64,000 bases of DNA from Hemileia vastatrix (lineage: Eukaryota > Basidiomycota > Pucciniomycetes > Pucciniales > Zaghouaniaceae): assembly GCA_030280995.1 (NCBI GenBank), contig JASXTE010000014.1:310001-374000 (forward strand). The letters run 5' to 3'. The number at the start of each line of letters is the position of its first letter. Within the stretch, counting starts at the first letter, position 1. Below, piece after piece: positions 1 through 64,000 of this stretch. Position numbers and translations under genes: made by a program. The notes under the pieces were generated by a model. That model saw only the letters and a list, made by a program, of their open reading frames with translations, was not told the origin of the DNA and searched no databases.

Positions 1-568
1 GAAGCCAGAAAAAATCATTCCATGAGTCTACTCAATGCAAAGTATTTTTTGAAACAGCTTATTAAAATAATACTTTATTAAATTAATTTGATCAATAAAA
101 ATTGATTGACAATATTGAAATTCTTAAATACAATAATTTTATTAAAAAATTTCAGATTACATATAAAAAAAATCAGTGCCTTTTTCTATTACTTACAATT
201 GTTTTTACAGAATTGAAAACTATGTTTCAGCTAATATTTTATGGAAGTGAACTCTGTTCTTCGCCCGAAGAACAGAGTTCATCCTCCTATTTTCACACTC
301 TGTTTGCACCAATCTCCATCCCTTTCAATTCTATCAACACATGCTTGTCTTCCCTTCCCATGCCTTTCGCTATCCTCCCAGCCCCATTGTATGCCATCCT
401 CTTTTGATCCCCATTTCACCCCTCTCAACCTCTCCCAGACCCTTTTCTTCATTTAAAATGCCTCGGAACCCTTAATCTTCCCTTCCAACTCTTTCCCAAC
501 CTTTTCGCTACCCCATACACCCTTCCTCACCCCTCTCTCCAGCCTTTCCAGCCCTTGTAGCCCCATTT
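1..568. other. Interior of a TIR element, no gene seen
   Basis: AT-rich sequence followed from about 281 by a strongly pyrimidine-rich strand (C and T predominate to about 567). Short open frames here have composition typical of low-complexity DNA and no recognisable domain. The stretch lies inside the element whose right end is at 720; its left end is outside the window. Confidence 0.6.
249..280. repeat. 32-bp perfect hairpin palindrome
   Basis: Two 15-base arms (GAACTCTGTTCTTCG and its exact complement) separated by CC. It lies about 440 bp inside the right end of the TIR element ending at 720, in the same relative place where the other TIR elements of this window hold their palindromic arrays. 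Function unknown. Confidence 0.85.
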
Positions 569-720
569 GTGTTCACATGAGCTTCAAGGTGTGTTCAAAG
601 TAAATTCAATACTTCTTCATGATGGTTTCATCACTTCCTCAATGTGTGCTCAAAAAGATATGAATTAGGGTTCAAGGTTGCGGACTTGCTAGCAAGTCCG
701 CCCCCCATATTGCGTGGTGT
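569..720. mobile_element. Right terminus of a CACCACG-type TIR transposon
   Basis: This 152-bp segment recurs at 47452-47603 with one base difference. Its last ~50 bp are the inverted match of the left terminus at 21728: reading inward on the minus strand it begins CACCACGCAATAT, then a G run, then the palindrome GCGGACTTGCTAGCAAGTCC. Short subterminal motifs like TGTGTTCA recur just inside. The matching left end must lie upstream of the window. The 3 bases outside the terminal CAC complement are TAT. Confidence 0.8.
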
Positions 721-1819
721 ATAAATTTCTTTACCGTAAGTTGAATGATTTTAATATGAGCAAGGTACTAGGATACTTAAAGAAAGACCCCCAAATGTCA
801 GGCCTGAGTCACTTTAAGAGAGATAAGCACGTCTTATCAGCAGCACTGAGGTCTGATTTAGATTTAAGTGAGAAAGGAATATAGTAAAATATTAATAAAT
901 CCCACTTATCTATAGCTTTGATTATATGCTATAAATCAGGTACTGTTTATATAGTACTATAACTCAATCAATTAAATGTTTTAACAATAAATAAATATCA
1001 AATAATAATTCCCACAGTGTCTATATAAGATATAGACCAGGTACTAATTATTAATATATTTTAAGTATGTTACCAGGACCAGTAAGTTGTCAATTACATA
1101 ACACTTATATTTATCTTATGCTTCTGAAGTACTCACTCAAGCTACTCTTCAGTAAGTACCAGGAATAAGGAATATAAAATATATTATAAAAGTAACAGAG
1201 CTCACCAATTTAAGATACAATACCAAGTAATAAAATCTTTAATATTAACTGATAAGGGGAATAATAATTAAACAGTATTTGCTATGCAGTGTCTCACTCA
1301 ATATAGCAGGGAAACTATAATAATTATTAGATGCTTGTCTTGTTATAAGGCTACAATAGTAGCAGCTCAAACTAGGATTTATACAAATTAGTGTAAAATA
1401 GATGGTGATTTCTAAGGGAAATCACCTCTTTATATTCTCTTTCATTTGTTTTATTTACTTCTATTTACATCTTTCTCTCCCTTTGTCCTTTCTTTATTTT
1501 GTTTCATAATATTTTCTATGCCCTTAACCCTGTTTATACTCAGTATCCTTTTGTCTTCTTATTATTTGTCCCATATCATATTCCTACTGTTTGTGTTTGT
1601 TCTTCTGTTTGTTTCAACACAGCTATTCCCTTTATTTCTTCCCTTTGTTCTTTCTTATCTCTATTCTATTCTAAGCTGTGTATTTGTTTGTATCATTCTT
1701 TCTCCCTTTATACTCTTTATCTTCTCTTCTATTATCAGCTGTGTATTTATTTGTATCCCATCCTCTTCCCTTTCTTTAACATTTGTCAGTTGTTTTATCC
1801 CTTCAGCTGACAGTTTTGG
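721..1819. other. AT-rich intergenic DNA, then pyrimidine-rich tract
   Basis: No gene seen. A small perfect hairpin (9-bp stem GGTGATTTC, loop TAAGG) lies at 1404-1426. From about 1430 to 1860 the plus strand is dominated by T and C and merges into the LTR fragment ending at 2058. The hydrophobic open frames here (F, S, L rich) follow from that composition. Confidence 0.6.
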
Positions 1820-2058
1820 TTTTCTGGTGTGGATCTTTATATATTTCAGGTTCTCTTTGGTCTATGGACAATCTAGGCTACTTTCTTGACTTGTTAAGCA
1901 GTCAAGAAGTGTGTTGGAAGGGGTATTGTAACAGTCTCTAATTTTCTTTAGAAAATAAATCTCACCAGGTATTTCTCAAAGGTACAGGGGTTTTGCTCTC
2001 CAGTTTTACTCCAACTCCCTTGGTCAAGGCTTATAGCTAGTACTATAGGATTGTCTCT
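1820..2058 (+). repeat. Partial LTR (gypsy family), 3' part
   Basis: It aligns by eye with the last ~250 bp of the LTRs ending at 3214, 7647 and 19220: the shared track includes AGCAGTCAAGAAGTGTGTTG, CCAACTCCCTTGGTCAAGG and AGCTAGTACTATAGGATTGT. It is followed at 2064-2080 by a primer-binding-site-like TGGAGCCCAACATGAG and about 40 bp of internal sequence, then is interrupted by the next LTR at 2120. Its 5' limit is not clear, because upstream sequence does not match the other LTRs. Confidence 0.65.
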
Positions 2059-2119
2059 CTTTCTGGAGCCCAACATGAGAAGAGGATTTTCTAGATTTTG
2101 AAATCTCTGTTACTGTTAG

Positions 2120-3214
2120 TGTGGTCTTCCAACATTGGCAGAGGCCTTTGTTGGTTTGTTTGGCCCTGTTTTGGTATGTCTTAATTGACATTGGTTGAAT
2201 AATTGGGCATTTTTCTGATTTTATTCAGTTAATATTGGGACTATGGCTATGTGTGTATTACCATATAATAGCCCCAATTATTCTATATATTTATGTCTTT
2301 TTGTCATTTTTCATATTCTAAGTTTTAGCGGTTCATTTCCTCATTTTTCATTTCTAAAAGATAGCTCTTTAATTTTGTTTTTTGCGTTTTATGGGCTAAC
2401 CTTAAGTCTTATGGTTAATTAATTAGTACCATTCAGTACAGCTTATTTGGCTCTATCTTTAATGTCCCAATTTTTTAATAGCTAAATTTTGTGTTTTAAG
2501 GGTTTTAGTAGTTGTGGTGGATTTTTCTAAGTATTTTGGTCTTTATTGGAGGTTTTTGGTGGTTTTCTGGCTTCAGGGAGGTCTGGCCGCTTCTATCTGG
2601 GCCACACATGTCAGGTGGCCCTCCTGCCTTGGTTATAGAAGGCTGGGGAGCGCTTTTAGAGGTTTTTTATTCAATTTGGCTGTCAAAAGTGCCAAATTTG
2701 ATGCTGTGCATGGATTTTTTAGATGGCTGTCTGTGTGTACATACTGAATAAGACAGTTTGGGGAAACTTAATTTATCATACAACCATCCAGAGGTGATAT
2801 CATTGTTTCTCACTCAGTTTTCACTGTTTTTTTGCCACGATTGGCTGTGTTTGTTGCAAGGTTAGTTCTTCATATAAATCAACTTTTGAAACTGGTTTCT
2901 CTGGTGTCGCTTTGCAACCTGCATCAAGTATTATTGCTGTTTTCTGTGCAACAAGTGCAAAGTTGTTTTCTGGTGTAAATCTTTCTGCATTTCAGGTTTC
3001 AGGCTCTTTGGTTCTCAGTGGTCTGCTATTGGCTACTGTCTCGACTTTTAAAGCAGTCAAGAAGTGTGTTGGAAAGGGTATAGTGACAGTCTCTTATTTT
3101 CTGTAGCAAATCAATCTCACCAGCTTTTTCTCAAAGGGACTGGGGTTTTTCACTTCAGTTTTGCTCCAACTCCCTTGGTCAAGGCCTATAGCTAGTACTA
3201 TAGGATTGTTTACA
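2120..3214 (+). repeat. LTR of Ty3/gypsy element A
   Basis: It begins TGTGGTCTTCCAACATTGGC and ends ATTGTTTACA, 1,095 bp, nearly the same length and layout as the LTR pair at 6555 and 18126. It is followed by a primer-binding-site-like sequence at 3219 (TGGCACCTAATGTGG) and then a gag gene in the same orientation, so it is the 5' LTR of element A. No downstream partner LTR is present, because the element is truncated after gag. Confidence 0.85.
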
Positions 3215-3321
3215 TTTCTGGCACCTAATGTGGGGTAAGCATTTATTATATTTTTGGATTTTTAGTTTCTTTTGGGCTCTCTTCTTTGGTTGGAGATTGT
3301 TTTTCTGGAATCTATTTGACA

Positions 3322-4428
3322 ATGGCTTCTGGACCCTCTTTCTCTAGTGGTGGTAGTGGCACTTTTGGTGCTTCTGAGGATGGTAATCCTCCTGTTTCTT
3401 TTAGTCCTTCTGTCTGGATCAAGTCCTGGAAGGGGCCTATGATTATGGGGGAGGATGTGAAGTTGTTTCTGGAGCTGTTTGAGGCTTCTGATAATGTGGA
3501 TGGTGCTTCTCACCTGGACATGGTGAAGTCTTCTACATTGGTGACAGGGCTCTGGTAAAGGAAGTTTCTGCTATGGAGGGTTATAGGAGCAAAGATTGAA
3601 AAACGTTGTGTCTGAGGATGACAGAAAGGTGGGGATTCAGGTACTCTATGATGGATCTAAATATGATTGCAAGTGAATGGCAATCTAATGGAGGGGTAGG
3701 AAATCTCCATACTTATAGAAAATTTCTGGATCAGTTGGAGCCAGTGGTGGTTTATTTGGTGGATATTCAGGATTTGAAGAGTACTGACTCTGAAAGGGAT
3801 ATATTCTGGTCTTCTCTGGCAAGGAATGTCAGGATTTATGTGCTAAAGGGTTTGGCAATGAAGGAAAAGATGAAGATTCTTCCTAATGGGAATAAGAAAT
3901 TGCCTGATCTTTCTGCGGTGAAGTAGTTTGTGGAGGGTCATCTGAAACTATTGGCAGTGGAATCTTGCCAATAAGCTAGCACCAACTATGTTAGCAAGGT
4001 CAGTGAAGCTTTTGCTGAAGATATGTAGGAATCTAGGAAGAAGGGAAAGTTTGAAAAAGGGGAAGGCTCCAGAGAACCCTAAGGAGGTTGATCCAGTAGT
4101 GGAGCAGTTGGCTGATCTGAAAAAACAGCTACTTATTTTGGTTCAAGAGGCTCAGAAGTCCAATAAGGCTCCTTCTCAGCCTAGATATTTTGAAATTAGG
4201 ATTGGTAGGAGTGATCGTTGGTTCTGCTCTTTTTGAAACATGAAGGGCCACAATTCCAATGACTGTTGGGCACTGAATAGGGAGGTGTTTGAAGGGAAGG
4301 TAGAATTTGATGGGAGAGTGTTCAAGTTCCCAGATGATTCTTTTGTGAAGCCTAATGATGGTCAGGCTCAAGTGGACTTGGTGAGGAGGAGACATAAATT
4401 CAGCCTGAGTATCTCCAGGACTGAGTAA
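3322..4428 (+). pseudogene. Broken gag of Ty3/gypsy element A
   Basis: The frame opens with MASGPSF and follows the gag of the element at 7740: the blocks GEDVK, VDGAS, GGVGNLH and SNDCWALNR are shared. A frameshift lies near 3530, and in-frame stops lie near 3598, 3925, 3973 and 4027. The CCHC zinc knuckle near 4225-4265 is damaged: the second cysteine position is a TGA stop (CSF-stop-NMKGHNSNDC). This copy keeps about 330 bp between capsid and knuckle, including a charged segment, that the copy at 7740-8742 has lost, so the two are complementary in what they preserve. Homology ends at about 4428, where the element is truncated. Gag would form the virus-like particle and bind RNA; this copy cannot. 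Confidence 0.85.
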
Positions 4429-5267
4429 TTCTTATTTTTAAAATAAGATAACCTTAAATACCTTAAGCTTATATCTTAAAAATAAGGGTGAACACTTATA
4501 TATATGTTTATAATACATATATATATAATTATTACACTATTATATAACTACTAGTAGCTGAAATAGCTTATCCATAGCCTAATAATACTTATTAAGGTGT
4601 GAATAAAGTTATAATATACTATTATTAAGTGATATTAAGTAATAATTGACATACCTAAACTTGTATGTATACATAAATCTTATTTTCAGTGAAATATGCA
4701 GTATATTATGTATATTTAGGTCTAAAAGTGTGTTTTAGCCTCTTAATAGCCGATAAACTTTGTTTTTCTTCTTATTTTAGGCCATATGGACATATTAAGT
4801 AGATTCACAATGCCTACAGAAGCATATACATCTATTTCAGGCACATGTACTCAGTTTGGACAACTTAATCTGTTTCCTTAGATGGATATTCACGGATTTA
4901 TGGGTTGGGAGGTCATTGCTGGGTTAATATGGATGCTTAATGATGTTATTGGGGGCTTGGAAAATTAATTATTTTTCTTCATATGCTTTGAGTTTCATTT
5001 TATTCCTTTTGGATTGGTTATTTTGCCTGTTTCCTTATGGTATCCGCTTTTATCTGGATTTTCTATTTATGGTATGGGTCTGTGTTACCATTAATTGTGA
5101 TGGAGGATCCTTCCTGGAAGTCTGGGTGCTGAATCTGCTTGAAGTGGACGCAATGAGGAGGTTATTGGCCCTCAAAGTGCTGTAATTTCCGGGGATAGCA
5201 GTGACATCATCTGGATTGAGGGTCTGTGCACTCCAGTGGATTTTGGTATAAGTAAGGGAGGATTTTG
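4429..5267. other. No gene recognised; possible end of another retroelement
   Basis: AT-rich to about 4740, with short self-complementary stretches near 4432-4455, then a more balanced stretch (4740-5250) without a convincing open frame. The last bases before 5268 (AAGGGAGGATTT) resemble a polypurine tract just ahead of TGACAG, so this could be the 3' end of a plus-strand element. I cannot name it. Confidence 0.4.
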
Positions 5268-6084
5268 ACAGTTATTGATCATCACAAACTTATTACAACT
5301 TAATTAAACATTCAAAAACAATTATTATCATTTATAAATATATTATAAAGCCTTTATAAATTGATATTATCATTATATAAGCTATAACTATATTCTATTT
5401 ATCTATTTTCCAACACTAGCAAGCATTTAAATCCAAGTATTGTGAGTTTTATTTGAGTATAACTATTTTATTAGTCTTCACCTGAGGTTTAATCACTAAA
5501 TAATCTATCAATAAGTATTAGGACTATTAATAAATACTATTAAAATCATACTTATAAACTGTTAGAAAGAAGCTTTATTAAGATGTTAGTACTCTACTCT
5601 AATAACACTGAGATAGAGCTGGGACGCCTGAAGTATTGCGCTGACCTTTATTAAGATGTTAGTACTCTACTCTAATAACACTTAGATAGAGCTGGGACGC
5701 CTGAAGTATTGCGCTGACCTGAGTTGTATATAATAGTAGTTAAACAACTCTGTAACGTTTAATAAAAATGAAGGTGAAGTGCCAACCTTTATTAAGATGT
5801 TAGTACTCTACTCTAATAACGCTGGCATAGAGCTGGGACGCCTGAAGTAATGCGCTGACCTGCTTGTCAAGAGTATATGGTAGAGTAAAACAGTTTAGTG
5901 AGAAGACAAAAGTATGAGTGAAGGTGTTCTATCATACAACTATATATACTATATCTATGCTTCTCACGCAAAACATGATGAGTGATTTAATACATACTAT
6001 TACTAATAGACGGTCTGAGTTCTAGCAATGTAATTATGGATACAAATTATTTAATGAAATAAAAATTATCGGATTATACTAACA
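5268..6084 (-). repeat. Putative Ty1/copia LTR
   Basis: On the minus strand the copia coding region ends near 6100, followed by a polypurine tract (complement of CTCCCCCTC, 6083-6091) and then TGTTAGTATAATCC, a typical LTR start at 6084. The left limit is set tentatively at 5268, where the minus strand reads ...CTGTCA. A TATA-like TATATATAG lies near 5944. The LTR contains three copies of a 74-bp sequence (see separate entry). The 5' partner LTR is not in the window. Confidence 0.5.
5573..5860. repeat. Three copies of a 74-bp repeat in the copia LTR
   Basis: Copies at about 5573-5646, 5646-5719 and 5787-5860. The first two are head-to-tail; the third follows a 67-bp spacer. Each runs from CTTTATTAAGATGTTAGTAC to ATTGCGCTGACC with only a few differences. 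Confidence 0.9.
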
Positions 6085-6096
6085 CTCCCCCTCATT

Positions 6097-6554
6097 GCTA
6101 GAACCTATAGATCTCTTGCATTCTTCAAGTCCAAGATCTGTTCTAAACCTGATGAATTTTGTTTGGTCTAACGCTTTACTCGTAATATTGGCTACCATGT
6201 TGTTTGTTGGACAGTATTTTAGATTCAGTTTTCCATCTAGCACTTTTTCTCTTACCCAATTGAAATTTACTTCTATATGTTTGGTTCATTTATGAGCAAT
6301 TGGATTCTTTGAGAGTGCTATTGCTCCTTGATTATCCCCATATAGCAATGTTCCTTCATTATTTTGATATCCTAATTCACTTAGAAATTTTCTTAACCAC
6401 ACTCCTTCTAGTCCTGCGTCAAGATAACCTTTGTATTTGGATTCTGTTGCTGAAGTGGATACAGTATTTTGCTTTTTAATCTTCCATGATACAGCTCCCC
6501 CTCCAAATAAGAAGATATATCCATTGGTCAAACGTCTGGTAATGTTTCAACTGG
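6097..6554 (-). pseudogene. Copia pol, RNase H C-terminal part
   Basis: Reading leftward from 6554, the minus strand gives the second half of a Ty1/copia RNase H: TNGYIFLFGGGAVSWK, then STSATESKY, GDNQGAIALSKNP and finally the HIDVNFHWVRE-like tail near 6270. The N-terminal half of the same domain lies at 19221 onward, ending with the DADLAG block. The gap is exactly the gypsy element 6555-19220; removing it and one copy of the target duplication keeps the reading frame. A TGA close to the junction and further stops mean the domain is dead. RNase H would degrade the RNA of the RNA-DNA hybrid during reverse transcription. Confidence 0.85.
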
Positions 6555-7647
6555 TGTGGTCTTCCAAAATTGGCAGGGGCCTTTGTTGTGTGATTTGTTT
6601 CTGTTTGTGCATGTCTTAATTGACATCTGTTAACAAATTGGGTATTTTTCTGGCGTTATTCAGTGAATATTGGGTCTGCAGGTATGTGGGTACTATCATT
6701 GGATAGCCCCAGTTTTTCTCTATATTTTATGTCTTGTGGACATTTTTCATATTCTAAGTTTTAAGGGGTCATTTCCTCATTTTTCATTTATAAAAGATAG
6801 CTGTTTAATTTTGTTTTTCTTGTTTTAAGGGCTAACCTTAAGTCTTAGGGTTAAGTGCTTAGTACCATTGGATAGAGCTAATTTTTCTCTATGTTTCATG
6901 TCACAATGTTGTTATAGTGAAATTCCGTGTTTTAAAGGTTTTAGTAGTTGTAGCTAATTTTTCTAAGTAGATTAGTTGTTTTTATTGGTTTTCTGGCTTC
7001 AGGGAGGCCGGGCCCCTTCAGGCGGCACCTCCGACGTCAGGTGGACTGCCAGCCTCTGTTTTAGAAGGTTGGGAGCGCTTCAGGAGGCTTTATTATTCAA
7101 TTTGGCGGGTACAGGCACCAGATTGGTGGGTGTGCATGGGCTCTTAGATAGTGGTCTGTGTGTACATAGTGAATAAGACAGCTTGGGGCAACCTTAATTA
7201 TCATACAACCATCCGGAGGTGATATCCTTGTTCCTCACTCAGTTTTCACTGTTTTTTGGCCACAATTTGGCTGTGTTTGTTGCAAGTGAGTTCTTCATTT
7301 AACTTAACTTTGGCAACTGTTTTCTCTGTTATAGTCTCGCAAGCTATAGCAAGTATTATTGCTGTCTCTGGTGTGGATTTGCAGCCTACATCAAGTATCT
7401 TTGCTGTCTCTGGTGTGGATATTTTTCTACATTTTAGTTCTTTGGTCTGGTAGTCTGTCTGGAGACCACTTTCTTGGCTCATCAAGCAGTCAAGTGTGTT
7501 GAAAAAGGGCTTTAGCAAAACAGGAACCAACTTACTTTAGCAAGTAAATCTCACTCTATTTTTCTAAAGGGACAGGGGATTTTCTCTCTGGTTTTTCTCC
7601 AACTCCCTTGGCCAAGGCCTATAGCTAGTACTATAGGATTGTCTACA
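6555..7647 (+). repeat. 5' LTR of gypsy element B
   Basis: It starts TGTGGTCTTCCAAAATTGGC and ends ATTGTCTACA. A pyrimidine-rich segment and the block CCAACTCCCTTGGCCAAGG precede the end, as in the other copies. Transcription would start inside it. Confidence 0.92.
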
Positions 7648-7651
7648 TTTC

Positions 7652-7668
7652 TGGCGCCCAACATGGTG
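7652..7668 (+). promoter_or_regulatory. Primer binding site of element B
   Basis: TGGCGCCCAACATGGTG starts 4 bases after the LTR end; the leading TGG matches the complement of a tRNA CCA end. The same site, partly mutated, follows the LTRs at 2058 and 3214. I do not assign the tRNA. Confidence 0.65.
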
Positions 7669-7739
7669 TTAGAACTTGCTAGTTCTTTGGAATATCTGTT
7701 TTCTTTGGTTGGCTCTTTTTGGTGTTTTGGTCTGGAGGA

Positions 7740-8742
7740 ATGGCTTCTGGTTCCTCTATTCCTGTGGTGACTGTCAGTGGGGGGGATGGTCCTCCTTCTG
7801 TGATGGTTAGGGAGTGTGTGAGGATTAAAACTTGGGATGGTACCAAGTTTAATGGGGAGGACGTCAAGTGGTTTCTAGAGAAGTATGAAACTGCTGCTGG
7901 GGTGGATGGTGCTTCCTACCTGGACATGGTGAAGCAGATTATCTTCTTCATTGGTGATAGGTCAGTGGAGAAGGAGATTGTGGCCATGTCTGGCTACAAG
8001 AAGAGGGATTGGAAATTGTTGTGTAGGGAGATGGTTGATAGATGGGGTGTCAGGTTCACTATGGTGGATCTGAACAAGGTTGTCAGTGAATGGCAATCTT
8101 ATGGTGGTGTTGGTAACTTACATATTTACAGGAAGCTTCTGCTACAGTTTGATCCTGTGGTGGAATATTTGGTGGAAGTGGAGGAGCTGGCACATGAAAA
8201 TGCTGGCAAGGATGTTTTTTGGTCTTCAATGGCTAGAGATGAAGGTCAATAAGGCACCTTCTCAGCCTAGAGATTTTGATAGGAGGGATGGTAGGAGTGA
8301 TCCTTGGGTCTGCTCTTATTGCAGCAGGAGGGGGCACAGGTCCAATGATTGTTGGGCATTGAACAGGGATGTGTCTGAAGGAAAGGTGGAATTTGATGGG
8401 AGGGTTTTCAATTTCCCTAATGGTTATTTTGTTAAGCCCAGTGAGGTGCAGGCTCCTGTTGATTTGGTCAGGAGAAGGGGAGGTCTCAATCAAAGGAGGC
8501 CAAGGTTTGAGGAGATTCCTGATCAAGGGAGGTCTTCAGGTAAGGAGGATGAGGATAGCAAGGGAAAGGGGAAGGAGGTCAATAAGGTCTCTTTTTCCAC
8601 TTCCTTTGGTGGTTTGGAGTTGAATTCTTGTGGTGGACAGTCAAGTGGTGAATGCTTGGCTGGTGTTTATGATGCGGAAGCAGGGAAGGTGGGAAGGCCT
8701 AAGAGCAGTTCTCAGGCCCAACCAAAGCCAAATGCTTCATAG
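7740..8742 (+). pseudogene. gag of gypsy element B
   Basis: ATG at 7740 (MASGSSIP) opens a capsid-like region with the family blocks WDGTKFNGEDVKWF, DRWGVRF and GGVGNLHIYRK. At about 8247 the frame ends (DEGQ, TAA). It resumes in another frame with NKAPSQPRDF and a CCHC zinc knuckle CSYCSRRGHRSNDC (C-x2-C-x4-H-x4-C) near 8310-8352, then a basic, charged tail. Comparison with element A (3322-4428) shows the break is an internal deletion of about 330 bp. An in-frame TAG at 8740-8742 separates gag from the protease region. That could be a C-to-T change of CAG or a natural suppression site, but the other damage favours mutation. Confidence 0.88.
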
Positions 8743-9804
8743 GTGGATCCTAAGCTGAGTGCAGCTAGGAAGAGGTACAGCAAAGAGGAGCTGTACAAGA
8801 TGCAGAAGGGTATGACTGAAATGGCCCCCCCTAGTTTTGGCGCATTGGACATGAATGGTGAGCCAATGCCAATGGAGGTGGATTCTGACTCTGAGGAGGA
8901 TGTTCCTTTGGCTTCATTGCCAAAGCCTGTTGGAGTTAGAGGTTCAGGTGAGGGATCTGGCTTCATTCCTGTTAATGGTAAATCTGTTGGTGGTGCAGGT
9001 CCTCAAGAATCTTCTAGGACCAAGGTGGTGAAGCAAAGAGCTCACTTTGAGAGGCCAGTAGCTTCTGGTCAAGTTAACGTTATGGGCTCTGTCCTGGAAA
9101 GGATGAATCAGGGTCAGGTTTCCCTATCTTATGGAGAATCGTATGCTATCAGTCCAGGGTTGGCTGATAGACAGAAAAAGTTGTTGACCAGGAGAAGAGT
9201 TTCTTCTGGGGAGGTAGAATACATTTGTGATTCTGCTGAAAAGTTTGGTGAGGGGTTGGAAACTCATTTTTCTGCTCCTCTGGGATATGTCAATGTCACT
9301 CTGAATGGCAGGGAGGCAAGGGCATTGGTAAATTCAGGTTCTCAGATAAACCTGATTTCTTTGTTTGAGGCAACTCATATGGGCCTCCCCATCAAAACTG
9401 GTATTGCTGGGAATTTGAGAGGGATCGGTGGTCATGTCACTGAATTGGTTAGAACTTCAGAGTTTGTGAAGTTAGATGTTGGCGGAGCCTCAGGGAAGGT
9501 TCATTTTTACATTGCTAAAGGTAATGTAAAAGCAGTTTTGGGTGGGCCATTCTTGATGGATTTTCAGGCAATAATTGGTTATCAATTTGATTTGGGAATC
9601 AGTTTGGAATTGACTGGTGAAGATATGAGGAGGCTTCACATGAGGTTATCATCCACCAGAAAGGATGGTTGGGAGACCAGGCCTGTTTTATCTTCAATGT
9701 GCCAGTGCATAGATTGCTGCAGGAGAAGGAAGGAAGCAGGTGCTGCCTCTGGTTTTTTTGAGTGTGGCTCAGGCTCTATTGAGAGTCTGTCTTTTTTAGA
9801 GTAA
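8743..9804 (+). pseudogene. Aspartic protease region of gypsy pol, catalytic Asp lost
   Basis: This is the same reading frame as the end of gag. A low-complexity linker (acidic DSDSEED block near residue 47) leads to a retropepsin-like domain at roughly residues 180-295. The active-site triad, normally D-S/T-G, reads ALVNSGSQINLIS, so the catalytic aspartate is asparagine (GAT to AAT). Other fold marks remain: the I-x-G-x-G-like GIGGHV and the AVLGGPFL block that matches the ILG core. The protein ends with a basic, cysteine-containing segment (CQCIDCCRRRK) and TAA at 9804. The protease would mature the Gag-Pol polyprotein; this copy should be inactive. Confidence 0.85.
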
Positions 9805-10442
9805 TGAGGGCTGATCACCCTAGTGCTACAACCCCTCCCCAAGATGAGGAAATCCCAGGTTGTAGTAGGACAGCTCCCTTGGATATATACCAAGTGGATT
9901 TTCAACTTTCTCTTTTTAATGTTTCTCTTCTCTGCAAGTATTCATCAAGTTTTTTATCAAGTCTCTGTTCTTTCTCAAGATTCTTAATTATTATAAATTC
10001 AAGTTCAAGGAAGAAGATTGGTTATATATCTTTATTGAAAGATATGCGGAAAAGTTTTGGGGCGGTGAGATCTGGGTCTAAAAGTAAGTCCTCCCAATTG
10101 TGCACCACTAGGGTTTCTTCTACACCTTACAAAAACATTACCTGGGCCACATCTGTGAGCATTGGGGAAACCCCTGGTTATTTTAGTAGGTCAGAAGAAA
10201 ACACAAGAAAAGAAGAAAAAAATTTCAAGATAATTCAAGAAAATCAAGAAAAAAATCTAAAGATAATGAAGAAAGAAGATTCAAAATATTTTTGTGAATA
10301 TTGTCAAGATCAATTTTTGGGCCTCCGGCATGAGGATAAACTGCACAATTTCAGAAGAGTTGATTCTGAAGATGAATCAAGATTTGAAGATTTGGAAGAC
10401 GGAAGTGAGGATGAATGTTTGGTATTGTGGAAAAGTTTTTGA
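9805..10442 (+). pseudogene. Disrupted pro-RT linker with duplication and C2H2-like finger
   Basis: A linker between protease and RT that differs from the rest of pol. A segment at about 10045-10194 (encoding KSKSSQLCTT...NITWAT) recurs at 10427-10572 (KSKSFQFCTA...NITLAT), a tandem duplication. Between the copies lies an A-rich insert encoding a lysine-rich helix and then CEYCQDQFLGLRHEDKLH, a C-x2-C-x8-H-x4-H pattern resembling a zinc finger, and an acidic tail. Whether the finger belongs to the original polyprotein or was captured cannot be told from one copy. Frames shift at 9804 and stop at 10440. Confidence 0.55.
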
Positions 10443-12447
10443 GTGGTGAGATTGGGGTGTAAAAGTAAGTCCTTTCAATTTTGCACCGCTGGGATTGCTT
10501 CTACACCTTTCAAAAACATTACCTTGGCCACACATGTGAGAAATGGGGAAACCCTTGGTTTTTGTTCCAGGTCTGGTGGTGAAGAATTCCTGAAGATCCC
10601 TCAAGTTGAAGGTGGAGCTGCAAAGTATAAGAAGGTAGCGCAGAAGATTAGGCCTGTCAATGAGCCTATGCCTGTGGGTTTGAATCCACCCTTGAAGAGA
10701 CCTCCTTTGTCAAAAGATCGGTACTGTACTCCTTTGGTGAAGAATCCTCCAGAATTTGTAGAGACGGCTAGGGTGACCGTGAAAAGGTTAAAAGTTGTTA
10801 ATTTTGGTCCTGTTTGGTGGTTGTCTGAAGAAGAAAAGAAGTTGTTGTTGCACATTATTGTGCAAAGGGAAAAGGCTGTGGCTTTTGTTGAGGAGGAAAG
10901 GGGTGTGTTGAAGCACTCTTATGGGGAACCTTACTTGATTCCTGTGGTTTGTCATGAAACTTGGAAAATCAAACCTATTCCGATTCCAGCCACTATTAGA
11001 GAGGATTTTGTGGAGATTGTTAAGGAAAGAGTCAGGACTGGGTTATATGAACAATTGACATCCAGCTACTGAAGTCCGGTTTTCTGTGTCAAGAAGAAAA
11101 ATGGGAATTTAAGGGTGGTTCCTGATCTTAGAGCCTTGAATAGAGTCACTATCAAGGACGCTGGTATGCCACCAAGTGCAGAGGATTTTGTTGAAGCTTT
11201 TGCTGGAAGGGTGTGTTATGGTTTGGGTGATATTATGGGTGGTTATGATGAGATGGAACATCATACGGATTCAAGGCCTCTCACAACTTTTGAGACTCCT
11301 TTGGGAAGATTTCAGCTCTCTAGGTTACCTCAGGGAGCAACTAATTCAGTGGCGGTATATCAAGCACAGATGGCTTGTATTTTTCAGGATGAGGTTCCTA
11401 CTCATGCTGGTATTTTTATTGATTATGGTTCAATTAAAGGACCATCCACTAATTATGGTAATGAGGTGTTAGCAGAGAACCCTGGCATAAGGAGGTTTGT
11501 TTGGGAATATGCAATAGCTCTAGAGAGAGTGTTTTTAGGTTTAAAGAGGCTGGTTTGACCATTTCAGGGTCAAAATTCTGTTGTTGTGTTCCTGCTATAG
11601 AAATTCTGGGTCATGTGGTATGTAAAGAGGGAAGGATTATGGCAAAGAAGAAGATTAATAAAATCCAGTCATGGCCAAGGCCTAAAAATACTACTGAAGT
11701 CAGGGGATTTTTGGATGTATGTGTATATGTCAGGATTTTTATTAAGGATTTTTCTTTGTTGGCTTCAAATTTAAGGAGGTTGACCAGAAAAGATGCAGAT
11801 TGGGAATGAAATGAAGACTTTGAAGAGGCTTTTCAGAAATTGAAATAGGTTGTTGGTGAAGATATTGTTCTTCACAAGTTGGATTATGGTGTTGGTGCTG
11901 GAAAAATTTATCTGGCAGTGGACTCAAGTTATATTGCTGGTGGTGCTGTTTTGTCTCAGGAGGATAAGACTGGGAGGGTCACGCCAGTAAGATATGAGTC
12001 TGTGGTGTTTAATGAGGTGGAAGCTAGGTATTCTCAACCTAAGTTGGAATTGTGTGGTGTAGCAAAAACTTTAAAGAAGATACACACCGTTTTGTAGGGG
12101 CAGCATTTTGAGCTGCAGGTGGATGAAAAATCTTTGGCTCAGATAATCAATACACCTAGTCTTCCAAATGCTCCAATGACTAGGTGGGTGGCATTTATTC
12201 AACATTTTTCTTTTGACCTGGTACACAAACCAGGAAAAACTTTTACTATGCCTGATGGATTATCAAGGAGGCCACCTACAGATGAAGATTCTGAGGCTGA
12301 AGAGTTTGATGAAGATGTTCCAGTGTTTAGGGCCAGCACAAAGGGTGCTGAAGATTCTTCTGACCTCCCCCAAGAGGCTAAACTGGCTGGATCTGATCTT
12401 GATTCTGGTGATAAGGATGTTTTTGTTGATGAAGATGAAGTTGTTGT
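10443..12447 (+). pseudogene. Reverse transcriptase and RNase H of gypsy element B
   Basis: The thumb-proximal region (GPVWWLSEEEKKLL, PIPIPATIREDF, GLYEQLTSSY) leads into the RT palm: FCVKKKNGNLRVVPDLRALN, GLGDIMGGYDEMEHH, PLTTFETPLGRFQLSRLPQG. The polymerase motif, normally F-I-D-D, reads FIDYGSIKGP, so the second catalytic aspartate is tyrosine. RNase H follows (LAVDSSYIAGGAVLSQ, KLELCGVAKTLK, ELQVDEKSL). Lesions: TGA at about 11070, a frameshift near 11530, TGA near 11807, TAG near 11848 and TAG near 12095. The enzyme would copy element RNA into DNA; this copy is dead at both sequence and active-site level. The family assignment is firm: order of domains and motif spacing are those of Ty3/gypsy. 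Confidence 0.92.
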
Positions 12448-13920
12448 TTGGGACAGCTCAAAATTGGAAAAGGGTGTTTTTTTAGTGAACTGGATTCTCA
12501 CAAGGTTCAGTGGAAAGAGAAGGATGTGCCAAAATTTAAAGATTGGTGTCCTGGTTGGGCTGCTCAATTGGCTCATGTTCACACTGGTGATTTTGGTGAC
12601 AGAATTGTACCCTTGGATGTTGTTTTGTTGGATTTTGAAGATGAGACCTGGGGTCAGTCTGGGTTTTGTTTTATTTTGGTAGAATATCTGTTGACCTTGG
12701 AGAGGCCAGATAGTTGTGATGATGATACTTGGTTGGCAATCAAGAAGAAGAGTCCTGGATTTTATGTGTCAGCAAGAAGGTTGATGAGGAGAAGGCATCC
12801 TAATCCTCAAGTGGTGGTGACTCAGAAGAATGTTCAAGAACTTGTGTTGAAGTCTTTGCATGAAGAACTTGGTCATAGAGGCTTTGGGGAGACTTATAAG
12901 AGAGTAAAAGACAGATTTTGGTGGCCAGATATGAAGTTGGTTGTGCAGGGTTGGGTTCAATCTTGTGAAGAATGTCAAATAAGAATTCACTTGAAAGCTA
13001 AAGAGGTCGGCCGTGCTACTGGCAAATCATCTGTTTTTGGAAGGGTCAGTCTGGATGCTACCCATATTAAAGAGGGTAGGTATAAATACTTGATTGATGT
13101 TAGGGATGATTTGTCTGGTTAGGTTGAGACAGTGCCTCTGGTTAATTTGACTGCCAAAAATGTGGCAGAGTTTTTGAAGAAGGAGTGGATTTATAGGTAT
13201 GGGTTGATCAAGTTGGTGACTGTTGATGGCATGCCAGAGTTTGGTGCTGAATTTAAAGAAGCTGTGGCTAGTATTGGTTCTAAAGTTAGATTTGCTACAC
13301 CGTATTATCCTGAAGCTGAAGGAATGGTTGAAAGAGGCCATCAAGTTATCAAGAATAATTTGGTGAAGATGTGCGGAGATAGTGCTGAAAAGTGGAGGCA
13401 TTATTTACCCTTGGTGTTATTTGCTGATAGGGTCACTGTGAAGAGGACAACTGGCTATTCTCCTTATGAGTTAATGTTTGGTCAGAAAGCTGTTCTACAA
13501 GTGGACTTGGAAGCTGTCTATTATTTTGGAATTGATTGGGATGACGTGTTATCAACAGAAGATTTGCTCTCTTCCAGGATGCAACAGTTGGAATGTAGAG
13601 AGGAATGTCAAGAGAAGTCATACTCTAGAATGATAAAGATTAGGAATCAATCAGTCAGGTACAGGGACAAGAGGTTGGCTCATAGACTCATGAATCCCTT
13701 GAAACCTGGTTGTTTTGTTTTGGTGTATAATAGAAGTTTGGAGAGTCAATGGGGGAAAATGTTTTCTGACAGATGGAATGGACCTTACAGACTCAGATCT
13801 CAGGCGTTCAAAGGTTCTTATGTTTTGGAAGAGTTGAATGGCGCAGCCTTGAAAAAGAGGGTGGCTGCAGACCAAGTGAAGAGGTTTTATCCCAGAGGCA
13901 CTAGGCATGAAGAAGATTGA
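12448..13920 (+). pseudogene. Integrase of gypsy element B
   Basis: It follows a frameshift in a run of seven T near 12475. The HHCC zinc domain reads LHEELGHRG ... CEEC (about 12856-12975). The catalytic core has the first Asp in LDATHI (about 13053), the second in TVDGMPEF (about 13226) and the Glu in GMVERGH (about 13330), so the D,D,E set is present. The C-terminal module WNGPYRL ... GSYVLEELNG is a GPY/F-type domain. I see no chromodomain after it; the frame ends RHEED and TGA at 13918-13920. One in-frame TAG interrupts at about 13120 (DLSG-stop-VET). Integrase would insert the cDNA; the homologous second copy lies at 47604-48616. Confidence 0.92.
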
Positions 13921-15163
13921 CTCCGCAATGAGGATAAACTATTGAACGTTATTTAAATTTTGGAATTTTTGGTGTTGCAGAGCAACTTTTGTGTTGGAAA
14001 TGTTATGTTAGAAGGTACCCATGGGTGGGGCTTCTAGATTTGATCTTGGCAAGTGTAGGGGTAACTGATGGGCTGGTTGCTCTGTAGAACAGTTACCCCA
14101 GATTGTCTGTTTCCAACCCTTTCTCTTAATTTGGTTAAACTCTAGTATTGGTTTCTTTTCACAGGTTTTAGTCCTCTATGACTTTAAACTGGAATTTCCT
14201 TTGGTTTTCAAGTGCTGGACTCTTCACTCTTATTGGTTTGGGTTTATTGAGTTGGATGTTGTGTTTTTTTAGAAGGTACCCAGGGGGGGGGGCTTCTAGA
14301 TTTTATGTTGGCAAGTGTGGGGGTAACTGATGAGCTGGCTGCTCTGTAGAACAGTTACCCCAGAATGTCTGTCTCAAGTCTTTTATTTTTCCTAGTTGAA
14401 TTCTAGTTATTTTGTTTATTATTCGGGTTTCTAGTCCACTATGACTTCAAACTGGTTTGGGACTGGCTTCTTTATCTTTGGTTCTTTCAGATTGGTGGTG
14501 GATCACTGGTGGTCTCCCATCATTTTTACTTATTGGAGGGAGCCCACCCAGTGATCATTTCTATGGGCCGGAGTTTCTCTTATTGGACCATCTATGGAGC
14601 TGGACTGTCATTGATTTTGTAGTTATGTTTTTTCTAGATAGCTGTTTTACATCATTTTCTTTTTTCTCTTTTTTTCTTTTTATTTTTTTATGGGGGTTGT
14701 TTAAAATTATAAAATAAAAAATATAGGGTGTTACCACATCAGGGTCACCTGGATGTGGGCAAGCATTGGTGGGGAAAGGCTCATCAATTGGCCGGGCAAG
14801 GCTATTTTATCATTTTAGTTTATTTTATTTTTATTTTCTTTATTTTCATTTTTTTTATAATTATTTTTTTTTATTTTTTTCTATTTATTCTCATTTTTAC
14901 CCTTAATTTATGTTTCTTATTTCAAATTTTTTAAAATGTTTTAAGGTGTATCCACATCAAGGTGCACTTGGATATGGGCAAGGTATCAGAGGATCAGCTC
15001 ATAAATTGGCTGGGGGATACTATTTGTATTATTTTTTAAATTATATTTTATTTCATTTATTTTTATTTCATTTTATTTATCAATTTTTAATTTTAGTATA
15101 TTAGTAGATCATTCACAAAAAAAAAAATCTGAAATTATTTTTATTAATTGTTTTATATTATTA
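13921..15163. repeat. Repeat-rich 3' region of the gypsy element
   Basis: No gene is seen on the plus strand. A block beginning AGAAGGTACCCA and ending AACAGTTACCCCAGA occurs twice, near 14010-14105 and 14270-14360, each followed by a TATGACTTTAAACTGG-like motif; a third, decayed block is at 17130-17230. A second pair of blocks (CACATCAGGGTCACCTGGAT and relatives, 14735 and 14950) is separated by T-rich runs. The same layout is seen in the other gypsy copy at 48617-49830, so it is ancestral to the family. Confidence 0.75.
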
Positions 15164-16761
15164 TTATGTTTCTAATCTTTTTGCAGGAGCTCTATGTCTG
15201 GATAATGAAGCTTCTGGAGGCTGGTCCGGATTGTGATGTTGTTTTTGTTTTTTGTTGGGATTGTGGGAAGCACTGTGTTCTTTGAAGTGCATCCTGCTGG
15301 AGAGATTATATGGATTGTAATGGGAAGGAATTGGATTAGAGGGAAGTTCAGAGGAGGAAGAAGAAGAGGCAGGAATGGAGTGCTGGAAGGTGTGTTTAAT
15401 GATCCTAGACATCTTCCAGTGGTCGTCTAACAGGCGCTTTCTTAGGGATTTTTCAAAGTCATTCAAAGGTCCATGGAGGGCAAAGGCTTTTAGCATGTTG
15501 GAACACATGGTGCTTAGGTGCTTTTTCATGTCTCCATAATCCAGGGTCAAAGAAGTTTCTAGAGGTTGGCCAACTCCAAAAGTAGAATCAGGATGAGGGG
15601 TGCCAACTAGACAAGAAGATTTGGATCAGTAATTATTTTTGTTGAAGAAATGGGATGAATTAATTTGGTACTTACAGATTGAAAGCTCATCAAATTTTAA
15701 AGCAGCCGGAATTTGGATCTCTGAAGATTCTGGAATGGTCATAGTGGGTGGATCAACCAGGGAAAGATATGGATTCTCTTGGTCTTCCTCTGAAAGATTT
15801 TGAGAAGGTGAACGAGGAGGCTGATGTTCCTGGGGCTTAGTTGGAGCAGCGGGATTATTGTTGTTGTTGTGGTTGTTATTTCTGTTGGATTCAGCTGGAG
15901 GAGGTGCTGGTGATTGAGTACCAGGGTTGTTAAAAAATGGAGCAGGAGAGGGTGATTTGGAGGTGGATTGATCTCTTCTGGATGGGGCTTTTGAAGGGAT
16001 GGAACTGTCAGAAGAATAGTTGGCTGACAGAGGAGAGGTGTAGTTTTGTTGTCTTAGCTGGGGACGAAGTTGTTGCTTGGGTGCAGTGTTGGGTGCTCTG
16101 GGTTCTCTTTGGGGTCCTCTGGTAGGTCTCCTAGAAGTTTGGGAAAATATGGAATTTTGGACCTTGGAAGGGTTGGCTGCATTGCTCTGGGAGCAGTGGG
16201 AGGTGATTGCGTAGAGTTGTTTTCGTTGATTGATTGAATCTGGCTATTTTCCCGTTGTTTTTGGAGGTTTTGAGCCTGATTTTGACTGTCTAGTGAGGCA
16301 GGCGGGCCTCTCAACATTGGCTGGGCCACCTGTACGCGGTGTAGAAGCCTGGGAGCTGATTCTGAAGCTTTTGGAGCTAATTTAACAGAGATAAAAGCAG
16401 TTTCTGGGGAAGCTAAGGCTGGTCTTTTGGGAAGAGTTCTGGAAGCTGAGCTTCTGGATCTTCTGGAAGGTGCTGAAGATAAAGAGGAAGAGGAAGGGCC
16501 AAACTCTGGGGATCTGGTAGGGGATCTGGAGATGTGTTTATGAGAAGGTGAAAGAGGAGGAATAGGGTAGTTGGCATCTGTGTCACATTTTTTCTTTTTG
16601 GAGTAACAAGAATCACAAGCCCTGTTGTAGAATTTGGCTTCAGAAGCTAGATTAGTGAAGGTGCAAGGTCTGCACATGTGGATGCACTGTTTGCAGGCAT
16701 AGTCTTTGGGAGCAGTGAAGCAAGGAAGAGTAGAAGGGTTAACATCAGGAGATCCAGCCAT
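15164..16761 (-). pseudogene. Antisense cysteine-motif gene 1, spliced, one frame break
   Basis: The minus strand opens with ATG at 16761 (MAGSPDVNPS). The N-terminal part has seven cysteines: ACKQCIHMCRPC, then ACDSCYSKKKKCD about 20 residues later, the latter resembling half of a fungal Zn(II)2Cys6 cluster (C-x2-C-x6-C). Ser/Pro- and Asn-rich linkers follow. The first frame stops at 16054. An overlapping frame open from about 16245 continues to 15676, so one frame change (an indel or an unrecognised intron) is needed. A clear intron, GTAAGT ... TCTAG, 69 bp, lies at 15607-15675; splicing it keeps phase and leads into a 145-residue exon with a helical segment (FEKSLRKRLLDDHW) and stop TAA at 15164. 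I know no family for the C-terminal domain. A DNA- or nucleic-acid-binding role is an inference from the cysteine motif only. Confidence 0.6.
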
Positions 16762-16916
16762 GATCTGGGGTGAGAAAAGATGATGGAAAGGGATAGGAGT
16801 TGATTTTTTGTCAGTGATGGGTAGATGATGAAGTGAAGGTGGAAGTTCAGCAGGTTGGCTGTAGAGGTGTTCTGTATGAAATTGGCTGCGTCTATTATAT
16901 GCAAAATTCCATCAGT

Positions 16917-17375
16917 CCATCAAGACTTTAAACTGAAATCTGGTTTCTGTTAGTCTTCCAAGACTTTAAACTGGCTGGTTTCAAGATTTTATCAAGACTA
17001 GTCTGTCAAGACTTTAAATTGAACACTGTGTTAGTCCCCCAAGACTTTAAACTGAGGATTGTTGTTGGTTGAGTCCCCCAAGACTATAAACTGAGGAATG
17101 AGTCTTGTTGTTGGAGTTGGTTTTGAAATATTGGTGGAGAGTATCCACAGGGGGAGCCTCTGAATTTAGCAAAGGCAAGTTTGGGGGTAATTGATGGGCT
17201 GGCAGCTCTATTTACAATTACCCCAGAATGTTAGTTTTTTCTCTGTGTCTTAATGTGGTTGATCTCAGGTTCTGGGTTTATGATTTAGGTTTTTGAGTCC
17301 CCCAAGACTTTAAACTGAGGGTTTTTGAGTCCCCCAAGACTATAAAATGAGGATGGTCCCCCAAGACTTAAAACT
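16917..17375. repeat. Array of CCAAGACTTTAAACTG motifs
   Basis: About nine imperfect copies of a motif built on CCAAGACTTTAAACTG(A/G), often preceded by AGTCCC, between antisense gene 1 (start 16761) and antisense gene 2 (end 17437). Related single copies occur at about 14170, 14430, 48860 and 49125. The position upstream of the antisense start makes a regulatory role possible; the TTTAAA core could also act as a TATA-like element. Both roles are inferences. Confidence 0.7.
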
Positions 17376-17436
17376 GAGGGTTGTTTGTGTTTACATTAAT
17401 AGAGGGTGTGGTTAATTTTTATTTTCTGAATCAAAC

Positions 17437-18077
17437 TCAAGTACTAGTGGAATTACAGAGGGAATCAAGACATGAAATGAAGTGATCAGAATTAGTCTTG
17501 AACTGGTGAATGAGGTGTCTTTTGTTCACAATGTCCTGTGGATCTCTAGCAGGAGTGGATTGGAAGTAGTGAAGCAGAAGTGGTTTCTGTTGAGATGTGT
17601 GTTTTTGGAACTTGGCCTTGATAGTAGGAAAGTGGTTTGGTGTTGGTGGTGCAATGGATCCTACATTGTTATCATCACTATCAGAAGATGGAGGAACTGA
17701 AAAGTCATCAGTTTTAAAGTTGAAGGAAGAAATGAAAGTTCTTTACCATAAGATGGACCAGGGATAGTGGAACTAGTTGTTTTATGGGTTGTGGCACTCT
17801 TCTGGGAAAGGTGAAGCTTTTTGATTAATCTGGGTATTAGGATGGATGGCCTAGATCTTTTGGTGCTGGAAGAAGATGGACAAGGTTGAGGTGGAGGTGA
17901 ATCTGTTGCAGAAGATAATGGAACAGGTCTGTAGCAGGTCTTTTTTCTGTATTGGCAGACATCACAGGACATTCTGTATGGATGGACAGGAGGTGTAATG
18001 GACCAGATTAGATTATTGTCAATGCAGTATTGGCGAGGACCCATTTCAGAGGCAGATTTGGGAAGAAGGTTGAACAT
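17437..18077 (-). CDS. Antisense cysteine-motif gene 2, two exons, intact
   Basis: The minus-strand ATG at 18077 (MFNLLPKSAS) starts exon 1, 331 nt, ending at 17747. A 50-bp intron (GTAAAG ... TTTTCAG, 17697-17746) is followed by exon 2, 260 nt, ending with TGA at 17437. The exons sum to 591 nt, exactly 196 codons plus stop, without any internal stop. The protein has SCDVCQYRKKTCYRP at residues 37-51 (C-x2-C-x6-C with basic residues, like half of a Zn(II)2Cys6 cluster), matching the CDSCYSKKKKC motif of antisense gene 1. A Ser/Pro/Lys-rich middle and an acidic stretch (SDSDDNN) follow. It begins about 50 bp from the 3' LTR, so its promoter may lie in the LTR. All genes on the other strand of this element are broken while this one is clean. 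Function unknown; I recognise no family. Confidence 0.7.
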
Positions 18078-18115
18078 GGTGTTTTGATGAAGAAAGAATG
18101 TGGAAATTCTTAATT

Positions 18116-18125
18116 GAAGGGAGAA
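18116..18125 (+). promoter_or_regulatory. Polypurine tract of element B
   Basis: GAAGGGAGAA lies immediately before the 3' LTR start TGTGG at 18126, the expected place for plus-strand DNA priming. Confidence 0.75.
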
Positions 18126-19220
18126 TGTGGTCTTCCAGCATTGGCAGGGGCCTTTGCTGTGTGATTTGGCGCTGTTTGTGCATGTCTTAATTGACATCTG
18201 TTAAGGAATTGGGTATTTTTTTGGGTTTATTCCGTGGATATTAGGTCTGAGGGTATGTGGGTACTATCATTGGATAGCCCTGGTGTTTATCTATATTTTA
18301 TGTCTTGTGGACATTTTTCATATTCTAAGTTTTAAGGGGTCATTTCCTCATTTTTCATTTAAAAAAGATAGCTGTTTAATTTTGTTTTTCGTGTTTTACG
18401 GGCTAACCTTAAGTCTTAGGTTTAAGTGCTTAGTACTATAGGATAGAGCTAATTATTCTCTATGTTTCATGTCACAATGTTGTTATAGTGAAATTCCGTG
18501 TTTTAAAGGTTTTAGTAGTTGTAGCTAATTTTTCTAAGTAGATTAGTTGTTTTTATTGGTTTTCTGGCTTCAGGGAGGCTGGGCCACTTCAGGAGGCATC
18601 TCTGACGTCGGGCAGCCCGCCCGCCTCTGTTTTAGAAGGTTGGGGAGCACTTCAGGAGGGTTTTTTATTCAATTTGGTGGGTACAGGCACCAGTTTGTTG
18701 GGTTCCCATGGGCTCTTAGATAGTGGTCTGTGTGTATATAGTGAATAAGACAGTTTGGGGGCAACCTTAATTATCATACAACCATCCGGAGGTGATATCC
18801 TTGTTCTTCACTCAGTTTTCACTGTTTTTTAACCACAATTTGGCTGTGTTTGTTGCAAGTGAGTTCTTCATTTAACTTAACTTTGGCAACTGTTTTCTCT
18901 GTTATAGTCTTGCAAGCTATAGCAAGTATTATTGCTGTCTCTGGTGTGCATTTGCAGCCTACATCAAGTATCTTTGCTGTCTCTGGTGTGGACATTGTTC
19001 TACATTTAAGTTCTTTGGTCTGGTAGTCTTTCTGGTGACTACTTTCTTGGCTCATCAAGCATTCAAGTGTGTTGAAAAAGGGCTTTAGCAAAACAGGAAC
19101 CAACTTACTTTAGCAAGTAAATCTCACTCTATTTTTTTAAAGGGACAGGGGATTTTCTCTATCGTTTTTCTCCAACTCCCTTGGTCAAGGCCTATAGCTA
19201 GTACTATAGGAATGTCTAAA
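18126..19220 (+). repeat. 3' LTR of gypsy element B
   Basis: It starts TGTGGTCTTCCAGCATTGGC, and its end reads ATGTCTAAA where the partner has ATTGTCTACA, so the terminal CA is mutated. It is collinear with 6555-7647. Directly after it the copia RNase H resumes with the target-duplication copy CCGG. Confidence 0.9.
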
Positions 19221-20688
19221 CCGGCCAGGTCAGCGTCGCTAAATCCTGTAGGTGCTTGTATGATTTTATTGACTTTAGGCAATATAAGTTCTTTGAAATT
19301 TCTAGTATACACAAGTCCATAGTTTTGAGTACCTTTAAGATATCTAAGAATACCCATAGCTGCTTGCCAGTGTTGTTGATTTGGTTTTATTAGAAATTGT
19401 GACAAATAGTTTACCGCATGAGTTATATCTGGTCTGGTGCATTGTACTAAATAACCTAGACTTCCAATGATACTACGATAATCAAGACCTGTTGTAAGGA
19501 ATTGTGTGTGTTGATCATTGTCTGAGGGTAGAAGCTGAATATTTGATTGCATTGGTGTTAGATTAGTTTTACAGTCAGACATACTGAAAGTTTCCAGCAT
19601 ATCTATTATACATTGACTTTGGTGTAGTTGTAAGGTTGTCTTGTTCAGTCTTGAAATTTGAATGCCGAGTATATGTGTTGCTTTTGTAAAGTCATGCACT
19701 ATATATTCTTTAGAAATCTCAGAATGAAATGGATGAGCACCATGACCCACGATAGCCATATCATCTACCCAGACAAAAATATACAGGTAGTTGTCATCAC
19801 CATCTTTTCTAATAAATAAACAGGGATTGCTTTTGCTTGTGATGAACTTGTGTTTATGAAACCATCTTGACACTTCTTGATACCAGGCTCTTGGTGCATG
19901 TTTGAGACCATACAGCTCTCGTTTTAGCTTTAATACTTTAATTTGATTGTTTAGAAAGTCTATGTTGCTTTTGCTTATTAAGTTTGATCTTTCGAGCCAT
20001 TCAGTGAAGCCTTCTGGAGGTTGGATATAAATATCTTCTTCCAGAGTACTATTTAAAAACTCTGTTTTCACGTCTAATTGATGTATTGGTAGTTCTTCAA
20101 CAGCGGCCAATGCTAGGATGGTTTGTAATGTGACCATTCTCCCAGTTGGCACAAAAGTTTCATTTAAATCTATTCTGTGTCTTTGAAAATACCCTTTTAT
20201 TACAAGTCTGGCCTTAAACTTACTGATAACACCATTTTCATCATACTTAGTTTTGAAAATCCATCATGTAGGTATAACCTTATGATGCTCATTTGGAACA
20301 GTACACCAAACGTGATTTTCATAGAGAGAATCGAGTTCTTCCTTTATTGCGCCAGCAAACTTGTCTTTTGAGGTCCATTTACTGCCTTTTTATAATTGTC
20401 TGGATCTATATTTTGTTGTTCGACGAAATTAATGAGAGCGTTATGTGTACCTTCTAATTCTTGTACCAGATTCTTTGTGTGAGATCTAAGCACTGGTCCT
20501 GTATGTTCACTTATTTCTGGCGGTGGTTTAAGTCTAAGGATGAGTTGTCTTGACACTGCTTGTTCACAATTGTCTAGCTGATTTGTTTGTTGTTCTTCAA
20601 CTGCATGAAAGAATTCATCACCTTCATTGGTTGTAATAATTTCTTCTGATGACTGTTAGACATTAATTATGATGAATAAAGTTGTCGG
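19221..20688 (-). pseudogene. Ty1/copia pol: reverse transcriptase and start of RNase H
   Basis: Read on the minus strand from 20688 downward. The linker and RT start (AIKEELDSLYENHVW, WIFKTKYDENGVISKFKARL) are followed by PTGRMVTLQTILALAA, QLDVKTEFLNSTLEEDIYI, LYGLKHAPRAWYQ, and the polymerase box YIFVWVDDMAIVG, in which the two catalytic aspartates (VDD) are intact. Next come YRSIIGSLGYLVQCTRPDI and the RNase H opening GFSDADLAG, where the gypsy element cuts it. Lesions include a frameshift near 20355, a TGA near 20262 and a TAA near 20659. The order IN-RT-RNase H and the box spelling identify Ty1/copia. Confidence 0.92.
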
Positions 20689-21613
20689 TGTGGTGATCCA
20701 AACCTGGGTAGGCCTTTGGAGTGCATATTTGGAGGTATTCGGTATGTAGGGTGTTATTGGGGTTATGGTGTTATTAGTGGTTTTTTTCATCTTTAGGTGA
20801 TATTTAGTAGTGTTTATGGAGGCTTAAGCTAGGGTCACTTATTATGTCTCAGCTTAATGTCCTTTCTTTTCTCTTCATTTTGGTATCCCTTATGGGTGGT
20901 TACCTTGCTTTATAGGGTAGTTATGGTGTTATTATTGGTATTTATCGGATGTTTATTGCTTAGTGGTGCTTATTTAGGCTTAAGTTAGGGTCACTTATTA
21001 TGTCTCAGCTTATTGTACTTTATTTTCTTTTCATTTTGGTATGTCTTATGTGTGTTTATCTTGTTTATTAGTGAAGTTATGGTTTTTTAGGGTTTTTGGG
21101 GTTTTTATGGGTTGTATGGGTGTTTTAAGACCTAGAAACGGCCTGCCCACTCCTAAGCGGAGCCTCCTCCAAGCGTCCTGGCCGCCTGGGCACTGGGGAG
21201 GCGCTAAAATGCACTTTTATGCATGAAAAAGGCTGGGAAAGCTGGATTTTGGCTGGGGAATTGGTCAGGGTGGTCTGTGCACTGGCTGTATGATGCGTGT
21301 GTGGGAAGATTTTTAGGGAATCATCTTATCTCTTTACTCATCGCCTCTCTGTTCCTCACTGTCTCATTGGCTTGTGTTTTGTTGGAATATATTACTTTTC
21401 ATTTCAACTCTTTCTGGTAGTCTGTCTGGGACTATTATCTTCACTTTTAAAGGGGTCAAGTGTGTTTAATTAGAGGGTCTAGCAAACAGATCTCCAATTT
21501 GCTGCAACAGGTAAATCTCACTTATTTCTCTAAAGGGACAGAAGATTTTCTCTCTGGTTTTTCTCCAACTCCCTTGGTCAAGGCCTATAGCTAGTACTAT
21601 AGGATTGTCTACA
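20689..21613 (+). repeat. Solo LTR inserted in the copia element
   Basis: It begins TGTGGTGATCCAAACCTGGG and ends ATTGTCTACA, 925 bp. Flanking bases are TCGG on both sides, a perfect 4-bp target duplication; removing LTR and one TCGG rejoins the copia frame (KSPTT). The 3' third matches the LTRs of element B, while the 5' part resembles instead the LTR at 50430, so it is a distinct subtype. No internal region is present: the product of LTR-LTR recombination. Confidence 0.92.
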
Positions 21614-21727
21614 TCGGACTTTTGTTATTTTTCATTGGAAATATTTCCTCATTAAATGTGGTGTTGTGAGTGATTATTATCCTTTTTGTTTGAACGTCCA
21701 TGAGTTTATAGTTATTGTTACCCTCTG
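21614..21727 (-). pseudogene. Copia pol fragment upstream of RT
   Basis: The minus strand encodes NNNYKLMDVQTKR, then THNTTFNEEIFPMK, the conserved integrase-to-RT linker of copia elements, in frame with the part beyond the solo LTR. It is cut at 21727 by the TIR end at 21728. The continuation (integrase, protease, gag) is nowhere in the window. Confidence 0.8.
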
Positions 21728-21777
21728 ACACCACGCAATATTTGGGGGGGACTTGCTAGCAAGTCCTCAACTTGAAG
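21728..21777. mobile_element. Left terminus of the CACCACG-type element
   Basis: It reads ACACCACGCAATATTT, then seven G and ACTTGCTAGCAAGTCC, and is the inverted match of 720 and 47603. Subterminal short repeats (GAACTCAGACT twice, AACTGATACTC) lie at about 21785-21825, as expected for transposase-binding repeats of this superfamily. Confidence 0.85.
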
Positions 21778-21825
21778 TCAGATGGAACTCAGACTGAACT
21801 CAGACTGAACTGATACTCAAATGAG

Positions 21826-22776
21826 ACTGAAATTGGCTTGACATTATCCTGAACTCTGTGCCAATACTCAATGGACTTCTGTGAAAGTATAATGAATGTC
21901 TGAATAGAGAATTGCATGATATTTTGTGCTTGAAACAAGTAAAAGTTGAATGATTTTTTTAAGATGATTAGTCAAAATTGAAAGCCATCCTTTTAGACTG
22001 AATTATAATGTTCAGCTTTAAAATATAGGAGACTGATAATGTAGTCTTTTTAGTATTATTTGGCTTCTCTCATTTTAAGGATATAATCATTTTTTTCAAA
22101 TTGATAATACATAATGAGTGGCTTGGTTATTCAAGATTATTTTGGGATTTTCAGAAGTCTTTGGATCTCTTAAAACCTACCTTTTTTTTAATCAACACAT
22201 TTTTGTCATATATTATCTGACAAAACAAATAATGTAAGAAAGATATCTAAAAATTTTACTCAAAGTGTAATTTCATGTGAAATTTTCACTACTCTTATAA
22301 CATACATTGGTTCCTTGTAGAAAAATCATTGAACTTCATTTTAACTAAAAGAATCTGTATGTACATAATTTTTTTTGAAGAAGATACTTATCAATATTTT
22401 GATTTATGGTATGGGTTCAGTTAAAAACCTATTCAAGGTAACCATAAATTGACTTCAAAATTCTGACAAAAATTATTGTGTTATTATATACAATTTACTG
22501 ATCATTTCCATGCAGTCACTGGGCTCCTGGAAAACATGATCTGAATATTCATTCAATATTTCTAAGTATTGATTAATTGGATTGTGTAACTTCTAAACCA
22601 TTTATATTCATTTTTGCTCCTTCTCATATCTCCACAAAATGAGTTCCTTGTAACGTCTAGGTCAATTAATTGTTTCATTTGAACCAACACCATCATATAT
22701 GATATTACAATTATCAAAAAACCAAATGGAAAAGGCAATGCTTCAGTGAGGTAGAAAAAGAGTTCATATTCTTTCT
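21826..22776. other. Non-coding left arm of the element
   Basis: AT-rich, no convincing open frame and no strong repeat. It probably holds the promoter of the SNF2 gene starting at 22777. Confidence 0.5.
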
Positions 22777-25086
22777 ATGTTAGACACAAAGACTCTTAAA
22801 ATTATTGGAGATCTTTCAGAAAAGCAAAGTGAACAAATTGGACCGCTTCTTGGAGAAATTGGCGACTGTTCTCATTGGCTGAACTTTGAATCTGGGATGC
22901 AACCACAGCATAAATCCTATTTTCAGAGCTACATAGTCAAACAGCAAAATGAAACATTGCAGCTGTGGTGCACTTTATCTGGAATCAAAAGGCATCTTAA
23001 TGAAATAAAACAAAAATTTTATCTTGCTGGAATAAGTATACTTGAAATTGATGATTACAACAGCAAAACATTTTAAAATATTGCTTCTTATTGGTCAGAA
23101 GTTGACTCATTTAGGATTGGACAAAATTCAATAAATCAAACTCAAATACTAGGAATAAAAACGGCATTCAAAAGGCACCAACTTCAAGAAGTCAACTTTA
23201 TGATTGACAACGAAAAATTTATAAAAGATAAACTGGATAAGCTTTGGGAGCATGATGATAATAATTGGCTTCACAGTGTGTACCATCCTCGAAAACAAAA
23301 TTATGAAAATATTGGACGACACTTTGGTGGATATGGGTCAATACTTGCAGATGACATGGGTTTAGGAAAAATGCTATCAACACTTGCTCTGATAAGTGCA
23401 ACACAAGAGCAAGCAATAAAATTTCAACAAAGATTGGAGCTTTTTGGTAAAAAACTAAGTTTTGCCACACTAATTATATGCCCATTATCTGTACTCTCAA
23501 ACTGGGAAAATGAAATAAATCTTCATTTCAACCCTCGATCTCTTCCATACCATGTATTTCATGGTCAGATTTGGATAATTTACAAGAAGAAAAGCTCCAG
23601 CGAACTGCAATTGTACTTACCACTTATGAAACAGTCAGCCCTTCGACAATAACTAAGCAAATGGAAGAAAAGTTATCACTGATAAGTAGCATTATATGGT
23701 ATCGAATTGTTCTGGATGAATCACAGTAAGTTATATCTGTAACTTGACACAAAAAATGATGTTAGGAGATTTAACAAGAAACAATAATTTATTATAGCTA
23801 CATCAAAAATCCTCTAGCCAAAAGGACACAGAAGAGTTTTGGTTTACTTTCCAAGCATCAACTATGTTTGACAGGAACAGCATTACAAAACTCACCAGAA
23901 GATCCGCAGAGTTTAATCACTTTTCTTCAATTGGATGGATGGGATGAGGAGTCTCTTTGGAGAGAACAAATTACACCGAAACTGAATGTTGGTTCACTGC
24001 AGGAAGTCAAAACTATCAACCACCTTATGAAGGTAGTCTGCTTACGGAGAACGAAGGATGTTGTGCTTAATCTCCCTAAAAAGGTTGAAGAAGGTATATT
24101 AGTGAGATTTGGAATACACTGGCAAAAAAGACTGGACAAACTACAGGAAGAATTTTACAAGCAATTTGGTCCAAATTGTGATCAAAAACAAACTTGGGAT
24201 AATAGTGAATTTCTACAGCAACTAAAGGTTTTACAACTATTTTGCAACCATCCAATGTATGAATTTAGAAAAGATGAACGGCCTGATAGGTATACATGGA
24301 GTGATTCGGCTAAGATGTTACATCTCATTGAGCATGTGATGGAGATGGTGCAAGGGCAAAGAGGCATAAAGGAGCCCAAAGCAGTCATCTTTTCAGAATA
24401 TGTGGACTTTTTAGAAATGTAAGTGACTAACTTAAAACTTTTTGATGAAGGAAAATTAAAGGAGTGATTATTTTCAAAAGGATTTTAAAAGCCCTAAAAG
24501 AGTATAAAATTGGCTTTACAATGTATGTAGGTGATTTGAGTCGGAGGGCCTGAGATGAAAGTCTAAACAGGTTTAAAACGATATCAATTGCTTTGTTCTT
24601 CTTGGCTCCATTAAGTCAGCAGGGATAGGTATTGATTTAAAATGTGCACAAAATGTTTACATAATGGTATTTTAGCATATAATTTTCACTAAATACAAGA
24701 AATTCAACTGGGAACACTTATTAATTGAATGTTTTATTATTGTGAATTTGTGCAGGATCCAAGCTGGAATCCATCAATAGAATCCCAAGCTATTGATCGG
24801 CTTTTTCAAATGGGTCAAAAAAACAAGGTCCATGTCATTAAATATTTTGTGAGAAAGAGTATTGAATTCAGTATGTACAACATTCAAAAAAAATAAGAAG
24901 TTAACTATGTATGTAAAATAATTTTTTTATTGATGAAAAAATGAAAACTAAATATTTAAATTTTTATTTTCAAGGCTCAGTGTACCAAATAGTGGAGATG
25001 AACCATTTCAGCTTAAAAAGATGGTTCTTGATGAATATCTGAATGAGTTGAAGAAGTTGGAGCAGTCAGTTGAAGAAGATTATTGA
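22777..25086 (+). pseudogene. SNF2 helicase, Rad5/HLTF-like, lightly degraded
   Basis: Start ATG at 22777 (MLDTKTLK). SNF2 motifs appear in order: I, GSILADDMGLGKMLST (usual GLGKT has Met for Thr); Ia, TLIICPLSVLSNWE; VLTTYET and II, LDESH (a DEAH-type box); III, LTGTALQNS; LRRTKDVVLNLPKK; IV, VIFSEYVDFLEM; V, GSIKSAGIGIDLKCAQ; VI, IESQAIDRLFQMGQ. Introns with good GT-AG and phase: 23726-23797, 24419-24480, 24667-24755 and one from 24871. Lesions: TAA near 23074, indel near 23565, TGA near 24550, indel near 24566, uncertain last-exon frame. I see no RING finger between motifs III and IV, unlike Rad5. It would use ATP to move along or remodel DNA or chromatin. It lies just inside the TIR and points toward the transposase. 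Confidence 0.88.
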
Positions 25087-25144
25087 TGTTTATTGGGTTG
25101 GAAATTTTCAACATTCATTTTTCTTGATTATTGAGAGTAGCTAA

Positions 25145-26090
25145 ATAATTATTATCATAGCAGTCAAGAGGTAAAGATCGAGGTACTGATTCCTGTCAAA
25201 GACTAGAAGGTGGTAATGATACAGAATGTATCCTTTGTATTGAAACAAGATCTTTTAGTGGCAATGATGATGTTTTTGATTTTTGACTCATTTCATGGGA
25301 CTTAAGATCGATATTTTGTGCTAGAATTGAAAATTCATCTGATCTACATGATAGTGATACTTTACTTATTGACACATCTTCATTTATTTCTGAGTCAGAG
25401 CATCATTTGACATTAGTAAACAAATCTTTTGCTGTTGAACATATAGGAAGGGTCTTGAGAAAGTTTTTACGATGAACAGAGAGCTTCAAGAGATTATCAG
25501 CAAAGAACTCAAAAAAATATGAAAGATGTTAGACTAACTTTTTTATGTAACCTAGACCGAGACATTTGAGATATTTTTTTCTCCAAATGGTCTGGAGAAT
25601 AGTGTCCAAGGAACCATAAATGGAGAACACCCATTTGATTAGTAAAGGAAATTGTGTTTGGATTGATAGGGTATGAAGCAAAAGCCATCATTCAGAAAGC
25701 ATTGTCCCAATGTTTGATAATAAGTTGAGCAAAACACTGATTCCAGTGAGAGTGTCATTCCAGATTCCAAGCAAAATTATGACCTGAAAAGTTTGATGAT
25801 TCAAGATCATTGAGAAAGGAATTGTTTCTGTCACAACACTAGAGCCTGAAGCTAAACAAATCTGTACAGGGGATGAAATAGATTCATGTGTAATTAATGA
25901 CCATTTAAAAATCTGGTGATTTGTAGGAAAGAGTTTCCAAGATGTTGAAGTAGGAGATATTTGCATAAGAGTTCTACAGAGACTATGGATGCAGCGACAA
26001 AAAGGAGAATCAGAAGGAGGAAGTATTTCAGAAAATATTTTATTTATTTGACAATAGTCTCTGGGAGGTTTTCCATCAGGAAAGTAAGAC
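25145..26090 (-). pseudogene. Unrecognised minus-strand gene remnant
   Basis: From about 26085 to 25540 the minus strand has one frame interrupted only by a TGA near 25687. It reads ILPPSDSPFCRCIHSLCRTL, then a segment with LASGSSVVTETIPFS and LGIWNDTLTGISVLLN. Past the stop the frame continues LIKWVFSIYGSLDTILQ and IWRKKYLKCLGLGYI. A further serine-rich open stretch reaches about 25150. Base use is less AT-extreme than the surroundings. It converges on the end of the SNF2 gene. I do not recognise a family; the length of open frame in AT-rich DNA is the only argument that it was a gene. Confidence 0.4.
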
Positions 26091-29000
26091 TAATAATCAG
26101 GCATAATTTATAAAGAATTATGTATAATAAATGCTACAGTATGGAGGGGAGTCTAAGAGCGGAAATTATCTATCTTATATGATAGCTTAAACAGTGACAT
26201 GAAGATATTACAAAGAGGTTGCTAAAAACAACGAATATACACTCAGGAATAAGCCATAAAAACAATAGATCAAAAGGAATATCAATTAAAAAACTGAGTG
26301 TATTACATGAGATGAGTACTCATACATCTGAGGAAAGCATGGTTATCAAAGGAGTTTACTGAGAAAAAAAATATTGATCATTTTAATATGTAGCAGTAAT
26401 GAGCATTCCCTGAAAGGGAAGTATAAAAACAAACAACATTAAGTAAATATAATTTACAAAATGACATTTTTCTGAAATAAATAATATTCTTTGTCTAAAA
26501 AATTCCACTCATAATTAAGATAGCAATTGAACAACCGGATGATAAAGAGATATCAAATATGCATGTACAAAAAATATACTTGAAAAGAGTTAGTTGACAT
26601 TGTTTACATGAATTTTTTTAAAAAGACAAGGGCTTTATCTTTGCAAAAGGTGGGTAATTGAAAGATGTTTATAGGAATATTTCTGAATTAATGCTTCTGA
26701 ATGAACCAAAAAAAACATCAGGCTATTAATTGCAATTGTCAAACCTAATGCAAGAGGTGAATTTTATCATTCACCCATAAAATAGTGCTTAAAAAAGAAT
26801 ATTCATAAAAAATTTAAATGATATCTAGAGGGTAATTTCTCTATATACTAATTCTAGATCTGGATGGAACTAGTTCCTATGATGAAAATGATAATTCTGT
26901 TGTAGAATTAGAAGACCATTATTTTAGTAATGGAAAAGTAAATAAAGTCAATTATGTAGCATTTGTTCAATTTTTTATTCCCACAGACCTAAAAAACATA
27001 AAGTTAGTCACCTCACATGATGCCCCAAATCAATGAGGTGTACTCTATTTTTCAGCCGTTGTGGTAGCCTAAAGTTTAGTATGGCACCTAAGTACGTAAA
27101 TGGAATTATTAAAGCATGCAAGATTAGTGCTATCATTTTTTATAAAAGGGTTTTATTTAATTTATTTGAGTTTTAAATATGAAGAAATTGGTCAAGAGCA
27201 AATGCCTACGCAAAAACAATTTATTTTAAGGAGAAAACTTATTTTGCGGTCTGAAAAGTTTATAAGTATCAAGTAGAGTCACTCAAGAACCTTGGGAAAT
27301 TTTCCCAGAATTTTTACTATTTTTCTTATATTTTTAAATGAATTTTAAAGTTTTATAGAAATATTTACGTTTTTAGAAATTACTTAACTTTCATGAATTT
27401 TCAAGGGTTGATTAGAGATGAGCAGACTACGAAAATTAGTTTGGAATGTAGAAGGGAAGTAGCACTATCATGTGTAATTTTTCTAGATTTTTTATTAAAG
27501 TGTTAAAGGTTCTAATTGAGTCCGGAGGTCCGGACGGACTCCATTTGGACTCCGTTTGGACTCCGTACAGACTCCGGAATGACTCTGGGTGAGCTCTGGA
27601 GGGGAAAACTTAGGCACATGACTAGGTATACTCAAGAGCCTCTCAGACTCGAAATTGGGGGGAATCTTACAATCATCAGGATCATACAGCTTAATCTTTA
27701 ACCACCACGGTCTCATTTTTTATTACTCAACAAATTAAATAAATTTGTAATACCCTTATAACTTTTTATCTTATATATAACATTTTAGAAAGACTACTCA
27801 ACAATTTAAATCACACTTCATACAGGGTATCTTTAGAAAGATCTTCATCACTGGGACTTGATTATTGCTGTCTCATAAAAATTCAAATTATTATAAAAAC
27901 ATAAAAGTCAATCTTTTCAGATCTTTCACTGGTACACCTTAATTGTTGTTATCAGTATTTCTTTTCTCAACAGCCACATTCTTTAAATCTCATAGGCGTT
28001 AAATATTTTAGAGTTTCATTATTTTTATCAATCAGATTTAAGTAGACTGGTTAGCTTAGTGATTTAGAATTCCCATTTTGTTATTTTTATTGGAAGGACA
28101 GGGTTTTTAGCTAAATCCACACATCTCCTCCGGATTCTGTTTACAGCAAGGCGACTGTAAGAGTTTACCTTACCATACCCTAAAATAGAGTTTCCACCCA
28201 AGAATTGGAAGGAAAACTCATAAGATAAAAAAAAGTTATTATTGATAAATGTAAGTAATATCTCATAATGGAACTATTTTATATAATTTCATCAATAATG
28301 TCAATATTATAATGAGTTTCAAAATACATTAATTTACAGTTGTTTTAGAGGTTGAGCAAAATTTAATCACTAATACCAACTCAAAAAATATGGGTTAACT
28401 CATATCAGCTGCTTCCTCCCATAAATTTCATCAATATATTTTCAGTAGGTGAGATGCAAGAAAAATTGAATATATTTGAAAAAAGGAGATAAGAGTAAAA
28501 TGGGTAAAGGGATAAAATATATACAATAAATTAGGAACAAAAAAGATTTGTGTTATTTTTCTTATATTATTAGTTTCAATATTCTATTACAAAAGGAATA
28601 TACATCCTTGAAATGATTTTTTCAATGATAATCATTATTATGTGATGGATTGATTATTCATTGAAACCTGTGCAAAACTAAAAATCTATGATTTTGGTAC
28701 CATTTTAAGATATTAATATTTCTATAAATGATAATTCAATAAATTATTATAATAAATAAAATTATCTAACCATTATAAATTAAGATTAATAACAACAGAT
28801 ATTAAATAGTTTTGTTTTCATGGTAGAGATAGATGAATCCTTTCTAGTACTTAGAGGTGAAAATTTATTTTTTGATTAATCTCTTGATAAAAGTACATTC
28901 AAAAATGGGAATAAATTGGATAGTTTACTCTAATTTTTTTGCATAAAATTTGTATTTATATTTGCAAGTATGCGAATGCAAATAATAATTATTTAGAAAA

Positions 29001-29092
29001 TCTAGGACAAACAATTTAGTTTCAACTTTGGTTTTTGAAATTGCCCTCCCAAACTTCAAATTCATTTTCCCAATTCTGAATATCCCTCATCA
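26091..29092. other. Non-coding stretch with two small repeat relics
   Basis: No gene supported. At 27520-27600 a GC-richer patch repeats GGACTCCG-like words about every 15-20 bp. At 28093-28170 a relic resembles the end of the LTR at 50430 (shared GATTCTG ... CAG ... GGCGACTGTAAGAGT pattern). The rest is AT-rich without visible structure. Confidence 0.5.
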
Positions 29093-32000
29093 ATGCCATT
29101 TCAGTCGAAAATTTGTGAATGTACAACATTAGGTTGTGCATTCAAGGTTCATCTAACGCCACTTGGAACCTACCGAAAAGGAGTTATATATAAAACTTCA
29201 AAGTCTCACAAGAATAATCAAACCAAATGTGCAAAGAAAATTAATACAGACTGTATTAAAGATTCTATGTTGGAGGGAAATTCTGGCAGTTTATCTCAGG
29301 TATTTTCATTTTTTAAAATTGAAAAAGGTTATATGTGGAGAGAATGTTTAGATAATAAAATCTAAAACATTTATTTTTTAGTTACTGAATTCTTTAACTC
29401 CAAAGTTAACTGGCACTATTCTTGGCCAGTGTAGCATGGTAGCTGAGGAGAAGTATAGTTGATCAGTAATGTTACAGGCAGCAAATCTTTATTCATCGAA
29501 TAAACTCAGCTTAAGAGGATGTGAATCTTTCCTAAAAAACCAAATAAAATATTTGAAAATTCTTGGTTATGATCGCTCATTGAATGTTGATGGAATTGTT
29601 AAAAAAATTCCCCAGTCACTTGAAATGGTATTTCGTTGTCTTAAACTCAACCCGACACTTGTCACCAGGACATGCTGTGCTAAATTTTTTGCTCTTTATG
29701 AATTTTATCTGGATGATCATTGTTATATTAAAACATGCACTCAAGTATTCATGTCATCATTGAAAAAATATGTGAAACAGTTACCAGAAAAAGAAAAGTT
29801 TCTGCAGTGTAATGAAGATCTTTACACTAAATCTTACAAAGAAAAAAATCATTTACAAGCCAAAAAAAATATTTCTATATAAAGTGTCTGTTGATTGGAT
29901 TTCGATGAAACTGAAGCAGAAAGATTTTGATGAAGGGACTCAAAAGTGAAAATCTTTTAGAAGATCATATTTTAATGTAATGGATGACATCTGGGAAGGG
30001 GGATATTTGGAAGAATTTCCCTGAAGATTCAAATGCTTCAAAGGATGGCTATTTTGCTTTTGCTTCCACTACTGGCAATTTGGTGTTCAGCTTATATGTG
30101 GACTGGTTCCGGCCTGGAGGTAATTGGATTGGAAGTCATCAGAAATCAGTTGGGTTGATTATGCTTATTTGTATGAGCTTACCACCATCTGAACGATATT
30201 GCAAAGAAATTTTATTTCTATGCTTGATAATACCAGGTCGAAATGAGCCAACGAGTGAACAATTTTACCATCTTTTGAAGCCTTTAGTTGATGAATTCAA
30301 AGTACTTGGGAAGGCATATGGGTCAGCTCCACACATTCTCATCCAGAAGGTGAAAAAGTCTGAGCTGCAATCTTTCCATTAATTGCAGATATTCCAGCAC
30401 TTCGGAAAGTAGCAGGCTATGTTGGCCACTCAGCAACACAATTTTGTTCTTTCTGTTTATTATAAATTAATGAAAATGATGAGTAAAATGTGAATAAATT
30501 TCCTTGTCAGACCCATGAAGAACACATGAAACATGCAAAAGAATGGAAAAATGCAACAACACATTGGGAACAAGAAAAAATTGTTTTAGAGCATGGTGTC
30601 CGCTGGAGTGCTTTGAATGAATTGAGATACTGAAGACCGATAGAACATTGTGCTTTGGATATGATGCATTGCCATATGCTGGGTAATCTTAAGGATCACA
30701 GCAGGATGTTTTTACGAATTGAAGATTCAGCAATCAACCTTGAAAGGAAGTTGAAGAAGGCAGAGAATTGGAATATTAAAGATTTGGATGATTCAGTTTA
30801 TCCAGAGAAAGATGTATGAAGTTCTGGAAAGCGGCAGTATGAATCTGATCAAGAAAATAAGCTGGAATTCTTGTCATCCAGGAGTGGTAGTATGCAACCT
30901 TTAACTGAGTCAAATCATATAATGATAGCAAGTGAAAAGGGTGTTAATGTAAGGAAGCGTCAAAAAACCGATAATTATTTCCTCAGATTACAATCTCAGT
31001 CAAACTCTTCAAGCATCTTTTTTGATAACTCAAGTGGTATCCCAGTTAGTTCATGTTATAATTTGCGGAGTGGAACTAAAGGCGAATCATCAAAAATAGC
31101 TAGTGAAGACTCTTCTGAGGGGTCCCACTTGACAGCTAAGGGAAATGAAAATGCTTTGAGTAAAGAAGTAGAAGATTCTGCAGACTTTTTAGACCCTAGA
31201 TTGACGGGAGATGAATTGCTAGTGGTAAGGAAGGTTATTCAGCAGAAAATAACTCCTTCTTGGTTTACACAGGTACTATAAAAATTGGGATCAAAAACTG
31301 GAGGTTCACTAAAGGCAGCTGAGTGGCATGTACTGTATACTGTCTACTATCCACTTGCATTTATACCACCTTGGTTTCAGCAAAGTTCATCACAGGGATG
31401 CTCATCAGGCTTAGAATTACGGTCCAGAGAATCAATACTACTAAAATCATTGACGACTTTGATTTCGATTACGAACTTTCTAACCCTGAAGAAAATATCA
31501 AAAGATGAGGTGAAAGATTTAGAAAACCTTCTTTTTGAATACCGTAAATGTCTTCAGAGTGGATGGAAACATCAAAGGATAAAGCCAAACCTCCACCTAA
31601 CTCAGCATTTCCCTGATGTGATAAAACGATTTGGGACACCTGCTTATACTGCCACATTGGCAGCTGAAAGAATAAATGGCAAACTTTCAAGTATTTCAAA
31701 TAATCATCATCCTTGTATATCAAAAAAAAATTTTCATTGAAGATTTAACAATTATAAATATCATATTTGTATGTAAGATGAGATACCAAAAACGATTCTC
31801 AAGTATTGGCATGTCAAGACAGTTCTAATGCAGTATGAAAAGGAAGAAAACATGGAGCTAAACAAAGATGAAAAAATGACGAAAGATTTGGATAGTGTGA
31901 AAGATTTTATTACACTGGATGAAGCAATTTTTCAAAAATGGGCAAAAGAACCAATTGGAAAAGATAGTTTAAGATGGCAGTTGTCATTGTCAGAGATCAA

Positions 32001-32409
32001 AGTTGCAAGAGAGGTACAAGTACTCAGATGCTTTGTGCTAAAAGGAAAACAATTTATGACAAAATCTAAGCATGAAGGTAACTCAACAATTGAATTCAAA
32101 TATTGTGATGATTGGAGGTTTGGTCAGATTGATATGTTATTCACATCAAAAGAGGACAAGGGAGAGGTTTGGGCTATTGTTAGTCTTTTCAAAGAAATCC
32201 TGCCTATCAAAACACACAAGGATCCATATGAGAATCATACTCTTCTAAATAGCAGAGTACTCAAGGATTCTAAGGCTGCTGCTATTGTTGTAAGTGAAAA
32301 GTCAATAATAGGACATGCAGCTATCCTGAAACATCAGCAAGGAACTTTTGGTAGGAATGAAAAGATTATCACGGCTGTTGGGTTGAGGTCCATTGTAAGT
32401 CAAAACTAA
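29093..32409 (+). pseudogene. Tnp2-like (CACTA superfamily) transposase
   Basis: ATG at 29093 (MPFQSKICEC) opens a cysteine-bearing N-terminus (CECTTLGC, later H and C). A 92-bp intron (29300-29391) is in phase. Hallmarks of fungal Tnp2 transposases follow: LVFSLYVDWFRPGGN (first Asp, near 30099), EQFYHLLKPLVDE, PALRKVAGY...SATQFCSFC, HGVRWSALNELRYWRP, ALDMMHCHMLGNLKDH (second Asp, near 30659), PSWFTQV, KPNLHLTQHFPDVIKRFG, and AAERINGKLSSI (Glu, near 31667). So D, D and E are all recognisable. The tail (31828-32409) matches the C-terminal domain often seen on this family. Lesions: stops near 29460, 29979, 30391, 30465 and 30633, plus several frameshifts. It would cut and rejoin the TIR ends; this copy is non-functional as read. 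Confidence 0.88.
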
Positions 32410-32939
32410 TTATTCTGAATAGAAGCAGTTTAAGTTAATTTTGATCTTTGGCATTTGAAAGGAGTGGTAATGCGAGCAAAGTGATGAATGGCACAATTTT
32501 GGGTGGAGAATGGGAGAATAAAGATTTTTTTGATTGAGCAATGCCTTAACAACGTGATATAAAAAAATAGTTGCATAATTCCAAAAATAACTCAGAATTA
32601 TGAGATATCAAACATGAATTTGGTAGTAATTCGACAGAGATAAAAAATTTAGAAAAAGTAATAAGTAAGGTGGGAAGTATAAATAATACTCATTTCAGTT
32701 TAGGAAGGCAATTTTCAAGCCCGATTCCAAAACTCTTTATAAATATTTCTCTGATTAATTAACAACACTTTTAAACAAATTATTGTAAAGGAATAAAATA
32801 TGGACAAAGATTTTGATATGAGTAAGACATTGTTATCTACTAAATCATTCTGCCAAGTGAATAATTTGATATTTCTAATTTGACTTCAATTTCACAAAAA
32901 ATAGGTCAATTTTTAAATTCTATTATTGATAATGGAACT

Positions 32940-34488
32940 ATGGATATGGATGTGGAATACGAGACTCCAAATCCAGAAGCCAAGGATGGTAACAGTAACC
33001 CCCACGCTGGTCCTTCTACATCTACATCTAACGGCTAAAGGCAGAAAAAAACTCCACATCAAAATCGAGAGGAACAGACGAATCACAATGGGGCTGCTAA
33101 GAATTCTGAATTCATTGCCGGGTTACTGAATGATTTCCTGCCCAAGAATACTGAAAAAAATCCAGATGAACCTGAATTTTCTAGTTGAGTACTTGAAAAT
33201 ATTTTGATAAATTCAAATGTACTTTTAATGACTGATTTAATTTTTTTCCCTGTTTTGTAGCCACTTTTGATCCAAAGCTACAAAATAATATTACAGAGCA
33301 AAAAAGGAAAGCGGCTGAGAGAAGAAAAGCAGAGGGTCGTCAAGAAAAAGTCATAAAATCCATCTAAAAAGCAAGAAATGCACCCAGAAGTTCTGAAACA
33401 ATCAGCCAAAATATTCATCACTTCTTAAGAGTGTGCCTGGGTGGCCCGACACAGCTGAATCACTATCCAGAAAGCCCAACTGAAGAGGAGGTTAAAAATT
33501 AGCTTAATTGGACTCAGAACAAAAAGAATATACTTCGACAGGAAATTGAAAAGGTTTTCTCAATTCATCAGCCAAAAACTGCTGCTGATAAAAACTATTT
33601 AGCTAGAACTGCAGCTGCTCACATTGGAGCAAAAATTGGTTTGCCTGCTTTTCAGCCTATGAGTGATTTATTGAACATTCCTGGTGGTCCTCCTGTCCCA
33701 ATCACATTGAAGAAAAATCTTGAGCGGGATTTACAAGAAAAAGGATTCCCAAGACTTACTTTTGAATGGTCATGCAAATCATTTTTAGGAACAGTCTGGA
33801 ATCAAGTAGTATCCGCAATTTTGGCAGAATTTTCACTGACTTGGCTTAAGACGGTGAATTGGGTGGACTCAGATAAATTCAAATTTATTTCCATTGTCAT
33901 TGAACAGTGGGTTTTAAATAAAGGAAAAGAGTTGAGGAAGTATAAAGGAAGAAAAGATACTTCTCTTGCGGATATAAATAAGATAAACCACTCCAAGGCA
34001 CAAGTGCAAAGACACCAAAAAAAATTGAGAATTTCCCCTATTCTTTCAGAATAAAAGCTACTTACAAGATATGATTTTTTTTAACATTTTAGATAGCTGA
34101 AACACTTTGGACTATATCGGGTATTTACTGCCATGGAAATGAAGATTTTATTGCCCTCTTTCTGACAACTGAATGCACATCAGATATTGAGGAAGAAAAA
34201 TAGTCTACAAAGCCACCCATACGTTTAATACCTGCATGGAGAAGCCAACAACTCACTGAGTGTATCCATTTACTTGATAAAGTAGCATTTTTTTTAGAAA
34301 CAAATCAAAGGGCTCTTCTCCAGTATAAAAAGACATATGAGCGCTCTTCTGAGAAACAATCTTCAAAAAATGGTATAATTGGTGTTCCCCAAAATTTACC
34401 AAAAAAATTTTACTCAAGTGATTTTTTAAGTAGTCTAAATAAGATTAAAAGTGATATTCTTGCAGCTAAAGATGAAGTTGATTTATAA
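32940..34488 (+). pseudogene. Accessory gene next to the Tnp2 transposase
   Basis: ATG at 32940 (MDMDVEYETPNPEAKDGNS). A probable intron from 33183 to about 33261 joins to TFDPKLQNNI and a strongly charged coiled-coil-like stretch (KRKAAERRKAEGRQEK). The middle (SPTEEEVKN ... QQIEKV-like ... GLPAFQPM ... RLTFEWSCKSFLG) and a lysine/arginine-rich segment lead to a C-terminus with PAWRSQQLTECIHLLDKVA and LPKKFYSSDFLSSL. From memory, this P-x-W-R-S ... LP-x-x-F-Y-S/D-x-x-F/W ending recurs in basidiomycete hypothetical proteins; that link should be verified. In-frame stops occur near 33052, 33366, 33502 and 34203, and a short intron or break near 34055-34092. The role is unknown; a partner of the transposase is an inference from position. 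Confidence 0.6.
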
Positions 34489-35824
34489 AAGATTTATTTG
34501 AGCTTGAATAATTTATGTAAATAATTATATTTATAAGAAGCTCTTTCATATATCATATAAGAAATATATTGTTTACTGTAGATATTACATAGTTGTTCTT
34601 AAAGGGGATTAATTCTGAAATTGTATTTACTAGCCAACCAGCTTTTTTATTAATCTAATTATAAATAAAAAGAAAAAAAGTGTTTTATTTGTAAATATAT
34701 CTTTAAATGTAAATGAGCCAAAAGTGCAGTGAAATGTTTTAAGTTTTAATCATCGGACTCTTATGTTAGAACAATTAAGTGTGTGTAGGTTTGATTGAGA
34801 CATACAGGTGTGTACCTGTGATATGTGCCGTGTTGGCACAAATTCATTGGATAATCATAGTGATCAAAGATATGCAATAGTGGAATAAAAAAGTCTAATG
34901 ATAATTTTACATTTAAGTACATGAATACTAGACAACCCAAGGTAGGTCAACCGGCATTAAGAAGCAAAAATTTGAAAGTGTATTCTTTCACTTAAAGCTA
35001 AGTTTCATTAAAATTTGAATCAATATTTTTAACAAATGTTCAATGTAATCTTGAATAACTGTTTTGATTCGGATTGAATATTTATATTAGCAATTTTAAA
35101 ATTTTTAAGGTGATTATGATGTGGCAAATTTTTTTTCCTAACAAAATTTTGAAGTATATCACTTAAAAATGTTAAAGTTCCTTGTTAACTTGTGCCAAAC
35201 TCATGCTGAACTCTGGTTGAACACAGGTGGGAGCTTGTTGTGGGGCAAAGTTTGGTACATATTCAAACTTAGTCTGGTGAATTTTCCATAATTGTTTTTT
35301 TAATAGTTCAAGTGTATGGTGCATATGCCTAAGGCCATTTAAGTGATGTTCAATTCATTTTAAACGTTCTGCATGAGGAATGTTAGAAATTTTAATGTAT
35401 GGAAAATCCTTTAATTTGAATTTTGCTCAACCAGATGAAGTATAGTTATTAAAGGACTTAGTGCTTAGCTGGATAATTATTTACAATGCATGTTTAGTTT
35501 GAAATTTATTTTATCTGTTTTTCCTTGAAAAATATTCCCTAACAACAAAACAATGAGGGTTACATATGCAATCACAATTTTCAAATTGCACAATAGTTTG
35601 CTCAGGGAAAAACATTACCATAACTTAAGAATGAAGGCTTCAATAATTATATAAGGGAGTCTGATTTCAAAGTTTTTTCACATCATCCCACATTCGTCTA
35701 AATAAAACGAAACATTATTGATCTCAAATATTTTCTCCATTTGATAGATTAGTTAAATTTAAATAATTCATATATTAATAAAGATTATTGTTCTCTTCAT
35801 TCTAATTTTTTATAATCTTATAGC
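34489..35824. other. AT-rich spacer, no gene seen
   Basis: No open frame or repeat worth naming. Confidence 0.5.
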
Positions 35825-38207
35825 ATGTCAGACTCAAGTTCCAAGCTATCATCAGTCCCACATTTAGGTTCTAAGGAAAATGAAACACCATCACCAGGTT
35901 AGTAATAAGTCAGTGATAAAAAAACTATTTATGTGAAAGCTTACTTTTCATTTTGTATGTAGATGCTTGAGCAATAAAAGAAAATTTCAATGAGACTTCC
36001 ACTTTTGAAAAATTTTCACTCCAATCAAACAATCCATTACAATCAAAATCTAGGGAGCCAGCACTTCAGTCAGAAATTATTGAGATTATGGCTGAAGAAT
36101 ACTATGAAAAACTCAACATGAAGGAGGAGCAAGCAGCATCTTTTGTTTGGGAGTTGGAAGAAATGAGAGTTCACAAGGCATATGTGGACTCAGCATCATC
36201 GTTTCTTAACCTTGTTAAACATCAAAAAAATGTGAGTAATTTCATACTTTAATTGTCATTGAATCTAAAACATTATTATTTATAATTATTAGCATATCTG
36301 GATACTAAGAAAGTTCCCGAAGATTCTCATATTAAGGTCAAGGAGGCACAAGAGTCAGAATTGGATAGTGCTTCAAGAAATGTAAACAAGAGGTTGGAGA
36401 ATACTCATCAGACAAAAAGAGCATGTACCTCATTAAGCTCCTCATTGGTTTCAGAATATTCTTCATCTCCTACTCCTGATGGAGAAGAAGAATCCGAAAG
36501 ACAAGAAGACCCAATGTTATCAAGTAATTTGTAAGTTTAATTTTAATCATACAACTTTCATGAGATATACTGATATCCCTTCTCATAAACTATTGTTGTG
36601 CAAATTAACTTTAGGAAAAATGATCAAGGTGAATCTGCAGCAGGTAAAAGATGAATATAATATCATAGCTGATAATTTAATATTTATTTTGTGAAACTGA
36701 CACTTTTCTTTTTATAATATTTACGCAGACATAGATGCAAAAAATTCACAAAATAAAAAAGAAACACCAATCATTTCCAGTGACAGTCACAACAGAGAGA
36801 TATCAGCTGCAGCTGAAGAAACGACTGCAAGGGATGATGTGGTACCACATTCTCAAACGGAACCATTAAGTATGTGTTTTTAATATTTTTATTCAAAAAA
36901 AAATGTGGCTAAATTTTTAACATTTCTGTAGTATCTTCTGCATCAAAAGAGCTGTCCTTGTTGAAAGATATGGATTTAAAATCAGATATCAAAGAACTTT
37001 ATTATTTTTTTTGAAGGAAAACTCAGCTGGCAAAAGGTGAACAAGGCATGGAATGCAATCACATTCTTTCTGAATTTTTGAGGAAGGGAGAAGATTTTAA
37101 CAGCGTCATTTGATGCATTCTTGTTTCATTTCACCCAAGGCACTCATGCAGAATGGGTTAAAGTCATCAATGAATTGGATAATTTCTTCACTATTGAAAA
37201 TATAATTTTTGTATTAATTAGCTTTATGACTCTTATTGTAGGCCCTCAATTTTTGGATTTAAATGAATCTACGCAACCATGGTACTTGACTAATCAAATT
37301 GACTTTTCAAAACTTGCCAAGTTCAATGCAAAATCATTGAATGAAACTTATGGGGACTTGTGCAAAAAGAAGACATCAAATCCAGAAAACCACCTGTTTC
37401 GTATGCTTAGTCCATGTCAATTTGTCAGCCCACATTCTCAACAGTACTGGTCGACACTGATTGCCTCGTCTCTAGAGTTAATGGCAAACAAAACACATCA
37501 AGCACCTCCACCTGAAATGATTGAGAATGATGATCCGGTAACACAAAGTCTTCTATTAATTAATCATATTGACAAACTTATGAACAAGACTCCACCAATT
37601 TCAAGTTCAGCAAGTGAGATGAAGAAGTACAAAGCCATGACCAACTCAATGACGCCGCTTTTACAATTTCAAAATGCCTTATCCAACTGTTTGAAGTCAT
37701 ACTTGACATTGTATGCAAGACCACAGGCGAAACCAAAAACAGCTTCAGAAAAGCAGAAATGAAAAGAAAAAGATGGTGGACAATTGATTCAGTCTGGATC
37801 CAACAATGAAGAAGAAAGGTCACTGATTCAGATTGAAAAAGCACAGCAAATCACAACTTTCAACCTTTTATTATGTATTTAATAGATGGGGTAAGGGGTT
37901 TATTTGTATGTTCGCATGATTATAGATTTTCAAGTATCAGTGATTGTTTAGCATTTATAAGTCAGGATGATTGTATTCACAAAAAAATTAATTGCACATT
38001 TAATTCAGAAGAACGTTTATGGAAGAATCTCAATAGTTACATCATAGGTCTTTTTTACAAAATCGTCAAAATCCAGAGAATACAAAAGACTTCTGTATGC
38101 CATCACATTTAGAAATAGCTCAAGAAATAACTGCTGATTTTTTGGATCATTTGAAAATAGTACAACCTGATACATATTTTTTTCAAACTCCAAGTATTAA
38201 AGAGTAA
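35825..38207 (+). pseudogene. Unrecognised serine-rich multi-exon gene
   Basis: ATG at 35825 (MSDSSSKLSSVPHLGSKEN). Several short exons appear, separated by AT-rich, AG-ended gaps. These include a glutamate-rich helix (EEYYEKLNMKEEQAASF) near 36090-36150, a Ser/Glu-rich stretch (TSLSSSLVSEYSSSPTPDG) near 36430-36480, and another near 36725-36868. The longest exon, about 37121-37762, reads GTHAEWVKVINELDNFF ... PQFLDLNESTQPWYL ... SPCQFVSPHSQQYWSTLI. After an in-frame TGA the frame continues charged, and an end near 38207 (TADFLDHLKIVQPD) is plausible. I recognise no domain. Its exon-like structure and orientation match the transposase and accessory gene. Exon borders are approximate. Confidence 0.45.
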
Positions 38208-38839
38208 ATATTGATTATATTTATATAAATAGATTCTATACTTGGTATAATATTGATTTAAATAGCTACAATAATATGAATCATTCAAAATAATTATTAA
38301 AAATTAAAAATTAAAAAAATTTGGAAATAAGAAATATGCAAGAATTATGTAAAATGTGCAATAATAATAATACATGGATTAAAAATGAATGTGAATAATA
38401 ATAAATATGAGGTATGCAAATAAAGTGTGGAAATATGGAGAAATAAGAATTATAAACAACTTTAAAAAATAAAATGACAGTTATAAATGTATTTAATGAG
38501 TATAAACTGTTAGAAAAGAAGAATAGGTAATAGAAAAAACATCAACAATTAAATATGAAGTAAAGAATCATAAAAAATGTAAAAACTCTTAAGTTGAATG
38601 ATTAAATGATATATTCATTCATAGAAAGAAAGCAGCAGTGTTATACCTGATAATAATAGAAGTATACAAAGGCAAGGAATAATGAATATAATATACTCAT
38701 CAAAAATATAATTAGATGAGGAATAGGAAAAGAATAATTTGAACACATTCAAATTAAAATGGTGTACTCTAACCTATAGTGGTAGTTAAGGGTAATCCGA
38801 ATTTATATTCCAAAAAAGATTGAAATAGAAGCCAAAAAA
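38208..38839. other. AT-rich spacer, no gene seen
   Basis: Very AT-rich, with short direct echoes of AAATAATAATA type. Nothing else supported. Confidence 0.5.
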
Positions 38840-38845
38840 CACAAG

Positions 38846-40732
38846 TGTACCCTGATCTTAGTGCGAAGACCAGGGTAAACTTCTCAAAATCTCTGATACA
38901 ATTTTTATCAAGGCCAATATACAATGGTGGACTCTGATGTTTGGCCAAAGATGAAGGTCCACCTCTTCAAATATCACTGAACACATGGTTGCAGGCAAAA
39001 ATACCATGGTGTACCCTGATCTTCGGCTGAAGATCAGGGTACACGTCTTAAAATTTAAAGAAATATTTGAATAGGAGAAAAAACATATGTACCCTGATCT
39101 TTGTGTGCAAATCAGGGTACACATCTTCAATTTTCACAAACAATGTGTAGAAAGGCAAAAATACAATGGATGACTCTGATGAAGGTGTTAGAACAAGGGT
39201 CATTTATTTTAAAAATTCATGCACAATTTGAATACAGGCAAAAACAAAAGGTGAACCCAGATCTTTGCACCAAGATCAGGGTACACATCATCAATTTTCA
39301 TGTAGTTTTTGAATAACAGCAAAAAAACACAAGTGTACCCTGATCTTTGCACAAAGATCAGGGTTCACTTTTCAAAATCGCACATACAGTTTAGTCCAGG
39401 TAAAAAATACAAAGGTGGACTCTTATCTTCGCGCAAAGATCAGGGTACACATCATCAATTTTCCTTTAATTTTTGAATAACAGCAAAAAAACACAAGTGT
39501 ACCCTGATCTTTGCGCGACGATCAGTGTACACTTCTCAAAATCTCTGATACAATATTAGCCAAGGCCAATATAAAATGGTGGACTCTAATCTTCTTCCAG
39601 AGAAGAAGGTCTACCTCTCTGAACACATAGTTTCAGGAAAAAATACCATAGTGGACCCTGCTCTTCAGGCAAAAATCTGTGTACACCTCTAAATTTATTT
39701 CATATTATTTCAAATCATGCAAAAATACAATGAAGGAATTTGATGTTCCCCTGCAGATAAGATTTTCCTTGAAAGATTTTTAAGTGAAGTTTAAATATCC
39801 TTTCAAAAACCACATGTAAATCTTGACCTGTACAGATTAATCATGGTTGATTTGTTATAATTTATACATGAACAAAATAAATTCAAATTCTAACAATCAA
39901 AGACTATATATCATATTATTTTATATTTGCTAAAATAACAGTGTTCATCTTTGAATTCGGAATAGTTGACCTTTATTGTTTGCTTTAGATGGATGCCCAT
40001 CTGTGGTTTTTACTCCTAATCATATGTTGTTGAAATTTGAAGAGGTGTACCCTGATCTTTGCGCAAAGATCAGGGTACACTTGTGTTTTTTGCTGTTATT
40101 CGAAAAGTATATGAAAATTGATGATGTGTACCCTGATCTTTGGGCGAAGATCAGAGTCCACCTTTGTATTTTTTACCTGGACTAAATTTTATTTGTTATT
40201 TTGACAAGTGAACCCTGATCTTTGTGCAAAGATCAGGGTACACTTGTGTTTTTTTGCTGTTATTCAAAAACTACATGAAAATTGATGATGTGTACCCTGA
40301 TCTTTGCGCAAAGATCAGGGTTCACCTTTAATTTTTGCTTGTATTAAAATTGTGAATGAATTTTTATAATAAATTACTCTAGTTCTAACACCTTCATCAG
40401 AGTCATCCATTGTATTTTTGCCTTTCTACACATTGTGCGTGAAAATTGAAGATGTGTACCCTGATTTTCACACAAAGATCAGGGTACATATGCTTTTTCT
40501 CCTATTAAAATATTTCTTGAAATTTGAAGACATGTACCCTAATCTTTGGCCGAAGATCAGGGTACACCATGGTATTTTTGCCTGCAACCATGTGTTCAGT
40601 GATATTTAAAAAGGTGGACCTTCATCTTCGGCCAAACATCAGAGTCCACCATTGTATATTGGCCTTGATAAAAATTGTATCAGAGATTTTGAGAAGTGTA
40701 CCCTGGTCTTCACGCGAAGATCAGGGTACACA
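38846..40732. repeat. Large inverted repeat of nested palindromes
   Basis: The left arm, about 38846-39540, and the right arm, about 40042-40732, are inverted copies of each other, with nine matched modules in mirrored order. Each module is a 32-36 bp palindrome of the type GTACCCTGATCTTTGC and its complement, followed by a module-specific spacer of about 45 bp; the spacers also pair across the two arms. Palindromes start near 38846, 38930, 39009, 39088, 39170 (decayed), 39250, 39333, 39414 and 39497 on the left. On the right they start near 40046, 40126, 40205, 40290, 40390 (decayed), 40453, 40530, 40611 and 40696. Two extra modules sit inside the loop (39580, 39651) and two beyond the right arm (40792, 40873). 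Open frames containing PDLCAKIRVH are translations of the palindrome. Confidence 0.93.
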
Positions 40733-41460
40733 TGAGTGGGTTTACCACTATATTTTTTCCTTTCAACAGACTGTTCTTAAAAATTGAAAAGGTGTACCTT
40801 GATCTAAAAGCAAAGATCAGCGTAAACATGTGTATTTTTGCTTCAATTCAAAATGTTTATGAAATTTTTAGAGGTGTACCTTGACCAACAGCCGTTAATC
40901 AGTATCTTTCCTGTTATTTTTACCCACTTAAATGGCCCTATCCTTTAATCACATCATTATAAATATTTTCTTAATAATCACATCTATATTAATATTGAAC
41001 ATCCTTCAACATCCTTGAAAATTTATTCATCATTTATAATTCCTTGATAATATTTTCTTTGTATCTCCTTATTTGATCATCTTCATATTTATTTTACCAT
41101 GTACTTTAACATCTACATAATATTCTATTATATTCTCAAGTTTTATGTTACTGTGCTTGTGCTATCTATGTCATTCTTATTGGCTTCACTATCAACTACA
41201 TATCTCTCCTTCAGTCTCAGTACATCAATATACATTGTTAACAAAACCCTTTTACATATGATTACTCCCTTTTTGTAAACTCTACTATCTATCACTATAC
41301 TGCTTTTCTTAATTTAGTGGAACCTCCTTATTCAATTTCTTTCTGGTGCTCTCACATAGATTCTTATATACACATACCTCTATAACCTTTTTTTATAATA
41401 TTCTTTACCCTCATTTTGTTCCTTCAACCCACAGCCATCACTTTACTCTACCTTTTCACA
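40733..41460. other. Spacer between palindrome array and Tet-like gene
   Basis: It contains the outermost decayed palindromes (40792-40900), then T/C-rich DNA without a gene. Confidence 0.55.
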
Positions 41461-42689
41461 CTACGTTTCCAAAGTTTCAGAACCTACAAATGATATACTC
41501 AGTATCTTCATCTTTTAAAAAAATGCTTAATATTATTTTTATTTAATATTTTTCTTACCATCTCTTTTCTTCTTAAGAGAATTATCAACACTTTTCTGAA
41601 AAGTTATGAGTTTTTCATGATCCTTATCCGGCAGATTTTTGTTTTGTAGTGTCATTCTAATTTTTTCTTTTAATAATTTTAGCTTTGTCGTTTTGTCTTT
41701 TGTTGAAATTTACTGTGGAACGTCTAATCCTAGAAGAGAAAAAATTTCTCATCCATTGAATAGCTTCTTGGAAACTTGAATTGATGATCTCAGACATGTG
41801 AACCCTTCTTCCTCATTACATTTTGATGTGTAATGCAGTACTTCATTTGCTTGCCAAAGTATCAACCATAGTCCATCACAGTTTTTGAAGTTTATTTTTG
41901 TCTCCAACTCTGGGAAAATAAACTCTCCTCCTTCTTGTCGTGGTTTATTCTTATTGTATGGGCGCTCATTGAGTTCATTTTTATACGTATTTTCGGGGTA
42001 ACAAATCCCAAATGCATATCAACTCCCATCCCTATCGCAGTGCGGAGTGTTACTGTATCCATTACCATTAATCCCCGTAGTCCATGTCAGATTTCCAAAA
42101 AAAGAGTCCTCTTCCTCTTCCCAACTCAGTATATTTAACTCTTTTGACAATACCCGTGCTTCCTCATGTAACTTCTTGGACAACAACTGGAAGAAAAATC
42201 TATAAAAAATTGATAATCATTTTTTTGCTTGATCTCTTTCAGCTTTTGAAATATTTTTGTTCACATATTTCCCTAATACAGTCTATTAATGTTTAAATAA
42301 TTGGTAAACATGAAAAAATGCTTACTTAAATCAAGAGGAATCAAGCATCCCATCAAAATTCCATCAGCAAACATTACTCCACTTTCTTGTGGTCCATTAC
42401 ATGAGACCACATGCTCCAAAAGCTGAAGATCTCTCATGGCCTGTCTTGTATTGTCAAGTTTATTTAGCATTTTTAACTGCTCCAATGAAGTCGATGATAT
42501 AATGATTGGTTGTACACCTCTTTTTCTGGGCTGGATGAAGTATGTTCCCTCATTCAGCTGCTTGAAATCTTGTGGGTTTAATGATCCATATTGTGTCTTG
42601 TGTATTGGTTTTACTTTCAATTGTCTACCAAACATCAGATTTCCTTCTATTACACTAATTCCCCCCTCTTCTTCTTCTTTACTTGCCAT
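41461..42689 (-). pseudogene. Tet-like 2OG-Fe(II) oxygenase, three exons, degraded
   Basis: Minus-strand ATG at 42689 (MASKEEEEGG). Exon 1 ends at 42326 with donor GTAAGC; exon 2 runs to 41559; a 75-bp intron (GTAAGA ... TTTGTAG) leads to a short last exon ending TAG at 41461. The double-stranded beta-helix core reads LTWTTGINGNGYSNTPHCDRDG, where PHCD supplies the H-x-D iron ligands (near 42040). After YAFGICYP it continues GGEFIFPELETKINF, then NCDGLWLILWQANEVLHYTS, where LHYT gives the distal His (near 41838). Next comes LRSSIQVSKKLF, as in rust Tet-like proteins. Such enzymes of the TET/JBP group oxidise 5-methylpyrimidines using 2-oxoglutarate and Fe(II). Lesions: TGA near 42017, TGA near 41709, TAA near 41650, and a frame change near 42200. 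The family call rests on motif order; activity is lost in this copy. Confidence 0.75.
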
Positions 42690-42887
42690 AATATTTCTTT
42701 TTCCATTTTTTTTTGGATGTTTTTTCTTTCCTGCCCTTCTCCCTCAATTTTTTCCTTTACCATTTTTTCTCACAAAGTCTTCTTCTTAATCACACATTGG
42801 TTACTCTACTAAAACTTTGATTCATATTTAAATTAATTGTCAGTATATGACTTCTCAATCATTTAAATCACATAAATTAAATTTTTG
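42690..42887. promoter_or_regulatory. Upstream region of the Tet-like gene
   Basis: On the plus strand it is T/C-rich (42700-42790). No specific motif identified. Confidence 0.3.
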
Positions 42888-43930
42888 AGTTGAAATAACA
42901 TTATTCAGAGTCTAAGAGGGGCAATAATGCTCTAACAACATGCTTGCTGCATTAAACCTCAATCATGTTATTTCATACTAATCAAACACTAGACAATTTT
43001 TGTTATAAAATGAAGATACTTTGACATACATTAATTTATTTTAATCCATAAATTTTCAACATCCTATTTTGTAACCAAAAAAAACAAGAACGTATCGTTA
43101 ATTAAAACTCAAATGAAATTTATTACTTTTAAGTTATCATTACATGAATGAGTGACTAAGAGGGGCAATAACACGCTTGCTGCATTATTCATATATCACA
43201 TAATATTTTCTATTCCCACAACTCCAAGAGAACAATTAAGAAAAAAAATCCACATACTTTTGTTAATATTCCAGTTGTTGTTGTGTACAGAAGAAAATCT
43301 GTAATACATAAATAAAAATAAAATAAAAAATATTAGTACAAATATTTACTATATCTAAACAATCTCTTGTCTAAATATTTTTTGATTGATGACTATGAGC
43401 AACAATATTATATTCACAACACTATCGCTGCATCAGTCATCAATCATGTAATATATTACCCCAAATTACAAAATTAAATGTGAAGAAAACCTAAGATTAC
43501 TTACATACTTTTTCTAAAATGTCTATTTTCCCTAACTAGAACTGAACCTACATTAAACAAATTCCATCAAAAATTCATAATGTTAGTAAAAATATCCATT
43601 ATTTTATGAAAATCTTTCTGGTAAAAATTACATGATTGAGGATACTAAGAGGAGAAATAATGCTCTAACAACATGCTCGCTGCATTAGCCCACAATCATG
43701 TAATATTTTCCCATTATTACATTAATAAAGTAATATTTTTAAAAATTATAACAATTTAAATACCTTTTATACTGTGCAGCTTCTTTTCCCAAATAAGAGC
43801 ATGTAAAAGAAAATTTAAAAAAAATTAGCAAAATCTTTTATTGATTTAAAACATTTTTTGTATATATTACTTGATTGAGTTACTGAGAGGGGCAATAATG
43901 CTCTTAGAACTCAATCATGTAATAATACAA
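42888..43930. repeat. Five dispersed copies of a quasi-palindromic repeat
   Basis: Copies near 42888-42975, 43138-43205, 43384-43455, 43620-43715 and 43860-43925, spaced about 240 bp. The core is CTAAGAGGGGCAATAATGCT, then AACAACATGCTTGCTGCATT. It is flanked outside by ATTACATGATTGAG and its complement CTCAATCATGTAAT, so each copy can fold back. The spacers are AT-rich and differ. Confidence 0.85.
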
Positions 43931-44640
43931 AAAATTTTAAAGAATTTTCTTTGATGGAAAAACAATAATTTTACATACCTTTATTTACGCAATGATATAA
44001 TTTTGAATCAATAAATATTATTAAATAAATATGAGTGAAACAGAACCTGAAGAAAAAAATCCAAGTCAATATCAGAGCCACTCATACTACTTTTAACAAT
44101 TTTTTAATGCAAAATCAATTCATTCATTCACTAAAATTATTTGTAATATTTACGTACTTCATCATGCCATATATCAAAAAATATATTTGCCTGAATAACA
44201 TGCTCAAACCTTTCAATAGTAGTTTGTTTTTATTCACCAAATATCTTCAAGAAATCAAGGTAGATATTTTCTGGATGGCTGGCAGAAAAAGGAAGATGGG
44301 GTGCTATAAAATTGCACTCAGCTTGCAATTTCGCAAGAAAAAATAGTAACTGAAGTTGCAAAGGCAAAAATTCCCCACAAGTATCTCCAAAAATCATACT
44401 TGTTTCATGAAGGAGCTAGGATAGACATATTTATCACACAAAAAGGTACAAATTTAATGTTAAGCTGTGTGGAAGGTCAAATTCAAATTATTGTAGAACA
44501 CTTGCTGCTAATCGATACAATCCATGAACACATCTAGTCTTATATTTACTAGATTTAATGTCAAAAAGTGTGATGGATATATATCACTTGCTTCCTAGCA
44601 ATTAACTCACTCTTTTTTGGATGGAAACCAATCATCACAT
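43931..44640. other. AT-rich DNA with a short ambiguous open stretch
   Basis: Between 44230 and 44460 a plus-strand frame reads KIVTEVAKAKIPHKYLQKSY after a frame change, which looks protein-like, but it is too short and broken to name. Otherwise nothing. Confidence 0.35.
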
Positions 44641-44659
44641 TATTATCTTCAGGGGGATA

Positions 44660-45725
44660 CATCCTGGTGGCTAATTCCTGCCAGCAATCTTGAATGATAT
44701 TCTTTCTGGCAGGTTAAAATGTTAATCTATTTTTCTGACCACTTTCCAGCCATAAATTCAATATTTAGATGTCTGGCAAGCCAGAAATAGGTGCAAGTAC
44801 CTGCCAGCCAGCAATTTGCTTGTTAGCTGACTGGCAGGTTGGGTGAATCAATGATTTGTTTAGCCTCTAATTGCATGCCAGCTAGAAACAAACCAATTTG
44901 CTTTCTGGCTGGCAGGGTAGCAGATTGAGTGGTTGGGGAAATGCATCAATTTCTACTTCCTTTCAGCAGGAAATATGATGCTTAGCTTGCTGGAAAGAAT
45001 GAAGCAAATTGATGCTTTTGTGGAAACCTGAAAATGCCTGCCAGCCTGCTGAAAAGCATATCCCTTTCTAGCTGGCAAGTTGTGATTGCAATTGATCATA
45101 TTTGATCAATTTGCTTGAGCCACTCGCTTGCTTCATGCTAGCAAGTTTAAAAAATATTGAGGGGAAGGAGATAAAAATTTATATTTGAGAAGATGATTTG
45201 CCTTCCAGCCAGCAGAAAATGAATAACTTGCTGGCTGGCAGGTTGATGTAGCACACAGTGGCATTCGATTGATCAATCAATCGATTGATTGATTTATTGA
45301 TTGATTGATCAATTGATCTATTGATTTATTGATTGATCGACTTGAAAGCTGCCTGTCAGCCATCCATACAGACATTTTCTGGCTGTCAGGAAGCCGTCAA
45401 GTTGATTGATAGATTGACTTGAAAGCTAAATCAGCCTACCAGCCAGCTGCGATGTGACTTTGTCGCTGGTTGGAAGGGATGTACAATCGATTTTCTGTCT
45501 ACATGCCAGACAGCTAGGCAGCAAATTTCTGTCTGGCATACAGCAAGCAATTGATTTTTGGGGGTGATTCTTTCCAGAAAAGGGTGGCAAGTGCCTTGAA
45601 AACTTGCACATGCCTACCAGCCAGCTTAAAAGTAATCAGTATTCTGGCTGGCAGGGTCAGGATAAGATATTTTTTTAAGATTCCAGCCAGACAGTGATTA
45701 AAATGACAGCTGTCTGGCAGGCACT
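44660..45725. repeat. Cluster of CTGGCTGGCAGG stem-loops
   Basis: About ten inverted pairs of CCTGCCAGCCAG and CTGGCTGGCAGG variants, each pair separated by about 15-30 bp. Examples begin near 44688, 44770, 44878, 45036, 45200, 45352, 45435, 45505, 45612 and 45684. At 45268-45345 a run of TTGATTGATTGATC-type simple repeat sits inside. No open frame is supported. Confidence 0.85.
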
Positions 45726-47451
45726 AAGTGAGACAGGAGTTAAACAAACTAAATATAAGAATAGAAATGAAGTAAAAAACAAAAAGAGGCAGGAAATGAA
45801 AATGAAAGAGAAATACAGGCCAAAAAATGAGAATGAGAGAGTGAAACGATATAAAAATAATTAAAGAGAGAAAAAAAGAGAGAAACAGTCATTGATGAGC
45901 CACCTAAAAAAAACTTACTAATTAATTATTGACAGGTTCTGTAGGAAGTGATCAGAAGCAAGTCAAGGGGTCAAAGAGTTTGTTGGAGGAAGCGTAGGTA
46001 GTGTGTTTTTGATGAATAATGACGATTTGGGAATGTCAAATTAAGACTCAGTCATAGAAATAAGTGATGGAAAGCAAATAAAATGAGCAAACTTCAGAGA
46101 TGGAGAATATGCAAATTTCAACGTCAAAAAACATTTTGCATGTAAATAAGGGTGATTTTCTGTCAAAAAAAATCCATGCATAATAATTAAATCTTTAAAT
46201 TCAAAAAAAATATTTAATATTTCTTAATTCAATTTTAATCACCTACATTTCAATTTCTAACTATAGTTAGTTGAATGTTTCTGATTTTGTAGAATAGAAT
46301 GTACACTACCAACTCAAAAATGTTTGAACAATGAAAAAAAATTTTTGGAAAGAATGATTTTGTGTAGAATTTATGATAACCATTGGTAAGTCAATGATTA
46401 ACTTCAATTATTTATTTAAATTTTTCCTATATCCGACATATCTTCTTTCAATTTCATACAATTTCAACCAGAATAGGTTATGAATTATATGGAGAATTTA
46501 ATTGTAAATACATGATGGCAGTGGCATTGTAACATAACAAGAAGCAAAAAAAGAAGGCAAACCACAGCATCAAAGATTATTGCATGAGAGGAAAAATATT
46601 TGAAAATCTACCAGATTGAAAAAACAAATACCCCAACTAATGGGGCAGTGGGAGAGTGACAGATAAGACTTATAGTGTCAAAGGGATCTTTAAGCTGTTG
46701 TGCTACTTTCAGAAGGGCACAGAATTGTTTTTGGTGAGAAGGAAAGGGGAGGATGACACATTCTTGATTATTTTTGGTCCATAAGGGGCTTATGAGGAAG
46801 TTTGGAGAAGGTGAAGCATTGAATTGGTTAAGGTACCTTTACAGGAGAATGGCCTGATAAAAATTGAATAAATTCCATAGAATGAGATTAGGATAACCTT
46901 GTCAAAAATTTATAAATGATGGCTGGGTCACAATTTCCCATTAATTTTCAGAGTGGATTAGAATATGGGGGGTTAGGGGTTAGGATATAAAAACATTTTC
47001 AAGTATTATAAAAATATTTTCACTTTTTTCTTGGTTGTTTAAATTTTTGTGCATATTATGTCTCCTGTTAATTATTATTCATTCACCAAAATTTATTCAT
47101 ATTATTTATAATTGTTCCTGTCTATCACTAATCATTTTTGTATATTAGCTATTATAAACTTCTCCTGCTTATTTAATATTGAGAAAAATGATATATTACA
47201 AGAATATTCTGAATGAGAAGATATTATAAGTAAAAATCTTCTTTTATACCTTTATAATAATCATTTTTTAGGGCATCATTGGCTTATTTTCTTTTTTTTT
47301 TTGGTAAACAACATTTATATAGCAATAATCTGAAAAGTTGTAAACCCCAACTTGAAAATTTTATTGGACTGTCTAAAATGAAACTTTGTTTCAATTATTG
47401 AGAATGTGATTTCAACATGTTCTCAACAGATAATCATTTACTCATCAGTGA
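45726..47451. other. Purine-rich then AT-rich DNA, no gene seen
   Basis: 45730-45890 is purine-rich on the plus strand (GAGAGAAA-type). 46640-46860 is less AT-rich and may be a gene relic, but I cannot define a frame. The remainder is AT-rich. Confidence 0.45.
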
Positions 47452-47603
47452 GTGTTCACATGAGCTTCAAGGTGTGTTCAAAGTAAATTCAATACTTCTT
47501 CATGATGGTTTCATCACTTCCTCAATGTGTGCTCAAAAAGATATGAATTAGGGTTCAAGGTTGCGGACTTGCTAGCAAGTCAGCCCCCCATATTGCGTGG
47601 TGT
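47452..47603. mobile_element. Right terminus of the CACCACG-type element, second copy
   Basis: Identical to 569-720 except one base in the terminal palindrome (CAG for CCG). Similarity to the first copy begins abruptly at 47452; nothing upstream matches. It is inserted in a gypsy integrase gene, whose remainder starts at 47604. Confidence 0.9.
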
Positions 47604-48616
47604 AGTAGACAGATTTTTGTGGCCAGGTATGAATTTGGCAGTTCAGGGTTAGTTTCAATCTTGTGAAGAATGTCAAAGAAGAATTCACTTGAAACCTAAA
47701 GAGTTTGGATGTGCTACTTGTGAATCAAATGTTTTTGGAAGAGTCAGTTTGGATGCTGTCCATATTAAAAAGGGCAGGTAGAAATACTTGATTTTTGCCA
47801 GTGATGATTTGTCTGGTTCGGTTGAGGCGACGCTTCTGGTTAATTTGACTTCCAAAAACGTGGCAAAATTTTTGAAGAAGGAATGGGTGTTTTGGTATGG
47901 GTTGATGAAGTTGGTGACTCTTGATGGTGGGTAATATTCTGGAGCTGAATTTAAAGAAGCTGTGACAAGTAATAGTACCATATTCGGAGGGGCTACACCT
48001 TATTATCCTGAAATTGAAGGAATGGTTGAAAGAGGCCAGCAAGTTCTCAAGAATGCTTTGGTGAAAATGTGTGGAGATAGTGATGAAAAATGGAGGCATT
48101 ATTTACCCTTGGTTTTATTTGCTGATAGGGTCACTATTAAAAGAACAACTGGCTATTCCCCTTCTGAAATAATTTTTGGGCATTAAGCTGTTCTACCAAT
48201 GAATTTGGAAGCTGTCTCTTATCTTGGAAATTTTTGGGATGTGTTCTCAACCAAAATTTTGCTCTGTGACAGGATGCAACAGTTGGAATGCAAAGAGGAA
48301 TTTCAAGAGAATGCATACTCTAAAATGATGAATATAAGAAATCAATAAGTCAGATACTGGGAAAAGAAGTTGGCTCATAGACTCAGGAATCCCTTGAAAC
48401 CTGGTTGTTTGGTTTTAGAGTATAATAGAAGTTTGGAGAGCTAGTGGGGAAAGATGTTGTCTGACAGATGGAAAAAACCTTACAGAGTTAGATATCAGGT
48501 GTCTGGAGGCTTTTATGTTTTAGAGGAGTTAGATGGCGCAGTCTTAAAGAAGAGAGTAGCTGTTGATCAGGTGAAGATATTTTACCCAAGAGGCACTAGA
48601 AGTGAAGAATATTGAC
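47604..48616 (+). pseudogene. Integrase C-terminal part of a second gypsy copy
   Basis: It is collinear with 12905-13920. The zinc-domain end (SCEECQRRIHLK), the core start LDAVHIKKG, ATPYYPEIEGMVERGQQ with the catalytic Glu, FADRVTIKRTTGYSP, and the C-terminal module (KPYRVRYQ ... FYVLEELDG) are all recognisable. Stops near 47650, 47780, 47932, 48184, 48347 and 48443 and amino-acid loss around the second Asp (TLDGG-stop) show it is dead. The 5' part of the element is missing: the TIR terminus at 47603 cuts it just after the HH part of the zinc domain. Confidence 0.92.
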
Positions 48617-49830
48617 TCCGCAATGAAGATAAAATATTGACCATTCTTTAATTTTGGATTTCTGTGATGCTGTTCATCTGTTTTGTTGGAGACTTTTTTT
48701 AGAAGGTACCCATGAGTGAGGCTTTTAGTTTTTATTTTGGAAAGTGTGGGTTTAACTGATGGCCCAGCTGCTCTATCAACAGTTACCCCAGATTTTATAT
48801 TTACAACCTCTTCTCTTAGTTTGGTTGAACCCTATTATTGGTTTCTTTTCACAGGTTTTAGTCCTCTATGACTTTAAACTGGAAAATCTTTTGCTCTTCA
48901 AGTGCTAGACTCTTCACTCTTATTGGTTATGGTCTTATGTGATGGATTTTCTGTTTTTTTTAGAAGGTACCCAGGGGGGGCTTCTAGATATTATTTTAGA
49001 AAGTGTGGGGGTGACTGATAATCTGGCTACTCTGTAGAAAAGTTTACCCATAATGTCTGATTCAAGTTTTTTTGTTTGTCCTAGTTGAATCCTAGTTCTG
49101 GTTTTGTGATGCAGGTTTCAAGTCCACTATGACTTTAAACTGGCTTCCTGGCTTGGGACTGGCTTCTTTGGTCTTTTGAATTGGTGGTGGATCACTGATG
49201 GTCTCCATTCATTTTTACTTATTGGAGGGAGCCCACCAACTGATCATTTTTTTGGACTGGACTTTCTATGGAACTGGACTTTAACTTTTTATCTTCTTTA
49301 ATTTTTTTTCTATGGTTGTATTAGATAGTAGTTTTAGTTTTTTTTCTTTTTTTTCTTTTTTTTTCTATTAATTTTTTATGGGGATTATTAGGATATAAAA
49401 GCAGAAAACTCTCAAATTATATTATATGGTGTCACCACATCAGGGTCACTTGGATCTAGGAAGGAATTGGTGGGGAAAGGCTCATCAATTGGACGGGCAA
49501 TGTTATTTTCTTTTTTATCTCTATCTCATTTTTTATTTTTTTCTTTGTTTTCTATTTATTTCATCTTTTCTTATTGATATTATTTTTCTTAATTTTTTTT
49601 TATCTCAAATCATTTAAAAATAATTTAAAGGTGTATCCACATAAATGTGCACTTGGATGTGGGTAAGGTATCAGGGGATCAGCCCATCAATTGCCTGGGG
49701 TATACCAATTGTAATTATTGTTTATCTCATTTTATTATTGTTATACATTTCATTTTAATTTCTCAGCTCTCTTATTTTTGGGGTAATTTTGTCTATTTAT
49801 TTTCAAGTTTTTTTGTATTTTAGTAGTTTA
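48617..49830. repeat. 3' region of the second gypsy copy
   Basis: It aligns with 13921-15115: the paired AGAAGGTACCCA blocks (about 48701 and 48961), the TATGACTTTAAACTGG motifs (48868, 49128), and the paired CACATCAGGGTCACTTGGAT-like blocks (49437 and about 49637), again split by T-rich runs. Confidence 0.85.
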
Positions 49831-50327
49831 AATAAAAATAAATAAAAGTAAAAATAAAAATAAAAATAAAAATAAAAATAAAAATAAAAATAAAAATAAA
49901 AATAAAAATAAAAATAAAAATAAAAATAAAAATAAAAATAAAAATAAAAATAAAAATAAAAATAAAAATAAAAATAAAAATAAAAATAAAAATAAAAATA
50001 AAAATAAAAATAAAAATAAAAATAAAAATAAAAATAAAAATAAAAATAAAAATAAAAATAAAAATAAAAATAAAAATAAAAATAAAAATAAAAATAAAAA
50101 TAAAAATAAAAATAAAAATAAAAATAAAAAGAAAAATAAAAATAAAAATAAAAATAAAAATAAAAATAAAAATAAAAATAAAAATAAAAATAAAAATAAA
50201 AATAAAAATAAAAATAAAAATAAAAATAAAAATAAAAATAAAAATAAAAATAAAATAAATAATTAAAAATAAAATAAAAATAAAATAAATAATTAAAAAT
50301 AAAATATAAATAAAAATAAAAATAAAA
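49831..50327. repeat. (TAAAAA)n microsatellite
   Basis: A run of more than 65 almost perfect TAAAAA hexamers, with one substitution near 50130, becoming irregular after about 50255 and ending in a short TA run at about 50333. It occupies the position of the T-rich low-complexity DNA near 15050-15160 in element B, consistent with expansion of a pre-existing tract. The long FYFYFY open frame on the minus strand is its translation, not a gene. Confidence 0.97.
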
Positions 50328-50429
50328 CAATTTATATATATATATATATCTGCTAATTGTTATTTTTTTTCTAGTTAGTGAAATATTAATTTCTTTTTTT
50401 TTGTCTGGAAAAAGAAGCCTATTGGCCGG

Positions 50430-51660
50430 TGTGGCATTCCAAATCTGGGTAGGCTTCTTAGGTGAAAATTTGATTGGACCTTGGTTGGAAGAAAATCATG
50501 GTGTTAGCAGGTGTTAATTTGGTTGAAGAAAGTTAACTGGATTTTTTTTTGTTGGAGGATTTATGGTGATTTTTTGGAGGATTTATGGTGTTTTGGAATG
50601 GATATATGTTGGTATTCCTATTGTTATTTGATGGTTTCATGGATTAGGTATTGGTTTTACTGGATTTTCTAGGGCTCTCTTGGTATTTTTGGTGGATGCA
50701 GTGTGCTCATGGAGTAGCCATTTTTTTCCGGTGCGCTCCGGTGATTTTACGGTGCAAAAGCAAAGTCACTGTGGCAAAGTTGGTCATTGTGGAAAATTTT
50801 GGTCATTGGTGTAAAAAGTCTGGGCACTGTGGCAAAGTTTGGACACTGCAAAAAAGTCTAGGCACTGTGGCAGAGTCTGGTCACTGCAGAAAAGTCTGGG
50901 CACTGTGGCAAACTTTGGTCAATGTAGAAAAGTGTGATCACCAGTGCAAAGTTTGGTCACTGTGCCAAAAGTTTGGCTATTGTGGAAAAATTTGGTTAGA
51001 AAGTTATTATGCTTACTAGATCAATAGTTTACTGTAGATCATATGCATGTAGGGTATTGTTGGAAAAGTCTGGAGGAGGAGAATCAGATGGAAGGGAGAA
51101 TCTTAGTCTTCTACATTTTTTTTGTCTTTTGTTTCAATAATAAGGGTCTTTTTTGTTAATTAACAATTTTTAACATATAACAAAAATTATAATAAAAAAT
51201 ATCAACATATAGGGTACCATTGGATAGCTCTCATCCTTGGTGACTCAAATTTATTTTCTTTTCTTATAAAATTTATAAAATAAAAATATAATAAAGAACA
51301 CTCTTTAATTTTGGTGGGAAACTTGTTAAATCTGGGGCAGACCTTAAATAAGGCACTTTTGAACAGATCATCCCAAGGGTAGTTTCTGGGGTACTTTACT
51401 GTACTTTTCAGTCTCTGGGGAAAGTGTTGCGGCTTGTTCTAAGTATTTGCTGTGACTGGTATCAGTGTAATCTGGTATTAGGTTTCCAACACTTTCAAAG
51501 TCTTTCTCTCAGATTTTCAACTTATCCAACTCTTCAAGCAGATCTTCAAGCTTAGTTAATTGAATCTTACATTTACTTAGAGGGACAGGGATTTCTTTTT
51601 GTTTTTCCAACTCCCTTAGATTCTGCCTGCAGAAAGGTGACTGTAGGAGTCTACTCTACA
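50430..51660 (+). repeat. LTR of a second subtype
   Basis: It begins TGTGGCATTCCAAATCTGGG, related to the solo LTR at 20689, and ends GGAGTCTACTCTACA after the shared CAACTCCCTTAGATTCTGCC block. Flanking bases are CCGG on the left and CCAG on the right, compatible with a 4-bp duplication and a solo insertion. The left flank resembles gypsy B near 15190-15227, but the right flank does not clearly continue it. Confidence 0.6.
50762..51000. repeat. Minisatellite inside the LTR
   Basis: About twelve degenerate copies of a 19-21 bp unit of the form CACTGTGGCAAAGTTTGGT. Confidence 0.85.
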
Positions 51661-52475
51661 CCAGTTGTCTAGAAGAAGGATAAAAAGGAGTAAAAGAATA
51701 GGGAAATAATAAATTGGATTTTTATAATGATTTGGTAGCTTTAAAAAAAGCAATACAGAAAAATAAAGGAATACAACAACAATTGCTTGAGTAGAGACAC
51801 AACGGGAGGTTCAATTCAAAAAGAATAATAATTATTTTAATAAGTTTTAATATGCTGTTCACAATTATATTTATTAATAGACTTATTGCAACCTTTGATA
51901 TTTATATAGAATTTACATTAGAATTATAGTACTAATAAAAATAAAAATAAATGTATTACATTTAAAAATATGTTTAAATGGTGAGTGTATAATCAGTGAT
52001 GCGGCTAAAGGGGATAATCCAAAGCCTTTTATAGTAAAAGGACTCTCCGAAGTGTCAAAATGTAATAATTACAAAAGGGAATAACATGAAACTAGACATT
52101 AAAAAGAATAGAACTAAAACATGGAAACTGAGAGAAAAACATAAGACATTCAACTAAACCCGTGAGTAAGTAACTAATTTTCCCACCATGATTTCCCAAA
52201 AAAACTTAATTAAAATAATTAGTAACCAAGTAAGTTTGAAACATGAGAACAGTGAGTAAAATAATCCAAAAAAGATATTATAGTGACATGTAAAGGGTTT
52301 CAGTAAAACAAATAGAATTATTTTCACTCCAAAAATTCATGTAATCAATTCAATCCAGTTTAAAGCAATTTTAATTAATTTTTTTAACTATGTAATTAAT
52401 CCAATAATTAGTTTAAATGAAATATATAATTAATTTAATGATATTTTTAATTTAAAGGGGGGATTTTAATACTAT
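51661..52475. other. AT-rich flank, no gene seen
   Basis: Very AT-rich. Its last bases (AAAGGGGGGATTTTAATAC) contain a purine run just before the TIR element, so the target may have been next to a retroelement polypurine tract. Confidence 0.5.
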
Positions 52476-52520
52476 CACCACGGGAAATCTGGGGGTGAAC
52501 TGCTAGCAGTTCCCTCTTTT

Positions 52521-53790
52521 TGAAACTATTAGGTATTTGTCAGGAAACTGTTGGGAAACCATCCTGAAACTGTCAGAAAGATGTTTTTAAATCTGATGAA
52601 AAAACATTGAAAAAATAAACTGTCACAGATTGAATCCAGAACAATGCCTCCTTGAGCAGAGCTTAAGAACCACATTGAACATCAGTTAATCTCAGGTTTG
52701 GCAAAAGGTTGAACAACATCACTTAGCATACCTTAATATTCAAAATAAACTTGAATATATGTTGCGTGTATGATATAGATGCATATGCATTTGAATTTAC
52801 ATGGTGGATACTTATTGCATGCTAAAAATTGATGTGAATTGCCTATCCAAAGTGTATGCATAATGACTATGAAAAATAAATATGCATAAAAAATATGCAT
52901 AAAAATATGCATAAAAATATGCATAGTGATTATGCATAAAAAATATGCATATCGAATATGCATAAAAATATGAATAAAAATATGCATAAAAATATGCATA
53001 TTGAATATGCATTAAAAATATGCATATTGAATATGCAAAAAAAAGGTACATATACGTATATGAATAAAATATATTAATATGCATATAAATCTGTATAATG
53101 AATATGCATATGAATATGCATAAATATGCATAATGATTGAAAAATGCAAAAAAATGATGCTTAACGAGTATATTTTATGCATAAAAAGAAATATGCAATA
53201 TGAATTCATATTTCATACAGATAACACTGGCAAACCATTTTGACCAAAACTCATACTAAATTTTCATTCTGGACTAAAGGTGTGAGGAAAGGAAGAAAAA
53301 CAGTCCGACATTAGAAAAATGCTACATGCACTCATTTTGTAGCAGAGCAAATGAGAAGTGCTGAATTATGGTTGGTGCCCATAATTTAGTATGATATCAT
53401 AATTTTATTTAATTGTTTTCAATATTGAAAAGACTTTAGGTCGGTTGGTATAGATCTAGCTGTGCCAGGGTCTAATCTAATTATTTTAACAATTTCTTAA
53501 TAATTAATGGGCTTTAATACAAAAACAGGTTGTATTTTTTGTGGGATATTGGATATGATAAGGTTTTTTGTAAGAAAAAAAAAACTTATATTGTTTAAAA
53601 ATATTCCTGAATCAGATGTGGGATAATCACTACAAAAAATTGTAGTACTGTGGGCAATAAAATATATGCACAAGCAGTAAAGAAAGGACCAAGTGAAACC
53701 TTTTTGTGCAGTGGGAATCATTAGAGTGGAATTGTGGATGAAAAATATAATTCATTATTACCATTTTATTTAATCAAAAAATTTATAATA
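52521..53790. repeat. Left body of the TIR element, ATGCAT-rich
   Basis: Subterminal words like GAAACTGT recur at 52520-52580. At 52860-53190 TATGCATAAAAA-type words repeat about 20 times, giving many ATGCAT palindromes. The remainder is AT-rich. The open frames here (AYFYAYF-like) are translations of the repeat. Confidence 0.75.
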
Positions 53791-56700
53791 TTAAAAAGAA
53801 CTATTGATTAATTGGTATTTGACCTTTGTGCCTCACTCATATTTATCATTTGATTGATTTTTGTCACAATTATGTTATTAATATTATAAGTATAGCAAAA
53901 ACTCGAGTGCCAAATGCATACTGGGTGATGTTACACCTTTTATAATATTATTAAATAAAGGTAAAAAAATATGAAAATGATTTGTTTTACAAAAAATAAA
54001 TTGATATCCAAAAGCAATATGAGGGATAAAAAGGTAAAATTAAGGGATCAAATATGAAATAAAAAATTAAAGTGAAATTCCTCCCATCAAGAGCACTTAG
54101 ACATGATGGGGTGAATGCCCACCAGTGGCACTAAACTTGGACTATAATTTCTTTTTTGTAAAAATAAAAAAAAATCCACTGGAGCTTTACCAAAACTTCA
54201 GGATGACAATTTTGCCATATCAAACAACTTCTAGTGCAATTATTGAAGAAAAATTCATCTTCATTGCAATAGAGAGAATTGATCACATCAGACTGCATGT
54301 GACCAAAAGTGTCCAGCACAAGTTCGGCCGAACTTGTGCTGGACACTTTTATGATGGAGGTTAGCTAGGGTGGAATTTTTCTTCAGTTCATCTGGTATTT
54401 CTTATAAACATGTCCACTGGTATTTGATCTTTGTGCCTCACTCATATTTATCATTTGATTGATTTTTTGTCACCATTATGTTTTAATATTATAAGTATAG
54501 CAAAAACTCGTGTGCCAAATGCATACCAGGTGATGTTACACCTTTTATAATATTATTAAATAAAGGTAAAAAAATATGAAAATGATTTGTTTTACTAAAA
54601 ATAAATTGATATACAAAAGCAATATGAGGGATAAAAAGGTAAAATTAAAGGAATCAAATATGAAATAAAAAATTAAAATAAATATACTGCCATCAGGAGC
54701 AAGTAGACATGTTGGGGCAAATGTCCACCAGTGAGGCTAAACTTAGACTATAATTGCTTTTTTGAAAAACAAAAAAGTGCCAATCTGAGGTTTAAAAAAA
54801 CTTCAGCATAACCATTTAACCATATCAAACATTTTCTAGATCAATGATTGAGAGAGAATTGATCACACCAGACTGCATGTGACAAAAAGTGTCCAGCACA
54901 AGTTTGGCCGAACTTGTGCTGGACACATTTATGACGGAGAGTAGCTAGGGTAGAATTTTTTTTCAGTTAATCTGGTATTTCTTATAAACATGTCCATTGG
55001 TACTTGATCTTTGTGCCTCACTCATATATATCATTTGATTAATTTATTGCCACCATTATATTATTAATATTATAAGTATAGCAAAAACTCGTGTGCCAAA
55101 TGCATACCGGGTGATGTTACACCTTTTATAATATTATTAAATAAAGGTAAAAAAATATGAAAATGATTTGTTTTACAAAAAATAAATTGATACACAAAAG
55201 CAATATGAGGGATAAAAAGGTAAAATTAATCTCAAAGAGATCAATTATGAAAAACAAAATACTAGTAAAATTCTTGCTCTCAAGAGCCAGTAGAAGTGTT
55301 GAAAAAAATGGGAGCCATCAGGGCTAAATTGTAATAAGTGACCTTTTTTTTAAAGATAAAAATTTATACAACTGTGGTTGGGAAGAACAACAGGTGGATG
55401 ATTCAGCTAAAAAAAACTGCTTGTAGTGAAGTTTAATAAAAATATTTTTTTTGTTGCCATATAGAGAATTGATCCCATCTGACTGCACGTGACTAAAGAT
55501 GTCCAGCACAAGTTCGGCCAAACTTGTGCTGGACACTTTTATGATGGAGAGTAGCTTGGGTGGAAATTTTCTTCAGTTCGTTCATCTTGTATTTCTCACA
55601 AACATGTCTACTGGTATTTGATCAGTCTGTATCTTTCATATTTATCATCCAATTAATATTTTATCACCATTATATTATTAATGTTATTAGTATAGCAAAA
55701 ACTTGTGTTCCAAATGCATACCATGTGAAGTTATACCTTCAATAATTTTTTAAAATAGATTTAAATAAATATGGAAAGGAATAGTTTTACAAAAATTAAA
55801 TTGAAATTTGAAAGTAAAAAGAGGAATAAAAGAGTAAAATAAAAGTCAAAGAGTTAAAATATGAAAAAAATACTGGTAAAATTCCTGCTATCAAGAGCAA
55901 GTAGAGGTGTTAAAGCAAATGGGAGCCATCAGGGCTTAATTGTAATAAGTGACCTTTTCTTTAAAGATAAAAAATTATACACCTGATATTGGGAAGAACA
56001 GCAGGTGGATGATTCAGCTAAACCAAACTACTTCTAGTGAAATTTGATAAAAATATTTTTTTGTTTCCATACAGAGAATTGATCCCATCTGACTGCACAT
56101 GACCAAAAGTGTCCATCACAAGTTCGGCCGAACTTGTGCTGGACACTTCTATGATGGAGAGCGGCTGGGGTAGAATTTTTCTTCAGTTCATCTGGTATTT
56201 CTTACAAACATGTCTACTGGTATTTTATCTTTGTGCCTCACTCATACATATTGTTTGATTAATTTTTTGTCTTAATTATATTATTAATTATATAAGTATA
56301 GCAAAAAATCATGTGACAAATGCATACTGAGTGATGTTACACATTTTATAATATTATTAAAAAAAATGTATAAAAATATTAAAATAATTTATTTTAAAAT
56401 TTATTAATTTATATCCAAGAGCAATATGAGGAATAAAAAATTAATTTAAAGCGATCAAATATGAAAAAAGAAATCCAAGTATTATTGCTAATATCAAAGG
56501 ACAGTAGAGATGTTGAAGCAAATGAGAGCCGTCAGGAATAAATTGTACTTAATTGATTGTTTTTTAAAGATAAAAAATTGTGTACCAGTGGTTTGGATGA
56601 ACTCTAGGTGGATAATTCAGCTATATCAAACTACATCTAGTGAAGTTTCTTATCAAATAATTTTTTTTATTTCCATAAAGAGAATTGATCTTATCTGACT

Positions 56701-59700
56701 GCACCTGACCAAAAGTGTCCAGCACAAGTTCGGCCGAACTTGTGCTGGACACTTTTATGATGGAGAGTAGCTAGGGTGAAGGTCTTCTTCAGTGCAACTG
56801 TTTTTTTTAAAACATGTCAAATGGTATTTGATCTTTCTGTGTTATTCATATTTTATTATCTGATTAATTTTTTGTCATTACAATTTTATTAATTTTATTA
56901 GTACAGAAAAAACTTGTGCGCCAAATGCTTGCCATGTTATATTACACCTTTTATAATATTATTAGAAAATGTTAAAAAATTATGAAAATGATTTGTTTTC
57001 CAAAATTATAAATTAATATCCAAATGTAACATGAGTTATAAAAAAGTAAAGTAAAAGAGATCAAATATGAAAAAGAAAAATTCAAGAAAAATTCCTCCCT
57101 TCAACAGCCAGTAGAGGTGTTGAAACAAATGGGTGCCATCAGGGCTAAATTAGATAAAATTTAATTTTTTTTAAAGATAAAAAATCTTTCACCTGGAGTT
57201 TGTAAAAACTCAAGGTGGATAATTCAGCCATACCAAACTACTTCTAATGTAATTATTTAACATTTTTTTTAATTTAATTTTCACAGAGAGAATTGATCCC
57301 ATCTTACTGCACCTGCACAAAAGTGTCCAGCACAGGTTCGACGGAACTTGTGCTGGGCACTTTTATGATGGAGAGTAGCTAGGGTGGAAGTGTTTCTCAG
57401 TACATCAGTTTTTTGTTTTTCACATTTCTATTGGGTTTTTAACTTTTTTTTATCATTCATATTTATCTTATAATTAAATTTTTGTCGCCATATATATTAT
57501 TAATGTTTCTAGTATAGCAAAAACCTGCATGCCAAATACCAAATTGGTGATGTTACAACTTTGATAATATTATTATATAAAGGTAAAAAAATATGAATAT
57601 GTTTAGTTTTTAAAAAAATAAATTGATATTTAAAATTAAAAAGAGTAATAAAAAAGTAAAATGAAAATAAATGGGATCAAATACAAAATAAAAAATACAA
57701 GTAAAATTTTTACTATCAAGAGCCAGAAGTGGTGTTGGGACAGTTGGGGACCCCTAGGTCAAGACTTGGTCTAAACTTACTTTTATGTATAGCTAACAAA
57801 TTTTGAACTGAGGTTTGGACAGACATCCAGGGGACAATTTTACAATATTAAACATTCTTTACTTCAATAATTGAGTGAAATATCATTTTTTATTGCCATA
57901 GAGAGAATTTATCTCATATGACTTCATGCAACCAAAAGTTTCCAACACAAGTTCGGCCGAACTTGTGCTGGACACCTTTATAATTGAGAGTAGGCATACA
58001 GCAAATCTTCTTAAACTCAAAGGGGATTTCTTATAAACATTTCCACTGGAATTTGATCTTTCTGTGTCATTTAAATTTACCATTTGATTGATTTCTTGTC
58101 ATCATTATATTGTTAACGTTAATACTATAGTAATAACTTGTGTGAAAAATGCATACCAGGTGGTGTTCCACCTTTAATCATATATTATTAAATAAAGGTA
58201 TAAGAGTATGAAAATTATTTATTTTAATATTTAAAAATTGATATCCAAAGCAATATGAGCAATAAAAAAGTAAAATAAAAGGGATAAAATAAGAAAAAAA
58301 AATCTAAGGAAAATTCCCACTATCAATAACAAGTAGAGGTGTTAGATCAAATGTGCACCACCAGGGCTAAACTTGCACTATATTTTCTTTTTTGTTAAAC
58401 CAAAGAAAGTGTCCTGATGAGTTTTGAAAATTCATCAGTAGGAAATTTTGGCAATATCAAACGACTTATTGTGCAATGATTGAGCAAAATGTCATTTTCA
58501 TTTCCATAGAGTAAATTTATTCCATCTGACTGCATGCAACCAAAAGTGCCCAGCACAAGTTCGGCCGAACTTATGCTGGACACTTTTATGATGGTGAGTA
58601 TCTAGGGTGCAGGTCTTCTTCAGTTTATCAGGTATTCCTTATAAACAAATTCACTTGTATATGATCTTTCTGTGTCATCATATTTATCATTTGATTCATT
58701 GTTTTTCGCCATTATAATATTAATTTTATTAGTATTGAAAAAATTTGTAAGCCAAATTCATACTGGGAGATGCTACATCTTTCATAATCTTATTAAATAA
58801 AAGTAAAAAAATATGAAAATTATTAGTTTTACAATAAATAAATTGATATTTGAAAGAAAAAACAGGAATAAAAAAGTAAAATAAAAGTGATTAAATATGA
58901 AATTAAACATTCAAATAAAATTTCTGCCATCAAAGATAATTTAAGTTTTCAGACCAAATTTGCACCACCAGTTCAAGATTTGGAATATTTTTTATTTTTT
59001 TTAAAATTAATAAAAGTGTCCACCTAATGTTTTCCAAAAAATCAGAAGGATAGTTTAGCAGTACAAAGCTACTTCTTGTGCAATGATTGAGCAAAAATTC
59101 ATTTTAACTTCCATTGAGTAAATTCATCCCCTCTGACTGCATGCAACCAAAAATGTCCAGCACAAGCTCAGCTGAAATTGTGCTCAACACTTTTATGATG
59201 GAGAGTAGCTAGGGTGCAAGTCTTCTTCAGTTAATCTTATATTCATTTTAAAAATGTCTATGGGTATTTGATCTTTCTGTGTCATCCATATTTATTATTT
59301 GATTATTTTTTAGTCACCATTATATAATTAATGTTTTTTGTATAGCAACAACATGTGTAATGAATGTACACTGGATGATTTTACAACTTTAATAATAGAA
59401 TATAATAAATGTAAAAAAATGTGAAAGTTATCAGTTTTACCAAAATAAAATTGATATTTAAAAGCTAAAGGATAAATAAAAGGGTAAGATTAAAATTAAA
59501 GAGATCAAACATCATATAAAGATATTAAGTATAATTTCTGCTATCATGAGCCAGTAGAGGCTTCAGAAAAAATGGGCACCATCATAGATTAACATGGATC
59601 AAGTTTACTTTTTACCAAAGGAAAAAATTGTCTACCTTAGGTTTGGACAAATTTCCAGGGGACAATTTGTCTATGTAAAACTAATTTCAGTGCAATGATG

Positions 59701-61680
59701 GAGTGATAATTCAGTTTCATTTCCATAAAAAGAATTGATTGCATCTGACGGCATGCAACCAAAAGTGTCCATCAAAAGTCTGGCCAAACTTGTGCTGGAC
59801 ACATTTATCATGAAGAGTATCCATGGTGAAAGTCATTTTTAATCATCTGAAATTTCTTATAAACATTTCCACTGTTATTAAATCTTTGTGCCTCACTCAT
59901 ATTTATCAATTGATTAATTTTTTCTCACCATTATATTATTAATATTATCAGTATAGCAAAAACTTGTGTGCCAAATGAATACTGGGGTATGTTACACCTT
60001 TTATAATATTATTAAATAAAGGTAAAAAAATATGAAATTGATTTATTTTACAAAAAATAAACTTCTATCCAAAAGTAATATGAGAGGAATAAAGTAAAAT
60101 AGAAGAAATCAAAGATGAAAATTAAAATCCAAGTTCAATTCCTGCCATAAACAGAAAAAAGAGATGTTGAATCAAATTAGCACAATCAGGGCTAAACTTG
60201 CACTAAATTTTCTTTTTTGTAAAAATAAAAAAAAAATCCACTTGAGCTTTACCAAAACTTCAGCATGAAAATTTAGCCATATCAAACTACTTCTAGTGTA
60301 ATTTTATATCAAAAATTTATCTTCATTTCCATAGAGAGAATTGCTCCCATCTGACTGCACCTGACCATAAGTGTCCAGCACAAGTTTGGCCGAACTTGTG
60401 CTGGACACTTTTACGATGGAGAGTAGCTAGGGTAGAATTTTTCTTCAGTTCATCTAGTATTTCTTACAAACATGTCTACTGGTATTTTATATTTGTTCCT
60501 CACTCATTAATATCATTTGATTAATTTTTGGTTGCTATTATATTATTAATTTTATAAGTATAGAAAAAACTCATGTGCCAAATGCATACCAGGTGATGTT
60601 ATGCCATTTATAATATTATTAAATAAATGTATAGAAATATGAAAATATTTTATTTTAAAAATTATTAAATGATATCCAAAAGCAAAAATAGGAATAAAAA
60701 ATTAAGTTAAAGGGATCAAATATGAAAAAAGAAATCCAAGTAATATTCCTATTATCAAAGGCCAGTAGAGGTGTTGAAGCGAATGAGAGCCATCAGGGAT
60801 AAATTGAACTAAATTGACTTTTTTTCAAAGATAAAAAATTGTGCACCTGTGGTTTGGATGAAATCTAGGTAGAAAATTTGGCTATGTAAAACTAATTCTA
60901 GTGAAATTTTTTATCCAAAATTTTTTATTCATTTCCATAGCGAGAATTGATCTCATATGACTGCAACTAACCAAAAGTGTCCAGCACAAGTTTGGCCGAA
61001 CTTGTGCTGGACACTTTTTAGATGGTGAGTATCTAGGGTGCAGCTCTTCTTCAGTGCAACTGGTATTTTTTTAAAACATATCCACTGGTATTTGATCTTT
61101 CTGTTTTATTAATATTTTATCATTTGATCAATTTTTTGTTACCAGTATTTTATTTTTTTTACTAGTATAGCAAAAAAACATGTGCCAAATGCTTACAGGG
61201 TGATGTTAAACCTTTAATAATTCTATTAAATACAGGTAAAAAATTATGAAAATGATCTGTTTTACATAAAATTAATTGATATCTAAAAGAAAAAAAAGGG
61301 ATAAAAAGAAATAGGTTGAATAATAGAGATTTTATATGAAATTCAAAATTCAAGCTAAATGCCTACTTTCAAGGCTCAGAAGAGGTGTTGGATAAAATGG
61401 GCATCATCAGGAATAAAATTTTACTTAATTTGATTTTTTGAAAAACTAAATGAAGTTTTCAACTGATTTTTTTCCAATATTTAGTTGGACACTTTATCTA
61501 TATCAAATTACTTCTAGTACCATGATTTACCAAATTAAATCCTCATTTCCATATGCAGAATTGATCCCATATGGCTGGACCAGGCCAAAGGTGTCAACCA
61601 CAAGTTTGAGAATTCTTCTGGTGGACACTTTTATGATAGACAGTAGTAGGGTGCAAGTCTTCTTTAGTTAATCTAGTATT
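53790..61680. repeat. Tandem array of ~607-bp units with central palindromes
   Basis: About 13 head-to-tail units. Each holds the order GATCTTTGTGCCTCACTCAT, then CTCGTGTGCCAAATGCATAC, then GCCATCAGGGCTAAA, then GAATTGATCCCATCTGACTG, then the palindrome, then TATGATGGAGAGTAGCTAGG. The palindrome is up to 46 bp, built on AAAAGTGTCCAGCACAAGTT, then CGGCCG and the complement. Starts lie near 54305, 54885, 55495, 56105, 56711, 57319, 57934, 58542, 59149, 59761, 60367, 60973 and 61586, so steps are 580-615 bp. The copies at 54305 and 56711 are perfect; others carry a few changes. The unit body is more diverged than the palindrome. Confidence 0.95.
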
Positions 61681-62956
61681 CCTCATAAACATTTCCAACT
61701 TATTTTTGGCCAAAAATCAGGTGGAATGTTTTTCCATCTAAAATTACTTCTAATGCCATGATTGACTAAAAATTGATTCTCATTTCCATATAGAGAGTTG
61801 ATCCCATATAAATGGATCTGGAAAAAGTGTCACCACAGTTTTTGATAAACTTAAGTTTGAAAATTTTATGATGGAAAGTGATTGCAAGTCTTCTTCATTT
61901 CATCAAGTAATCCTCAAAAAATTTCCACCTGTATTTTGGCCAAACTTCAGGTGGACACTTTGGCCATATTAAATTAATTCTAGTTCCATGTTGATAAAAA
62001 ACTGATAATTATTGCCATATATAGATATTAAACCCATTAGACTGTGCCTTTCCAAAAGTGTCTACCTGAATTATGGCTAAACCTCAGTTGGACACTTTTA
62101 TGATGCAGAGTAGCTAGGGCAAAAGTATTCTTCAGTTAATTTGGTATTCATAATAAATTTATCCTCCTGAAGTTTATCCTAACTTGAGGTGGACAATTTC
62201 GGAAAGCACCAGTTTGTCACTTTCCATCAAAAAAGTATTCACCAAAATTTTGGCTAAACTTGTCGTGGACCCCTTTGATCAGCCACAGTCAGATGAGATC
62301 AACTCTTTAGATGGGAATGAGGATGATGTTTTGGTCAATCATGGAAATAGAAGTAGTGTGATGTGGCCAAATTACCCCCCTGAAGGTCAGACAAACCTCA
62401 GAAGGACACTTTTTAGCAGGTAGTAACTGAGAAAAATCCATTTATCAGAAGGAAAATCTTTTATTGGATAGATGCCAAGGTTTCATACTTGTGTATTATG
62501 GTCAGTATTAATTTTGAAAGAGTCTGTCCAAGAAATTTCATTGCCCATCATGACTCATTTTGTTTTAAATGTTTCAAACTGCGTGATACAGTATTAAGAT
62601 GTCACATATTATAATTAAGTTCTATTAAGTGCCCTCCAATGATGCCTAAATTTACAATTTAATATCTTACATAATAATTTTTTTTATATAAATTCATCAA
62701 TATTTTTTTATTATCAAATTTAATAGAGCAACTATCCTGAATTATTATATATGCATAAGCTTAGGTTAGATCAATTTGTGCTCAATTTGTTCCCATCAGA
62801 GGACCAAAATCAAGTTCTGGAGGATCAACTTGTACATAATTTGGAATCAGTTGATATTCTGTCTATAATCAATCTGAGAATAAATGTAAATCTAACTCTA
62901 ATTTACTTATGTTTATAAAGTATTCATAAACCTGGCATATTTAAGGGACACTCTTA
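61681..62956. repeat. Degenerate and inverted units at the right end of the array
   Basis: Shorter, decayed units (palindrome-like cores near 61830 and 62052-62100). Then at about 62256-62420 the unit appears in reverse orientation (CAGATGAGATCAACTCT is the complement of the GATCCCATCTG context). 62430-62956 is non-repetitive AT-rich DNA. Confidence 0.65.
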
Positions 62957-63006
62957 ATTTCAAGAGAGGGAATTGCTAGCAATTCACCCCTAGATTTCCC
63001 GTGGTG

Positions 63007-64000
63007 TATGTTATTAAATAAGTGTTATTATTTATTTAATAATTTTTCTGACAAAATAAAGGGTCAAAAAAGCGCCCAATATCATTGTTTAATAATATAT
63101 GAAAAGTTTTATTTAATATATAAATTTACTTCATTAATTTAATTACATTTTATGTCAATTTTGCACATATAATTATAATATATGTTTGTAATTAATTAAT
63201 TATTAATTTATAATTATTAAATACATAAAAATGCGCCATTATTTGTAGAATATCAAATATATTATGCATAATTTAAATGTATAAATATTTTATATAACAA
63301 TAAAATTAATATAACACTTATATAATTTTATTATGCAATAAAATATAAATTTATATACATCAAATGCAATTCTTACACCCTCTTTCAGGTCCAATAAATC
63401 AATATATCATTTACTGGGCTCCTGGTATAGCCTGGCTGACACTCCCTCACTCTAAAAAAAATAAAAAAAATGCTAAGATTTTTTCTTTTTGTACTTTTTT
63501 AACAGAGTAGAAAGATTTGAAATCTCCTCTCTGTCACCGGAAGACCTACACACAAGATAAAGGGTGTTCCTGGAAGTGAGATGGGGGGATTAGTTTAGAA
63601 ACTTCTTTGAAGCCCAGAGGAAATGTTCAAGGAAGTGATTTGAAGATGACTTGATGGAAGTGCTACTGCTTTGAGATATGTTCAATAAGAATTATAATAT
63701 AAATTAAAGGTAATATTAATATTCTTAAGATCTCACAAAGGGTTGAAAACTCAATAATCAAAGATTTAAGTTTTTATAAATGATTACTGATAAAAATAAA
63801 GAAATATACAATAATAATGATTTAACCTGAAGCTTTACAACTATTAACTATATATATGTTTTATAATTTAATTCTAAAGAAATTTTGAACCAAAATCCAA
63901 CCCCTTTTATATCCATTACTCCTCCTTGCATTGTACTCATATCCATCCATCATTCGGCCCACCACAGACCACCAAAAATACACCCATTACACCTGGACCC
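63007..64000. other. AT-rich right flank with a possible LTR start
   Basis: 63007-63370 is extremely AT-rich. At about 63440-63456 the minus strand reads GAGTGAGGGAGTGTCAGCCA, which looks like a polypurine tract followed by an LTR start (TGTCAGCC) heading left; it is weak evidence and unconfirmed. 63510-63700 is less AT-rich but shows no gene. The last 100 bases are pyrimidine- and C-rich. Confidence 0.4.

What the first reader, a model, noticed from the sequence alone, without database searches (positions are those of the whole stretch)
21728..47603. Transposon-like block coupling a Tnp2 transposase with an SNF2 helicase and a Tet-like DNA oxygenase
Seen: between inverted CACCACG-type ends lie a D-D-E Tnp2-like transposase, a complete set of SNF2 motifs and a 2OG-Fe(II) core with H-x-D and distal His. 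Known: TET/JBP genes are associated with KDZ transposons in mushrooms, and kinetoplastid JBP2 joins a TET/JBP domain to an SNF2 domain in one protein. Inference: here the same two activities travel as separate genes with a CACTA-superfamily transposase, perhaps to remove methylation from, or remodel, the element's own DNA and escape silencing. I do not know a description of this three-part set.
Basis: partly seen in the sequence, partly recalled or inferred. Interest (0 to 1): 0.92.

Follow-up and report, generated by a model that had tools for sequence, protein, structure and literature searches.

The report
Giant transposon carrying TET and SNF2
A 25,000-letter jumping DNA element in a large fungal genome, probably a rust, carries, besides its own transposase, a TET-type DNA-demethylation enzyme and a chromatin-remodelling motor, and has spread recently as one unit, possibly because these genes help it escape silencing.

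Summary
The block is one mobile element, not a chance neighbourhood. Three further copies on one contig are collinear with it end to end (95.6-95.7% to the window copy; two are 99.5% alike), share its CACCACG ends and have perfect 3-bp target duplications. A TET search of the genome listed 45 full-length matches at >=97% identity, 25 of 45 without stops. Of 20 sampled, 17 have both Tnp2 and SNF2 at the collinear places. Of 10 sampled for ends, 8 had both ends in view, all 8 with identical 3-bp duplications. The window copy is old and dead: SNF2, Tnp2 and TET are broken and its flanks do not match. Best explanation: an EnSpm element with its own anti-silencing pair. Moving as a unit is shown; the anti-silencing role is inferred. 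Whether SNF2 or TET genes also lie outside such elements was not settled: the SNF2 and Tnp2 searches did not complete.

The parts
21729..21777 (+). left terminal inverted repeat, CACCACGCAATAT..., with internal 16-bp palindrome GACTTGCTAGCAAGTC at 21750-21765
47554..47602 (-). right terminal inverted repeat, same tip and same palindrome (47566-47581)
22617..25086 (+). SNF2-type ATPase gene (broken here), several exons; borders approximate
   Evidence: Pfam PF00176; in copy C2b PF00176 1.6e-28 and 1.2e-24 and Helicase_C 8.8e-7
25512..26089 (-). possible further gene, minus strand, unknown (217-aa open frame in copies C2a and C2c, 144 aa in C2b)
   Evidence: no Pfam match
27059..28180 (.). insert of about 1.1 kb present in the window copy and absent from copies C2a, C2b and C2c
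29039..32406 (+). Tnp2-type DDE transposase gene (broken here); borders approximate
   Evidence: PF02992 9.1e-8; 1e-14 in copy C2b; D, D, CxxC, HxH and E motifs read by eye
32869..34525 (+). gene 3, unknown; approximate borders
   Evidence: open frames of 272 and 143 aa in copy C2b; one public fragment at 90% over 75% of the query; no Pfam match above cut-off
35768..38109 (+). gene 4, unknown; 431-aa open frame in copies C2a, C2b and C2c; approximate borders
   Evidence: no Pfam match (423 of the 431 residues)
38831..40884 (.). array of 36-bp hairpins, mostly at about 82-bp spacing, in two inverted halves (652-nt arms, 93% complementary) between the convergent gene 4 and TET
41542..42743 (-). 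TET/JBP-like 2OG-Fe(II) dioxygenase gene, PF20515 (broken here)
   Evidence: 1.2e-25 in copy C2b; window row (90% identity, 4 stops)
47452..47602 (.). right subterminal stretch shared at high identity with a short derivative at window 569-719

Best explanation
It is a giant EnSpm/CACTA-type DNA transposon of about 24.8 kb, recently active, that encodes its own Tnp2 transposase plus a TET/JBP-like dioxygenase, a Rad5-like SNF2 ATPase and at least two unknown proteins. Shown: the whole unit is found at many sites as one piece, with 3-bp target duplications, and young copies keep open frames with the catalytic motifs. Inferred: the transposase cuts at the CACCACG ends and also moves short derivatives with the same ends; the TET enzyme oxidises 5-methylcytosine on the element while the SNF2 motor opens or shifts nucleosomes, so that the element's own genes and ends become readable, or so that C-to-T hypermutation is limited. 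The window copy is an old, dead copy.
For: Full collinear copies with duplications AAT/AAT, AAA/AAA, AAT/AAT. Of 10 further copies, 8 show identical 3-bp duplications and in 2 one end was not within the fetched 400 bp. 17 of 20 sampled TET copies have both SNF2 and Tnp2 at the collinear offset. 45 full-length TET matches at >=97%, 25 of 45 without stops (a lower bound). C2b and C2c differ by 0.5% over 24.8 kb yet sit at different sites. In copy C2b Pfam finds PF20515, PF00176, PF02992 and PF00271, and SNF2 motifs I, II, III, V and VI and the H-x-D and distal His of TET are present. CpG is depleted in the element (0.28 of expected) and part of the private changes are C-to-T at CpG (168 of 911 in the window copy, 14 of 44 in C2b; no null expectation computed), as one would expect of methylated DNA.
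Against: No methylation, expression or enzyme data. Of the 20 sampled copies 2 showed other parts of the element at the tested places and 1 showed nothing. Substitutions between copies show no significant excess at third codon positions (28/31/35 for C2a-C2b, p 0.67; 93/113/121 for window-C2b, p 0.15), so selection on the proteins is not shown. The element is itself CpG-depleted, though less than its flanks in the window (0.28 against 0.17, 0.13 and 0.21), so any protection is incomplete. No relative of the TET frame reached E 1e-3 in the one database search, which was limited by length and shared words.
Confidence: 0.62

Rival explanations
1. The SNF2 protein serves transposition itself (access to target DNA, or repair of the gap left by excision, in keeping with its Rad5-like ATPase), while only TET deals with silencing.
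For: Nearest solved structure by sequence to the relative P0006 is RAD5 (3e-22) and to the window piece also RAD5 (2e-6). [quoted passage not shown]
Against: Nothing tested here separates it from the remodelling reading; the two are not exclusive.
Confidence: 0.28
2. TET and SNF2 are passenger genes caught by the element, with no role in its life.
For: No significant codon-position signal of selection between copies. Short elements with the same ends, too short for the genes, have spread well: 60 of 80 end matches examined on C2 (32 in close pairs, 28 of 48 unpaired) belong to elements under 3 kb.
Against: Both genes are kept in 17 of 20 sampled copies, and TET is open in 25 of 45 close copies. 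TET genes are reported from seven lineages of rust transposons (Kojima 2025, abstract), hard to explain by chance capture.
Confidence: 0.1
3. The three genes sit side by side only in this window: two or more elements pieced together by nested insertion.
For: The window copy lacks a target duplication and its two flanks do not look like one site.
Against: Full collinear copies elsewhere with perfect duplications.
Confidence: 0.01

Closest known systems
TET-bearing EnSpm transposons of Pucciniales (Kojima 2025, PMC12730594)
   Same: CAC..GTG ends, 3-bp target duplications, EnSpm/Plavaka-like transposase with a TET/JBP gene; same proposed escape from methylation
TET-bearing KDZ transposons of mushrooms and rusts (Iyer et al. 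2014, recalled; not held)
   Same: DNA transposon with a TET/JBP gene
   Different: transposase here matches Tnp2 (EnSpm type)
Transposons with an SNF2 helicase (Inton and Enton, as named in PMC3627910)
   Same: DNA transposon encoding an SNF2 helicase
   Different: I saw them only in one passage; that passage mentions no TET gene
Kinetoplastid JBP2 (recalled)
   Same: joins a TET/JBP and an SNF2 activity
   Different: one fused protein of the host; here two separate genes on opposite strands of a transposon

Membership tests
EnSpm/CACTA DNA transposons | CAC...GTG termini with inverted repeats | tested here: met
EnSpm/CACTA DNA transposons | 3-bp target-site duplication | tested here: met
   11 of 11 other copies with both ends in view (2 more had one end out of view); not met in the window copy itself
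EnSpm/CACTA DNA transposons | DDE transposase of Tnp2 type with C(2)C and H(3-4)H motifs before the last E | tested here: met
   PF02992 1e-14; motifs read by eye, without an alignment to the family. The C and H motif definition is from Kojima 2025
EnSpm/CACTA DNA transposons | place in a transposase tree | not tested
   no reference set at hand
PU-type TET/JBP dioxygenases | Tet-like 2OG-Fe(II) domain with HxD and distal His | tested here: met
   PF20515 1.2e-25; HCD and distal H read by eye
PU-type TET/JBP dioxygenases | clustering with the published PU set | not testable with these tools
   supplement closed; database search gave no relative at E 1e-3
PU-type TET/JBP dioxygenases | oxidation of 5mC | not testable with these tools
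   needs protein
SNF2 ATPases, Rad5-like | SNF2_N and Helicase_C domains with conserved helicase motifs | tested here: met
   for copy C2b, exon by exon; closest solved structure by sequence RAD5. A RING domain was not looked for beyond Pfam on the pieces
KDZ transposons | KDZ transposase | tested here: not met
   the transposase frame matches Tnp2 above cut-off (and DUF1258 below it), no KDZ model listed
JBP2 | TET/JBP and SNF2 domains in one protein | tested here: not met
   separate genes on opposite strands, about 17 kb apart

The most novel reading that the evidence does not exclude
The element carries a matched two-part anti-silencing kit: a DNA-mark eraser and a chromatin motor that work together on its own nucleosome-covered, methylated DNA, mirroring the host's pairing of DNA methylation with SNF2 remodellers, and this kit drove its recent burst.
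Probability: 0.35. Interest if true: 0.85.

Novelty: new variant of a known kind. Interest (0 to 1): 0.62.

Why it matters
Eukaryotic silencing often pairs DNA methylation with SNF2 remodellers (established knowledge, recalled). A mobile element that carries both an eraser and a remodeller would be a natural test of whether a transposon must defeat chromatin as well as methylation. Because copies range from 99.5% identical with open frames to old and dead within one genome, methylation and age could be compared copy by copy with ordinary long reads.

Tried and rejected
Rejected: chance assembly of neighbours (full collinear copies elsewhere). Rejected: KDZ membership. Considered and dropped: that the altered motif I residue in the window SNF2 is a trait of this family; the three other full copies do not share it, although P0006 from Puccinia triticina has the same letter there.

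Led nowhere: structure models made without an alignment were too poor to search with (mean pLDDT 53.5 and 36.2), so no fold search was run; TET database search empty; viral contigs empty; Rfam and tRNA scans empty; codon-position test not significant. The SNF2 and gene 3 database searches used pieces, so full-length relatives were largely out of range by length. Passages seen but not needed: PMC12210899, PMC13297926.

Counts on contig C2, the only contig listed: of the 100 end matches shown out of 2831, 32 form 16 close pairs (9 of 831 bp, 7 of 887 bp) and 68 are unpaired. Of 48 of the 68, examined over 1.5 kb (8) or 3 kb (40), 3 lead into the long element, 28 face another end at 250-2921 bp, 17 do neither. 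Of the other 20, tested over 0.7 kb, 0 match the element's inside.

Full report
Observation. Its ends match as inverted repeats, 88% over 50 bp, and no other inverted pair in window 20000-50000 reached the script's threshold after pairs inside the hairpin array and low-complexity pairs were set aside. Pfam finds SNF2, Tnp2 and the Tet-like domain PF20515 in separate pieces, with an adjoining PF20515 piece below the curated cut-off.

The window copy is dead. SNF2, Tnp2, TET and two more genes are interrupted by stops or frame breaks, a 1.1 kb insert sits at 27059-28180, and the 3-bp flanks differ (TGA, TAG). The right flank is gypsy sequence related to window 12909-15082 (79.8%), but the left flank aligns to the stretch before that point no better than shuffled sequence. 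So this copy was probably rearranged after it landed. Its divergence from copy C2b is 2.4-3.9% up to about 31.9 kb, then 4.2-7.8%, and 3.2% in the last 0.65 kb, which would suit, but does not prove, recombination between copies.

The genome. The window is part of contig C502 of an unnamed 747.6 Mb genome in 791 contigs. The end pattern occurs 2831 times exactly, 0 times when read backwards. Close pairs of 831 and 887 bp, and further elements of about 250-272, 887-891, 1881-1887 and 2918-2921 bp, show that many ends belong to short derivatives: 60 of the 80 listed ends examined in this way on contig C2.

One unit. Following one end led to a full second copy at C2:239609-264386 (C2a), collinear over its whole length with the window element except for the 1.1 kb insert and small gaps, with duplication AAT/AAT. 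Two more followed: C2:7846983-7871756 (C2b, AAA/AAA) and C2:7955560-7980398 (C2c, AAT/AAT). Identities: window to each of the three 95.6-95.7%; C2a to the other two 98.8%; C2b to C2c 99.5%. A search with the TET frame of C2b reported 151 matches, with 150 of 6061 candidates scored, so a lower bound; of the rows listed, 45 are full length at >=97% identity and 25 of those 45 have no stop. I took the 20 best apart from C2b and C2c and fetched the places where SNF2 and Tnp2 should lie: 17 of 20 have both (16 at the very stretch expected, 1 with the neighbouring stretch of each gene), 2 of 20 show other parts of the element there (gene 3, gene 4), 1 of 20 shows nothing. For 10 of the 20 I fetched both ends: 8 have both ends in view with identical 3-bp flanks, in 2 one end was not found in the 400 bp.

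The genes in younger copies. In copy C2b SNF2 has PF00176 at 1.6e-28 and 1.2e-24 and Helicase_C at 8.8e-7; Tnp2 has PF02992 at 1e-14 and TET has PF20515 at 1.2e-25. Read by eye, TET has HCD and the distal His, SNF2 has motifs I, II, III, V and VI, Tnp2 has its three acids with CxxC and HxH (motif names recalled, except the C and H motifs, which are). Genes 3 and 4 and a minus-strand frame have no Pfam match above cut-off. A fragment 90% identical to gene 3 exists in a public data set. Order: SNF2 (+), minus-strand frame, Tnp2 (+), gene 3 (+), gene 4 (+), hairpin array, TET (-). Not every young copy is whole: C2c has one stop in SNF2, and C2a has stops or breaks in SNF2, Tnp2, gene 3 and TET.

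Function. TET genes of rust transposons are thought to remove silencing marks or counter C-to-T hypermutation (Kojima 2025, part 1 of 2 of the discussion). The element shows CpG depletion, though less than its flanks in the window, and private C-to-T changes at CpG (no null computed), so it has probably been under such pressure. The SNF2 protein is closest to Rad5 among solved structures by sequence. I think it opens chromatin for TET or for the transposase; this is inference. A test for selection between copies was not significant, which is expected of copies that drift after landing but means that function is not proved.

Novelty. EnSpm with TET in rusts is known (three families in P. striiformis and relatives in further species; passage). 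SNF2 in other transposons is known to me from one passage. The listings of my searches for SNF2 with TET, CACTA, EnSpm, KDZ names or rust fungi (one search showed 12 of 104) showed no paper describing the three together; I opened only the papers named in this report, and not in full. Subscription papers and supplements were not covered.

Limits. The genome-wide SNF2 and Tnp2 searches did not complete, so I cannot say how many SNF2 or TET genes lie outside such elements; in roughly 0.2 Mb of other sequence held (48 end loci, window flanks, flanks of three copies) tblastn with the element's frames found none at E 1e-3, a small sample. The 20 copies tested for linkage are the closest TET matches, so older or more distant copies may differ.

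Noticed in passing
window 52476-63006: A second element with related ends (CACCACGGGAAATC...), target duplication TAT/TAT, whose inside is mostly a tandem array of about 606-bp units (53.8-61.7 kb).
   Followed up: partly
window 1-719: Right part of a short derivative of the main element; 99% identical over 723 bp to a copy on C2 (L005); its last 153 bp match the main right end at 99.3%.
   Followed up: partly
window 38831-40884: Large inverted array of 36-bp hairpins between two convergent genes; if transcribed through it would give long double-stranded RNA, a possible source of silencing small RNAs.
   Followed up: no
G000, e.g. C84:15462018-15462728: A second TET group at 41-42% identity, 25 listed matches, none of them with a stop: perhaps another recently spread family, whose carrier was not examined.
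   Followed up: no
window 6555-19218: Long gypsy-type retrotransposon with LTRs of about 1.09 kb, 93.8% alike; not examined further.
   Followed up: no
window 42883-45657: Two further repeat families (CTAAGAGGGGCAATAATGCTC type and CTGCCAGCCAGC type) upstream of TET towards the right end; possible subterminal binding sites.
   Followed up: no
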